From: Alloascoidea africana | Lineage: Eukaryota; Ascomycota; Alloascoideomycetes; Alloascoideales; Alloascoideaceae | Length of the DNA: 64,000 bases | Assembly (NCBI GenBank): GCA_030581615.1 | Contig: JAKTTT010000029.1 | Span: 1-64,000, forward strand | Reading direction: 5' to 3' | In this document: in pieces, positions 1-64,000 of the stretch | How the letters are laid out: each line of letters starts with the position of its first letter | Position numbering within the stretch: position 1 is the stretch's first letter | Program-made: the position numbers and the translations under genes | The notes under the pieces: generated by a model | The model's database searches: none | The model's input: only the letters and a program-made list of their open reading frames with translations | Told to the model about the DNA's origin: nothing

Positions 1-713
1 ATCTAACGTTCAACAGGAAACCTCTGGTACGTTTTTCGTGTCCAATGATTTTTTCAACTTCTACTTCTTCTGTTCCGTCCTTGTATTTGTGAAAAATTTG
101 TGCTGGTGCTTCTGTAGTTGAGTCTTTGGAACGCATAGCAGGTGTTGTTTGTATAAGTCCCAAGTCTTCGTATTGATCGATGATGAAGGAAAGGGCGCAG
201 ATATAGTTTGGTTCTAGAACGGGTTTGGTTCTGACCGTTTCTACCTGTCTCATTTCTCTCTCTGTGTCTTGAATAACTATTACACCTCAACTTCGAAAAC
301 GGACAAGAACTGAACGCACTCATCGACCCAGGTGCGTCTCACAGCTTTATCAGCCGTAACATTCTCAAGGATTTGGATGCAATAGTTATTCAAGACACAG
401 AGAGAGAAATGAGACAGGTAGAAACGGTCAGAACCAAACCCGTTCTAGAACCAAACTATATCTGCGCCCTTTCCTTCATCATCGATCAATACGAAGACTT
501 GGTTTTCCACCACACGTTTGTGCAGGTACGGGGTTGTGTTGCTGTAGCTCTTTCCCTCAATGTGTCCTCCTCTCAGTGTACTCAGTAATTGTTCCTGATA
601 AACGCCGAGCTCGTACCCTGAGTAAAGTACGATCCACTGAATGAGTCCAAAAGCGAGGTAAAACGCATAAAGCACGACCTCCATGATATACTCGCTGGAT
701 GACAGAGTCTAGT
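1..713. mobile_element. Ty3/gypsy chromovirus-like remnant
   Basis: Broken retroelement debris. On the plus strand from about 285 there is a retropepsin-like stretch with an aliphatic-IDPGASHSF active-site motif. On the minus strand below about 160 there is a chromodomain-like stretch (VEVEKIIGH) typical of chromovirus integrase tails. The two parts lie in opposite orientation and are joined by a perfect inverted repeat (160-281 and 381-502). The piece is clearly not whole and carries several breaks. It resembles the gypsy fragment near 37.5 kb, which has a related chromodomain. A minus-strand reading at 445-684 begins with a membrane-like hydrophobic stretch, and I do not recognise it. Confidence 0.7.
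160..502. repeat. Perfect inverted repeat, 122-bp arms
   Basis: The left arm is 160-281 and the right arm is 381-502, separated by a 99-nt spacer. Compared base by base, the right arm is the exact reverse complement of the left. The repeated stretch is retropepsin-region sequence of the gypsy remnant. Homology stops abruptly at both ends, and the sequences outside the two arms come from different parts of the element. Confidence 0.95.
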
Positions 714-918
714 TGTTAGGAGTTTGGTCCGTGAAAATAGTCTGTATAAAGCTTAGTTTATTAGAAATGAGAGAAAGGCTCTTCTTATATAGACAGAACT
801 ACATAGTTAATAATTGAAGTGGTTGGCAAGAGGCTGGCTTGATCTTATAGAGTGGCTGGCTTGTATACCAAGTATGGTAAGACAGTCTTCGTGTGTGATG
901 AGCCATCTCATTATAACA
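714..918 (-). mobile_element. Solo-LTR-like element, 205 bp
   Basis: Read on the minus strand it begins TGTTA and ends TAACA. It has a TATATAAG box in the middle and an AATAAA-like signal downstream, as expected for a short yeast LTR. It abuts the gag-like fragment at 919, which suggests insertion into older element debris. No clear target-site duplication is visible. A decayed relative of its distal end is found near 54310. Confidence 0.5.
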
Positions 919-1583
919 AGGTTGTGATAGTATAGACGTCTTCCATGCTAACACATCCCCTAGTAGCGTTTTTAATATGACCTTTCACCTCAGATATGAG
1001 TCCGTAGATAAACATTTCCATTCTTCCTTCCACTGACATGGCAGTTGCTGGCAAAGCAATGTCCCATTTTCTGAAGTATTCAATGTAGCCTGCGATAGTA
1101 GTTGTTTGCTTGGCTGTCCGCATTCTGCGAGTAATATACCCAATGCAATTATCAGGGTAATACCTTGCTTGGGAATTTTTCTCAAAAGGCCTCCCGCTTC
1201 GCAAATTCTGAGACGTTTTCATCGTACCAACGGTGGCATGCTGGTTCCATAAAGAATTTTGTCCATCCCATTCATTCCTTGTGGCGCTTTACATCAAACA
1301 TCATCAGGGTTGATTCCATTTGGTCTAATCATTCATTTGCTTCATGAATGTCTCGGCGGCCAGAGAAAAAGACCTTGGGTCTGAAGGGTAGGTCCGATTT
1401 TGAACTGGGTTTGTCAATAATGCTCTCCCCTGTTTTGGCTTGTGTCGCTGCCGCCACGTTTGCTCCTTCCACCAGTTGAGCAATGGGTTGTTGGTGCTGC
1501 TCGAATGACGTGCAAATGGCTGCCATCATGGTTTCCATGGACTGGAGAAACCTGTTGTTGGGGTCGCTTGTTTCCTCTGTCAT
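919..1583 (-). mobile_element. Ty3/gypsy gag-like fragment
   Basis: Minus-strand readings from 1583 down to about 919 look like a gypsy gag: a glutamine-rich start, then a later stretch with the spacing of a retrotransposon capsid. The fragment is incomplete and broken. Its downstream end meets the LTR-like element at 714-918. It lies about 400 bp upstream of a tRNA gene, a common neighbourhood for Ty3-type elements. Confidence 0.55.
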
Positions 1584-1626
1584 TTTCTTTTTGGATCATG
1601 AAAAGAACTCCCTACCAGATTTAACG

Positions 1627-1853
1627 TGTTTATTACTTTTGTTCTCCCCCCTATCTTTGGGGAATTACTTCTCCTATAAAGTTTTGTATATATTGCTTCC
1701 CACGGCCTTTCCTCAAGTATTATTTAGCCAAGATTCTTTTTAGGCCAATTGAAGTTTGTCAACTTCTCTTCAGCGCCTTCAAAGGATCATCTTTAGAGTT
1801 TCGTGCAACGAGGCAATCATTAGACAACCTTAGTGCAACGACAGTCCTTAACA
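1627..1853 (-). mobile_element. Possible LTR of the gypsy remnant
   Basis: On the minus strand this stretch begins TGTTAAGG and ends TAAACA, includes a TATATA box, and sits just upstream of the gag-like start at 1583, where a 5' LTR is expected. The boundaries rest only on the terminal TGTT/AACA motifs. It is unlike the LTR at 714-918, so two LTR families may be present. Confidence 0.4.
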
Positions 1854-1993
1854 TTAACCTGATTTCGTAAATCAAATTTCTCAACTTCATTCCTCATTTC
1901 CCATCTTCATCTTCCAAGATTTTGCCATGCTAAGCGGTGCAAGCTTATGCCAATGGGCATCAGAATTTGAACCCTATACAAAAACCAGCATTT

Positions 1994-2089
1994 GTCCCGG
2001 TGGCCGAGTGGTTAAGGCGTTGCCCTGCTATTGTTCAGTAGTTAAGGCATTGGGTTCTGCCCGCGCAGGTTCGAATCCTGTCCGTGACG
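1994..2089 (+). tRNA. tRNA-Ser(GCU) with intron
   Basis: The A box (GGCCGAGTGGTTAAGGC), a long variable arm and the B box (GGTTCGAATCC) place this as a class II serine tRNA. The anticodon loop reads CT-GCT-A, and the second half of the anticodon stem (GGCAT) follows only after an insertion of about 14 nt (about 2031-2044), so an intron is inferred as in other yeast tRNA-Ser(GCU) genes. The seven-base acceptor stem has one C/T mismatch (1997 with 2085). A T-run at 2095-2100 is a fitting Pol III terminator. It could be functional or slightly decayed. Confidence 0.8.
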
Positions 2090-2100
2090 CTATATTTTTT

Positions 2101-2701
2101 CATCTCATTCAACGGTTATTATTTCAGTGAGTGGTCCGATAATCTTTGTTGCTAATTCCTACCTTCAATGCAAGTTCCGGGTATTGAAGAACACCTATAA
2201 GACTGGACTTCATGTAGATGTTGGCTCACAGAAACACCAATCAAGAGAATCATGATTAGATCTTCAAAAGTTACATAGAACGCAAACAGTCTTAAAACGG
2301 TATTCCCCGTCAATTGTGTTTGGATGAAATATCACCATTACTCACTCCATTGTAGCCCTTCTCATACGAGGGTGTGGGTGGAAATTTTGAGGTACATGTT
2401 AACAGACTCGACAGATGTCAATAATTGTGATTCGAAAATCCCAAATTCCGATGTTTCTCAATGAAAAATTGCTATTAAGAGTATCATGGCACAAATTCTT
2501 GGCCATCGTGAAGATATAGACAAAAAGGATGAATATAAGCTGTAATGAGTGTGATAGCACAGACACACTTGTCTTCCCGTCATTGTTTACAATAAATACA
2601 AGCCCACTCTGCTCTAAAAGCCAATTTCATACGCCATCGCCAGGAAAACAAGTAGAAAGAGAAGTTCAACTTCAAAAGAGCCCAATCTATACCACAGCAG
2701 T
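2101..2701. other. Intergenic, no gene seen
   Basis: About 600 bp between the tRNA terminator and the DAP1 stop codon. It is AT-rich, with only short readings and no motif or repeat that I can assign. Confidence 0.5.
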
Positions 2702-3293
2702 TCAGGCAACTAGGTCCCCAACATATTGATACTTGTTCTTGAAGAAGGTCTCCCATTCATGTAACACCTTAAGATCTTTCTCGGTCAGATCGGCAAGGTC
2801 GTCTATAGGTTCATCTAGAGACTTTATAACAGCTAGAAACACCCAATTAAAGAAAATCTGGTTAGCACGAGAAAATTGATCACCCTTTGATTAGAGCATA
2901 TAACTTACCAGGATCAAAGCTATTCAGTGCCAATCCTCTTGAGGCATCATTCCCGGCAAAATTCGCATAAGGTCCGCCAGGTCCATAAAAGCTGCTTCCA
3001 GAAGTGACATCGTAAACGCGGCCACAAACAGCTATCAAGACTCTTGGGTCGTCAACGCCGTTGTACTTTTTTAGCTTCTCACGTGTAAAGTCACCGATTA
3101 AGATTGGTTCCTCGTCAGCAGTTGTCGATTCTTCTTTAGATTTCTTGCCTTTGGAACTGTCACTGGAAGAGGCCTCTCTGCCGGTCGTGCTGCCCGTAGA
3201 TCTGATGGATGGGAAGACAAAACGGGCGATTACAACGTAGCCGAGGATCGCAAGGAGAACAGGCTGTGCTATCTCTTGAACTGTCCAATTCAT
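2702..3293 (-). CDS. DAP1: Dap1-like cytochrome b5-fold heme protein
   Basis: Two exons (3293-2909 and 2832-2702) give about 171 residues. An N-terminal membrane segment (residues about 10-28) is followed by a Ser/Lys-rich linker and the MAPR/cytochrome b5 fold: [32 protein letters not shown] and DASRGLA. Dap1 binds heme and supports cytochrome P450 enzymes of sterol synthesis (Erg11) at the ER. The intron (2833-2908) has a GTAAGT donor, a GCTAAC branch site and a CTAG acceptor. Without the second exon the ORF would lose the conserved [12 protein letters not shown] tail. The start is the first ATG of the exon, just before the membrane segment. Confidence 0.92.
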
Positions 3294-3555
3294 TTTGAGA
3301 AACTAACCTACCTTTTTTTTTCTTCAGAAATGTATATAACGTATATAGTTGCTGCTGATGTTGTCACGCACGGATCCCTGGCAATCAAGGAGAAGAAGGA
3401 GGTACAATGTTGGGTAAAAGTGGTTGCTTTCCACGCACGTACTGGCAAGACACCAGCGAGTCTTCCATCAGGATTCTCTACTTAAACAACAGGTGCGTGG
3501 GTGTCTGCTTCCACAACATTCAGCAACTTTTGGTTACAGATAAGGTCTGCATTCC

Positions 3556-4105
3556 TCACATTCGTGCCGGTACAGGGGCACCACCATTATTCTTCATCTG
3601 ATTGAGCATTGAGGTGTTTGCCTGTTGCCTCCAGCCGCAAATCGTACACCGGAGTTGCTAATGGCGTATAGTTAAGGTCAGTTGGGTTTATTTAAATTCT
3701 TAAACAGCAGCATCCCAGCACAAAGACAGGAATAGTAAACGGCCAAGTCCAACGTACCTTTCCCCATTCCATGGGGACTAGCGGGATCCAAAAGACTGTA
3801 AAGAACTGCTTATGTTTGATTGCTTCGACAGATACGTTATGGCTATTGAACAGAAAAATCATAAAAGCAATTTCAATTTTAGAATACTGTTAGAAAGATT
3901 TCCGAGGAGTGTGTCATAAATAAGAACAACGTACCAGTGTGGGCAATAAAACCTGTTCAAGGTCATGTCCTTAACGGGACTATCAAACGACTGCGCTATT
4001 GCAGTAGGAAAATCATTGTTATCAACCTGGTCTAGTAGACCATTTCGCAACTTTGTGCTTGAAGCAAGTAGGCAACATACAACCAAGAACGAAAAAGAAA
4101 AACAT
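3556..4105 (-). CDS. Zinc-ribbon protein of the fungal zinc_ribbon_15 type
   Basis: A hidden gene of four exons (4105-4081, 3995-3935, 3842-3758, 3657-3556) that joins in frame to 90 residues. It starts MFFFFVLG, has a first CPHC knuckle (residues about 26-29), then HNVSVEAIKHKQFFTVFWIP and a second CTIC knuckle with GW behind it. Short cytosolic proteins with a hydrophobic N-terminus, a CPxC pair, a W/F-F-T-x-F-x-IP core and a second CxxC pair form a widespread fungal family of unknown function. The three introns (85, 92, 100 nt) use GTATGT, GTACGT and GTACGT donors. An alternative is an unspliced 98-residue ORF from 4155, which would lose the second knuckle, so I prefer the spliced form. 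Confidence 0.78.
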
Positions 4106-4821
4106 GTCAATGTCGCGAGCGCATAAATGTGAGAGACTGAGAAGAATGGGCACAAAGCTGTGCTTTAGTAGGGCTGTGTGGGCAGCGACGGGCTAAAGAT
4201 CATGTGCCGCCGCAACGCCCAGACACCAGCACTGGAGGAGCGAGATATGTCCTCTCCCGCGGCCCTGAGCGATGTTCTGTTTAGTGCCTGGGGCATGCTG
4301 GAACAAGTAGAGGACACGGGGCACGAGATTGGACTTGTACATGTTGAGCTGGGAATACACGCTTTGTTCTACAATTGGTAGGAGTTGGTAGAGGAGCAGT
4401 CCATCGCCTGTACAAAGCCTGTTTTCTGTTTTCTCCAGAGGGCACTCCAAGGTACCGAGGCGTGAGAAAAATGCATCAGAGAACAGCAAAAGGCTGGTTT
4501 GTTTATCCAACGGAATCAAACGCTAGCTATGGAAATGGTAAAGTCATCGCCAATTTCTGATTCTGCACGTACAAAGCAGACGGCAATAGACAACACGAAG
4601 GGAGTAAAATGTTATACAATTAACACAGGAGCACCAAATATAAGTAGAACATTGACCACCCAGACATGAAGATTAACTTAGGCTAGATAACTGTTTTATA
4701 ACTAGTAGACACATTCTAAGATAGCACTACCCCAGACATTGAAACTTACAGGTAGTATGGGTGTAGAGAGATGATATTCGAAAAGCATATGATGGACTCT
4801 TGAATCCAGAGACAGACCACG
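4106..4821. other. Divergent gap with unassigned open readings
   Basis: Region between two divergent genes, the zinc-ribbon gene (minus) and GPI3 (plus). At 4178-4560 base composition rises and both strands stay open (68 codons plus, 108 codons minus, 4193-4519). Neither protein matches a family I know. A short gene or a structured RNA is possible. The rest looks like promoter. Confidence 0.3.
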
Positions 4822-6278
4822 ATGCCTTATAACATAGCGTATGCCCGATCCAAGACAACTTCTCGTATGGTTTATGATGAAGGGAATACTAAGCGATGAA
4901 TAAAGGATGGTTTCAGACTTCTTCTTCCCTCAACCTGGAGGAGTGGAGCTCCACGTATACCAACTTTCACAAGTAAGAGGAGATCAGATTTAGCAGCTCG
5001 AGAAAGTGATAAACAGCTTTGACTAATATAAAACACTAGAAAATGATCAGTCAGGGTCATTCGGTCATAATAATAACACACACATATGGAAACAGGACTG
5101 GGGTACGAATCCTCACAAATGGCCTTAAAGTCTACTACATCCCGTTCATGGTACTCTATCGACAGAGCACATTCCCATCCGTCTTTTCGGCTTTCCCAAT
5201 ACTGAGAAACATATTTATACGAGAAGCTATAGACATTATACATGGCCACGGCAGTCTAAGCTCGCTATGCCACGAGGCGATTTTCCACGGTAGAACAATG
5301 GGTTTACGGACAGTTTTCACCGATCACTCTCTATTCGGATTTGCAGACACGGGAAGCATTTTGGGGAATAAAGCTCTACGGTTTACACTTTGTGACGTTG
5401 GCCATGTGATCTGTGTATCCCATACGTGTAAAGAGAATACTGTTCTTCGTGCCTCGCTAGACCCCGAGAACGTGAGTGTGATACCAAATGCTGTTGTCTC
5501 TGAGGACTTTACACCTGATCCTTCAAAGGCCAACAAGGAGATTACGATAATGGTTATCTCAAGGTTGTATCCAAACAAAGGTGCCGATCTTCTTACCGCC
5601 ATCATTCCACGAATATGTGCGGCTCATAAAACTGTTCGATTTGTGATCGCGGGCGATGGGCCAAAGCTAATTGACATTGAACAGATGAGAGAAAAATATA
5701 GACTGCAAGAGAGAGTGGAACTTATAGGCAGCATACGGCATGAAGAAGTCAGAGATACAATGGTGAAAGGGCATATCTATCTCCATCCCACTTTGACAGA
5801 GGCATTTGGAACGGTTCTAGTCGAAGCAGCTTCCTGTGGCTTGTTCGTAGTGACCACCAAAGTCGGTGGCATCCCGGAGGTTTTACCCTCGCATATGACT
5901 GTTTTTGCATCACCTTCGGAGGATTCACTAGTGGAAAGTACATTAAAAGCAATCTCTCTGATAGAATCCAAAAAAATTGACACTTCGACCTTCCACGACG
6001 AGGTCAAGAAGATGTATGACTGGGAGGACGTGGCAAAACGGACGGAATTCGTCTACAACAATATAGATACAGAAAAGCTTCATGAGCCGATACTAGACCG
6101 GATGATAAAGTATTATCCTGGTGGTGCCTGGGCTGGGAAGCTGTTTGTACTTTGTGTCGTTGTGGATGTGTTTCTCTACTGGGTTTTGGAATTGTTGTGG
6201 CCTAGAGATGGGATTGATAAAGTTAGAAAATGGCCAAAAAGGGGTGAAAAAGCAAAAATCGCACATTCGGACATCTAA
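4822..6278 (+). CDS. GPI3: GPI3/PIG-A, GPI-GlcNAc transferase catalytic subunit
   Basis: Transfers GlcNAc from UDP-GlcNAc to phosphatidylinositol, the first step of GPI anchor synthesis, on the cytosolic face of the ER. Three exons (4822-4838, 4906-4972, 5040-6278) give about 440 residues. The first exon is only 17 nt and encodes MPYNIA, which completes the family start before MVSDFFFPQPGGVE. The GT4-family EX7E motif (TEAFGTVLVE) lies near residue 280 and a C-terminal membrane anchor near 388-410. Introns have GTATGC and GTAAGA donors and ACTAA branch sites. The protein is close to the usual length. Confidence 0.95.
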
Positions 6279-6390
6279 TAATGTAAATTATAAGTATGGA
6301 GATGATCATGTATATAACACTGGTTTCTAAAATTTGATCCCGATATAGTGCTCTGCTGTCAAAATTCCAGAAACATGAAAAGAAAGCCTT

Positions 6391-7806
6391 TTACAACTTT
6401 TCATACTCCAGCTTGCCTTCCAGCTTCTTAGATTCCGAAACTTTCCGAACGGCCTTCATCAAATCATTCTGAACAATGTGATCTCTTCCATCTCTAATCG
6501 CAAAGAACCCAGCTTCTGTAACAACATTCCGAATGTCAGCACCGTTGAAACCATCACTCATTTTGACCACCTGCTCAAAGTCAAAATCGCCTTGTTTCTT
6601 CACATCTGTTGTATGAATCTTGAAAATCTCCAGTCTACCAGCTTCATTTGGAAGTGGAATCTCAATCTTTCTGTCCAATCGACCGGCTCTAAGCAACGCT
6701 GGATCAAGCGTATCTGGCCTATTTGTTGCCATGATAACCTTTGTCTGTCCCAAATAATCGAAACCGTCCATCTGGTTCAACAACTCCATCAGAGTACGCT
6801 GCACCTCACGATCTGAAGAAGTACCCTCGCTAAAACGTCGGCCACCAATAGCATCTATTTCATCCATGAAGATGATACAGGGCTCGTGTTCCTTGGCATA
6901 GCTAAACATTTCACGGACCAGTCTCGCAGATTCTCCAATGTATTTATCAACAATAGCTGATGCTGGAGAAAAGATGAAATTGGCGCCAATGGTTGCTGCA
7001 ACTGCTTTGGCCAAAAGAGTCTTCCCCGTTCCTGGCGGACCGTAGAGTAAGACACCCTTTGGCGGTTTGATTCCAACACGTAGGAAAAGTTCAGGGTTCT
7101 TCAAAGGTAACTCAATCACCTCTCTTAATTCACGGATTTGCTCTGTTAGACCACCAACACCTGAAAAGGTCACAGTACCTGGCTCAAAAGTCGTCATGTT
7201 GTAAACCAACGGGTCAACTTCTCTTGGCAGAATTCTCATTATTGTTAGGGTCGTCATATCCAACGCAACACGAACACCTTGCTTCAGATTCTCTCTCTTT
7301 ATAGTACTTCTACATCCAACAATGTATCTAGGTCCTGAAGATGCCTTGACAATGACTAGAACCTAAGTTAGCTTTTCCTTATCCTTAAATCCCCAAAAAA
7401 GGCATTCACTGAATGAACCTACATTTCTCTTCATCCAATTGTTTGAGAACCTCTCCAACAACTTGACCGACGCTCTGAAGAGCTTTGATATCCTTCACAG
7501 CGCATTAGTACCTCGCTCAATGGCAAACTCCAGGTCTGACAAAGCAATTGTGACAAGACTGGCATTAAGCCATATCCCGCTCAAATCACAACTCACATCC
7601 TCAGTCTTCTCAAAATCCTTGTCCAAGCTTTTAATCTTTATCCTCAGATCCTTCAACTTGGCATCCCATTGTCGATGCTCCACAAGCTTGTTCTTGAACC
7701 CTTCCAAGGCTCGTGCCCTTTCAGGATCAACAGATGGCGTGGACCCCGATGAAGTGCCCTCTTCAGCATTCAACGCACTCAAGAGTTGATCGGTTTCGTC
7801 ACTCAT
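6391..7806 (-). CDS. RPT4: 26S proteasome regulatory ATPase Rpt4
   Basis: A subunit of the six-membered ATPase ring that unfolds ubiquitylated substrates. Exons 7806-7597, 7492-7423 and 7355-6391 give 414 residues. An N-terminal coiled-coil region ([18 protein letters not shown]) leads to an OB-fold start ([16 protein letters not shown]) and then the AAA domain, with Walker A GPPGTGKT near residue 195, Walker B IIFMDEID and the arginine-finger region [18 protein letters not shown]. For the second intron I chose the acceptor TTCTAG at 7356, because the earlier AG would shift the frame. Introns are 104 and 67 nt. The gene is divergent from GCD1. Confidence 0.95.
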
Positions 7807-7901
7807 CTTCTTGTTCTTCTTTATTCGTTTCTATTTGCCGATTGAGAGAAGAAGAGTCCAGGTGCTGCGAGAAGATATCCAGTGCCACCCAAACTTCGCA
7901 T

Positions 7902-7910
7902 TTTGCCAAC
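7902..7910 (+). promoter_or_regulatory. Possible PACE-like Rpn4 site
   Basis: TTTGCCAAC lies about 96 bp upstream of the RPT4 start and differs by one base from the reverse complement of the proteasome-associated control element GGTGGCAAA. The gap 7807-8196 is otherwise an ordinary divergent promoter. This is a weak single-motif call. Confidence 0.25.
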
Positions 7911-8196
7911 AGTGGTGGGTTAAGTTACCCGGATATCAATATGTGTCTTGCTGCTGCTTTTCAGCGAACAAGACGAACTGGTCCGAACTATGTATTTAGC
8001 CCAGAATTTTCTATCTGAAATGTCCAGTAGAACATATGTACTATTGTTCTAAATTAGAAGTACTATGACATAAGCTTGATTCAATCAGACGAGATTCACA
8101 GATCTGAGTTGATACTCATGTCCGGGTAAATACCACTTAAGAAAAGGTAGTTTCTTGGAGGAAATATGATTCATCAGTGAATAGCACAAGTGGTTA

Positions 8197-9793
8197 ATGG
8201 AATTCCACGTAGTGATACCTTGTGGGCCCGGGAAAGGGCTGACGCCTATTTCCTCGGTTCGCTCAACTGGTGTAACGAAGCCTCTGTTACCTATTGCGAA
8301 CATTCCTTTGATATCCCATGTTTTGGCTTGGTGTGATGAAGCTCCATTCAAAGGTTTGTGCAAATGAAAAACTGATTCACATTTCTCAGTTATACTAATT
8401 TCTAAATGGATAATCTCTAGCAATTACTGTTGTCAGCCACCCGGATAATACAGATGTGCTTACAGCAGAGGTTGATAAATACTTGGCAAGAGCAGTTAGA
8501 AGAGATTTGAATCGAAAAATACAGGTTCTGCCCTGTGCCTCTGAGACGACGGGGGATGTTCTTAAAGCGGTTGGGCCTATCATTTCGGGAAGCGACTTTA
8601 TCATACTTCCCTGCGATTTCATTACAGATCTATCACCCCAAGTGTTATTGGAGCTGTATAGAAAACGAAAACCAACAGACATTGCGATTTCAGTTCACTA
8701 CAATAATGTAATCAGCTCTATTGAACAAAAAAAACTGAGTAAGCACCAGAACATGTTTTTTATTAGAGAAGAAAAAAAGTCAACTAACCAATGCTTCAGA
8801 GGCCAATTACACTGTTCACTCTTCCCTGAATTCGCCACATCCTGTTCTTCTCGATGTCTACTCAAAAGAATCGGTTGAAGCCGCAAAGTCCTTCAAGCTT
8901 CGGACCCAGATGCTTTGGAGATTTCCAAATTCCGTTGTCTCTACAAAACTACTCGACTCATTCATATACGTCTGTTCAAAAAGAATTTCGGAAATTCTGG
9001 GGCTTGGAGAAGAGAGCTCACCAGCGTTAGCCCGTTTGGCACCAATTCCCAAAGTCATAAGAGACTTTGCAAGAAGGTCATGGCAGCATAAGGAGGCTAA
9101 AGAAACAATCCAATTCTTTCTTGTTCCAGAGCAAGCCACCTTTATCCGTGTTAACAACTTACAGGCATATACCGAAGCCAACCGGTGGGTTCTGAAGCAG
9201 CGGTTGCTGGACGTGGTCAAGAACGGTGGTGTCGTTACGAGGGGTGCCGATTCCGATGTTGGAGAAAACACTGTTATCGGCGATAAAACGAATATCAAGG
9301 CAAGCGCTATTGGAAACAATTGTACTGTCGGGACCAAGAGCAGGTTGATTGGATGCGTAGTTTTGGATAACACCAAGATTGCTGACGGGTATGTTTTCGG
9401 TTCAATGTTGAAGGAGGAAAGTATACTGACCAGATGCCGTGATTTAATATTTGTAGGGTCAAGCTCGAGAATTGTATCATTGGGACAAACGCAACAATTG
9501 AAGCAGGTGTTAATCTGACGTCTTGTAATGTGGAGGGATCATTGATTGTGAAGAAGAATAGTATGTGCTTTATCTTCATTTTCATTTGTTGAATATGACT
9601 AACCAAATGGATGATTGCAGCGCAAGCAAAGGGAGAAACAATGGTGAACTTTTCATTGGAAGGATTAGATGATGGGTATGTGGATGATGACAGTACTGAA
9701 GGCTCAGAAACAGAGGAGGAAAGCGACGAGGATGATGATGATGATTACGAAGAGGAAGACGATTTCAGTGATGACGGTTTATTCGCACGATGA
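8197..9793 (+). CDS. GCD1: eIF2B gamma subunit Gcd1
   Basis: Part of the guanine-nucleotide exchange factor that recycles eIF2-GDP. Five exons (8197-8353, 8421-8738, 8800-9388, 9457-9560, 9621-9793) join in frame to 446 residues. The nucleotidyltransferase-like half starts MEFHVVIPCGPGKGLTPIS and keeps KPLLPIANIPLI; the C-terminal half has left-handed beta-helix repeats (GENTVIGDKTNIKASAIGNN, LENCIIGTNATIEAGV). An acidic tail ends DDGLFAR, as in S. cerevisiae Gcd1. Four introns of 60-68 nt make it one of the most interrupted genes here. It is shorter than the 578-residue S. cerevisiae protein, which has long insertions. Confidence 0.93.
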
Positions 9794-10042
9794 GACTATA
9801 TAGTTAGATCTCTCCGTAACAATTCTGGTTTACATTCGAGAGAGACGTATTATAGATGTATTCACGGATTTCTCCTAACGCATTAAACCATTTCTTTGCC
9901 TATCGGCTAGCCATGCAATTTGCAGGTTTCTCTTCTTGACAAGATGCTACATTTAAGTATCATGGGCAAGTGTATATTATAGATATGCTTTTTCTACTAT
10001 GATGACCTTGTATCTTTTCGATGAAACCGTACTCATAAACTC

Positions 10043-10712
10043 CTACTTAAACATTCTGCAAGGATAGTCGCTAGAATACATTCCAGATTCCGGCTCTTCA
10101 ATGATTGTCCATGTCTTCTTCACAAATCCAGGAGCGACAGGAGGCTGTCCATCAGCACCCAGCACTTCTCCAAAAAGAACCTCCTTTGGCGTCGTCTTCA
10201 AGGTCTCTGTCAAACTAACCTGCTCGTCTTTTACCTTTGCCAATGCCTGCTGGCCAATCTCTCCAGCTGAAATTCGTGGAACAGCTTGGGAACCCAGCGT
10301 CAACAGACCGGCGATTTGGGCTTGAGAAAAGTAGGAGGTTTGTGGGTAATTTCGACGGTAATCTCTCTTGTGATATGGATTTTCGACTATATCCGCTGCG
10401 GGAAGCGTGACTGGATCAACATATGAAGCGGAATTCTGGGATCCTGGCGTAGGGACTCGATACCATGGAACAATAGGGTTACCGGATGAACGATTTGGGA
10501 CCTATTTGAAACCGATTAGCTGTTTTCCAAAGACATTTCCCAGTTTCTTGACGTTGACTTACCAAGACTAGCAGTTTCCTAATCTTTTCCCAGATTCCTT
10601 TGGAACCAACTGTGTATTTCTAGCAAAGTGAATATCCCGGTTAGCATCAAATACAACTCGTTATACAAATGAAAAGTCATACTTTGTACACCGACACTGG
10701 ACCCCCTGTCAT
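10043..10712 (-). CDS. NUZM: Mitochondrial complex I 21.3-kDa-type accessory subunit
   Basis: Exons 10712-10683, 10619-10563 and 10501-10043 give 181 residues. Landmarks are KKYTVGSKGIWEKIRKLL, VPNRSSGNP, the DPVTLPAADIVENPYHKRDYRRNYP block and a C-terminal SSDYPCRMF. These match the fungal accessory subunit of NADH:ubiquinone oxidoreductase known as the 21.3-kDa subunit in Neurospora and, as I recall, NUZM in Yarrowia. Its presence implies a proton-pumping complex I, which Saccharomyces lacks. Introns are 63 and 61 nt, and the first exon is only 30 nt. The family is recognised with good confidence; the symbol is less certain. Confidence 0.8.
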
Positions 10713-10971
10713 TGTGCAAAATGCTATAACGGACTAAGAGATGAGTTGGAAGACAAAATCTATAGTTCTGTGAAGCCAGTGTGTATGGTGGGTATCCCCA
10801 GCCAATCAGCAGCGCACAATTTGTCCTACACTTTCCCGTAACTTATCCCCAACGCTTCCGGGAATGTTTTATTTCAATCTTTCAAATCAAAGGCAATTTG
10901 TATGCTAATTCTAATCAAGCTATACGGAATTAAATCAAAAGAACAAAAATGCTGGTAGTTTAGATGTCTTG

Positions 10972-12723
10972 TCATATACCATCTCGAATCTCGAGGAACC
11001 TCAAATAGGAGTCTTTAGTCGATAATCGGCACTTCTTCCCATAGTAAATCATGGGAATTGTTGTCAAAAAGAAGAATAAATCAAGAATTGCAATAGCAAT
11101 AAAAGTCTTTGTCGTACCGATTGAGTCCAACCAGAGCGAACAAACAAATGTGAAAATGCATCCAAATAAATTGTTAATAACAGCAACTCCAACCATGCCT
11201 TCTAGAACCATCTTGGGATACGCTTCCATCAGATACGCCATGCTAATGTCTCCAGCACAACCCCATCCAAATCCAATGAAGCCCAGCCCGAGATATGGCA
11301 CCGGCCAAGACCATCCCTTGCCAGATCCGATACCAAAAAGAAACATTCCGAGAGGGCTGATAATCGCTGCTGCAAAAATAAACCATAGTCTGTCCTCTGC
11401 CTCCATTATTCCGTTTCTCCTTTGTGCCAACCATATCACAAACCTGTCGAGAATGATACCACCGTAGATGCATCCAATTGTGGCCCCTATCAGCGTTGGG
11501 ACATTCATTATAGACACCCCTTTATTTCCATAGAACCAAGGCGAGCCATACCAGGTCGTCTCTTCAGTCGTCATGTAAAAAGAGAGCCAGGCATCCTGAG
11601 CACCCCATTGCAACCCGGAATAAAGAACCGCTGGATACTTGAATATCCTCAAGGTAGTCCAAAGACGTTTCATGTATTGTTTGAATCCGAAGCCCCTAAT
11701 GTTTGTAGCCGGAGTTATTATTGCCATTCTTTTATAATAGGACTTTTGCGGTTCCCTTATAACACTGAGCCTGAAAAGTTCGGCTTGAGTAAGACTTGAC
11801 TCAATCAATTCAGCACCAGTGCCCGAAGTTTCACCCTCCGCTCTAAAATGATCCTCTGTCACATTCAATGTTGACTTTACTTTTAGATCATATTTATGCT
11901 TCATTAGCTCTTGTTCCTCATCCTTGGGAGCAAATGATGATGTCATCGTGTTTGTAGTGCTATCATCGCTCACAGAAGTGTCATAAACTGAGCGATCAAA
12001 GTAGGACTCATCCAATGTTAAAAAAACAATCAAAATCATCCCACCGGAAGTAATTGCCCCGATCCAGCCTACCCATTTATAGCTCAAATATTCGGCAATG
12101 AACCCCGACACGAGAGGGCCTAAATAGGTTCCTATAGAGGTTGCCAAGATATAAGCTGTAAGGACACCGCCAAGTTGGTGATTGAAAAACAAATCTGATA
12201 ATGACAGTTGAACTTGAGCCTCAGCACAGGACTCGGATATTCCAACCAACAGCTGACTCCATATAGTGTCTCTAGTCTTTGTGGCATAACCAAACCAGAT
12301 AAGGCCAACCATCCCACACAAGAGACAAATCAAGTACGCTATCCTGCGTCCGTATAAGAACGAAGATGGAGATAGAAAAAAGCTGGCCAGAGCAATTCCA
12401 ACAAATAGGACTCCGGCGCCCGTATTCATTGCATCGTAAGAAATGCCATAGTGTTCGTTGAGTGAATCCTGCGCTGCGCCGGCTGAGTTTGAAGTTGCTG
12501 CTGTTAGCCCTGTAATCGCACAAAGCAGAAGCCCATGGTACCATTTCTTCGCAGTTTTCCAGTTCAACGGATCATTACAAGAGTCACAAGGTTGCGGAAG
12601 CAAAACAATGTTGCCGTGATATTTGATTCTTCCGCCTTTTTGAAGAACTTCTTCTTCATCTGCCAGTAAATGTCTTGTGCCTGGTATCCAACTATCTTTA
12701 TGTTGATTCTCCCCTTTCTCCAT
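10972..12723 (-). CDS. HOL1: Hol1-like MFS transporter (DHA1 family)
   Basis: An intronless gene of 583 residues with 12 predicted membrane segments and a long central loop (about 240-320). Strongly Hol1-like blocks are SNSAGAAQDSLNEHYGISYDAMNTGAGVLF, SQLLVGISESCAEAQVQLSLSDLFF, FKQYMKRL, IMNVPTLIGA and GCAGDISMAYLMEAYPKMVLEGM. S. cerevisiae Hol1 is a plasma-membrane polyamine (and low-affinity cation) transporter whose translation is controlled by a short uORF. Here an upstream ATG lies 10 nt before the start in another frame (see the separate entry). The length matches the 586-residue S. cerevisiae protein. Confidence 0.93.
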   Translation of the reverse strand: MEKGENQHKDSWIPGTRHLLADEEEVLQKGGRIKYHGNIVLLPQPCDSCNDPLNWKTAKKWYHGLLLCAITGLTAATSNSAGAAQDSLNEHYGISYDAMNTGAGVLFVGIALASFFLSPSSFLYGRRIAYLICLLCGMVGLIWFGYATKTRDTIWSQLLVGISESCAEAQVQLSLSDLFFNHQLGGVLTAYILATSIGTYLGPLVSGFIAEYLSYKWVGWIGAITSGGMILIVFLTLDESYFDRSVYDTSVSDDSTTNTMTSSFAPKDEEQELMKHKYDLKVKSTLNVTEDHFRAEGETSGTGAELIESSLTQAELFRLSVIREPQKSYYKRMAIITPATNIRGFGFKQYMKRLWTTLRIFKYPAVLYSGLQWGAQDAWLSFYMTTEETTWYGSPWFYGNKGVSIMNVPTLIGATIGCIYGGIILDRFVIWLAQRRNGIMEAEDRLWFIFAAAIISPLGMFLFGIGSGKGWSWPVPYLGLGFIGFGWGCAGDISMAYLMEAYPKMVLEGMVGVAVINNLFGCIFTFVCSLWLDSIGTTKTFIAIAILDLFFFLTTIPMIYYGKKCRLSTKDSYLRFLEIRDGI

Positions 12724-12733
12724 CTTCGTGCAT
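12698..12733 (-). promoter_or_regulatory. Overlapping upstream ORF of HOL1
   Basis: An ATG at 12733 opens an 11-codon frame (MHEDGERGEST) that runs across the HOL1 start codon at 12723 and stops inside the gene. Any ribosome that uses it cannot reinitiate at HOL1 by simple scanning. It is unlike the S. cerevisiae HOL1 uORF (MLLLPS), and I found no such peptide in about 200 nt of leader. Confidence 0.45.
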
Positions 12734-13577
12734 TATCCAATGAACAATGAGTAGAAACTAACAAAAAAGTAAGAAAAAATAAACGCCAAATAAGAGGAAA
12801 GAAGCAAACTGTATCAGTCACGCTTATCAAAACGTTTTGAAAAACTTTTGACCTCCCAATGCTTATCTATCAACAGTTATTAAAAACTCGGTGCTTTTCC
12901 CACCTTCAGGTAAAACAAACGGCGCTTTATTTCGTTCTTCCGTAAATTATCCAAAGTTTTAGTTTACTCGGATAGTGTCTTGATGATCAACTATAGATAG
13001 TTCAAGTAGCAAACCAAGTCAAGAAACATCCACTGTCGGGCGTTCGGCAAAGATTGTATACCAGTACGAATAAGGCTCACAAAAATGACAATCGATTTAC
13101 ACTTTGTGTCAGAGAATCATAAGTGGAGCAGGAGTGTCGGTCGTCCTGTTGAAGAATCAAGTTTTTTTAACAGTACGAGATGAAGCAAAGAAATATATAG
13201 ACTTTTTTTTTCTTTATTACACCCATGCAAGTTCGGCTTAGTTGTTGCTCCTTCGGTGATCAAGCTTCTAATATTCCTCTGTTATCTGTCTTACCTTGGG
13301 GATTAAAACTTAAAGATCTATGGACCATATACCAGATCTACTAAAGGTTTTATTATTGAATGAAATTGGCATCGAAGTCGGCATCGAAGTCGGCATCGGA
13401 GGCATGTAAATACTTGGAGAATTTTTCTTTGAGTAGTGTGGTATATGCACGAGATACGAGACAGCTTAATCTGGTCTTCAGGATCTATAAAATGTTACCT
13501 TGAAAAGAGCATGAAACAACAACTCAATAAACTAAAATTCTAATTGAATTCTCTATTTAACAATTATGCGAAATACT
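12734..13577. other. Intergenic region
   Basis: About 850 bp between HOL1 (minus, reading leftwards) and the SCJ1 stop. It contains T-runs, a 12-bp tandem repeat (next entry) and a possible 29-codon frame at 13320-13409 across that repeat. I recognise no gene. Confidence 0.4.
13368..13403 (+). repeat. 12-bp tandem repeat, three copies
   Basis: The unit GGCATCGAAGTC occurs three times in a row, the last with a changed end. On the plus strand it lies in a short frame (ATG at 13320) where it would encode GIEV repeats. It may be plain slippage. Confidence 0.8.
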
Positions 13578-14870
13578 TTACAGTTCATCTTTAAGCCTTT
13601 CATCAATCTTCTTCGCCGAAACCGGGTTAATTATCTGGTATGTTACGTAAAGATCTCCGTACCCACTATCTGAGTGATGTTCGTTACCTTCATCATAGAT
13701 TGGCATTCCCTTGCCCTTAATAACTTCAATCTCTCCATTCTGAACCCGTTTCCCAGCTTGCCGTGTAAGAACAGTTTCAGTCTCATTGTCCAGGAATGGT
13801 AGATGGAGTTCCCATCCTCCATTAATAGCTTCCTTTAACGTCAAAAGCTGTGTTCTGAACAGATCATTTCCACGCCTTCTATAACCCATCGTCCCCTTTG
13901 CTGATTCTACAAGTATGATTTTCAAATCACCTGGAATCCATTCTGGACTTTGGTCTGCTTCTCCTGCAAAAGTATGGATAAAATGTCTTTGCTCGCCCGG
14001 TCTGACATGTAAAAAGAAGGGTCGTTCCTCGCGAACGACACCAGCTCCATGACAAGTCTTGCACTTGTGACTAATGAGGTTGCCTTTTCCACCACATTTG
14101 TCACAGGTCGACTGAATCTTCTGGAACATGCCTGGGGCCAACTGTCTGACATGAGTCTTCATGCCAGTGCCCCGGCATTCGTCACAGGGGTGCTCCTGAC
14201 CATCTTCTGAACCAGTTCCTGAACATTCATCGCAAATCCCTTGTAAATTGATTGTGAAATCAAAACCTTTCCCAGTAAAGAATTCGGACAGTGTCACTTC
14301 CAAATGGGTCTGAATATCTCCTCCTCGTCGTTTCCCCATACCTCGGCCTCCCCTATTTGATCCTCCTCCTCCGAAAAATTGAGAAAAGAGATCAAACGGA
14401 TCATGCATTGGGTGACCACCACCTCCACCACCTCCCTGTTCTCTTCGCTTGACTTCTTCAGCTCCGTACTGGTCGTAAATCTTTCGCTTCTCTTTATCCG
14501 AAAGAACCTCATAAGCATTGGCGACTTCTATGAATTTTTGTTGTGCTTCTTCGCTTCCACTTTAGTGCTTTGCGTTAGCATATCATGAATCAGTAGCTTC
14601 TACGCCAAGCATTTTAACACATACGGATTTTTATCAGGATGATACTTTCGACTCATGCTACGATAAGCCTTCTTAAGTTCCTTTTCTGTAGCATCTTTTT
14701 TGACCCCTAGTATCTAGGAAATGAAAAAAAAAGAGATCATCAGCATGACGTGGCACAAAAAAAATACGACAACGCAGATGGGTACTTACTTTATAATAGT
14801 CCTCTTCTCCCAGGGCCACACAGACCAGGACTATCAGAAATGACAGGAGTGTAAGAAGCTGACTCCTCAT
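13578..14870 (-). CDS. SCJ1: ER-luminal J-protein Scj1 with KDEL tail
   Basis: Exons 14870-14790, 14713-14625 and 14559-13578 give 383 residues. A signal peptide ([21 protein letters not shown]) precedes the J domain ([26 protein letters not shown]). A G-rich linker and four CxxCxGxG-type zinc repeats ([32 protein letters not shown]) follow, and the protein ends KDEL, the ER retrieval signal. Scj1 stimulates the lumenal Hsp70 Kar2/BiP in folding and ERAD. The HPD tripeptide is encoded before the second intron, which splits the following proline codon. Introns are 76 and 65 nt. The gene is divergent from MOD5 across a 190-bp promoter. Confidence 0.95.
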
Positions 14871-15061
14871 ATCTGTACTGAAAAAAAGAGTATATGAGTT
14901 GCCCCAATCGTAGTAGGATGAAGTGGTGAAGACGAGATGGGATTAGGGTTGACAGCGAGGTTGTCGATAACGAGTGATAGGTGGTAGTTGAAGAAATTGA
15001 AAGAAAAAAAAAAGTTGGATAAAGCTTAAGTATCATATCCAAACATCTTTGCCATACAATC

Positions 15062-16524
15062 ATGTCAACGAGAATATCGGCCAGGCCGCTGATAGCGATA
15101 GTAGGAACTACAGGGGTAGGCAAGTCCCAGGTAAGCTTTTCTTGCTTGATGTTTGGTCGGTGATGCTGGTGGTGGATTAATAACATGAGCTATAGTTCAG
15201 CGTGGAACTGGCAAAAGCGATCAACGGAGAGATAATCAACGCTGATTCCATGCAAATGTATAAAGGACTGGATATAATAACGAATAAGCATCCGATAGAG
15301 GAGAGGCATGGTGTACCTCATCATCTTCTAGGGCATGTTAATTGGGAGGAAGAGTATGACGTTCACCGGTTTGAGACAGAAGCTATGAGTGCAGTAAGTT
15401 GATAAACCTTTTCCTTTCTATTAAACCAAAAGTCCTAACAGGAGAGGTCTATGAGATAGATTAGCAGCATCCATTCACGAGGGAAGGTCCCAATAGTCAT
15501 TGGAGGCACACACTATTATCTCTTATCCTTGCTGTTCAGAAACAGAACGATTGAAGGATCGCCTACCACTTCTCATACCTTATCCCCACGAGAGGAAGCT
15601 ATATTAGAATCTAGCACGGGGAGTATTCTTTCAGAGTTACGAAAAGTGGATCCAGATATTGCAGGCAAGTTTCATCCAAATGACCATCGAAGGATAAAAG
15701 CTGCTTTGCAGCTGTATTTCTCATCGAAACAGAGACCATCTATAATATATGAAAAGCAACAGCAGGAACAGCAAAAAGAAAGCGCTTTGAGATACAGGAG
15801 CCTGATATTTTGGGTTTGGTCGGAGCAGACAGCCCTGTTTCCAAGGCTTGACTCTAGAGTGGATCAAATGTTGAAAACGGGTGGGTATGAAGAAATCAGA
15901 CAAATGTACAACGCATTCTTAAACGACACAAAGGATAGAAGCGAAAATTTGGGGAAAAAGGAAAACGACTTTCGTGGAATATGGCAGGTTATAGGCTTTA
16001 AAGAATTCTTGCCATGGCTCCGGGATCCATCCTCGTCAGTGCAAGCTGAGTGCATCAACCGAATGAAAATCAATACAAGGCATTATGCAAGAAAGCAGAT
16101 CAAATGGATAAGAAAATCCTTGACAAGCTCTTTAGAGGTGGAAAAGCTTCACAATCACAAAATGGGGGGTCATCTTATTTTACTGGATGCTTCCGACCTA
16201 AATCAATGGCAAGAAAGAGTTTCAACCAGAGGCATTTCAGTAGCAAAAAAGTTTCTAGATGGCCAGATCATTCCAGAGTCCGAGCTGGCCCCGTCACCAG
16301 ACTTGACATATATGGTACAACCTCCTTCAGACATTGTTCATAGAACTTCCCCAGAAAACTGGAAACACTACACATGTACCTTTTGCAAGGACGAAAATGG
16401 TACGGCACGCGTATTACTAGGGGAAAAAGCATGGAAAGATCATCTTGTGACGAGGAGACACAGGAAAGCAGTGGAAAGAACAGGGCGTAAAAGAGCAAAT
16501 GAGAATAGAAAAAGAGTAGTCTGA
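15062..16524 (+). CDS. MOD5: tRNA dimethylallyltransferase Mod5
   Basis: Adds the isopentenyl group to A37 of tRNAs that read UNN codons, which include tRNA-Ser. Exons 15062-15130, 15196-15393 and 15460-16524 give 443 residues. The P-loop GTTGVGKS is encoded at the end of exon 1. [18 protein letters not shown] and [10 protein letters not shown] are family motifs, and a C-terminal C2H2-like finger (CTFCKDENG...HLVTRRHRK) matches eukaryotic MiaA homologues. Introns are 65 and 66 nt. The start ATG is at the family position, shortly before the P-loop, with the region upstream acting as the shared promoter with SCJ1. Confidence 0.95.
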
Positions 16525-16671
16525 TGTCAAGAGTTTGAAGATAAACTTATTTACTTAAAACACGCTTCTGAATGTGGAGGGCTGGGTAACTCTCCAGTAT
16601 ATCAATCCGCGGTACAGAATTAGAGGTTATCATCCAGGATAAGAGCCCATCTTCTCCTGTTTCCTGATGAA

Positions 16672-19600
16672 ATGCGACCGTTTCTTCCAAAGCATCAGAA
16701 GCTCATACTCCAGTGTTATCCTCCTGGACGTGGAGTAGAGAAGAAACCCAAGTCTTCAGAACTCTCTTATCTCTTATACTATGCCTCTACAAGACGGGTG
16801 AAGCTTGAGAAAGTAGGGGCATTTCTTGAAAAAAAGGGTATACATGACCTTCGGAGAGGGAATTCGGGGTAAGAACAACTATAAGTTAATAGATTCTGTT
16901 TTGCTGAAGCCCCTGAGTTTACAGACTTTGTGAGGTATCAGCACTTTCTTCAAACATGTTCTAACGAGCTCATTTTAGAAATGCCCAAGTCACGATGATC
17001 ATCTTTGACTCTTTAATTTTAAGATGTGAAGAGAACCTGAATGTATTTGCCCATCATGTTGTCAACTTTCTCAATGCTGTCACCAATTCCAATGATTTGG
17101 CCCTGTGTCGTGACAGTTTGGAATTGGTATGCCTATATGCGCGTTCTTCAAAAATGCCTATGCAGGACCAAAATACTTACCTGATGATATCCTCCAGTTC
17201 TCAACCCTGTGCGATACTCTAGATGAAGATTTGTTTAGTGGAGATGGCGACTTTGTCAGAAATTTCATTATCCTTAGCCATAGTTATATCAGGTTGGCTA
17301 CAATGGCTACCGGACCAAACTCTCCGCAGTATGTGCATTCAAAAGAGCAAAGAGTCTTTTCTGGCTTGTCTCGATAGGGCGTGAACTAATGTCTCCAAAG
17401 ATGGATTGTTATAGGGTTAATAGCTACAAGGGGTATCGGCATCACAACACAGTTGTCTGTTTCAGTTTCCAAATCTCTAATTCCGAATGTGATCAGTCTA
17501 TTGTTGTCAAACATACCATCTACGGTAGATAGACATCTTTTGTATGAGTTGAAATCCAGGGTCATAACAAAACCAGAAAATAGACTATCTCTGGATATGC
17601 CACCAGAGAAAGAAATAAATCCTCAGATAAATGGCGAAAATGATGAATACAAGTTGGGTGTCGAAGCGATGCAATCATTATACGCCATCTTCAACATTAC
17701 GAATACCGATTTGATTGTTCAATACATGGATGCTGTCAAATCGTATTTTTTGAGTAATGAGAGTTTGGATCAATGGTGCAATATCATGATTCGAATTTTA
17801 ACACAATGGGTCCCAGTACAACTCAGATTTGCAATTGTAAACTCACTTGTCTCCATCAAAAAGAATGAAGAAGATTTTGATAAACAGGCAAAGGTTGTAA
17901 ACCTTACCTCATCACTTCTTTCTTCATCGGTGAATATGGTTGGTCTATCGGTTATCGACATTCTTCGACAATTGTTAAATAGACAGTTGGCTATTCTTCT
18001 TACACCTTTATCAGATGAATCTTCAAAGGACGAGATTTTGGAGTTGATAACAAAATGCATTGGTAGCTTGGCTGTTCACGTTTATTATCATGACCAAATT
18101 AGTGACATGATTTCGGATATCTTGTTTAGATGTCATAATATCGTCATTAATAGTAGAGTCAAATGTGAAAGAGAAGCATTGAATATCTCTTCACCTATGC
18201 GAACAGATCCTGAGATCTCGGCTTTCATGTCAAACTCGACAGCATCCAAGGCAGATTCAGATAATTCTTCACTAAGTAGTATAAACAACTCTCCTCGCCT
18301 ATTACGTTGTTGCTTTAGAGATATCGATTTTATCTTGGCGGTTTCAGCACAGGGAAAAGAGGATGTTCAAAAATCTAAAGTACAATTGGATCGATGGAAA
18401 ATTTCGTTCCATCTGTTGAATCACGAAGAGCCAGAGTTGAGACAAGCGTATGGGAAAGTATTGATCTCATTTTTGAAAAGTCAAGTTTCTAAAAAAGAAA
18501 CCAAGTTGAACTTTCGGCGGTATGTAGGAAGTCCTACAATGACCCGAAACAACCCTCTGTTTTATCTATTTCAAGAAATTTTCAAACTTGCTGTTTCAGA
18601 GAACAGTCTTGATGAAGATTATTTGCTTATTTCCGAATTGGCCTCATGTCTTGTGAACAGCTATGGAAGCAATGCCGTAGTATGTGGTCTTCCTCTATTT
18701 TACAAGATGCAAAGTTTAGCGGAGGAATTGAAACCGAAAGCTTCTTCATCTACACATACATCAGCAAGATTTGCACTTTCATTGAAACTATTCAATCTTT
18801 CTACATTATTTCTATACGATTGTGCGGTTTTTTTGGAACTTTCAACTTTTATAATGGCTCTTTGGGATCAAATTGAAGGTCAAAAAGTTTGGGCAGGAGC
18901 AATTCCCATGCCCACGAAATATGGGAAAATCAAATACAAACAACAAGAACAATGTGATATGAAAAGAGTCTCAAAAATACGCGGTTTTAAAGCAAGTACG
19001 ATTAAAAATGAATTATCTGAAAGTGGCATTCCGATAAATCTTTTGGAAAATGCATTGAAGCCGCCTGATGAGTATGCAAATACAACATCAACAACCACTG
19101 GATCTTCCACCATAGATACCGATCTGTTTGCAAATATCCGATCGGCAAACCTGCCTTTGGACTCTCAGCGACTGCAAACGAATTTTCTTCGTCCAGGGGC
19201 TGGCAATAATGGATTTGGAGCCAGTATGAATGGGTCAACAGGTGGATTATCTTTGAATGCCTATTCCGTTAGCACAGTACCCAAGTCGTCTTTGATTTCA
19301 AGAAGGACAAATGATTCACCTAGAGTGAACGACCTTAAACAAGCAGTTTCATCGTCAAGTTTACAAACCAACAACAATCCACGCATTTTCATATCCTCAT
19401 CATCTTCCCCTTCAGATCATCACTCACCACGGAAATCCACAAATGGATTTAGAAACCCCTCCTCGTTTCCCAGACCTCGAGGGTATAGCGGAGGCAACGA
19501 CAGTTTCCTCATGAATCGAGCTTCTCTGTATCTCTCACGAAACGATTCATCACCTTCAAATGATTATCTATTTGCTCCAAATTCCAAAGAAAAAAATAGC

Positions 19601-19720
19601 ATGGGTACCACTGCTCCTAGTTCTCAAGCCAGTGTTGCAGATATCGATATAAATTCAATTTTATCCTCGATATTGATTGATGATGGGGTTGGTGAAAAGG
19701 GGAAACTTGTTTACACGTAG
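16672..19720 (+). CDS. EFR3: Efr3-like plasma-membrane PI4-kinase scaffold
   Basis: Anchors the Stt4 PI4-kinase complex at the plasma membrane. Exons 16672-16868, 16979-17126, 17198-17328 and about 17431-19720 give about 921 residues. The start MRPFLPKHQKLILQCYPPGR, then KPKSSELSYLLYYASTRRVKLEKV, is diagnostic. Helical repeats follow, then a long Ser/Asn-rich C-terminal tail (from about residue 680). The third intron is uncertain. Its nearest AG (17414) breaks the frame although GLIATRGIGI looks like coding sequence. The AG at 17430 keeps the frame. A base error or an unusual donor is possible. No other part of the model is strained. Confidence 0.88.
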
Positions 19721-20149
19721 GGGTTCATTTTTATTTCGTTTCCTTTGATTTCCATTCGTTTTTTTATTTTTATTTTGGAACAGTTTAGTTGCTTGGATAG
19801 ATTAACGAGACAGTACCAGTACTATGCATTTGTTTTTTATTTTTTTGTTTTCTTTTGGACTTTTGAAGTTGTTTTGTTTTGTTTTGTTTCTTTGTGTTGT
19901 TTGTTGGTTGTAAATTTTCATGGAGATGATATAGTTTTAGGAAGACTTGTTCTTGTCTTCTCCGGCAAGGGGTTGAAAATGAAAGTATTTTTTTTTTGTG
20001 TTTGTGAAACAAGTAGATCCGGTTTCACTAGATCATGTTTAAGAGGAGATGTTCATACTCATACTCATATGGGACAGAACGACTTCGAAAACTCCTACAA
20101 GTTCTTCAGGTTACATCTCTTACGCATTTCATCAACCATTAATTATCCA
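19721..20149. other. T-rich convergent gap
   Basis: Between the convergent EFR3 and SDR genes. It is strongly T-rich on the plus strand (for example a run of T near 19990) and fits overlapping 3' ends and terminators. I see no gene. Confidence 0.5.
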
Positions 20150-21235
20150 TTAATTCTCAAATCTATGAGCTTCATAAAAGTCTGCTACCAAGTTTTCCAA
20201 ATAAACCCAAAACTTGTCACCTATTTCTCCATCCATTATCTCTTTCAAATCTGGATTTATTTTACCTATTTTCCCCCATGGTATTATAAAAGAACCGTTA
20301 TTATTGACAGATAAATCTGGAGATAGTGCAGCATAGAGTTGACTATAGGCGCCATAAATTGGGTCATAAGAAAGGTATTTTTGAAACATTTTTTTCCCCG
20401 AATGGTTCGATAAACTAGAACAGGTGTTTACGAATCCAGGGTTAACAGATACGCTTATTACTTTTTCATTTCTATGGTTGTATTTTTGCCCCCATAGATG
20501 AGCCTCAACCACTGAACCCATTTTTGACCTGCCGATTGTTTCCAAATTATCGGTATTTGAATTTGGGGAGACAACATTGTCAAATTCCGCAGTTATTGAA
20601 TTTTTCAATTTGTTGGCACCTGGGAAATAATGAAGATCACAGGCAGTCCAAATAACTCGAACAGAATTGGGAGTTGTTTGAAGATTGTTGGCGGTTTTAA
20701 CCAATAATTTATCCAAGTATTTTTGTAATAGATGGGGTCCCAAAACATTGACAGAGAAATAATGGTCATTGGCAGTGGTTACTGTTGTTCTTTTGTTAAG
20801 CGTTGCAGATGCATTGTGAACAATAATGTCGAGTCTTGATTCTGTAACGTAAAATTCCCATGCTGCTGATTCTATGGAGTTGAAATCTTCTAGATCCAGC
20901 GATATGAAGTGAGCGTTTACTCCATAATTGTTCAACTCTTCAATGTTTAGATCGCGTGTAAGTGGATGATTTTCTTGTTTCATGGTGATTATTTCTTGTT
21001 TTATCCTTTCAATTACATTTATGGCATTTTCTCTAGATCGACAAAACAGATAAACTTTTGCATTTTTCAATACCAATAGTTTTGTCATTTCATAACCTAT
21101 TCCCGAGTTTGCACCGGTGATGATCACAACTTTTCCTGAAAGATCTGGATAATGCTCTGGTAAATACTCGGGATGAGAAGGATGTAGACATTTGATGGTT
21201 TGTACAAAACTGGAAATCTTATCGGAAATGCTCAT
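20150..21235 (-). CDS. SDR-fold protein with altered catalytic residues
   Basis: Intronless, 361 residues. A Rossmann start VVIITGANSGIG (residues about 36-47) shows a classical short-chain dehydrogenase/reductase fold that binds NAD(P); HNASATLN near 140 and VNPGF near 265 fit too. The catalytic Ser region reads WTACD instead of the usual SS, and the expected YxxSK reads IGRSK (near residue 232), so both the Ser and the Tyr that normally act in catalysis appear replaced. The lysine remains. It may be a non-catalytic binding protein or a divergent enzyme. I cannot name a substrate. Closest in style are retinol-dehydrogenase-like fungal SDRs. Confidence 0.75.
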   Translation of the reverse strand: MSISDKISSFVQTIKCLHPSHPEYLPEHYPDLSGKVVIITGANSGIGYEMTKLLVLKNAKVYLFCRSRENAINVIERIKQEIITMKQENHPLTRDLNIEELNNYGVNAHFISLDLEDFNSIESAAWEFYVTESRLDIIVHNASATLNKRTTVTTANDHYFSVNVLGPHLLQKYLDKLLVKTANNLQTTPNSVRVIWTACDLHYFPGANKLKNSITAEFDNVVSPNSNTDNLETIGRSKMGSVVEAHLWGQKYNHRNEKVISVSVNPGFVNTCSSLSNHSGKKMFQKYLSYDPIYGAYSQLYAALSPDLSVNNNGSFIIPWGKIGKINPDLKEIMDGEIGDKFWVYLENLVADFYEAHRFEN

Positions 21236-23031
21236 TGAAAACCCCCCTCCGTCAAGGTTAATTGGGATGATTTAAAAAGAAGAAGAATGTCAAGATTTTG
21301 AGGAAGGGAAATATAGATTCAGTTTCAATTTATAGAACCAACTTTTTCAGATGCCTTCATTTGGAGAAACACAAATTTTGGGAAATTATGCATGGATATG
21401 GGCATATATGATTTGAACTCAATCCTAAGCTAAGCCAAGCGAAGCTAAGATTCCACTGCCATATGTTGTGGCAATGGATTAAATCACCGTCGGTACTTTT
21501 ATTTCTTTTCTTTTCTTTTTTCTTTTACATTTTTACGTTTATTTGTCTCTTTTCTCTTTTCACTGGGGGAGTTTTGGACGGTTATTACATCACATCTGCC
21601 TCGGGCTCTGCGACTGAGGAAAGGCAGAAGGAGAGAATAGCCGTTTGCAGCGATATCAGCGTCATTTGCACAAGCAGTTCGATCAAAAGGATCTAAACTG
21701 CATCTTGGGCTTGGTTCTCCCTTTGCGAACGGCGAGACTCGCATTAAAGCCGTGAAGGAGTCCTTTAGCATATTCAAAGATGGTGGCAAAAACACGCGAA
21801 TGTGGAAGCATACAGGGAATAAAACCTGGAATAGAAGCCTGTTTCAACAATAAAGCTAGCTAGTTAATGATTGTAGCATAATAGACTAATCTGAAGGATG
21901 GAAAGTCGTAAAGCAAAAGTGGCTTGCTCCTGTTCTCAGTCTCCAAAGGTATTGAGCTGAGTTCTACGGCTGACGATGGCAATACACTGGATGAAGATGG
22001 ACATGGACACGAAAATGAAAATAGCACTCAGCACGGTTCAGCGCGGTTCCTGTGAGCTCGAGGACCGAGCATGCTACGATCCAAGCCAGCTGGGCTGGTT
22101 GGCTCCCAGGCAAGCGTGGAAGAGGAAGTGGCGATGAGGCTCTGCGACTACGTTGCATGTGCCGAAACACAGGCTGCTACAGCTGCTACAGCTGCTACAC
22201 CCTGAATCGTCCGTAGCGGAAGCCGAAGCCGAAGACGAAGACGATGAAGACTAAGATGAAGATGAAGACGAAGACGAAGACGATGGCGATGGCGATGGAG
22301 AGGACAGCGGCGTGGGCTTAGAAACAAACAAACGCCTGTGCCGCTGCAACAGCACTGCCTCATTTCCAGCACATTCCTCCGAGCAAGAGGCAGAGAAACA
22401 GAGAAACAGAGAAGCAAAGAAGCAAAGAAGCCTGAGAGCCCTCCCCGGCCACCCTGAAGAGACCTCAAGCACTCCAAGTGACCCTCACTCGTGAGAATCA
22501 CTCGTGAGAACGAGTGATTCGGTGCGTGGCGAGCTGGCAAAATTTGCGTGTTGATAAACACCGCCAGTAGAATGCTCTCCCGGCATCGTGGCGCCATCCA
22601 GGCCAACATTTCATTCCTAGCTAAACAAGGAGGACGAGGACCACCACTTCCATCTAGGGTCGCAGTTTGGCCACTTCTGCTTCGAAATACACGGCAGTTA
22701 ATTAAATTATTATCGGGTAGGGAAAACCGAAACCGAAGAGAAGCAACAAAAAGTAATAGAGAAAGAGAGAGAGAAACAGAAAAAAAAAGGGAAGAAAAGC
22801 TTCAACGTAATAGGCGCGCGCAGACTTCATTATAACTAGGTAGCAAAAAAAAACAAGATAAGTGAGTCGCAAGACAGAAGATATGTATAAGGTAGATACG
22901 AAGAAAACATGGAAGAAGATATCTTAAACAATCTAATCAAAAAAAGGGAGATATCGTAGATCCAAAGCTAGGGCACAAACTAATGCTGATCACTTCGTCT
23001 CTTTCATCCACTTCCTTTTTTGCTCCATTTC
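21236..23031. other. Long gene-poor region with low-complexity DNA
   Basis: About 1.8 kb between the SDR gene and BMH1. At 22170-22310 there are GCTGCTACA repeats and long GAAGAC/GATGGC trinucleotide-like runs that keep several frames open without meaning. At 22495-22520 there is a small perfect hairpin. From 22735 to 22800 the DNA is purine-rich. I recognise no gene. Confidence 0.5.
22495..22520. repeat. Perfect 11-bp hairpin with direct repeat
   Basis: GAATCACTCGT and its exact complement ACGAGTGATTC are separated by four bases. A second copy of CACTCGTGAGA lies just upstream. It may be a terminator-like hairpin or a factor site. Confidence 0.75.
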
Positions 23032-23868
23032 TCAAGCCTTCGTCTCTTCAGTCTCAGGGGCGGCAGCAGAGCCAGAGCCAGCGGTGCCAGCGGCGGCGGC
23101 GTTGGAGGCGGCTTCGGCTGGTTCTTGGGCAGGCTCCTTGTCCTTCTTCTCTTCCAACTCGGCCATATCAGAAGTCCATAGCGTCAAGTTATCCCTCAAC
23201 AATTGCATGATGAGTGTGGAGTCCTTGTAGCTTTCTTCGCTCAGTGTATCCAACTCAGCAATGGCATCATCAAAGGCCTGCTTCGCCAACTCACATGCCT
23301 GATCAGGGCTATTCTGGATTTCATAGTAGAAAACAGAAAAGTTCAAGGCCAACCCGAGCCTTATGGGATGGGTTGGTGGGAGATCGGTGGCAGCAATGTC
23401 TGAAGCTTGCTGGTAAGCCTTCAAAGAATCGTCCGCAGCTTTTGATCTCACGTCTTCAGAGGTGAATTCGGCCAAGTAGCGGTAGTAATCTCCAACCATC
23501 TTGTAATAGAAAACCTTGGACTCGCTGGACTTGGCCTTTGGAATCAAATGCGTATTCACAGTGTCCAAAGTATCTTTGCAAATGTCCGAAAGCTCCTTCT
23601 CAATCTTGGATCTATAGTTAGAAATGAGATCAACATGGGACTGTGAGCCCTTGGCCTCCTCCCTTTGCTCAATCGAAGATATAATCCTCCAAGAGGCTCG
23701 GTGCGAACCGATCACATTCTTGTAGGCGACAGACAACAAGTTTCGTTCTTCCACAGACAACTCTGAATCGGCAGAGGCGGCGACTTCCTTCATAGCTGTG
23801 ACCATTTCCTCGTACCGCTCAGCCTGTTCGGCGAGCTTGGCAAGATAGACGTTTTGTTCTCTAGACAT
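23032..23868 (-). CDS. BMH1: 14-3-3 protein
   Basis: Dimeric phosphoserine/threonine-binding adaptor of signalling. Intronless, 278 residues. Typical 14-3-3 landmarks are [16 protein letters not shown] at the start, [54 protein letters not shown] and DNLTLWTSD. The Ala/Glu-rich tail (about residues 238-278) is longer than in animal proteins but normal for fungi. S. cerevisiae has two such genes (BMH1, BMH2); I use BMH1 without claiming a specific paralogue. The gene is divergent from INH1 across a GC-rich 348-bp promoter. Confidence 0.95.
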
Positions 23869-24091
23869 TGCAAAAAGTATGGAGATGAGAAAGTTTGGTA
23901 CAAAAACACTAGTATATCAAGGGGGTGGAGGTGAAAAGATTGATCACAGAATCAAGACGTGTGTTTGTTGATTTCGAGTGAGTTGTCCAGAGATAAAAGG
24001 GGAAAATCACTTGAATGTTCCGTGCCGCGTAAATCTGGGCACGGCCTGCGAAAAGCCCTCAAGAATTCCCGAGACATGGCGCTCCAAACTT

Positions 24092-24192
24092 CCGGGCAAC
24101 CAGCTGGCGGGTTGCCCGGCCTTCGGGTTGCCCGGCCTTGGAGCTCCCACCCTGCAATTCTCAAGGTTGAGCTGGAGCTGGAGCTGGAGCCG
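24092..24192. repeat. GC-rich promoter repeats between BMH1 and INH1
   Basis: A hairpin with 10-bp arms (24092-24101 and 24110-24119) overlaps two tandem copies of the 16-bp unit GGGTTGCCCGGCCTTC (24109-24124 and 24125-24140). At 24169-24192 GAGCTG is repeated about four times. The gap 23869-24216 is much richer in G+C than its surroundings. Confidence 0.75.
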
Positions 24193-24216
24193 GCCGGAAA
24201 TCCCATCCTCGCCAAC

Positions 24217-24898
24217 ATGCTGCGCACTGCTCTTCGATCCTGTCCCCGTCCCCGTCCGTCCCTCGCCGCCACGAAGCTCGCTCCCGTGGCCGTCCAGGCC
24301 AGAGCCTACTCCGAGGGCGACACCGGCGCGCCCCGCAGCGACGGCGGCGACTCGTTCACCGTGAGTGTGCCATTCCTGTTCCCGCCGGCGGTTCCGAGAT
24401 CTGGTCTGCTGTGCGTGCCAAGCACACAGGCCTAGGACTGAGCACCAAGCACCAAGCACCAAGCTCGGTGTTCGGTGTTCAGTGTTGAGTCCAGTCCATA
24501 TCCAACTCGACTGCCAAAGTGCTCTCTCTGTATATAAATACATAAATATACATGTCCATTGGATTTCGGCTCTGGCTCCTAGCCCTGGCTTTTGTACCAC
24601 TGGTTTGCACACACACTAACATCTAGTCAACCGCTCTAGAAACGTGAAAAAGCCCAGGAAGATTACTACATCAAGCAACATGAAGCTGAAAAGCTTTCCA
24701 GTTTGAAAGCAGAGCTTGCGAAACATAAAGAAACTGTGGAATCTCTTTCTCGAAGACTGTAAGTGCCCCCCAATTGCTTCTTCCAGGTGTTTCCGGAATT
24801 CGGAAAAAGCTCGGTCTTGAGCCTCGAAACTCCAATTCTGAATCTGAATCTAACCTTTCCTTTATCTTAGTGACTCTCTTGAAAAAGGAGAAAAATAG
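24217..24898 (+). CDS. INH1: Mitochondrial F1Fo-ATPase inhibitor (IF1)
   Basis: Blocks ATP hydrolysis by F1 when the matrix acidifies. Exons 24217-24360, 24640-24758 and 24871-24898 give 96 residues. The N-terminal arginine-rich presequence ends near RAYSEGDTGAPRS, followed by DSFTKREKAQEDYYIKQHEAEKL, the minimal inhibitory region, and a coiled coil. The last exon has only 28 nt. The first intron (279 nt) is several times longer than the others here and carries GCACCAA repeats. Exon 1 is extremely GC-rich, unlike exon 2. The start is the only ATG that gives a presequence of usual length. Confidence 0.92.
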
Positions 24899-25004
24899 AT
24901 GCTTGAGAATTTTACTTTATATATGGAGTCTTAATTGTCAATGATAAACCTTAGCACTTATACAGGAAACACTCATTACTATATACAATTTCCCATCATT
25001 ACCA

Positions 25005-26972
25005 TTACCACCTTTTACCTGTTTCCTTCGGGTATCGACGTTCCAAGTCTTCCACCATATCCAGCATTTTCCTCCGATGCCTTGTCAACTCTTCCTTATA
25101 CTCCTCGTTCATTTCTCGCTTTTGTATCATTCGGCTGATTCTCTTGGATATCATCCGAACTGTTGTAAGAAGTACAAACTTGGCCTCGCCAATAGACTTG
25201 CCCCGATCTTTACCCTTGCTCGCCATCATGTTCATGTTCATGTCCAAGGCTTGTTTCGGCTCCATCTGTGAAACAACCATCGAAATAACCTTGTCCTTTG
25301 ATTCTCTTGGCAATTGTTTCCCATCAACGCATTCCATATAACTATACAAAAGAGACAACGGTAATGAATCTTTGTATTCTGGATAAACCGCCGGTATCAA
25401 CTCAACTCTCAACTTTTCAAGCTTTTGAAATGGTCTAATATCATTACCACCCCCACTCCATTCCTCGTTTTTGATGATCCGAAATCCATACGTAAACGTA
25501 GTCAAATCAGGATTAGGCTTTGTGAAATCATTCACCATAGAATCCAGCAAATTCATTGCCGCTTCCTCCCTATGACCAAGCTTGTGGAGACATCGAATAT
25601 ACTTGTTATATACTGAAACATCAAGTGGCTCCTTTCTTAATTTCTTGTAACTGGTCTTGGTCAAGGGTAACTTCTCTTCACGAAGAATATGTTTGAAAAA
25701 TGCAATTCCTTCCTTGTACATTCCACAATTATAAAAAGCTTGCATTAGTGTATCGACGCATCTGACATTTAACGACAACTTTTCAATCGGATTTGAAAAA
25801 TTGTGTTTTGTTACAATCGCATTGTCCAAAAAAAGGGAATCCTTTTGTGTGATATTCAACCAAGAATGCAAAATTTCAAGGCCTTGCCTTATGCTTCCCG
25901 GATCAGTGACGCCTGTTGTGTAAACTCTTGCGTAACCAAGCACTGTAGAACTATCAATAAGATTGGATAATCTGAATCTTCTCGTACTCGCAACCTGTTT
26001 CAAGTACTGTTCTTTCAACAATGACCAGATATACTCGGCTTTCCCAATAGCCTCTTTTCTAGATTCTGCATTAGAATCCATATTGGTCAAGGATTTCAAC
26101 ATTATAAAATATGTGACCTTGTCTGGAATTATCGCAGTAAATTGACGGTTGTACATCTGATCAAAGAATTCCCAGGCGATGTAACTTTCAGAACAATTCA
26201 ACAATGCTTCAACAAGACTGTTTGCATGCATGATATTTCGATTCACTCTGGATTTTTCATTCCCCAAAGATTCGAAAATTTTAAGTAAATCTTTAGCCCT
26301 ATTCGGACTAATCTGGGTCGACATATTTGCAAACCCACGGAAAAGAATTGTATAGGTATATTCATTGGGGAAACATCCCCATTTTTTCATATCGTTGAGT
26401 AACTTTATCGCATTTGCTCCCTTGCCATTCAACAATAACTTTTCTATGATCAAATTGAATCCATAGATCCCATTTTCACCTGATAATCGACAAAGTTGTA
26501 TTGCTTTTTCAAGTTCCCCTTTGTTTAGAAATTTAAGTGAATCTTTCTCAACAATAAAAGAATCCCTTAGTTGCTTTTCACTTGTGCCAAGGTACTTGTA
26601 AAATAACTTTTTGTTATGTTTAACCAATGGAATAATATTGGATGGAGCATCGGGAGATATCTCATCCACTCCTTTCAAATCCTGTTTGATTAGAGTTAAC
26701 CGCTTAGAATCCTTATATTTCAAATCAACAGATCGGTTCAAAGCCTGAATCGCCTGCTTCCCTGAATACTTTTTAGACCCCTTCATTTGCTTCCTTCTAT
26801 ACCGTTCTTCTCGTTGTTCCAATCTTAGTTGGTCCAGATATTCATAATCTGAATTAACCAGCCGATTCAACCTCCCCTTGATTTGACCCCTGTTACAACT
26901 ACATGAAGAGAAAAGTCTCGCATTTTGCAAAAACAGAGAAGGTACCCGAACCAATGATCTGCTATTTGCCAT
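25005..26972 (-). CDS. Pentatricopeptide repeat protein, probably mitochondrial
   Basis: Intronless, 655 residues. The N-terminus is rich in Arg/Ser without acidic residues (MANSRSLVRVPSLFLQNARLFSS), which fits mitochondrial import. PPR-type helix pairs can be seen at about 170-225 (GFNLIIEKLLLNGKGANAIK, NEYTYTILFRGFANM) and again at about 400-480 (VSVYNKYIRCLHKLGHREEA). Such proteins bind mitochondrial RNAs and act in stability, splicing or translation. I cannot tell which yeast PPR protein (for example Ccm1-like) is its orthologue. Stop and start are clear, and the gene is convergent with INH1. Confidence 0.8.
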   Translation of the reverse strand: MANSRSLVRVPSLFLQNARLFSSCSCNRGQIKGRLNRLVNSDYEYLDQLRLEQREERYRRKQMKGSKKYSGKQAIQALNRSVDLKYKDSKRLTLIKQDLKGVDEISPDAPSNIIPLVKHNKKLFYKYLGTSEKQLRDSFIVEKDSLKFLNKGELEKAIQLCRLSGENGIYGFNLIIEKLLLNGKGANAIKLLNDMKKWGCFPNEYTYTILFRGFANMSTQISPNRAKDLLKIFESLGNEKSRVNRNIMHANSLVEALLNCSESYIAWEFFDQMYNRQFTAIIPDKVTYFIMLKSLTNMDSNAESRKEAIGKAEYIWSLLKEQYLKQVASTRRFRLSNLIDSSTVLGYARVYTTGVTDPGSIRQGLEILHSWLNITQKDSLFLDNAIVTKHNFSNPIEKLSLNVRCVDTLMQAFYNCGMYKEGIAFFKHILREEKLPLTKTSYKKLRKEPLDVSVYNKYIRCLHKLGHREEAAMNLLDSMVNDFTKPNPDLTTFTYGFRIIKNEEWSGGGNDIRPFQKLEKLRVELIPAVYPEYKDSLPLSLLYSYMECVDGKQLPRESKDKVISMVVSQMEPKQALDMNMNMMASKGKDRGKSIGEAKFVLLTTVRMISKRISRMIQKREMNEEYKEELTRHRRKMLDMVEDLERRYPKETGKRW

Positions 26973-27289
26973 TTATGGTTTTTGTGATTTCTTTTCTTTT
27001 AATTTTGTTAAAAATGGAAAAAAGTGAATAGATGTGATGAGGTAATTGTTACGCCTTTGATTAGTAACACCTGTGTTTTTTTTTGAGATCATTGGTGTCA
27101 GGGTTACCCAGCCTCACTCGTGGATCAAGATCTACTACTATCTCTCTCTCTTCTCCTTTTTGTGAATCAAGTGTCTAAATTTGAGTCATTGTTTTGTCCT
27201 ACAGACTTGCCTTTGACCATTTGACTTGTGGATCTTTAAATCGCACGTGGATTGAACACAATAACACTTGTATTTAACAGAGAGCGACA
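26973..27289. other. Divergent promoter of the PPR gene and CSN1
   Basis: 317 bp of AT-rich DNA with a CACGTG E-box core at 27244-27249, about 40 bp before the CSN1 start, a possible Cbf1-type site. I see no gene in it. Confidence 0.45.
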
Positions 27290-28881
27290 ATGGATATAAG
27301 AACAGGGCATTGTAAGTTGATGTATGTGATATCCATGGCAAATAGTTATTAACAAGTTTTTTTCAAAGCAATAGATACGAGATTCGATTTATCGTCATAC
27401 ATTTCCAATTATAAAGGTACGCGATTTTGAAAATTCTGGGTTCTCGTTTTAACAAGCTAATTGGGGGGTTTTTGAGTTTTTCAGGGTTACCAAAGTCATG
27501 CCGTCTTTACTTTATTGTTAAAGTTGCGGTAAAGCGAGGGTTGAACAAACTAGCAATTGAAGCTTCAAGAGAAGGGATACTAGAGTTTGAAAAATCAAAA
27601 TATATACTGCCCCATGCTTTTGAGCTTTTCACTGAAGTGCTTTCGAATAGTGATGATTTAGAAGATGAAGAATTTATATCCAGATATCCTGAACAATGGG
27701 GGAAAAATATAACAGCTGGATTGGATACGGATCTATTAGCTGAAAAACAGCAGTTGAAAAATCTTTTGGACCAACGCAAAAAGGATTCATTTAATACAGA
27801 TACAAATGATATCGATTCCAAAATTCAAAACGTAATTAACAAAATGATACATCTATACCTTGTGAAATCAGATTATCCCAATGCAGTCAACATGATTTCC
27901 AGATTGAATGAAATTATGTCTGGATTACAAGGTTATAAAGTATTGGATTCCGCAAAAACAGTACAAAAACTCGTTATTATTAGCGTTTTGGAAGAAAATT
28001 GGAATAATGTTTTTCTACAAGCAAAAGCTCTCGAAAATACTTATGAAGAATGTATTCTTAAAATGACAGAATTCCCAAATTTCATATCCCCTGATAATTG
28101 GATACTGGTTACAAAAGCATACTGGACGGTTGAAATTTATTCGATTCTGGCGTTATTCAACTGTAGGTTGTACCATGATGCGATAACCCGGTTTTTAAAA
28201 CTTTTCAAAGATGATCAGTTTGTGAATTTTTTATCAAACGAGTTTGGAAAGACGGATGGTGATGAACATTTTAGTCATGATGATATTCTCATTACCTCTG
28301 ATGACCTACTGATCTATGTGACGTTCTCCGCTTTGGCCAGTCTTAGTTTAACAGAACTTCGAAATTTAAACAAAGATGCAACTTTCAAACTTTTGGTTGA
28401 TGAACTTTCAAGCAACCCAATTAGTCTAAAACTGTCCCGCTTATTGGAACTTTATACAGAGTCGAGTTTTAGATCACTTCTCGTTGAATTACATGCAAAC
28501 ACAACACTGTCAAATGGATCACCATCATTGGACATGTTTCTCTCGTCTGTTTATTTACATTTGTTATATCTGATTCGAGGGAGAGTGCTTATCCAATTCT
28601 TGGCTTCTTTCAAGAAAATTACCGTACCTCACATCATTTCAATTCTCGGATTCGAGACAGATTGTTCAAATGAAATCAAAAATGATATCCTTTTCCTAAT
28701 AAAAACACTCAAGTTGAACATTCGGTACGATTCAATTGAACAAAGTTTCTCATATGTGGCTGATGGATCTGATGCTTCCCATTATAAACGACTCGTTTCA
28801 AACATTAATGAAGTCTTGGATGATTTGGAAAAATCTATTACTATTGATAGAGTCATAAGAGCATCTATTGTGAATAAGTAG
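27290..28881 (+). CDS. COP9 signalosome subunit 1-like PCI protein
   Basis: Exons 27290-27311, 27375-27416 and 27485-28881 give 486 residues. The start MDIRTGHYTRFDLSSYISNYKG resembles the FDLxxYxxNY start of Csn1, and the middle and C-terminal helices (YDSIEQSFSYV near residue 440) fit a PCI domain. Csn1 is part of the signalosome that removes Nedd8/Rub1 from cullins; its paralogue in the proteasome lid is Rpn7. I favour Csn1 because of the start and length, but Rpn7 is not fully excluded. Introns are 63 and 68 nt and the first exon only 22 nt. Confidence 0.7.
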
Positions 28882-29175
28882 AAAGAAAAGTGTTTATTTT
28901 TGGGAGTTGCTTGGAAAAAACAAAAGTTTGCATATTTTACCGTTTTGCTAAAAAAGCATTTCCTTAATGATTTTTTTGTTTATTGAACCCAGTTGGTGTG
29001 ATAGGAGCAATGTACTCTGAATTTTTGCTCGAAAATAGTATACATATTATGTGCTACAGGAAGTCTTAGATACAGATATTCACTAGCAAACTGTTGCGAG
29101 AATTGATTAGCCGGCACATGCTCCCATATTATTCCCCTTTTATACCTATGCTTTCCAAAAAAAAAAAGATCTGGT

Positions 29176-31109
29176 TTAATCCCCCAGTGCTGGCAAAATC
29201 TGATTCGAAACACTAATTTTCCTATTTGTGTTTATTCCCACGCCATTATTCGCTTTGATTTTCTTTCTAGTATTCTCGTTTTCGGCGACGGATGATGAAA
29301 AGCGACACTCCATCTGACTCGAAAACTCATCTATCGCGTTAATAGTACAAACCCGCTTATTTGTATCGTTGAGACTGAGCTTATTCATTTCCCTTAGAGA
29401 ATCATCATGCTCATCAAAACTTAAAGAATCCCCAAAACAGGACGAGCTATGGCTGTTCTCAATGGCTTCCGATAAATACTCTCGTTTCCTTTCTATTTCA
29501 CGTTTTTGTTTGTTTTTTAGTTTAATGTTTTGTATCATTTCTTGTACCTCTGTCCAGGGAACCACCTTCAGAGATAGCACCCTTGATAACCCATACTCTT
29601 CCACGGACATGTTGAATCTTTTTCTTCCGGATTGTCCTTTGCGGGGACTCCAAAAGCAGAAATGTTTGCCTTTAAGTGGATTCCCCTTATCATTGACAAT
29701 CCCTTCAATGTCAAAGAGAATACTAGCGGAAAATTTTGTATTCTTCCTAACCTGGGGCTCAATCTGGAGGAAATGAAGTTCAAACAGAAGATTCACAACC
29801 TCGACCACTATTGAAATTGACTCTGAGTCGCTAGTATCGTTGAACCCAAAGAGGCTTTTAAGTGATCGCATAGAGTCAGGTAGCCCAAATATCGAGAGCA
29901 AAATCACAGCTTTCTTTAAATTGTAAGCAAGGTTTGGTGGAGATTCAAAAGAAGTTGGATCTCCTGCGCGTTTGCATTTAGAACAGTTAAATTGCTTATT
30001 TTGATTAATATTGTTGCAAAAAGCTTCAGCATCGGCTCGGTAGGACATATGACAATATAAATGAGCTCTAACACCACATTTCCCACAAATTAAAAACGGA
30101 CAGCCTTTAATAGTAGTTCTTGATCCACATTCACAGTCAATTTTCTCACCAAGTTGCGTATTCTTGTAAGGTTTGGCTGTAATTGGGCCAGTATCTGCCT
30201 GAGGTTGAGTTGGATCAATATCTTCATAATCTCTATCAGATTTCAGCAAATCCGATAAAGATAGTTTATATTGAGAAATTGGCGATTTTTGTGAGTAAGG
30301 CTCCAAGTGTGATCCATCTTCCTTGGCTATTCTGTCATGCTCAGTTTCAGCTTCTTCCCTTTCGGGCAGAGACATGACTTTCACTGTGACACTGAAAAAT
30401 CATTAGAACAGTCGATCCCAAGTGGATGCTTAAAAACCAGTAAAGATCCTTACTTATGATATGGAGTTTCTAAACTTCCTGCATTATGTTTATCAACAGA
30501 AACTGAAAACCGAGGTGTCTCCTCTTTAGAAGCATCTTTAAAATGATCAGGTTGGTAATCTTGAGGACAAGAATCATTAAATAAAAGATGCATGGACAAG
30601 TATCTATCATCGGGTAGAGGTGGCAAAGACTGTGTTATCAATATGAATCTTCTCATCAACATTTGCAGTGCTTTTCGTGCATCATCCAAAGAGATGCTTG
30701 AATTGTTTAACTTAAACGATGACATCTTATCATCAGTTTCGGAAGAATATTCGAAAGTAAAAGTATAAGATTCTGCGATTTCAATTGGGTTATCTGGATC
30801 AGTAAAAATCGAAAGCACAAGAGATTGTAAATACTTTTGCGCAATCGCCTGGTAAACACCCTGTTCAAGCCAGTCAAGGAAACTATCGGCTTCTTTGGAA
30901 ACTCCTCGAACAATGGTTTTGATTTTAATAGAGTCTCTACGTGATATCTTCCCAGATTTATTACTAGCAGCATATCTCTGGTCAATGAAACAATCGTCGT
31001 TGAAAAACCCACGCAGGAACGCTAGACAGCCAAACGAGACTGTAAGCAGGGTGTTAACCAGCTTGAGCGAGTGTGCCGAAGTTACTTTCGTAGCAGTTAC
31101 AGTTGACAT
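29176..31109 (-). CDS. HOP1: Meiotic HORMA-domain protein Hop1
   Basis: Component of the meiotic chromosome axis that steers recombination to the homologue. Exons 31109-30454 and 30391-29176 give 623 residues (605 in S. cerevisiae). The HORMA domain covers about 15-215 (LLTVSFGCLAFLRGFFNDDCFIDQR, IKIKTIVRGVSKEADSFLDWLE, LMRRFILITQSLPPLP, DYQPDHFKDA). A PHD-like zinc finger follows at about 300-360 (CECG, CGKCGVRAHLYCH, CSKCK). The 62-nt intron lies just after the HORMA domain, with a GTAAGG donor and a CTAATG branch site. The C-terminus is Lys/Asn-rich. Sexual development genes are therefore still kept in this yeast. Confidence 0.95.
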
Positions 31110-31757
31110 GGTCCAAGCGAGATGGGAAGTGAAGACAACATAGTCGGATCTTGTCTTTTTATATAGAAGGTCTTAGAGACCGTTGCATTACCAATGTTGT
31201 CGTCCATCTATCGAAGGTCCACACCGTGGTTCAAGAACCCTTGGACAGACGGAACAAGCACCCACACAGACCGCCCATATCAACAAGCAAGCGTTATTCA
31301 ATCCCAGCCTATCAACTCAAAACGGCTATTTAGACTGCCCTGGGCCTTTCTATTAATCGGAACATATCTGTCGAGCCGTTGGGTGTGTGAAAAGACCAGG
31401 AATCTGCAAGAAAGTCCCGATTCGGGTGCCTGCTTCCAGAAATCTGCAAAATGATGCTTTGCCCATGCACCATGCCCGATTAGAATAAGGTCGCGTTCAC
31501 ACGACCCCCCAAAACCACAGAATAATGGATTGATGTGCTGTCAAGCTATGTCGGAAAGTGGTTAAGCTCGTCAATATCCTAGCTGTCTATTAGTAAAAGG
31601 AGCATAAAATGCTTTCAGTGCGAGCAAAGCACAAAACTGGCAATGAGATGCATATTCAGATTACCCTACATTAAATCACGTGGCCATATCTGCGATCCAG
31701 TTAGAAACACCAGCTCCCCCAGACAATCGCTCTCCATCATCATACTCATCCTCATAA
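31110..31757. other. Intergenic promoter region
   Basis: About 650 bp between HOP1 (divergent) and the Ser-rich gene. It contains a CACGTG E-box core at 31678-31683, a possible Cbf1-type site. I recognise no gene. Confidence 0.45.
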
Positions 31758-32408
31758 ATGACACAGAAGGACGAAAATAACTCGCTTTTGACACTGTCGA
31801 CATCCTTGTCGGGATCTTTGCGATCTCTGGATCTGCCGCCTCAATCTTTGTTGATATCATCGACAAACGCCTCAATTTGTTCAGACTCGGACTACCAGCA
31901 AACGCTTTCACGCCCCTTGTCCAGGTCCTCAACGCTCTCTGGCATGTCGACGACTGCCACCAAGGACGGGATTGAGGGCAATCGTGTTCATAGATATCGT
32001 GTATACCAACCTTACACCAGTTCTTTGCTTTCATCTTATGCTCCAATGGTTCCTGATGGCGAAAATGCGCATGACAATCCGGAAGACGTTGGAGAAGAGG
32101 ATGCAAGGTCAATCTCGTCAGTGAATTCAGGCGAAAGCTCTTCAAACTACTCTATTTCGTCGTCTACACAACCTCCTAATGATCCTTCAGCTCCTCCTTT
32201 TACTTTAAAGGAGAAGATCAAGTTGCTGAGAACTGGACATGCATTGGGCAATCCACATTCACGTTCAGTTTCCCTAACCTCAACGTCTGATGAAAATGAC
32301 CGCTTGAGTAATAGCAACTACGTAGAGAGCTCTAATTCTTCAGTTCTTGGAAACACTTCTTCCAGGGCTGAGAATGGATCACAAGTTGTTGAGACAGGTC
32401 CCACTTAG
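31758..32408 (+). CDS. Serine-rich orphan protein
   Basis: 216 residues, intronless, not recognised. It is Ser/Thr/Asn-rich and probably disordered. The only structured-looking stretch is FTLKEKIKLLRTGHALGNP (near 150-168), followed by HSRSVSLTSTSDEND, which looks like a basophilic-kinase or 14-3-3 docking site. The start follows directly after an in-frame TAA, so the ATG is well defined. Codon use looks like that of the neighbouring genes, so I believe the frame is real, but I offer no function. Confidence 0.55.
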   Translation: MTQKDENNSLLTLSTSLSGSLRSLDLPPQSLLISSTNASICSDSDYQQTLSRPLSRSSTLSGMSTTATKDGIEGNRVHRYRVYQPYTSSLLSSYAPMVPDGENAHDNPEDVGEEDARSISSVNSGESSSNYSISSSTQPPNDPSAPPFTLKEKIKLLRTGHALGNPHSRSVSLTSTSDENDRLSNSNYVESSNSSVLGNTSSRAENGSQVVETGPT

Positions 32409-33144
32409 AGCATGTAATGATGATTTATGAAATGTATGTGAATCCTTATGATATTATGATATGATTGTTTATTTTGTGTTTTTATAATCATTCTTTTGAT
32501 TTTTCTCTTCTTGTTTCTCAGTTGGATTTTATTTGGAAACGAAATATATGTTATGACAAAAATATGACTGTCGACAAGCACGAATCAGAAATGCTTGCTG
32601 AAATTTGATGCTGGAGTGTTGGTTCATTTAGGTGATGACAAAAAGGATTATATTGATTATTTATTTATTTAAGGATAAGAAGATACTAGATGAAAGTTTA
32701 GATTTCGGAAAACGTTTCTGTAATGATATATTCCTCAAGGATATTTGCTAGTATGTTGAAGAAAAGTCCAGCGAGCTGAAACTATTTCATTCTAGCTTCT
32801 TTTCCAGGTACTGAAGAATAATACAATAATATATGGATTGCTAATTAGTATCTGATCTAACTGGCATTAATTCTTTTGGCTCATTAGAGAATGCACAATC
32901 TTGTATAGCTTAGCTAGTGTTACTAAACAAGTTTGTTTTTTTAGTTTTTATAACTGTGACTGAAGTATTTACTATGTAAACACCCATAATCTCCTAATTC
33001 GTCCAAGAGGGGCACACTCAAAGATTTCGAGACTTTGGAGGATTTCTCGATAAAACCAAAACTATCTTAGAGCCACTGGAGTAGAGGGCTTTGACCAATA
33101 AGCAAACCGCGCTAGCATCTGTGTCATAGCTGGGTACTCACAGC
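32409..33144. other. AT-rich gap, no gene seen
   Basis: About 730 bp after the Ser-rich gene, strongly AT-rich up to 32990 and more balanced after that. I see no motif that I can name. Confidence 0.45.
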
Positions 33145-33351
33145 TTATTGCTCACTCTGGGAACTCCTGCTACTTTGACTGCTCACCGCATACCTCCGGC
33201 TGTAGAACTCCACAAGCTTTGGGATGTTCTCCTTTTTTAGCATTTCTGTTCCGGAATGGAACTCAGCCACTCCGCTGGTGATTCTGTCCTCGTCGCACAG
33301 GGGACATTCCTTGACTTCATGGTCGAAGCGAGGCGCAAGATGGACGCATTG
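33145..33351 (-). CDS. Isolated 3' exon of an unknown Cys-containing protein
   Basis: A minus-strand reading of 68 codons that begins right after a CATAG acceptor (33352-33353) and ends with a stop. It contains HEVKECPLCDEDRITSGV, with a CPLC pair that suggests zinc binding, then an amphipathic stretch and a Ser/Gln-rich tail. A possible upstream mini-exon (VESKLYTNFY, near 33422-33451) lies between matching splice signals. I could not find the rest of the gene; retroelement debris starts at about 33860. It could be a remnant cut by the element or the end of a multi-exon gene. The family is not recognised. Confidence 0.4.
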   Translation of the reverse strand, partial: QCVHLAPRFDHEVKECPLCDEDRITSGVAEFHSGTEMLKKENIPKLVEFYSRRYAVSSQSSRSSQSEQ

Positions 33352-33864
33352 CTATGTCGTCAGGGGAGATAGAACCAAGCCCTAGTTTAATCCCCCAAGA
33401 GGAGGGTAATCGTACATAGAAGTTTGTATAGAGCTTGCTTTCCACCTACTTTTTCCTGCTCATCACTCTTCTATCCTCAACTCCCACAGCTCTTCACTCC
33501 CCTTTCCCCTTGAAACCCTTGCAAAATGAAGCTTGATTGAAAGGCATTTAACTTTGCTCAAAGCTAATAAGTTTGGCTTAGATTTAACAATCAATAGAAT
33601 AACAACTAAAGGCTTGTTTGACCATTCTTGTCTTCCGTCCATTTCACAGGTCTAAGGCCCAGTAGCCCAAGAAATGCCCGCCTATAATCTTCACCGAACG
33701 GTAAGTCATTGCTGAGCAGAGATGGTTTTCAATGTCCTCATCCTTTTTCAAATCTTCTGCTTTCCCCTCCACAGGAAATCAGCCAATGGCAAAGTTTACC
33801 ATGGAGAAGTTACAACCTCTCTAGAAAACACGATCGGTCCTCTATGGATTCTCACGCTGGAGCC

Positions 33865-34976
33865 CATGAAATATTTTTAACCGAGATTAGTAACATTGAA
33901 TTTATCTTGGATAGTGGCGCTACTTGCCATGCAGTGCAGTACGTGTCGCTGTTAAACCTTTCACATCCATAAAAGGTGTTAACGGCCTTTCGAGCTCCTC
34001 ATTGGAAGGTGATCTTAGCGTCGGAATTTTGCAGCTGAAATCGGTCAAGGTGAAGAAGGAGATAGGACGAAATATTATTTCGGCTGACCTTGTGACATCG
34101 CAAGGCATGCGCATTGTGTTGGATGATGATATGCTTTGCGTCGAGGAAAAGGCGACGGGAAAAGAACTACTGAATTGTCCAAAATTCAGTAGGTTCTGGA
34201 CAATAACGCCGAAAGATATCAACAAGGAAGTCTGTTTTACCGTGGACCATGACAATGTTCTTTAACAGTGGCGGCAGAAACTTCCCATTTGTGCTTGATA
34301 ACCTTGGCCGTGAAGAATTTTCTATGTCTGTAGGATACAATCACTGCATAGGCATTGTCAATCGGACCGATAACGTCAGCTTGAATTAGCTCACCAATTG
34401 CCCATTCTATCTTTGAAGCTTTCGAACCATGATGTTTCTGAACCAGAGAAGCGCAGGTATCGCAATTGTGATAAACTCCTTCAAGTCCTTGACGTTACAC
34501 TTCAATTCCGGGTGGTTTTGTTTGATCACAGTTGCAGGAGCATGGCCAAGAGCAAAATGTTTCGCGAGGACATCGTCGTGATCTATGGAGAAACAGACTT
34601 CTTTATTGATGTCTTTCGGGGTGATCGTCCAGAACCTACTGAATTTTGGACAATTCAGAAGTTCTTTCCCCGTCGCCTTTTCCTCGACACAAAGCATCTC
34701 ATCATCCAACATAATGCGCATGCCCTGAGATGTCAAAAGGTCGGCCGAGATAATATTTCGTCCTATCTCCTTCTTTACCTTGACCGATTTCAGCTGCAAG
34801 TTTCCAACGCTATGGTCACCTTCCAATGACGAGCTTGAAAGGCCTTTAACCCCTTTTATAGAAGTGAAAGATTTTCGAACGTTCTTTAAGATCGATGCAT
34901 CCTGTACTACATGGCAGGTAGCACCACTGTCCAAGATAAATTCAACGTTGCTAATCTCGGTGAGGTACACTTCATG
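33865..34976. repeat. Diverged inverted repeat, about 400-bp arms
   Basis: Arm 33865-34261 (plus) and arm about 34566-34976 (minus) are reverse complements at roughly 90% by eye, with a small length difference in the middle. The spacer is about 300 nt. Both arms read inward. The repeated sequence is copia protease region. Confidence 0.9.
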
Positions 34977-35424
34977 GACGTCAGCGTTAGTGTCTTTGAT
35001 CTCCTCCAAATAGTAACTTTCTTCGATGTCATTCCCAGTACCAGTAGAAGTCCCAGTAACAGGCATGTCATCATCAGCGAACCAGACCACAACATCCTTT
35101 GGAGCTTCAACGTACTGAACTTCCACTTTCTTTTGATTTTTGGGAGCAGAATTCTTGGCTTCTTCGTGCTTGTTTAAGGGACAGCGCTTGAAGCCATGAC
35201 CTGGTCGACGACATTTGTGGCAACGAACTTTTTTCCAATCAGTATAAAGAACCTGGTTATATTATACAAATTACATTATTATCAATCACGATGTCGTGAC
35301 TTTTATTGCCCTTAAACTGGCCCAAATAGCGTTTGCCAGTCTTATATAGTTCTTTACTCAGAATATATAAGAGATCTAAACTCGTACTTCTGAGTTTAGA
35401 TCTTTAGTGCTTACACTCACAACA
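33865..35424. mobile_element. Ty1/copia gag-protease remnants, head to tail inverted
   Basis: Two copies of the same copia region face each other. The minus-strand copy (about 35250 down to 34263) has a CCHC zinc knuckle (CHKCRRPGHGFKRC) followed by a protease with the FILDSGATCH active-site motif and the start of the integrase region. The plus-strand copy (about 33865-34261) repeats only the protease part. Both are broken. The stretch 35254-35424 has TG/CA ends on the minus strand, TATA-like sequence and a 12-bp hairpin (35372-35403), and is probably LTR. The age looks moderate, since the two copies differ at roughly a tenth of positions by eye. Confidence 0.8.
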
Positions 35425-36482
35425 AAGATTACTGCTTTCTTTTAACATACAATCAAATCCAATGAATTTAGAAATTGGTTTACTAAGAATGGAGGATACT
35501 TTTCGAGCAAGATTGAGATCACAGATTTTCGATCTAACCAGCAAGGTCGTGGACGAAAAGCAATTGAAGACGTAGAAGAGGAGGAGGATTTGTTTAGAAT
35601 CCCCAGAAGCTTTGTCCTGAACATTGATACTGCTTCCATGGATGAAAATTTCAAGTCCAAGCTTCGGTTTCTAGAGCATTGGGAAGGACTGATACTTTGC
35701 CTGTTATGGGAGTATCACAGAGGTTCACAAAGCAAATGGAAACCGTACCTGGACTTGCTACCTGTTGATTTTTCAAGTCTCATGTGGTGGGGCGAAGATG
35801 AGTTACCGCTGCTGGAGCCGTCTTTTGTCTTACAAAGGATCGGGAAGGAGGATGCAGAACAAATGTACGAAACTCTGATTGAGGACTCTGTGAAAGGCCT
35901 GGTCTTGAGAAGGAGCTAGGGAAGCAAAGCACAGCTCTAAACAAGTTTCATCAAATGGCAAGTCTCGTTCAAACATATAGTTTCGATGTTGAGCATGCTG
36001 ATTTGGACGAGAGAGACAGCAATTTAGAAGATGAATTGCCAGAAGATGATACCGACTCCCCCCCCCCCCTCAAGACATATCGAGAAATGGATTCTACAAA
36101 TCCATGGTCCCTCTGGCCGATTTGTTAAATGCAAATACTAAATCATGTAATGCAAATCTGGTCCATACTTTTGAGTGTTTGGTTATGAAGGCAACAAAGT
36201 CTATAAAAAGCAGAGACCAGATTCATAATACCTACGGCGACCACCCTAATGGTGAACTGTTGAGAATATATGGCTATGTGGAGTGGAATGGAAGCGAGCA
36301 TGATCTGGCAGAAATTATTCCCGAACAAATCTTTATTGCTGCAATCATCAAATTCGGACTTTCAGGTGAATTCTGTAATGAATGTGCAAACTGCCTTGCC
36401 GAAAATGTAGACAACGAGATATACATGGATTCTTACGATATATATTCCGATGAATCTGTTATTTCAGAAGGAGTTTCCCTGG

Positions 36483-37868
36483 CCAGTGAGGTGGTGGTGG
36501 GTATGAGGTAGCAGCGGCGTGATAACTTGTCAATTACAGTTAGAACCGCGTTGTGTGGGGATGTGTGGATCCCTGCCAATATCACACATAATCCATTCAA
36601 AGAGCTGTGTTCTTGGGTATTGATGGTCAGTTGGGCCATGGGTAGCAGTTTTAGCCAATCTGAATTGTCCGTGGTGTACAGCCGTAAGTACTGCTCCACC
36701 GTTTGATTCAGTCGCTCGCATTCCCCATTGCTCTGCTGGTGATGGGACACCCCTAAATGTAAATCGATTCCCATTTCTTCGCAATATTTACCAAAAACAC
36801 CACTAGTCATCTGTGGTCCTCTGTCCGATTGCACCACTTTCGGAAATCCATGGTTGCAAAAAATATAACGTGACAGGAGTTCCATCAGCCCTTCACCGTT
36901 GAGTGAGGTTGTGGTGCAATCGGACAGAGGACCACAGATGACTAGTGGTGTTTTTGGTAAATATTGCGAAGAAATGGGAATCGATTTACATTTAGGGGTG
37001 TCCCATCACCAGCAGAGCAATGGGGAATGCGAGCGACTGAATCAAACGGTGGAGCAGTACTTACGGCTGTACACCACGGACAATTCAGATTGGCTAAAAC
37101 TGCTACCCATGGCCCAACTGACCATCAATACCCAAGAACACAGCTCTTTGAATGGATTATGTGTGATATTGGCAGGGATCCACACATCCCCACACAACTG
37201 CCACTCACACCAGAACAGGATAAAACTACAACTTCTCAACTTTCTTACAAAAAACGTCTGGAAAGTGCCAAGGAGGCCATCGACAAAGCAAGCCAAAGAA
37301 ACAAAAAATACTTCGACCGTCATCACCTAGACGTAGAATTTAATGAAGGGGACGAAGTTTATGTCGCAAAAGAAGCTTTTCCAACGATTCCAGATGCCAT
37401 TGCGAAAAATTTAAGCCCAAAACTACAACCCAATTACTTCGGACCTTTTCGCATAGAACAAAAACTATCTCCCCTCAATTATGATTTGTAGCTGCCTCCC
37501 AGTATAAAAAGAAAATCTCTTTTTCATATATCGCAGCTAAAACGAAGACCACAACTGGACCCGAAGTTGCCTCTTCCACCGCCAGTTGTTATACCGTTTC
37601 ACAGTTACAAAGATGGGGCAGTAGAATTGGAAGTGTCCAAAATACTACACCACCAAAAGAAAACAAAGGGTACTCAATTCTAGTGGAATTTACGGACAAC
37701 AGTACAGAATGGGTGCGGCTGTCAGAGGTAAAACGCACAGCACCACAATTACTCCGTGACTATCAACGAGAAAAGAATATAAAGACATCCATATCCCCTT
37801 GCTTAGAAGAGTAGTTCAATAAGGTTTTCTATACTTTGATCACGATATTAGCTCCCCGCCAATATCGT
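36483..37868. mobile_element. Ty3/gypsy integrase fragment inserted in RKM4
   Basis: Broken chromovirus debris. A minus-strand part (to 36837) and a plus-strand part (from 36911) both carry the integrase core with QSDRGPQ and HHQQSNGECERLNQ. The plus-strand side continues to the integrase C-terminal region and a chromodomain (VELEVSKILHHQKK) near 37620-37740. No LTR is evident on either side. The two halves share 288 identical bases in inverted orientation, so that rearrangement is recent or kept uniform by conversion. Confidence 0.85.
36550..37198. repeat. Perfect inverted repeat, 288-bp arms
   Basis: Arm 36550-36837 is the reverse complement of arm 36911-37198, with a spacer of 73 nt. I saw no mismatch when reading the arms side by side, and the protein readings are identical. 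Both arms read outward. The content is gypsy integrase core. Confidence 0.93.
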
Positions 37869-38429
37869 TACATGTGTAGCTGCATCAGCCCAATTTGCTG
37901 CAAAGTATGTAGAGGTTCGGACAACCTCAGATTTTATGGATAAAGTGAAAAGGATAATCTACTCGAAATCCATGAAATTTCTTGAGGCGGGCAATTTAAC
38001 CCAATCAGCCAAAGAAATTTTGGTGGGTGCTGTGAACGAGAGGATTCAAGAGTACAATTCCAAGAACAAGGCGCTGAGTGGTGAGCCCACAGCTATTGAT
38101 CCACCCGTAAAAGTTACCACAAAAGAGGATGCTCGTGAATTTAGGCAATTAATGGCTCAAAATGTCATTCAGGTAGAACTCTCTTGCTTAGAGAAGGTGG
38201 ACAACTTCATTTCAAATTCCTGCACGATTAAATCTGACGATGGTGTCGGCGAACACTCTGGTTACCACTCTAAATAAATGGAGATCTTTGACATTTGCAG
38301 CCAGAATGTTCATCGAAGTATATTGATTTAGGCATAGCCTACTCCTATAGACCCAGTTCAAATAGTAGGTTATTGGGCAAGTTTGGCAAAATGTAAAAGA
38401 TAGTACCATATCAACATGAAAAAGAAAAA

Positions 38430-40085
38430 CTAGTGTTCACACAGACTGAAATATCGATAAAATGGGGGATCATCTGAATTTATCTCTTCCTCATGTAAGG
38501 TTGAACGTTCCTTCATCAATTCCAACCTAACCTCTTTTGCCTTTTCCAAAGACATTGGCCATTCAATATTCTCTAGTATTTTTTGGAACACCTCTTCTGG
38601 CAGCTGGTTTAGTCTGGATGCATCATCTCTAGTCAAATCTAAAACCCAATCCCTTTGCTGAGGAGGAACTTTATCGCTTGCAACGATCGACTTATTGTAT
38701 GGATCTGTAAGGAAAAAGCACAAAATCTTTCGATGCCCAGGTTTTGTTGGATCAGCAAGCTTAAATGGTTGAACTTGGTGTTGGTAACAATTAGGGAAGA
38801 CGACTATTCGATCTTCAATTGCCTCTATAGCGCCAATGTTATGAACAGGCACCTCACCGTTGCTCAGCCCATAAATAGCCCGTACTCCAAGATCATCATC
38901 TTGTCCATAATCTGGATCGCCGAAACCGACTCTAAAAGACAGTTTTGATTCTGTAATGTTTTCACAATCGTAATAGTATAACGCGGTCGCTATTATATCT
39001 TCGTTTATCTGGCCTTCAACGTGCCAGGCGCCTCCTTTGTACTCTGGGGACTCGGGTGTCAGATGTATGTTGGCTAATTTGACAATAACTTTGAGCTTTG
39101 AGCCTTTAACATCAAAACTCTTCATTTCTGGCAAGCCTTCCCATTGGATCATCAGAGGAAGAGGGGCTCTCTCTGTGTCCTCCAACAATTCGTCCCAAGC
39201 GTCATCATCATCAGACAAGCAATCGGAATTGATACCGTAAATACCTAGTCCATGGGGAACAAAAACGCGAAGGTACTTTCTGGAGATTGACCTTGAGAGA
39301 CAAGCATTGATTCCAGGAACACACTTGGCAAATATGTCAGCTATAGGTTGATACAGCTTTACCTGCTTTATTGGATGAAGATTATTGATGTACGATTCAA
39401 TTTTGACCTCCCCTTCTGCAGATACATCAAAGACAGCAGGAAGCCATTGAAAATTTTGAGAAATACCCCAACTCTCAATGTATTCCTTGAACTTGCTGAT
39501 TTTCTGTTTGTCAAATTTAATTGGTTGGAGAATCTTTTTCACCCCTAAATGCTCTTGAAAGTTTTCTACAGTGATAGAAGCGGTTTCATCGTCCAAATCT
39601 AAAACTGGGGTCTTGCCGTACTGGATTGGGTACAATGAAGGATGAACCAGATCGAGAACTTGGTTGTTGGAGTTTGGGTGCCAATCTTTATCCTTCTCTG
39701 GGACATTTTCTAACAACTCAAACACATACTTCTTCAACTCCTCTTTCACAGCGTTGTCGACGTTATGATCTCCATAGAATGTCCGGTCGTCTATAGCAGC
39801 TTGGAAATGATTACCTGTATCTGCTCTCAGCTTTTCATAAAACTCTAACTCGGCAAATGCATAGTCAATGATGCTCTCCCTGACATCTTGCTCCAATAGC
39901 TCTTTCTTCCATTTTGAAGAGATCTCCGGATTTTTGTATTTTACCCACCATTCGGACTTGGCTCTGAGGACCTGGCTAACGTCAACGATCTTCCATTCGT
40001 CTAGAGCTCGAGGGGGATCTCCCACAGACTCCCCCCAGGCGGGGTAGAAAGGATGCGGAAAGGGGGAGATTGTGTCGGAGACCAT
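38430..40085 (-). CDS. DUF4246 family protein
   Basis: Intronless, 551 residues. The sequence fits the fungal DUF4246 family: FDVSAEGEVKIESYINNLHP, YKGGAWHVEGQINEDIIATALYYYDCENIT, VHNIGAIEAIEDRIVVFPNCYQHQVQPF and KILCFFLTDP. The HVEGQ and CYQHQVQPF blocks with conserved His are reminiscent of 2-oxoglutarate/iron oxygenase folds, but that is inference and the function of the family is, to my knowledge, not established. The protein starts with FPHPFYPAWG close to the family start. The gene is close to the dead RKM4 3' end and looks intact. Confidence 0.85.
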   Translation of the reverse strand: MVSDTISPFPHPFYPAWGESVGDPPRALDEWKIVDVSQVLRAKSEWWVKYKNPEISSKWKKELLEQDVRESIIDYAFAELEFYEKLRADTGNHFQAAIDDRTFYGDHNVDNAVKEELKKYVFELLENVPEKDKDWHPNSNNQVLDLVHPSLYPIQYGKTPVLDLDDETASITVENFQEHLGVKKILQPIKFDKQKISKFKEYIESWGISQNFQWLPAVFDVSAEGEVKIESYINNLHPIKQVKLYQPIADIFAKCVPGINACLSRSISRKYLRVFVPHGLGIYGINSDCLSDDDDAWDELLEDTERAPLPLMIQWEGLPEMKSFDVKGSKLKVIVKLANIHLTPESPEYKGGAWHVEGQINEDIIATALYYYDCENITESKLSFRVGFGDPDYGQDDDLGVRAIYGLSNGEVPVHNIGAIEAIEDRIVVFPNCYQHQVQPFKLADPTKPGHRKILCFFLTDPYNKSIVASDKVPPQQRDWVLDLTRDDASRLNQLPEEVFQKILENIEWPMSLEKAKEVRLELMKERSTLHEEEINSDDPPFYRYFSLCEH

Positions 40086-40877
40086 TTACGGAGAAGAATA
40101 TGATCAGAGGACAAAAGCCGGAGGGCTTAAACGACTTATAACTGCCAAGGCAATTCAAGTTAAATAGATGGGATTTGTCAGGCACCGTTTTGGGGCGCAT
40201 ATCGTAGTAGGGTGAGAACGTGCGCATCCAGGTTGTAAAAGTTCATGTTTTTCACACGTTTTTAATAATGTAACTTGTATAATATAAACAGACGCATCGG
40301 CCATAATCGTATTGGCTGTGTCGGGCCGAAACGGCATAGCATTGAAGCCTTTCAAATTGGGAATCAGAGAAACAAGCAGGTAAATAAAACCAGGAAGGCA
40401 TTCCTTATTGATTAGGAATATTCAAACTTGTCCTTTTGGCCTCGAAAGGATACACGCTCTAGTTGAGTGTAGCCTAGGCTCTGAGAGGATGCAAGATTGC
40501 ATCTGCGAGACCAAGTAAACCCAAGAGGGAATGAATAATGTGGTCATTACGGAGTTTTTCATAGTATGGCGGATTGGAAATGTTAATATGTCATAATCCA
40601 GATACTACAGATAGGATCTGGACACAGTCAGGGAACCAAGTGTGAGATACCTGGAAGGGTTCAAAATCCTTTTCTTGTAGCTCTTTCATCCGGGTAACCA
40701 CTCAAGAACTCTTCTGCCGACAATCTTCCGTACACCCTTAAAACATAACTGTCATGCGCTTGCCACAGATATGCTCCTGAAAAACCCTTTCGCTTTCTCC
40801 AGAAGTTGTTGGTTGATTGAGTGGTTGAAACCGTGGGTTCTCTATACTCTTCGAGATATTTGAAGCTGTTACCAGAA
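40086..40877. other. Divergent promoter region
   Basis: About 790 bp between DUF4246 (minus) and RSM18 (plus). A minus-strand ORF (40661-40996) lies here but runs antisense through the first RSM18 exon, and I do not trust it. I see no RNA gene. Confidence 0.4.
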
Positions 40878-41555
40878 ATGCTGAGATCATTAGCTGGAAC
40901 ACCGCTGAAAACTGCCTCCCGGGCTATGGGCCCAAGGACGTTTTCTACATCCACCATATTACTACAGAAAGAGAAGAGTAGGTCGCATATCAGCAACCAT
41001 ATATCCCACGCCAGGAAATACTAACATCTTTTAATCAATTTGCAGAGATGGCTTCGTGGGAACCAAAGAAGTCTGAAAATTTGGTAATCAGAACTGCTAT
41101 TTCGCATGCGGGCGAAAGTTTCGACCAAGCTGTAAAGGCATCAAAGGAGAATCACATCGACCCATCATTTGAAAAGAATTTCTCTTGCGGCAATGTTTAT
41201 GAACCTTTTGATTTCTCATTGGCAAAGCTGAGATTGGAGAAGCGGAAGCTCAAAGAAGCTCAAGCTCAGGATGTTTTCAAGAAGAACAATACAAACCCAA
41301 AGCACCTCTATGCGGTAAGTTTGACACACTTTGGAACAAGCAACAGATGATATGGGCGTGTGCTAATAGACCTAATTCTAGCGACCTGAAGTTCTTACAC
41401 GATATATCTCGACCACAGGCCAAATCCATCACAGATCCATTACTGGCTGCAGTCCCAAGAACCAAAGGCGGCTATCCAAGGCCATCAAGCGCTGCCAAGC
41501 GATCGGATTCATTTCAAAGATTCACAAAGATGTGTCGTTCCTGCCCCAAAAATGA
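40878..41555 (+). CDS. RSM18: Mitochondrial ribosomal protein bS18m
   Basis: Small-subunit protein of the mitochondrial ribosome. Exons 40878-40977, 41046-41314 and 41382-41555 give 180 residues. An arginine-rich presequence ([26 protein letters not shown]) is followed by a linker and, in the last exon, the S18 core [22 protein letters not shown], then [18 protein letters not shown] and a C-terminal FLP. The first intron (68 nt) has a TACTAAC branch site and the second (67 nt) a GCTAAT one. The start is the first ATG in frame and gives a good import signal. Confidence 0.9.
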
Positions 41556-41796
41556 TTTTACTGTCTTTATAGAGGTCCACCGACCAGGTTGTACATAGAT
41601 AATCTTTCAGTCTGTTCCACTGTAGAACCGGAATGGGCGCTTTCATCTCCATTTCACAGGCACTTACCCGCCTGGAAGCTCTCCAGCTCTGCTGTGTGTA
41701 CATGAAAACAAAATAAAAATAGCACCCCCCAACCACCCTTAAACATCTGCTTCCTCCTTCCCCGTTCAATCTTTTCGCTCGCTACTCATCTCAAAA

Positions 41797-42975
41797 ATGA
41801 AGCTTTCACTGAGTCGAAGTCTTCAGTTTAACCTAGTGGTTCTATCGCTAGTGCTCACTGCGGTTTCCTTTCCTATCTGGCCTTCGTTTTTTCGACGCGA
41901 CTATGCTGTCGCTCAGATAACCTCTGTGGCTACTCCTGAAAAGGTTTACAGCGCACCTCAGCTGCCTAAACAAACAGCAGTTTTTGACGACTTTTACAAA
42001 AGGGACGATAGCAAGTCGTCTACGAAGGAGGAGAAGGAAGAAAAAACTTCAGCCGAAGCCTCCGCCAGCGCAACGGAAAAATCTGAAGATAAATCCAAAG
42101 ACGAGGAATCCAAGACTACAGAATCGGCTAAGGATGACAAAAAGTCCAAGTCAGAGGATTCGAAATCAGAGTCAGAGAAGAAATCAGATTCCAAATCCGA
42201 CGATTCCAAATCCGAAGATTCCAAATCAAAGAGTAAAAATGAAGATGATGATAAGAAGTCATCCGAGACTAAGAAAACTAAAGAGGCTTCCACAACTTCC
42301 ATAGACGAGGAAGAGGCCAAAAAGAGCGTTGCTTCCATAGCCTCCTCTATTACAGGTGGCATCAAACTAAAGACTCCAGCTACAACTTCGTCAACATATA
42401 TCAAAGTCGGAACGAAGGCTACTTTTGAATGGACCTATACCAGTTTGAAAACCACTCCTGACTATCTCAACATCGAAGCATACTGTTCAAGTAATAGTCA
42501 TTACTATACGATCGCAACCAGTGTTCCTGCAAAAGACATGAAATATGTTTGGGATACCAAAGACTACACCAAAAAGTCCAACGACTCTGTCAAACTCATT
42601 GTGTATGTGTCATTCTCTTGAAGTTTATTTTCTAACACAGTACTAATACCTTTTCAGGGCTTCATACACTTTGGTAATGTATGATGGCGGAGTGAAACGT
42701 TCTGCAACCGTATCCGGGGGACACATGTCAGCATATAGTCAGTTCATCTTTGGAATATATCAACCTCAGGCCTATACTCCTCTTTCAAGTAAGTGGTTTT
42801 ACCGTTTTCAGCAGATACGACTAAAGCAATTATACTAACTGTTTCATATGTGTCTTTAGAATGGTCTTGTCCTGGTTGTGAAAACGTTGCCAGCTTCATT
42901 GACCTATCAGCTCTTCGTTTCTGGTTGGCTGCTGCTGTCATTATGTCCACCACAGTTATTATGCTGGTCCGTTAG
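41797..42975 (+). CDS. Secretory membrane protein, DUF7137-like
   Basis: Exons 41797-42602, 42658-42788 and 42860-42975 give 350 residues. A signal peptide (about 1-24) is followed by a long disordered stretch (about 65-185) of Lys/Ser/Glu/Asp repeats such as KSDSKSDDSKSEDSKS. A beta-rich lumenal domain follows (about 190-305) with IKVGTKATFEWTYTSLKTTPDYLNIEAYCSS and ASYTLVMYDGG. A C-terminal WSCPGCENVASF segment and a final membrane helix close the protein. It resembles fungal type I membrane proteins with a DUF7137-type domain of unknown role, probably at the cell surface or in the secretory pathway. The TACTAAT and TACTAAC branch sites support both introns (55 and 71 nt). Confidence 0.75.
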
Positions 42976-44003
42976 AGAAATGATATATCTCCCAATTGAT
43001 CACAATGTGCTCTACTCATCCTCACTTTTTTGTTTGATTCTCCCCAAATGTTTATCTTACCTTTTTTTTTTAGCCGTTTTTACGCAAACATTTTTCGCTT
43101 TCAGGATTACTGTTTATTCCATCCCTGTCTTGTTGCATATCTTTGTTGTAGGTTAGAACCAGTAATCAATCATCTAATGCTATATTGAGGGTTGTAGAGG
43201 AAAGGATGGCATAAGTGTTGCCAATTTCATGGCTCGATGCTACGGGAGGCATGAGCTGTCACAAGGAGACCATTTGAGCCAGCATGCCTGTCTTGCAATA
43301 GGAACCTTACCATTCCGATGCTCCTATGCATGCCAGTGGTCCACTGAACCTCAAAATGGACACAGATCTGTGAGAAACAAACGAGATCCAGGTTCCCGTT
43401 TTCAAACAGACATTTCAAGGACGAGTGTTGCATAAGTCCACTATCCTTGTTACGATATCAGCAATACTGATTTCTATTTTGGATAGAAATTAATAATGGA
43501 CACATCAGGCACTGTTCCATCTTGTACCTGCCTATAAACTTAGAAATTAATCTCTTCTCTTTCAAGGGGAAAAAGGAGGAATAAAGTCCTGGAAGAGACG
43601 GGATAAGAATAGGGGATTCTTTCTTGCCAAATAACCATCACAGAGTTGCCATCGCTCTATTTGTTTAAGCAAATAAACTCTATTGCTCGTGGCCTTCTTG
43701 TTTGCTCAGGTCCATAGACCTATACTATCTACGGCTTACAGTATCCTAATTCTTCAATCGATGGTTTGCTTTAGCTCTAAATGGCAAGCTAACTGCAAAT
43801 TTCCCAACTTGCTATAGAACGTTGCACAATCTAAGCCTTAAGCCAACCGGGGAAGCAATACGATGCCTCAACATGGTACAATTATGTGCATTAAGGCCAT
43901 TTGCCCGCTCTCATTCCCAATGATGTTCAACAACAGCTCTGCTTCAATTCATGATATTTGAAGATAAATTCTGAGACTGGTAATCAGATCATCGGATCAC
44001 ACT
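42976..44003. other. Gap before the copia remnant
   Basis: About 1 kb. The first 200 bp look like a 3' flank. Readings at 43227-43435 are open on both strands but match nothing I know. The end near 44017 carries TGTTAAAATTATAA on the minus strand, close to the start of the LTR at 46148, so the last part may be decayed 3' LTR. Confidence 0.4.
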
Positions 44004-45958
44004 TTATAATTTTAACACCTTCCCTTGATCCAAATTCACCATGCCGCTGAGTCTGCTCATGTCTCCGAGCTTTACCTTCCCAAGTGCCTTCGTCAGCATG
44101 TTGGCTGCCATCTGATCCGTGCCGATGTGCTCCATCTTCACAACACCCTTCTCAATCCACTCTCGCACAAAGTGGTACTTGATGTCTATGTGTTTAGTTT
44201 TCTGGTGGTACGACGTGTGCTCTGCCAGCATGATGCACGAGTTGTTGTCCTCCAGAACTCTTAGCGGCAACTCCAGCTTCATGCCTATTCCTTCAAACAC
44301 ATTCACCGTCCAGAGAGCCTCCTTGACCGTGTCCGCCAGCGCCATGTATTCTGCCTCGGTGGACGACAGCGCCACAGTCGGCTGCTTCCGCGACTTCCAT
44401 CCCACTGGGCCGCCCGAGATCTTGGCAACATACCTGGTTGTGCTCTTCCGGTCCCTTTTGTCGCCGGCCCAGTCTGCATCTGTATATATCTCTACTCTAA
44501 GCCGGTTCTGCGTGCAATACTGGATTCCAAAGGCTGCTGTCCCCTTCAGATACCTCAGAACTCCCTTGGCTGCTGCCAGGTGTGCTGCCTTTGGGTTCTT
44601 CAGAAAGCGGCTCAGCAGATTCACTATATATGCGATGTCCATTCGGACTGTGTTGGACGCATGCAACAGTTTTCCCACTCTTCTTCTTCTTCTTCTTCTT
44701 AACATCTTTTTATATTATAGTCTTATCAGCTTTCCCACAATAGACCGGTACAGCGTGGCATCACAAGCCGGATCTGAGTCCTCATATCTGGTCAGGTCTG
44801 TGCTTGGCGATATAGGCACCGCTGTCGGATTACAGTTCTCCATTCCAAACTCTTTTGGACTTCTTTGATATAGTCCACGGCTCTCACTGTAATTCTCCCT
44901 GGCCTTTGCTCTATCTCCATCCCAAGGAACTTCTTGACCATCCCCATGTCCTTCATTTTAAACTCTTTGGATAGAACACGCTTCGTCTCCTCTATTCTCG
45001 CGCTGTTTCTCGATATAATTAGCAAATCATCTACATATAAACAAACACAGATAGACTGCTGGCTATCCAGCCTCCTAAAGTAAACTCAATACTGGGCCGG
45101 GTTTCTCTTGAAGCCATTTGTTTGAAGAACCCGGTCAATCGTGCGGTACCAGGCAAGAGGCGCTTGCTTGAGACCATATATCGACTTGAGAAGCCTGCAA
45201 ACCTTTCCTTCCTGGCCCTTTGCTTCGTATCCTTCTGGCTGGCGCATATATACCTCTTCTTCCACAGTTCCGTTCAAGAAAGCAGTTTTGATGTCCATCT
45301 GGTGGACTTGCAAAGAGAACTGCGCGGCAACCGCCAACATTATTCGCACGCTCACAAACTTGACTACTGGCGCAAAGCTTTCTTCGTAGTCTATGCCAAG
45401 TTTTTGAGTATGGCCCTGGGCCACCAGCCTTGCCTTCGCCACTCCTCCATCTTTCTCTGCAAAGACCCATTGGCTGCCCAGCATCTTTTTCCCTTCTGGC
45501 CTGGCCGCCAACACCCAAGTCTGGTTCTCCATATGCGCTGCAAATTCAGCGTTGCAAGCCTCTCGCCACTTGGCACAGTCAGCAGATCCCATGGCTTGTT
45601 GCTAGGTGCTTGTCAGCAGTAGTGTCAGAAGTCAGGACGCTCCCGCAATCCTACAAACAAGCGATGGGATCTGCTGACAGTGCCAAGTGGCGAGAGGCTT
45701 GCAACGCTGAATTTGCAGCGCATATGGAGAACCAGACTTGGGAGCTGACGGCTAGGCCAGATGGGAAGAAGATGCTGGGCAGCCAATGGGTCTTTGCAGA
45801 GAAAGATGGAGGAGTGGCGAAGGCAAGGCTGGTGGCCCAGGGCCATACTCAAAAACTTGGCATAGACTACGAAGAAAGCTTTGCGCCAGTAGTCAAGTTT
45901 GTGAGCGTTCGAATGATGTTGGCGGTTGCTACAAACAACCCATGGGGTCTGCTGAGAG
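44004..45958. mobile_element. Ty1/copia reverse transcriptase and RNase H remnants
   Basis: The main part reads on the minus strand: reverse transcriptase (about 45600-45086, with QWVFAEKDGG, VDIKTAFLNG-like and YGLKQAP motifs), a later RT part (45025-44792) and RNase H (44705-44004, with YTDADWAGD, SSTEAEYMAL and KTKHIDIKYHF). It runs into a TGTTAAAATT start of a 3' LTR at 44017. A second, plus-strand copy of the RT start lies at about 45655-45931. The element is broken in several places. A CTT microsatellite lies at about 44681-44700. Confidence 0.88.
45327..45931. repeat. Inverted repeat, about 275-bp arms
   Basis: Arm 45327-45600 (minus) and arm 45655-45931 (plus) are reverse complements at about 95% by eye. 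The spacer is about 54 nt. Both arms read outward. The content is copia reverse transcriptase start. Confidence 0.9.
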
Positions 45959-46148
45959 TGATATAGATAGGGATAAATTCACGTTATTAATTCATAAAAC
46001 CCTCCCCTTTAAATCCTCCTCTTTTTCCGGATTTGCCTCCTTATTCATAAGAGGAGGCCACCACCTCTTTTTGGCTTGTCTTCGCTATTGGCCATCTCTT
46101 CCGCTTTTGGCTATTTAATTTGGATCACACTTATTTATAATTTCAACA
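45959..46148 (-). mobile_element. Copia LTR, about 190 bp
   Basis: On the minus strand it begins TGTTGAAATTATAAATAAGT and ends CTATATCA, and lies right after the copia remnant. The first 27 bases are shared, with small gaps, with the end of the copia fragment at 44017. No clear target-site duplication can be seen. It is only about 60 bp upstream of the CRD1 ORF. Confidence 0.6.
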
Positions 46149-46210
46149 AATTAAAGCTGATTTAGGCATCTCAGCTCCAAAAAACCGAAAGAAAACTACG
46201 ACCTCTAGAA

Positions 46211-47572
46211 ATGTGTTACCCTGCCAAAGCTGGGTACAAGTCACGTGTTTCTCTTTATACACGTCCTAATCCTCATGATATTTCAGATAGGGACTGTCTA
46301 GGGAAAGCGCTCCAAACTTGTTCGCCTGTCTGTGGAGAGTTTTTAGACTTGAAGGTTTTAAAAATGTTAATACCACACTCAATATGTCTGCAATATGGGA
46401 AGTCTTCTATGAAAATGGTTCTTAGGGGATCTTTTGTTCCAATAGTAAAAACTTGTGGGGGATTCTCCACTAATCGATACAGTTCTTCAGATTTGAGAAC
46501 CCTATTTGGAAAACCCTCGTTTTGCAATTCCCGGAGCTTACATGTAGGGAAATTATCGAGAAGGCAGTTTTCTAGTTTTTCTAGATATTATGTTCAGAAT
46601 GATAAATCAAACATGGCCCAGCATCAAAAGCCCGAAAACAAAACAGATGAACAGCCAATAGGATTGGATAAGAGAAAGTCAAGCAACAAGACTTCAAATT
46701 TCAGACAGGAACAAACGGAAAAGGCCAAACAGATTCTTTTCTCCAAGTCACAGCAGATAATAAAGAATCCTCCATTGCCGAAGCAGTTGAGGGAGATTAT
46801 TCCGGAGCATGAGAATATATACACACTACCCAACTTGCTGACGTTCACGAGACTCATTGCTTCCCCTATAATCGGCTATCTAATTGTAAGACAGCAGACG
46901 GGGCTGGCGTTAACTCTTTTTGTATATTCGTGTATCACAGACTTTGTTGATGGGTATATTGCAAGGAACTGGAATTTGAAAACTGTTATTGGCACTGTGA
47001 TCGATCCCATGGCAGATAAATCACTAATGATCATTTGTACTGCCTGTTTAGCTCAGGCACATCAAATTCCAAGTAAGCCTTTCTGAGAACGGACGTGCTG
47101 GAGACCAAAAATAAGATTTTTTGAATGCTAATGTTTTCTCTGTGTTAGTTTACCTCGCGACGCTGATACTAGGAAGAGATGCACTTCTTGGTCTGTCTGC
47201 CTTATATTTCAGATACATCTCGCTTCCGCCTCCAAAGACTTTTAAACGATACTGGGACTTTAGTATACCTTCAGCAGAGGTGCATCCTACCGTTATATCC
47301 AAGTTCAATACCACTTTTCAAATGCTTTATATTGGTACCTGCGTTTTGAAACCTGTTTTACTCACCATGCTGTCACCTGAATCTACCGAAATTTTCAACT
47401 CCGGGTTGACCTTATTCGAGTAAGTAAAAAAAAATACCAACATTGTTATTCAGAAGGTTATATCTAACATTGCAATTCTAGATATCTGGTTGCGACTACG
47501 ACCATTTGGAGTGGCCTATCATATGTCTTTTCCAAGAACGCTGTAAAGATTCTATATAATTCAGAAAAGTGA
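46211..47572 (+). CDS. CRD1: Cardiolipin synthase Crd1
   Basis: Makes cardiolipin from CDP-diacylglycerol and phosphatidylglycerol in the inner mitochondrial membrane. Exons 46211-47072, 47149-47419 and 47482-47572 give up to 407 residues. The CDP-alcohol phosphotransferase motif DGYIARNWNLKTVIGTVIDP with MADK lies near 246-270, preceded by NIYTLPNLLTFTRL. Membrane helices follow. The N-terminal 150 residues are long for the family. A start at an internal Met (for example in MKMVLRGSF) with a presequence is likely, and an LTR lies just upstream. Introns are 76 and 62 nt. Confidence 0.92.
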
Positions 47573-47757
47573 AAAAGAACAAACGTGTATCTAGTTACGA
47601 GTTATTTGCATTAATCTGTGATTTATCTAAAGCACACTAACACATCCTATATAACAAAGCGTTTGTAACATAGAGAATAGAGTGTTAGATAATGTTTTTT
47701 CAGATTAGTTTTAGGTGAGAACCAAAAAAAATATAGTGTTTGCCCTGATTATATTCT

Positions 47758-49601
47758 TTATCGGCTGAGAGCAATATCATCAATACGCAAAATCGATTTC
47801 ACACACTCAGCTGCCAGTTGAATCGCACTTGTGCTAACGAGAACAGGTTGCAAAACGTGCTCATCATAAATATTGGTGGCAGTACCGCGCCTAACACTAA
47901 CACCTGCATATTTTTGACCGCTCTCATGGCGATTTCTCAAATCTGTTACAACATTGATGCTGTTCAGTCCTGCATTTTCAGCAAGAGTTGTTGGAATAAC
48001 CTCCAATGCCTCTGAAAATTCTTTCCAGCAAAATGCCTCGGAGCCTGACAAAGCTCTAGACTCTTTCAAAAGTGTTCTCGAAACCTCAATTTCTGGAGCT
48101 CCACCACCTGCAATTAGAGCCTTTTGCTTTACGAGACATCGGATAACACAAAGGGCATCATGTAGCGACCTCTCAGTTTCGTCGAGAACCAGCTGGTTTG
48201 CACCTCTGCAAACAACAGAAACTGTTGGCTTGACAAGATTCTTGACTCCTGTTATTTTGACAATCTTGCTACCGGATGATTCAACTTCCTCAACCAGGTC
48301 TGCAGTTCCAAGTCTATCCTCAGTAAAAGAATCAATGTCTGCAATTGGTTTGCAGCCTGTACTCTTGCAAACAAACTCAATCTCCTCTCTTTCAATATCC
48401 TTAATCACCAAGATGTTGAGTTTGGCCAGAAAATGAAGTGAAAGCTCGTTAATCGCGTCTCGAAGAATTGACTTTTGGATTAGAAGAACGTTGCACTTGG
48501 CCTTTTTAATCTTTTTGCAAATGTTTAGAAGGTATACTCTTTCTTCTTTCAAGATTTTATCCATTTGACGATAGTCATTGACAACAATATTGTTCTCCAG
48601 ATCGGGCTTTGGAGGAGAGAGCTGGAATTGAATCAAACCGATGCGTGCCTTCTCCATTCGTGAAGGTCCACCAGCACCCTTCAAAACATTTTGGGTCAAT
48701 ACCAGGCCATCAATCAACTCTGTGTCGTCAATTGTTCCACCCACTTTCTTTATCAATCGGATGTCATTGAGATCTACATTGGATGCGTTTGCAGGGTCGA
48801 TTACCTTTAGAACTGAATCCACCGCCAGTGGCGCGAGTAATGAGCTATGCTGTGACACAATTTTAGAACTCAAAGATGTAGAGGCAGCACGGATAAGAGC
48901 ATCTCTGTCGGACAAAGAAATTTTTGTAGACATGTCGAGTAGTACTTCCACTGCTCTGGACGCTGCCCTTTGAAAAGATTCCGAGATTATTGTTGGATGG
49001 ATATCTGAAATTTATCTCGTTAGCAACGTAACAAACCCTTCCAAAAAGTAAATTCACTTTGCATACCTTTTTTTAACAGCTTATCAGCGGCCTCTAGTAG
49101 AGCACCAGCGATGATGACAACAGAGGTCGTACCATCGCCTGCTTCAACGTCTTGGGCACCAGAAAGGTCGACAAGCTTGGAGCAATCATTAGCAGCGGTT
49201 TCTAGAGACAGAACTGGGCTAAAATCTTACCATTCGAGCAGCTGGGTGCAAAACAGCCATATGCTTTAAGATTGTATGACCGTCATTTGAAATTATAACT
49301 TCTCCTTTTCCAGTTTTAATCTGATGCCACAGTTAGATCAGACTCTGTGTGCCACCACATCAATTACTGAAACATACCATTTTGTCCATTCCCTTAGGGC
49401 CAAGAGAAGTTCGAATTGCATCGGCCACAGCTATACGTCCGTTTTAGTTAGACACGTTCCTCTTGCCATTGACATTTTGCTGGGATCAAAAAGTCGTGGA
49501 AAGTATTTACCTTTTGCCGCTATGATGTTGGCCTTTCTGACCTCTTGGGGCTTCTCCTTGTCCTTAAAAGTGGAGTTGGAAGGTTTCACACTAACAGCCA
49601 T
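47758..49601 (-). CDS. CCT4: CCT chaperonin delta subunit Cct4
   Basis: One of eight subunits of the cytosolic chaperonin that folds actin and tubulin. Exons 49601-49511, 49430-49378, 49320-49231, 49175-49067 and 49004-47758 give 529 residues (528 in S. cerevisiae). Motifs in order are [52 protein letters not shown], the GGGAPE block, [10 protein letters not shown] and RIDDIA at the end. Four introns of 80, 57, 55 and 62 nt all lie in the first third. The third acceptor is a plain AAG after a GCTAAT branch site and is needed to keep [16 protein letters not shown]. Confidence 0.95.
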
Positions 49602-49836
49602 TTTCTCTGAAGTAATATATCTAGGCAAATTATCTGTCTTGGAAGTTGTCTTTTGATTCCTAGTCGACTTTTCAAAAAGGCTAGTTGGTAACCTTTTTCA
49701 TCTCAGTTCTGATTTTTCTTCATCATTCGCGTGTCCTGTGCACACGATGCAGCGGGACTTATGCAGGACCATAACCTGCGTTGTTTAAGTTCATCTTTTT
49801 CAAGATGTTTGACACTACAAAAGAGAGTGGAAAAAA

Positions 49837-50898
49837 ATGCAAGCGGTCTCTGAATCTCATATAAAGAACTGCGCGTTTTCGTCGTGGTATCCACGGTATA
49901 AGAGCGTATCTCCGAAGGCGACTATAATTCGTGATCTTCCCAAATCATTCATTGACTTTCTACTTTCGGATGGCATTAAACTGAAGCATAGTAACGAAGA
50001 GCAAGTTGAATGGAGCGACGATGACAGTGATGAAGGCACGACAAAACAGAATACAGACAGAATAGATGGAATAGTAGAGGACGAAGGGGATGATGAAGAT
50101 ACAGAAGATGAGGATACTAAAGTTACTGATCCGGAAACAGATTTTAAGGACCTCCATCAGAAGGTAAAAGAGATTATTGGAAAATACGGTGCAGTTGCAC
50201 CTAAGCTGAACTGGTCTGCTCCAAAGGACTCTACCTGGATATCTGCCTCGAATACCATGAAGTGCACTACTCCGGATGACATCTATATCCTTTTGAAGGC
50301 TTCTTCTTATATAATGCACGATCTAACAGAAGCATTTGATGGAACAACACTACAAGATGAAGAGGCAACACAAGCCATGCCATTTGATCTAGTACTACGG
50401 AAATGGTTTGAAATAAATCCTGCCCTCGAGTTTAGGTGCTTTGTAAAAGATCGGACGATAATTGCGATAACGCAAAGAGATTTAAACTTCTACGACTACC
50501 TCAAAGACTTGAAATCAACGTTTAGAAGTCTGATTCACGATTTCTTCCAAAAGCATCTTCAGACAACCTTTCAAGACCCAAACTTTGTGTTTGATATTTA
50601 CATTCCTCGCCCATTTGACAAGACATTTTTAATAGACATAAATCCATTCATGCGGAAAACCGACAGTTTACTTTTCAGCTGGGATGAAATTTGCGATATT
50701 GAACCTGGCGAACATGGGACTATTTCAGAGTTTAGGCTGGTTGACAAAGTAACGGCCTCGCGTTTCGCTAGCACAGAGCACTCGGAAAACAAGGTGCCCA
50801 AGGATGTGGTCGATGCCAGTCTCAGTGGTGAGGGCATTGCCGAACTGGCCAAACAGTGGCAGCAGATGCTTCTTGCTGGTGAGAATCAAAAGAAGTGA
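49837..50898 (+). CDS. CDC123: eIF2 assembly factor Cdc123
   Basis: ATP-grasp-like chaperone that joins eIF2 gamma to alpha during eIF2 assembly. Intronless, 353 residues. Landmarks are FSSWYPRYKSVSPKATI, an acidic insertion (about 55-100), KLNWSAPKDSTWISASNTMKC, LVLRKWFEINPALEFRCFVKD and the FLIDINPF block, which holds the metal-binding DxN. The C-terminal Ala/Gln region is variable. It fits the usual length of 350-360. The gene is divergent from CCT4 and its start is the first ATG. Together with GCD1 it is the second eIF2-related gene in the window. Confidence 0.95.
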   Translation: MQAVSESHIKNCAFSSWYPRYKSVSPKATIIRDLPKSFIDFLLSDGIKLKHSNEEQVEWSDDDSDEGTTKQNTDRIDGIVEDEGDDEDTEDEDTKVTDPETDFKDLHQKVKEIIGKYGAVAPKLNWSAPKDSTWISASNTMKCTTPDDIYILLKASSYIMHDLTEAFDGTTLQDEEATQAMPFDLVLRKWFEINPALEFRCFVKDRTIIAITQRDLNFYDYLKDLKSTFRSLIHDFFQKHLQTTFQDPNFVFDIYIPRPFDKTFLIDINPFMRKTDSLLFSWDEICDIEPGEHGTISEFRLVDKVTASRFASTEHSENKVPKDVVDASLSGEGIAELAKQWQQMLLAGENQKK

Positions 50899-51072
50899 AA
50901 GCACTGGAAATGAGTCTATTAGGTAGAGCACAGCTTCAAAAGTCACGTGCACAACACCTCATCTCTATCTCTATCTCTCCGTAGTTATCTACTTGCCACC
51001 GAGCACCACATCGGAACCTCCTCGGCCAGACTCCTTTTTCTGCTCCGGGAGCTACGCAGTATTGCTTGACAG

Positions 51073-53757
51073 ATGGCGAATCCTAATACCTTTCTATCCA
51101 GAGTGTTTGGTGCCGACACCACTTCCGGGTATCGCGGGCTCTCCAGAGACTCTGAAGACCTGGATCATCAGGACCTGGAAGGTACAGACCCTAGTCAATC
51201 CACCGCACTACAGGATCTACCACCTTTATCAGTGAGAAACGTGCATTCCGCGGATGAACGTCCCACCTTACTGTATTCGGACCAAGAAGATAACGATTCG
51301 GACTCTGAAGATGAAAGCTTTAATGCACAGCAAGCATATGGGAAGTTGTCAGGCTCAAAAAGGTACAACTTTGGTGAAGATAGCACCAGGCAACCTAAAC
51401 AGTCATCTTATGGAGGAAACGGAAATACCCGACTAAGCGAAATAGACGAAGAAGAAGACGACCTTGTTCCTGAATCTTTGATGGTGGAGCAACAGCAAAA
51501 TCCATTATTGGGACAGACTGATGTGTTTCGGGATAACATTAAACAGTCTCCACATTCAATGTTTAACGCTAGATACAAATATGACAGACTAAATCCAGGA
51601 GTCGCTGTCCCTCCTCCGTTGAGCAATCAAGCTCCACAAAACTATTTTCATCAGAGACAGCCAAACCCAATAGGGTCAACGGATGAGGAACGAGACAGGA
51701 GAGCCCGATTAGGAATCCTAGACGGAAAAGAGCGTGCTCTCTGGAAATGGGCGAATGTTGACAATCTAGATACTTTTTTTCAAGATGTTTATGCATTTTA
51801 TGTGGGAAGTGGGTTCTACTGCATTTTACTGTCCCGGGTGTTGGACTTGTTAACTCTTACATTTATTGTCTACTTTACGACATATCTAACAATGTGCATT
51901 GACTACTCAAAGCTCCAGAAGTCAAACAATCTTCAAGATGTTCGAATCCAGCAGTGCTCTTCAAATATGCCTTTTCTCATGAAGTTCTTACTTTGGATCT
52001 TTGGGTTTTATCTCATTTCCAGAATTGCTCGTCTCATTCTTGATACGAAGAAGTTAATCGAGTTGAAGAATTTCTATTACTACTTATTGGGCTTCACAGA
52101 GAAGGAGCTTCAAACTGCATCGTGGCCTCTGGTAGTCCAACGAATAATGCTACTGAAAGAGCAAAACGCATTGACAGCAAACATGTCTGATATGAAATCA
52201 AAATCAAGAATGAGTGCTCATGATATAGCAAATAGAATCATGAGAAAAGAAAATTACATGATTGCACTATTCAATAAGGATATTTTGGATCTTTCTTTCC
52301 CAATCCCACATTTGCGTGGAAAACATGTTCTTACAAAGACACTGGAGTGGAATTTAAGTCTCTGTGTTTTGAGCTATGTGTTCAACGAGCATGGCCAAAT
52401 TCATCACTCCTTTCTCAAAGATTCTTACCGAAAAGCACATGCAGATTCTTTAAGGCGAAGATTTCTAATAGCGGGGTTTTTGAACATTTTCCTAGCGCCG
52501 TTTATTGTTATTTATTTCTGCCTCTACTATTTTTTTCAGTATTTTAACGAGTATAGAAAGAATCCGGGTGCTTTAAGCTCTCGCCAGTATACCCCACTAG
52601 CAACGTGGAAGCTAAGAGAGTTTAACGAATTGCATCATCTATTTCAAAAGAGATTAAATCTTAGCTCTGAGCCTGCCTCCAGATATATCGACCAGTTTCC
52701 AAAGGAAAAGACCGTTTTGTTGCTAAAATTTATTGCGTTCTTGTCTGGTTCTTTTGCGGCTGTCTTGGGTATATTATCGATTCTAGACCCCGAACTATCC
52801 CTTTCATTTGAGATTACAAAGGACCGGACGGTACTGTTTTATATCAGTGTGTTTGGTACCATCTGGGCAATCACACGTGGGGCTGTACCAGATGAGAACT
52901 TGGTTTTCGATCCTGAAGCGAGTCTTCGATATGTTGCCAAATTCACGCATTACCTCCCACAAGAATGGGAAGGAAAGTACCACAGTGAAGAAGTGAAAAG
53001 GGAGTTTGCCTCTTTGTATGACTTAAAGGTGATGATAATTCTGCGCGAGATTCTGAGTGTAATAATGACTCCTTTCATCCTTTGGTTTTCGTTACCAAAA
53101 TCCAGCGAAAAGATTGTGGACTTTTTCCGTGAATTTTCTGTCCATGTCGATGGTCTTGGATACGTTTGTACTTTTGCAATGTTTAACTTTGAAAAGAATA
53201 AACTGAGGGCGCGGGAAGGAGGGCTGAGGGATGATTACTATGCTTCGAGAGATGGCAAAATGATGAAGTCATATCTTTACTTTTTGGAGAGTTATGCGAA
53301 TGGACAAAAACCATCTGGAACTGGAAGTGGAAACGCCTACTCAAAATATGTTGGCAGCGGAGGACATTCTGTCTATTCTAATGTTTACAGTGGAGACGCT
53401 GTTGAGAGTAGCATCTACAACAACAGTGGCAGATGGAACCAGCAATCCGGAGAATTCTCTGACCTACCGGCAAAATCTGTGGTTTTTGATACTCCAGCAA
53501 TACATGAACCTTTATCCCAGTCTAGACATTTAAAACCTTCAATGACGAAAAGGTTTAACCGCACGAGTGGTAATGCGAACAACAGACATGTGAGTGAAGA
53601 CAGAATGCCCTCATCAAAGTCGCTGATGGGTGAATCTTTCCAATCTGCCGTTCCTTTCACTGTTGAGGACCAGTCCAGAGATAGTGAGATTGGAAGAGGC
53701 GGAGGTGTGCTAAGTCTCTTGAACCAATTTTACAAACAACCTCCAGCAAAGTTTTAA
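51073..53757 (+). CDS. ATG9: Autophagy scramblase Atg9
   Basis: Multi-spanning lipid scramblase carried on vesicles that seed the phagophore. Intronless, 894 residues. A long disordered N-terminus (about 1-210) has LSRDSEDLDHQ and many acidic stretches. The core starts WKWANVDNLDTFFQDVYAFY and keeps NYMIALFNKDILDLSFP, NEYRKNPGALSSRQYTPLA, KLREFNELHHLFQKRL and YLPQEWEGKYHSEEVK. At least four long membrane helices can be seen (near 240, 310, 465, 555). The C-terminal tail is Ser-rich. The length is within the fungal range. Confidence 0.96.
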   Translation: MANPNTFLSRVFGADTTSGYRGLSRDSEDLDHQDLEGTDPSQSTALQDLPPLSVRNVHSADERPTLLYSDQEDNDSDSEDESFNAQQAYGKLSGSKRYNFGEDSTRQPKQSSYGGNGNTRLSEIDEEEDDLVPESLMVEQQQNPLLGQTDVFRDNIKQSPHSMFNARYKYDRLNPGVAVPPPLSNQAPQNYFHQRQPNPIGSTDEERDRRARLGILDGKERALWKWANVDNLDTFFQDVYAFYVGSGFYCILLSRVLDLLTLTFIVYFTTYLTMCIDYSKLQKSNNLQDVRIQQCSSNMPFLMKFLLWIFGFYLISRIARLILDTKKLIELKNFYYYLLGFTEKELQTASWPLVVQRIMLLKEQNALTANMSDMKSKSRMSAHDIANRIMRKENYMIALFNKDILDLSFPIPHLRGKHVLTKTLEWNLSLCVLSYVFNEHGQIHHSFLKDSYRKAHADSLRRRFLIAGFLNIFLAPFIVIYFCLYYFFQYFNEYRKNPGALSSRQYTPLATWKLREFNELHHLFQKRLNLSSEPASRYIDQFPKEKTVLLLKFIAFLSGSFAAVLGILSILDPELSLSFEITKDRTVLFYISVFGTIWAITRGAVPDENLVFDPEASLRYVAKFTHYLPQEWEGKYHSEEVKREFASLYDLKVMIILREILSVIMTPFILWFSLPKSSEKIVDFFREFSVHVDGLGYVCTFAMFNFEKNKLRAREGGLRDDYYASRDGKMMKSYLYFLESYANGQKPSGTGSGNAYSKYVGSGGHSVYSNVYSGDAVESSIYNNSGRWNQQSGEFSDLPAKSVVFDTPAIHEPLSQSRHLKPSMTKRFNRTSGNANNRHVSEDRMPSSKSLMGESFQSAVPFTVEDQSRDSEIGRGGGVLSLLNQFYKQPPAKF

Positions 53758-54521
53758 TAGAAAAGGAATCGCTTTGCTGCATCAAATGAAAATGCTTACA
53801 TTTCTTCAAAACGTGTCATTTTCCTAGTGTCACATGTAGATGTTGACTTGAGACAAGAAAAGCACATGTTTTGATAACAGGAAACATTATGTTTGGTCTG
53901 ATTCGGTTTTCTGACAACCGTTTCTGGAATCGACGAAAAGAGCTAAACACCAACATCTGCAACGAGTTCTCAGGTGTATTATTATTACAAAGGGGGACAT
54001 TTATCCCTTAATATAACGTCAATTTCTGTTGTTGAATAGATAGTCATTACTCTAGAACTCAATGATTACCTTTCGGGTACTAATTATATCAAAAACTTGT
54101 TGATTCAAGTACTGGACCCAATTTGCATGCTATCACGTCCTTTAAGGATCTATTGGATCAAAGGAGTCATCATATTTTCTTCTTTTGTATCCTAATTGTT
54201 TCCAGTCTTTACTCCCCAAAAGGCTGGCATTTCGTTTGCTTCTCTGTTATAGGTACTATTCATTCAGTATTCCCTCTTTTGCTGGACTTGCTAACAGAAT
54301 CTAGTTTTTTAGGAGTTTATCCATAAATGTAGTCTGTATAAAGCTAGATATACTACAGAGACGCATTCATTGCACGTCTTTGCTTACTTTCAAACGTTAT
54401 TAAGTTCAAATTGGCATTCAATCGTCAAATACAAAGGTTATTTCCACTGGAGATTGTCATTAAACGCTCACGAATCGTTTTCTAAAACCAAACTCTATGA
54501 AACATAAAACTCATAATCTTT
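53758..54521. other. Convergent gap with a decayed LTR piece
   Basis: About 760 bp between the convergent ATG9 and EMW1. A stretch near 54308-54345 is recognisably related to the LTR at 714-918 (see next entry). I see no gene. Confidence 0.5.
54308..54345 (-). mobile_element. Decayed LTR relic
   Basis: TTAGGAGTTT, then TAGTCTGTATAAAGCT, reproduce in order and spacing the distal end of the LTR-like element at 714-918. Homology fades beyond about 40 bp, so it looks old. Confidence 0.55.
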
Positions 54522-57356
54522 TTAAAAATTTTGTTTCATTTCTATCAATTTTTCCCATCCTTCACTGTCTTCCCAGTATTTCTTGCCTCTACCCATCAGT
54601 GATCGAACAGCGCTGCGCTGTTTGAATTTCCAATCTTTACAAACAAGACTGCCTTCTCCAAACTTCCCAGGCAAGTCACCAAAGTTGGCATAGGCATCCA
54701 CCAAGTCGCTACACATATCCACTGCATCATTCCATGTTCCTTCATCTGTTTCAAGGGTAGGATGATGAGCATATATTCTGTATCCCTTCTCGAAGCAGTC
54801 AAGTGCCGCCCAAGGTCGCTTCCTCCATAGCTCAACTTTCGCGACAAGCCGCCAAAGTCTAGAGTTTGAGGTTATCAAAGAGGGCAACTTGTTACATATC
54901 AAATCGAGACACGATTTTTGATAGTATGTGAGTTTTCCACTGTTTTCTGGGTCTGTTTCATTCACAGGAAATTCGGTATCCATTAATATCGCTACCAGTT
55001 GCTCTAACACTGAGGCCTCAATCGCATTTTCGCCATCATCTTTGCTTTTCAGATCGATAATCTCCTTAGCGGCGGTCAAAACTTCGTTCCATTCCCTCAA
55101 CTGAGCAGCCACATACAAATAGTTTGTCCAGATTCTCCAACTGCGCTTATCGCCCGAGACTCTGACAGCCTTCTGTAATGCGTTAAAGGCTTCTCTTGTC
55201 TTGTCCAATTTCAGCAAAGCAGTAGAAAGATTCGACCAACTCTTGGCATCTCGTTCATCTATCGCAACGCATCGCGTAAACGCCTCTGCTGCAACAGTAA
55301 ATCGCTCCAGTTCTAGTCCAGCACAACCATAGACAAACCAAGTAGAGTGATGCAAAGGGCTGACAACGAGAGCATCGTGTAGATGTTTTATCACAAGGTC
55401 CAAATCTCTTTCGTATCCACTGTTCTTTGGAGGTGCGTAGAAAAACTTTCCTAGTGATCTTTTTGCGCCAGGATATCTCCCACATTCCCAAGACTGCTCC
55501 CAATGCTTTGGTTCCCCAGTAATGTCGCCCAAAATCGAGAGGCAGCGAGCGTCTGAAGGGTACTCTTCCAAATGAGATTCCAAGACTTGAATACCTTCCT
55601 TCTCGTTCCCAACAGCGGCATAACACAGAGCAGCTTCCCCCCACATTTGAAGTCGTTCGTAAACCTCAAGAGCCGATTTCAAGACGCCCAGAGACATGTA
55701 TCGTTCGGCAAGTTTTGCGTCCATCTCCCAGACAGGAAGAGGCGTCAACTGGTGAATGTATCGTAGCCTGGTGCCCACAGCTCCCACCTCTTCCTCTCCT
55801 TCTTCATCATGCTGCTTGGGGACTATCTGGGTCTTGATGGCCCTTCCGAGTTCTTCCACAAGGCTCTGCATTTGTAGCGTCCCCCTCTCCACGGTCTTGG
55901 CGGATGTGGACTCCAGTATGCTTCTCTCCCAAAGAGCTCTGGAAAACACGCTCCAGTTAACGGACCCACTCGGCGAAAATATGACTCGCTGGGCAATTGC
56001 CATCAGCTCCTCGCTCGCCAGCGTGTCGCCGCTCTGGGGCGATGTCTGCCTCATATGCGTAATCAGAGAAAGAAGCTGTAAAGAATCAACATCTCTCAAT
56101 GCGGGGAAATCGTTCGGGTCCAGCTCTTTAAGCTCTGGGTCTATTTCGTCCGAGCTTCGTGCCAAATTAATGCGATAAACTGCTCTCGGTGACTCGCGAT
56201 CCAGCTCTTCCTCGGTCTTGGAAATCTCCGCAACTGCCTCGGGGGATATCTGAGAGTAGATGGGTTTCTCCAATAGCAAATCCGAGTTCAAATCGAGAAG
56301 CTCTGGAGAAATGTTTTCTTCATCCTTTTTAAGTTTAGGATCTGTCCAAGTGTATCCATCACCACTTTTAGCAAGCAGAATCAGCTGTGGCGTTTCCTTC
56401 CGCTGGTACTTTGTTCTTTTGGCATTGATACCGGTAAGCACGTATTTGAACTTGGAGGCATTTTGTGCCAAGTTCAGTGTTACTTCAGCTTTGTTCTCGT
56501 AGCCGAACAACAACTGGAACCGAGCGAGTTCCAAATAGAAAAAGATATGCAGCTTTTGCAAATGGTCTTGTCCATGCTTTGAGCTCTTCAAATGGTTGTT
56601 TATTGCTACCAGAGTCTTTGGGTCTAAAGCTGAGATTAGCTTGTTGTGTATCGTCGCAGACTCAGAGTTTAATAAGGATTGGTGGACACATAACGCACGC
56701 GATATCCACCATTGCAAGATGCTAGCGTGGAAAGAATTTGATATCACAATTGGCAGTAATTCCAGGTACGAGAGGATTCGAAGCGAAAACTGTAGAAGAA
56801 ATGGATGCAATGTCAGAATATAAGGGGCTTCTCCATCAACTGTTAGCTCCTGAAGCACCGACTTTGACAAATTGTCTTGCTGAATCTCTACATTTGGGAA
56901 AAGAAGTTTTGCAGGATCAAAAGCCAAAGCAGGACCGGTATAATTGACCTGAATGAAACTATGCAATGCTGTGACTGCTAGGATTAACAAGTAAAAGAAC
57001 CTCTCGTCTTCCTTTTCCCCTCCCCCCGAGGTTGATCTTGTAAGCAGACTTTGAATCCATTCATCCAGTTTATAATCCGACTTGAATTGCTTCAGAATGC
57101 TTGATTCTTGATCCAAATCAGAACCCAAGTACCTTTGAATCAATTCATGTTGTAAAACCTTTTGAAACTTTCCAGAAAGTGCCAGATTTGTTAGCTCTGC
57201 TAACGCGGGAAACGCTCCACTCTCAGCTCCAATTGCGCTCAAAGCATAGCTATCCAGAACACTTTGGGCCACCTGGTCAGACCCCAGCAGCAGATGGACC
57301 AAAAGCTCGTCCATGTCAATCTGATCTCTGTTTGATATGCTCTGGCGCTTTTTCAT
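54522..57356 (-). CDS. EMW1: Emw1/TTC27-like TPR protein
   Basis: Intronless, 944 residues. The N-terminal half is helical without clear repeats. From about 540 there are TPR units: LGVLKSALEVYERLQMWGEAALCYA, STWFVYGCAGLELERFTVAAEAFTRCVAIDERDAKSWSNLSTALLKLDKTREAFNALQKAV and later NEVLTAAKE. This order and spacing fit the TTC27 family, whose S. cerevisiae member Emw1 is essential and linked to cell-wall maintenance. Its biochemical task is not known to me. A GEGEEEVG-like acidic patch lies near 515. The gene is divergent from MPO1. Confidence 0.85.
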   Translation of the reverse strand: MKKRQSISNRDQIDMDELLVHLLLGSDQVAQSVLDSYALSAIGAESGAFPALAELTNLALSGKFQKVLQHELIQRYLGSDLDQESSILKQFKSDYKLDEWIQSLLTRSTSGGGEKEDERFFYLLILAVTALHSFIQVNYTGPALAFDPAKLLFPNVEIQQDNLSKSVLQELTVDGEAPYILTLHPFLLQFSLRILSYLELLPIVISNSFHASILQWWISRALCVHQSLLNSESATIHNKLISALDPKTLVAINNHLKSSKHGQDHLQKLHIFFYLELARFQLLFGYENKAEVTLNLAQNASKFKYVLTGINAKRTKYQRKETPQLILLAKSGDGYTWTDPKLKKDEENISPELLDLNSDLLLEKPIYSQISPEAVAEISKTEEELDRESPRAVYRINLARSSDEIDPELKELDPNDFPALRDVDSLQLLSLITHMRQTSPQSGDTLASEELMAIAQRVIFSPSGSVNWSVFSRALWERSILESTSAKTVERGTLQMQSLVEELGRAIKTQIVPKQHDEEGEEEVGAVGTRLRYIHQLTPLPVWEMDAKLAERYMSLGVLKSALEVYERLQMWGEAALCYAAVGNEKEGIQVLESHLEEYPSDARCLSILGDITGEPKHWEQSWECGRYPGAKRSLGKFFYAPPKNSGYERDLDLVIKHLHDALVVSPLHHSTWFVYGCAGLELERFTVAAEAFTRCVAIDERDAKSWSNLSTALLKLDKTREAFNALQKAVRVSGDKRSWRIWTNYLYVAAQLREWNEVLTAAKEIIDLKSKDDGENAIEASVLEQLVAILMDTEFPVNETDPENSGKLTYYQKSCLDLICNKLPSLITSNSRLWRLVAKVELWRKRPWAALDCFEKGYRIYAHHPTLETDEGTWNDAVDMCSDLVDAYANFGDLPGKFGEGSLVCKDWKFKQRSAVRSLMGRGKKYWEDSEGWEKLIEMKQNF

Positions 57357-57603
57357 TTTTCTTCAGCTCATCTGTCAGTCCGGGTAAACCACGTGACTTG
57401 TGGAACCCGAGTGGAGACGGATCGGGAAAGAGAAGAAAGTGAGAAATCAGAAGAGAAAAGTGGGGGCTGTCGGCTGAGAGCTAAACCTTCTCTTCTGATT
57501 GATCATCTCCTCTCAGCTTCTTGGTCCATTTAGATAGGCTCTTCCCCAGTTTTTCTCGTTATCTTCTTCACCGCCACCAGAACACATCTTTTATCAGTTA
57601 AAC

Positions 57604-58268
57604 ATGGGAGTACTCAATTTGGAAGAACAGCTGTGCTTTTACAGATCGTACCATTGTAAGTTTTCAACCGCCGTAACCATATAAATGAGACTCAAATATC
57701 ACTAACGATATCGATGGGATTCATACTCATAGTCAATAGGGTTAATGTGTTGATCCATTTGATCTTTGTGCCCACGATCCTATTGTCAACAATTGCTGCT
57801 CTCTCAAACCTGAACATCTCAAGCCTTTTGGCCGAGTATCTTCAGCTGGAATTGAGTCCGCCAGTTGCTGCTTACGCAAACCTTGGTGTCATTCTTGCTG
57901 TCTCCTTCTCTGCTTTCTATGTTCTTCTTGATAAGATGGGGCTACTGGTGTTCCCATTGTTGTTCCTGGCCTCTTTGAAGCTGACAGACATAGTCGCAGT
58001 GGATCCAGCCAACAACACGTCGATTGCACTTGCACTTAATGCTTTCAGCTGGATCGTTCAGTTTATTGGCCATGGCGTCTACGAGAAACGCGCACCTGCA
58101 CTACTGGACAACCTCGTTCAAGCCTTGGTTCTTGCCCCATACTTTGTTGTTTTCGAGGTTGTCTTTTTCCTTGGTTTCAGGAAAGATGTCAAGAAAAGGA
58201 TGGATCAATTGGCTGTGAAGCGTATTGGCGAGATGAACAGAGCAGCAAAGGCTAAAAAGCAAAGTTAA
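57604..58268 (+). CDS. MPO1: Mpo1-like 2-hydroxy fatty acid dioxygenase
   Basis: Exons 57604-57655 and 57733-58268 give 195 residues. The start MGVLNLEEQLCFYRSYH joins through the intron to FNRVNVLIHLIFVPTILL, which restores the conserved H-x-N-x2-N-V-x-I-H block. The first AG at 57732 is used; the next one (57739) would break the frame. GHGVYEKRAPALLDNLVQAL contains further conserved His. Four to five membrane helices are seen. Mpo1 in S. cerevisiae is an ER membrane, iron-dependent dioxygenase of phytosphingosine breakdown. The intron is 77 nt with a CTAACG branch site. Confidence 0.92.
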
Positions 58269-58552
58269 GCAAAGATCACACACTGAAATTCAAAATGTCT
58301 GTGCAAGTACATGATGAGCAGCAAATATTTGCGTTGTATGCAGTTAGTAGTAGTATTTTTCTGGAAGCAGATTATCCTTACTTATAATTTATTTTGTATT
58401 CATGAAAGCAAAACAAACTAGAACATTTTCCCCAGTAAACCTCGTCAAGAAGAACAAAACAGGGTAGATAAAAGAACATCTCTATGGTATATGCTATCTT
58501 ACATACACACTAATACACTAACAGATTAAAGTTTATGAACTTGTCCACTAGT

Positions 58553-60984
58553 TCAATTAACTTCGATTCCATGGATAATTAAATCATTATGCTCCTTTGT
58601 ATTTTCAATCGTTAACCCATTCTCGTTTGCAAGATGCAAGAGACAAATGAAACAGAAACTCGTGGATAAATCGGCTTTTGTGTCTGGCGCGTAAATGGTC
58701 GACAGGCCCGAAACAACTTCGCTAAACTTTTGCGTTGACTTGTCGTTCGGATCTTGTTCATTTGTTACCTGTTCTTGTTCTTCTTCTTCTGGCTCTTTCT
58801 CTTTTTCTTTCTCTTCATCGTCCCATTGTTGCCGTTCCCTTTCTTGTTCTTTTACCCTCTGTATTCTTCTCTCACGTTCCTCAATGTACCGTTCATCAGA
58901 CATGCACTTCCAAATGTTCTCCTTCAAAAGTTTCACATCAACCCGTTTAGCAACACGGGCATAGTTGACGTACTCAGGTCTCACCTGTCTTTGACTCGAT
59001 ATAATCTGGCTGCCAATATTGCCATCGTTAAATTGCGAACCTCCTATAGGACTGCCATCAAGGCCATTGCCTCCCAACGACATGCCATCATTTCCCCCAT
59101 CGTCATCATCTCCATCATGATCGGGGAAATTCAGCTCCGGACCAATACCACTAGCATCTCCGAAAAATTCATTATCATAAGGTCCATTCTTCATATCTTG
59201 TCGTGCAGCCTGTTCCTTATAGTTACTTGCCCAAAAGTTCTCATCCATCTCCTCACCTGGATTAGCGTCCACGCTATTGGGGTCAACAGGAGATGTAGAT
59301 GAAGCTGAGCTCTTGTTGATCAAAATAGCAACGGGCTCTCTTGGCTTCAAGAACAGATAAAGCAAGTCTCGAGAACTGAAATGGCGATCGTCTGGTAACA
59401 GATTCTTTGTTTTTGAAATCCATTGAGTCTTAGGTATTGTCATTGATGACGAGCCCGCGGCAAAGATTTGGTCTTCATTTTCATCTTCAAACCCATTTTC
59501 AACAATTGACATAAAATTAATCTCGAAATATTCCTTCTCCTTTTTAGTCTCAGAATTGGTATTCCCATTTGTTTTACTCCCATCAGCGGCACCGTTTGTC
59601 CGATTCCTCAGTTTCTGAATTTTCCAATGTTCAGGCCCAGCCCAGTTCTTTCTCAAGCTTTCATCAAAGTAAGCCATCAAATCATCATTCGCCAGTAACT
59701 TCTTTGAACCCCCAGAAGCCCCCTCATCTCCGTACCCATCAATGCCCCCATCTTCATCGTCATCAAAATCTCCGTGATTCTTCGTAATGATATCGTCGAT
59801 AGTCATGTTTGGTGCATCTCCTTCGTCGCCGTCGTTATCATATTCTCCAAAGCCAAAGTCTGGAGTTGAATTCAAATCGGACGGATCTAAAGGAACTCGG
59901 TTCTCATTTATGTCTATTTTCTCAAACTCTTTGAGTAAACTCGCTTGGTTCATATCGTTTAGAATCGTCTCTAGTTGCTTTGCAGATGGGCAGACTTCAA
60001 GTCCAGCTAATGTATCTGGCTCAGGTAGAAGCATTTCTTTCAATATTGAAAAATCTGCGTAGTCCTTCATAGTCTGTTCGCCATCATCAGTCATTTCGTC
60101 CTTTGCTCCACTCTCATTTTCATTCTCATCATGTGCAGTATTTCCTTCTCCTTCTCCACCGTCAAACACAACTCTTCCTGTTTTATCAATCGATAGAGTG
60201 TTGAGAAGCAAGCTTTTCGCTCCACCTTCATCAAAGTCAGCCAATGCTTTCCGGAAAATTGGGTCAACTGTCAATTCCTGATCCAGCTTCTTCACTTTAA
60301 GACTTTCAAAATCTGCAACCAAAGTGTTTTCGGAACGAGCTGTCTTTCTTGCAGACTTTTGCTTGTTTCGTTGTTGAGTAGAAGAGGTAGATTCTGGATC
60401 GTCATCTTCATCCTCACCTTCATCCTCATTATCTTCATCTTCACCGTTTGCATCTTTGTTTTCTGTACAAAAAGATAGTTAGTACAATGTTTCAAACACG
60501 AGAGTTGGAATCTATACACTTACGTGCACTTGTCGCTAACCCATTGAGCAATCTTCCGGTTTCCGTTGCAGCAGAATCAACTCGAGAAGAGTATACTTTT
60601 ACACAACCATCCAGAGTTGCACTCGCTTTTTGGAAGTTGATGCCATCTCCATCTCTAAGAACTGATAGGTCGTGGAAGTAATCGATAAGCGCAAAATTCC
60701 AACTGTTTATCGCGTTGATTTTCTACAAAACGAAAGAAACAAAAGTTAGAATATGACAATATACTCCTGTATGATTTTCTTCGTTTCTGATCACTTACAT
60801 TATCAGTAGCCATCCTCATCCACATATCAAAGTCTTCTTGCGTGGCACTTGGCCTTAAATTGCTTTCTTCTCCATTCGTATCAATGTCAATAAGAGATGT
60901 CTCCTCAGAGAATGCCCTGACTAGGCTTCTTCTGCCTCCTTTACTGCCCCGAGACCTTCTGTTCTTTCGATTGGGCGGGACCAT
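58553..60984 (-). CDS. BRN1: Condensin kleisin subunit Brn1 (CAP-H)
   Basis: Bridges the Smc2-Smc4 heads in condensin. Exons 60984-60799, 60722-60524 and 60462-58553 give 764 residues (754 in S. cerevisiae). The N-terminal kleisin region has DFDMWMRMATDNKINAINSWNFALIDYFHD, then TLDGCVKVYSSRVDSAATETGRLLNGLA. The middle is acidic, with several D/E/N-rich runs (QNKDANGEDEDNEDEGEDED). The C-terminal block RPEYVNYARVAKRVDVKLLKENIWK is the winged-helix start. Introns are 76 and 61 nt; the second has a perfect TACTAAC branch site. Confidence 0.95.
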
Positions 60985-61770
60985 TTTGGTGGTTTTCGTT
61001 ATGGATCCGTCACTTTTTTTTGTTGTTGTTCTGTATTGGTGGTGTTTTGATTTGGATTAGGATTTGGGCTTTTTTTTGAAAGTGAATCAAATCTCAAGTT
61101 GTTTACATGGAGGAGTTTGGGGTGTTGCTGTGGCAACGAAAACTGACATCTCTATCATTCTGTCAACAGAACAGGCTCGACCAAATGGAATAACAGTAGG
61201 TCTTTAGCTCATCTTGACAGGCCATATTCTTTTTTACCTATGGCGTGTACTCATTGTATTCCTTGAGCACTAGTATTCTACGATATGTTGTAAACCAAGG
61301 CCAGTCCAATCTTTACTGGTTTGCACAAGTCACCAATCATTCCAATTTTTACTACAACGCAATGCTAGATCCAGAGCCCTATTAAAAACAAATTCTCGTA
61401 TATAGAAATGGAATGGTGATTATTGTTCAAAGAAACACGAAAAGGGACAAGTTTCGGCTGACCGGAAGTACAAGAGCAATTAGGATTTGGAACCTTTCGA
61501 AATGCAGATCAAGACTCGAATCTGAGCGCTAATCTGAGATAGACAAATTGTGAATCAGATCCAATTGTTAAAAGATATAACTACTCTTAGAATACAGAAG
61601 TTGGAAATTTTACAAATCACAAGGTCCCGAACAGTATAAGAGAAGCAAGGGTTTCTTACTTTAGAAAATCGATTCTAAAAGTATCATCAGAATGCCATTA
61701 TTTTTATTCATGAAGTCCAAAATAATTTATTTACTGTTTTTTTTTTGTTGAGATATATATAAGACAGTAT
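60985..61770. other. Gap between BRN1 and LEU1
   Basis: About 790 bp. The first part is the BRN1 promoter with T-rich runs; the rest is AT-rich and holds the LEU1 3' flank. I see no gene or repeat. Confidence 0.45.
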
Positions 61771-64000
61771 TTACCATTCCTGGGTCTTGACACCATAGAG
61801 ACTCTTTTTCGTTCCAACAACAGGCTTCACAAAAAGCTTATCTGATTGTGCTTCTAAAAAGCTAAATCTCGATTTTCTCCTCTTTTCATATTCCCTAATG
61901 TATTTTTCTTTTTTCAAAGTGATTCCAATATCATCAAGTCCATTAACGAGGCATTCCTTTCGGAAATCCTCAACGTCAAAATGATCGATTAAAACTTCAC
62001 CATCTGGTCCCGATATAGTCTGTTCAACGAGATTTATAGATAGTGGTTTTCCTGCTTTGGCCACTGGAGATAGTTTCGTCACGATTTCTTCCTGTGGTAG
62101 TCTGATTGGGAGCAATCCGTTCTTAAATGAATTGTTGTAGAAAATGTCACCAAAAGAGGGTGCTATTATGGCACGGATTCCAAAATCTGCCAATGCCCAT
62201 GGAGCGTGTTCTCGAGATGATCCACATCCGAAATTATCACCAGTAACAACCAAGATCTTTGCATTCCTCCATGGCTCAACGTTGAGAACGAAATCAGTCT
62301 CTTCAACGTTGCCATTAGCATCTTTCTTAAATCGGAGTTCGTAAAACAGGCCCACACTCAGACCAGTGCGTTTGATTGTCTTCAAAAACTGTTTGGGAAT
62401 GATTGCATCGGTATCAACATTCGCCTTGTCCAGGTTTGCGGAAATGCCCGTCTCGGTTCTAAAGATTGGAATTCCAGTTCCTTTGGATGCTGGGGCAGCC
62501 TCTGTAGCAATCTCTGTCGCAGAGTCCTCGTTGTCTGCGACACGATCCGAGGGTGGAGCATCGTTAATGTTATCATCTGAAAGATCGCCATCATTATTGG
62601 CTCTTCGCGAGCCACCCATTGGCCTCTTCTGTTCCTCTAGAATAGCCTCTTCGAGCTCAGTAGAAACCTCAACCTCAATTCTTGGGCTTGAAGGTTTCAG
62701 GAATTGCCTAGCATCAGTCAAATGTCCGGTGATTGCGGCAGCTGCGGCCATGATTGGGCTGACCAAGTGGGTTCTACTTCTGTAACCCTGTCTTCCTTCA
62801 AAATTTCTGTTCGAGGTGGACGCGCATCGCTCCAGAGGTTTTAGGATATCAGGGTTCATGCCCAGACACATGGAGCATCCAGCCTCACGCCATTCAAATC
62901 CAGCTGCTTCAAAAATTTTGTTTAGTCCCTCTTTTTCTGCACGTCGTTTGACAAGGCCGGAACCGGGGACAACCATTGCTCTGACAATATTGGGAGCAAC
63001 TTTTCGATCTTTGACAATGGCCGCAGCGGCTCTAATATCTTCGATTCTCGAATTTGTACAAGATCCAATGAACACTTGATCGACTTGAATATCCGCAAGG
63101 GGAGTATTTGGTTCCAAACCCATATATTCGAGAGCTCGGATGATTCCAGCTTTCTTCACTGGGTCAGATTCGTCCTTGGGATCGGGGACGCGGCCATTGA
63201 TGGGCAGAGCATCCTGAGGTGAGGTACCCCAAGTTACAGTAGGAATGATATCTTCACCTTTTATGTAGACTTCGAGGTCGAATTTGGCACCAGGGTCTGA
63301 TTTCAGGGTTCTCCAGTACTGTACGGCTTTCTCCCATTCTTCACCATCTGGAGCCAAGGGTCGTCCTTTCAGATAGGCAAATGTTTTTTCATCTGGAGCA
63401 ATCATGCCTGCTCTGGCACCACCTTCAATTGCCATATTGCACATTGACATTCTTGCCTCAATAGACAAGTCTCGAATAGCCTCACCGCAAAACTCAATGA
63501 CACAGCCTGTTCCACCTGCGGTACCAATGGTTCCAATAATGTGGAGAATGAGGTCCTTGGAGGTGATACCAGGCGAAAGTTTCCCATCCACCTGGACCTT
63601 CATATTTTTCGATTTGGCCTGGATAATCGTCTGAGTGGCAAGGACATGCTCGACTTCCGAAGTACCAATTCCAAAAGCCAAAGCGCCAAAAGCTCCATGC
63701 GTCGAGGTATGTGAGTCACCACACACGACCGTAGTGCCAGGCAGAGTAAAGCCCTGCTCGGGGCCAACGACATGAACAATGCCCTGTCGTGAGTCATCGA
63801 GACCAAAATACCGAACACCAAAATCCTTGACATTTTCTTCGAGGGTGCTACACTGTAAACGGGAATCATCCTCTTTGATAAAGGAAGAAATATTTTTGTA
63901 TGTTTTCCTCGATGTTGTAGGAATGTTGTGATCCACAGTTGCAAGAGTACAATCGATTCTTCTCACTTTGCGACCGGCATTTTTCAGTCCTTCAAAGGCT
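61771..64000 (-). CDS. LEU1: Isopropylmalate isomerase Leu1, 5' end outside
   Basis: Converts 2- to 3-isopropylmalate in leucine synthesis in the cytosol. The frame stays open to the window end, so about 743 residues are visible and roughly the first 40 are missing (any 5' exon is outside). The single chain carries both parts: the aconitase-type domain with [30 protein letters not shown] and the 4Fe-4S ligands in GSCTNSR and [10 protein letters not shown], then a variable linker, then the swivel domain with [16 protein letters not shown]. The linker (near residues 455-530) has an Asn/Asp-rich stretch. In S. cerevisiae it is controlled by Leu3; the promoter here is not in view. Confidence 0.95.

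Follow-up and report, generated by a model that had tools for sequence, protein, structure and literature searches.

Retroelement DNA in Alloascoidea africana has probably been rearranged again and again by fold-back or inverted template-switching synthesis, mainly as a mutational by-product, and four palindromes in the stretch of 64,000 nucleotides analysed here (the window) would be four instances of it. A 3' end would anneal over a few bases to a complementary site close by and be extended by about 35-450 nt back along the same sequence, before it is joined or switches once more, giving short-loop palindromes and forward-reverse-forward zigzags. Most likely the palindromes are by-products of mutation that have the potential to yield siRNAs: transcribed loci would probably be diced into siRNAs because the genome encodes Argonaute and RNase III/Dicer-type proteins of the budding-yeast kind. 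We infer the polymerase and the stage (cDNA or integrated copy), and likewise transcription, dicing and any silencing.

An inverted-repeat search, blastn and arm alignment gave four palindromes in the window, with arms of 125-411 nt that are 86-100% identical and spacers of 43-305 nt. The features are:

160..284, minus strand: left arm of palindrome 1, protease-like retroelement sequence, antisense, 99.2% identical to 378-502
285-377: spacer of palindrome 1 (93 nt), contiguous with the right arm 378-502 in the C48 copy
378..502, plus strand: right arm of palindrome 1, sense, from the inverted-repeat search
523..925, minus strand relative to its copies on contigs C27, C48 and C81: LTR-like repeat adjoining palindrome 1
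33851..34261, plus strand: left arm of palindrome 2 (tail-to-tail, spacer 305 nt), copia-type protease region, sense on the plus strand, 85.9% identical to 34567-34990
34567..34990, minus strand: right arm of palindrome 2, arm and spacer contiguous with the copy C1:4526-5500 (88%)
36485..36554, minus strand: extra integrase piece, a further switch; in the C7 copy it lies directly upstream of the arm, here after the arm
36550..36837, minus strand: left arm of the integrase palindrome (36550-37198, spacer 73 nt), antisense, continued by the spacer to 36909
36911..37198, plus strand: right arm of the integrase palindrome, sense, running on towards the element end, 100% identical to the left arm
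37771..37874, plus strand: partial gypsy LTR with TTACA at its end
43994..45606, minus strand: copia remnant, its 5' end (45327-45606) being the left arm of the reverse transcriptase palindrome
45650..45929, plus strand: right arm of the reverse transcriptase palindrome, 95.7% identical to 45327-45606, spacer 43 nt
45929..45960, plus strand: 32-nt direct repeat of 45651-45682, marking another restart where the palindrome ends, from local alignment only
45986..46150, plus strand: repeat also serving as palindrome arms at C44:184661-185541

The original prediction had named four palindromes in retroelement pieces, all head-to-head. All four are present and three are head-to-head; the second, predicted at 33865-34976, spans 33851-34990 and is tail-to-tail. 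RNA folding compared with dinucleotide-preserving shuffles gave z = -31 for 160-502 (100 shuffles) and, with 20 shuffles each, -35 for 33991-34990 (part of palindrome 2), -70 for 36550-37198 and -46 for 45327-45929, so that no window palindrome is a chance match. According to the predicted folding, a transcript of each of these long inverted repeats could form a hairpin, as in a siRNA locus of the Naumovozyma castellii type. The prediction also held in that the retroelement pieces have no comparable direct duplication and the host DNA of the window no long inverted repeat: blastn (E up to 1e-5) reported the four palindromes alone and no direct repeats, the 32-nt direct repeat appearing in local alignment alone, and the inverted-repeat search found in the rest of the window just three pairs of 40-44 nt with 73-75% identity, 17-38 kb apart.

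The predicted coding labels were borne out to different degrees by profile searches. Positions 45089-45592 are copia reverse transcriptase (RVT_2, 2e-51); within the copia remnant the match covers 44843-45526, and the part below it is RNase H-like by eye only. Positions 36436-36885 match integrase slightly below the curated cut-off (rve, 8e-7), and 34410-35066 is a weak copia-type protease region (Pol_BBD 9e-4 and RVP 3e-3, both below cut-off). The protease label of palindrome 1 comes solely from its relative on C48, which is 83-90% identical in pieces and has an aspartyl-protease match of 6e-5, slightly below cut-off.

Inverted and direct pairs of reverse transcriptase, RNase H and integrase matches were counted genome-wide from 120 rows of domain matches. 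Pairs sharing fewer than 20 profile positions were excluded, and a same-strand pair on C19 with genomically overlapping rows was removed as a frameshift of one copy. Among neighbouring overlapping copies at most 2 kb apart, 13 pairs are inverted and 2 direct (binomial p = 0.007), and among all overlapping pairs 16 are inverted and 5 direct, an excess that the original prediction had proposed as a check. One of the two direct neighbouring pairs, on C9, is old (69% identity), and the other, on C20, is part of a triple. All 11 contigs that carry an inverted pair, and C58 as well, have one or more pairs that are palindromic at the DNA level, whereas two of the three neighbour pairs on C21 are not. 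A kinase control (131 rows, 119 of 222 candidates scored, by eye) gave neither inverted nor direct neighbouring pairs with an overlap of 20 positions.

Independent nested insertions, by which related element fragments come to lie in opposite orientation by chance, predict equal numbers of direct pairs and are very improbable in view of these counts. In addition, both arms cover one segment and the loop is short, and in 12 of 19 comparable palindromes they are closer to each other than to any other compared copy (100 vs 86% and 99 vs 90%, for example), the closest copy being the closest among the loci compared. The remaining 7 of the 19 speak for nested insertions, as one arm resembles a copy elsewhere at least as much as it resembles its partner; some palindromes may therefore join different molecules. 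This applies to palindrome 2, where the right arm is 89.4% identical to the C1 copy and 85.9% to its partner, and whose arms, judged from the sequence, need not derive from a single molecule.

A total of 43 palindromes were measured, with a median arm of 140 nt, a median spacer of 69 nt and arm identities of 74-100% (median 94.7%). Identity is at least 98% in 15 of them, which indicates that the process has acted recently and also in the more distant past, and below 98% in 28. The loci are a non-random sample: 29 retroelement-match regions were picked by similarity to the window loci, 15 of which contain a palindrome (hand count), and 12 were added for census pairs. No local repeats were found in three 10-kb stretches picked blind to content, in six RNAi-related loci or in the window host DNA; this host sample is small, amounting to 30 kb for the stretches and some 24 kb for the RNAi-related loci besides the window, and only the three stretches are content-blind. 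Chimeras from whole-genome amplification or assembly would account for arms that are 99-100% identical (36550-37198 and 160-502). Arm divergence spans 0-26%, as the original prediction had argued from the differing arms, and the sampled host DNA has no palindromes; laboratory chimeras are for these reasons extremely unlikely. Among ten peptides from nine other palindromes, a protein-family scan found one aspartyl protease just below cut-off, two weak chance-like matches and seven without a match. The palindromes on C131, C24, C8:277890, C5 and C39:209811 are among several matchless ones and may not be retroelement DNA.

Multiple strand switches were traced against collinear copies at three loci:

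C48:19035-20871, traced against C27
C7:288553-289112, traced against the window copy
window 36485-37434, traced against C7

At six junctions, read by eye from the alignments, the microhomology was 2, 0 (with one inserted base), 2, 1, 8 and 3 bp, the 8-bp case being a short inverted repeat in the source. The junctions thus combine an adjacent inverted copy and a short loop with microhomology, which one of the six lacks. Multiple switches together with 0-8 bp of microhomology fit repeated fold-back or inverted template switching and argue against amplification chimeras.

The traced switches remain within the same element, and all palindrome-bearing regions carry retroelement-related sequence while the sampled host DNA has no palindromes. 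Both observations favour an origin in reverse transcription only, where template switching or self-priming in the particle would give palindromic cDNA that then enters the genome by integration or by capture at a break; yeast breaks are known to take up retrotransposon cDNA (excerpted text of PMC11724301). We hold this explanation to be possible, though rather doubtful. The palindrome regions were mostly picked for retroelement content, so confinement to such DNA is only partly tested. A pure minus-strand snap-back predicts head-to-head palindromes; of the 18 palindromes whose coding strand could be assigned, 11 are head-to-head and 7 tail-to-tail (hand count), which speaks against snap-back as the sole source and is not decisive. 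Insertion of palindromic cDNA units by integrase was rejected: no target-site duplication was seen by eye around two LTR palindromes (C103:38268-38786 and C59:133842-134784), although the solo LTR at C39:211547-211712 has CTAGC on both flanks.

The fold-back account has its own difficulties. One is the sparing of host DNA, for which a generic chromosomal process gives no explanation. Another is that several palindromes in regions with retroelement sequence are without an assignment. A further one concerns length and appears when known rearrangements are compared. DUP-TRP/INV-DUP rearrangements by replicative template switching run forward, reverse and forward again, with short homology at each of the two switches, and the human cases are far larger and chromosomal. 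The structure is the same here, but within a few hundred bases inside one element. At double-strand breaks in yeast, fold-back primed by microhomology, with loops some tens of nucleotides long, is followed by extension and end joining, according to the excerpted text of PMC11724301. Such insertions resemble our palindromes in being microhomology-primed inverted copies with a short loop. The inversions in that excerpt are mostly 5-34 bp, with longer ones stated as reported before, whereas the arms here are longer (35-450 nt) and lie in retroelement-bearing regions, which counts against the fold-back account.

The presence of Argonaute and Dicer-type RNase III genes, suggested as a check by the original prediction, was confirmed, both being of the budding-yeast kind. 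Argonaute is a 1002-amino-acid ORF on C28. In an 854-amino-acid part of it PAZ, ArgoL1 and Piwi scored above cut-off and ArgoL2 below, and it aligns with KpAGO through the conserved SDVTH, RDGVS and GVPxHY segments, which presumably hold the catalytic residues; the protein is thus a predicted Argonaute that has slicer residues besides its PAZ and Piwi domains. Its best named match is from Candida arabinofermentans (41%). For Atg9, the best named match is from Wickerhamomyces pijperi (49%). Two RNase III proteins, on C2 and C35, consist of an N-terminal domain, an RNase III domain with the NERLEFLGDS motif and two dsRNA-binding domains; the Dcr1 of N. castellii also has two dsRNA-binding domains. 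Chains named RNase III or Ribonuclease 3 give both proteins a better score than does Dcr1 of K. polysporus, and the named fungal matches of the C2 protein are called ribonuclease III, Rnt1 or nothing specific, so that each of the two may be Dcr1 or Rnt1. A third RNase III-type protein, on C6, is without the NERLEFLGDS motif. The genome gave no PF05183 match for RNA-dependent RNA polymerase, and control genomes likewise gave none. Since the Argonaute is complete and two RNase III proteins each have a pair of dsRNA-binding domains, this yeast could dice hairpin transcripts in the way N. castellii does.

These genes also fit a selected hairpin memory, the reading put forward by the original prediction, in which palindromes are kept since their transcripts yield siRNAs that silence matching retroelements. 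The palindromes come from several element families and coding regions, the predicted stems are long and nearly perfect, and for three of the four window hairpins left-arm 21-mers occur in other compared loci (47/268, 45/391 and 10/105). The fourth, 45327-45929, shares 0/260 21-mers with them, and its arms have no other copy in a whole-genome DNA search of the assembly, from which copies may be missing. Arm identity is as low as 74%, and the multiple-switch structures resemble unselected products. Selection for RNA pairing on the transcribed strand was rejected, the arm mismatches over 43 palindromes being G-T in 172 cases and A-C in 182 (per-locus strand bias p = 0.28). Since the mismatches show no strand-specific preservation of pairing and the assembly search gave no further copy for one hairpin, the memory is not supported and we consider it unlikely; fold-back or template switching suffices, as it explains both the abundance and the multiple-switch structures. 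A related and quite unlikely possibility is an active biased process that turns captured fragments into dispersed hairpin loci, kept as an archive of small-RNA precursors that is heritable and spans several families.

A palindromic siRNA locus of the N. castellii type is transcribed and gives Dicer-dependent siRNAs of 22-23 nt. Many of the most prolific siRNA loci of that yeast are palindromic (PMC7528652, excerpted text). Our genome is alike in having long inverted repeats together with Argonaute and RNase III proteins of Dicer type, and differs in being that of another yeast with many palindromes of a wide identity range, some with multiple switches, known from sequence alone. In maize, the excerpted text of PMC3440606 describes Mu killer (Muk), a partial inverted duplication of a transposon gene with a proposed read-through hairpin RNA, which silences its family. 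The partial inverted duplication of transposon sequence is shared, but Mu killer is a single locus with proven silencing, while here many loci are known at the DNA level. Among the matches listed in a search of open-licence literature, none surveys palindromic retroelement remnants across a yeast genome.

To our knowledge, the origin of hairpin siRNA loci is not well settled. Palindromic remnants of many ages in a genome with complete RNAi genes are natural material for deciding between hairpin loci that arise by mutation and are then used, and hairpin loci that arise by selection. The bias towards inverted duplication of retroelement DNA could be traced to a particular step of replication, repair or reverse transcription. 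If the archive reading were true, the palindromes would be a eukaryotic hairpin analogue of spacer memory.

Repeat detection and arm alignment confirmed the four inverted repeats that the original prediction had placed in the window, at coordinates near those proposed.

Palindromes of the window
160-502, arms of 125 nt, 99.2% identity: protease-like retroelement sequence, assigned through a relative on contig C48
33851-34990, 411 nt aligned, 85.9% identity: copia-type protease region, weak profile matches
36550-37198, arms of 288 nt, 100% identity: integrase
45327-45929, arms of 280 nt, 95.7% identity: copia reverse transcriptase

Judged from sequence, all four sit within LTR retroelement remnants, and RNA folding places each far beyond shuffled sequence. 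The claimed head-to-head layout, with coding 5' ends toward the loop, holds for three of them; in 33851-34990 the coding 3' ends face the loop. Next to the right arm of 45327-45929, the first 32 nt of that arm recur as a direct repeat. Elsewhere in the window, 1994-2090 resembles by eye a tRNA gene of serine/leucine type with an extra insert, for which ARAGORN in its bacterial setting reported no tRNA.

Duplications were counted in the genome (23.2 Mb in 138 contigs, the window being C29:1-64000) from whole-genome profile matches to RVT_2 (34) and RVT_1 (38; reverse transcriptase), RNase H (31) and integrase (17). Neighbouring matches at most 2 kb apart, with profile ranges overlapping by at least 20 positions, were taken as a pair. 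Inverted pairs are the commoner kind: 13 on 11 contigs against 2 direct among neighbours (p = 0.007), and 16 against 5 among all pairs, neighbours or not. The extras in the latter count include an inverted pair on C58, hidden by match order in the former. A palindrome at the DNA level is present at the site on each of the 11 contigs and on C58, and two of the three inverted pairs on C21 are not palindromes at this level. At six of these loci (C92, C75, C21, C10, C22, C66) the sequence inspected contains an additional palindrome. The C9 direct pair has 69% identity, and the C20 one belongs to a triple.

For 43 palindromes in the loci examined, the medians are 140 nt for the arm (range 35-450), 94.7% for identity (74 to 100%) and 69 nt for the spacer. 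Structures were traced where a collinear relative was among the loci compared. The order is forward, reverse, forward in C48:19035-20871 against C27:220008-221292 and in C7:288553-289112 against the window integrase copy. Window 36485-37434 reads reverse, reverse, forward against C7:286866-287531, its first piece being the segment immediately upstream of the second in the C7 relative. Microhomology at six switch points was, by eye, 2, 0, 2, 1, 8 and 3 bp; at the 8-bp point the source sequence itself is a short inverted repeat. We read the multi-piece order, the microhomology and the 32-nt repeat as marks of fold-back or opposite-strand template switching.

Nineteen palindromes had a comparable copy among the loci compared. 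In 12 the arms are more similar to each other than either is to that copy, so a single molecule or locus is the probable source of both arms in each; the remaining seven, 33851-34990 among them, lack this greater arm-to-arm similarity. Integrase insertion of minus-strand snap-back products is not favoured, given the mixed orientation (11 head-to-head, 7 tail-to-tail) and the lack of target-site duplications at the two LTR palindromes where they were sought. By eye, the gypsy LTR (about 170 bp, TGTCACG...TTACA) was seen at C7:289530-289700 and on C103, C59 and C81, with TGGGGGCCGAGCCTGG, probably a primer-binding site, coming after it; single copies are numerous, that at C39:211547-211712 having a clear 5-bp duplication, CTAGC.

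The proposal that the loci form a hairpin memory against retroelements found no support. If selection maintained base pairing of the transcribed strand, G-T and A-C mismatches should differ in number at a given locus; we counted 172 and 182, respectively, with no per-locus bias (p = 0.28). Arm identity falls as low as 74%. For the arms of 45327-45929, a whole-genome DNA search found no further copy, and none of their 21-mers recurs in the other loci compared. In the other three window hairpins 10-18% of left-arm 21-mers occur in other loci compared, so these could target relatives. The mismatch, identity and copy results are compatible with siRNA production, yet lend a maintained memory no support.

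A genome search for Argonaute and Dicer-type genes found a 1002-aa Argonaute, whose top hit among solved structures is KpAGO. It also found two RNase III proteins, either of which may act as Dicer; each combines an N-terminal domain, an RNase III domain and a pair of dsRNA-binding domains. An RdRP profile search, run without a control, gave no match. In N. castellii most siRNA reads mapping to siRNA loci derive from palindromic loci, according to PMC7528652; together with the RNAi genes found here, this makes dicing of transcripts from the palindromic loci plausible. We see an even chance that Dicer-dependent siRNAs arise from one or more of the four window loci, and consider it quite unlikely that the four are kept for siRNA production. 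A third RNase III paralogue (L004, C6:122390-125626) has two dsRNA-binding domains and FFGRS in place of FLGDS; having lost the signature motif it is probably catalytically inactive, and is perhaps a dsRNA-binding partner. Two diverged RNase III-like proteins (L005 and L006) resemble mitochondrial ribosomal protein L3. Kinase matches are likewise split in contig pairs (C28/C36, C33/C67, C39/C78), and from both observations the genome may hold old duplicated or hybrid gene content.

No local repeat, inverted or direct, was found in three 10-kb stretches chosen regardless of content or in six loci around RNAi-related genes. Protein kinases, used as a host-family control, gave 131 matches from the 119 of 222 candidates scored, with zero overlapping neighbours. 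All the palindromes come from regions that bear retroelements, which speaks for cDNA rather than integrated copies as the possible substrate of the process; this is qualified by the choice of most regions for their retroelement content and by several palindromes being without assigned sequence. A palindrome of 87% identity at C131:5976-6540, within locus L021, has arms with a 105-aa open frame that gave no Pfam match. If this is a piece of a host gene, the palindrome-forming process extends beyond retroelements.
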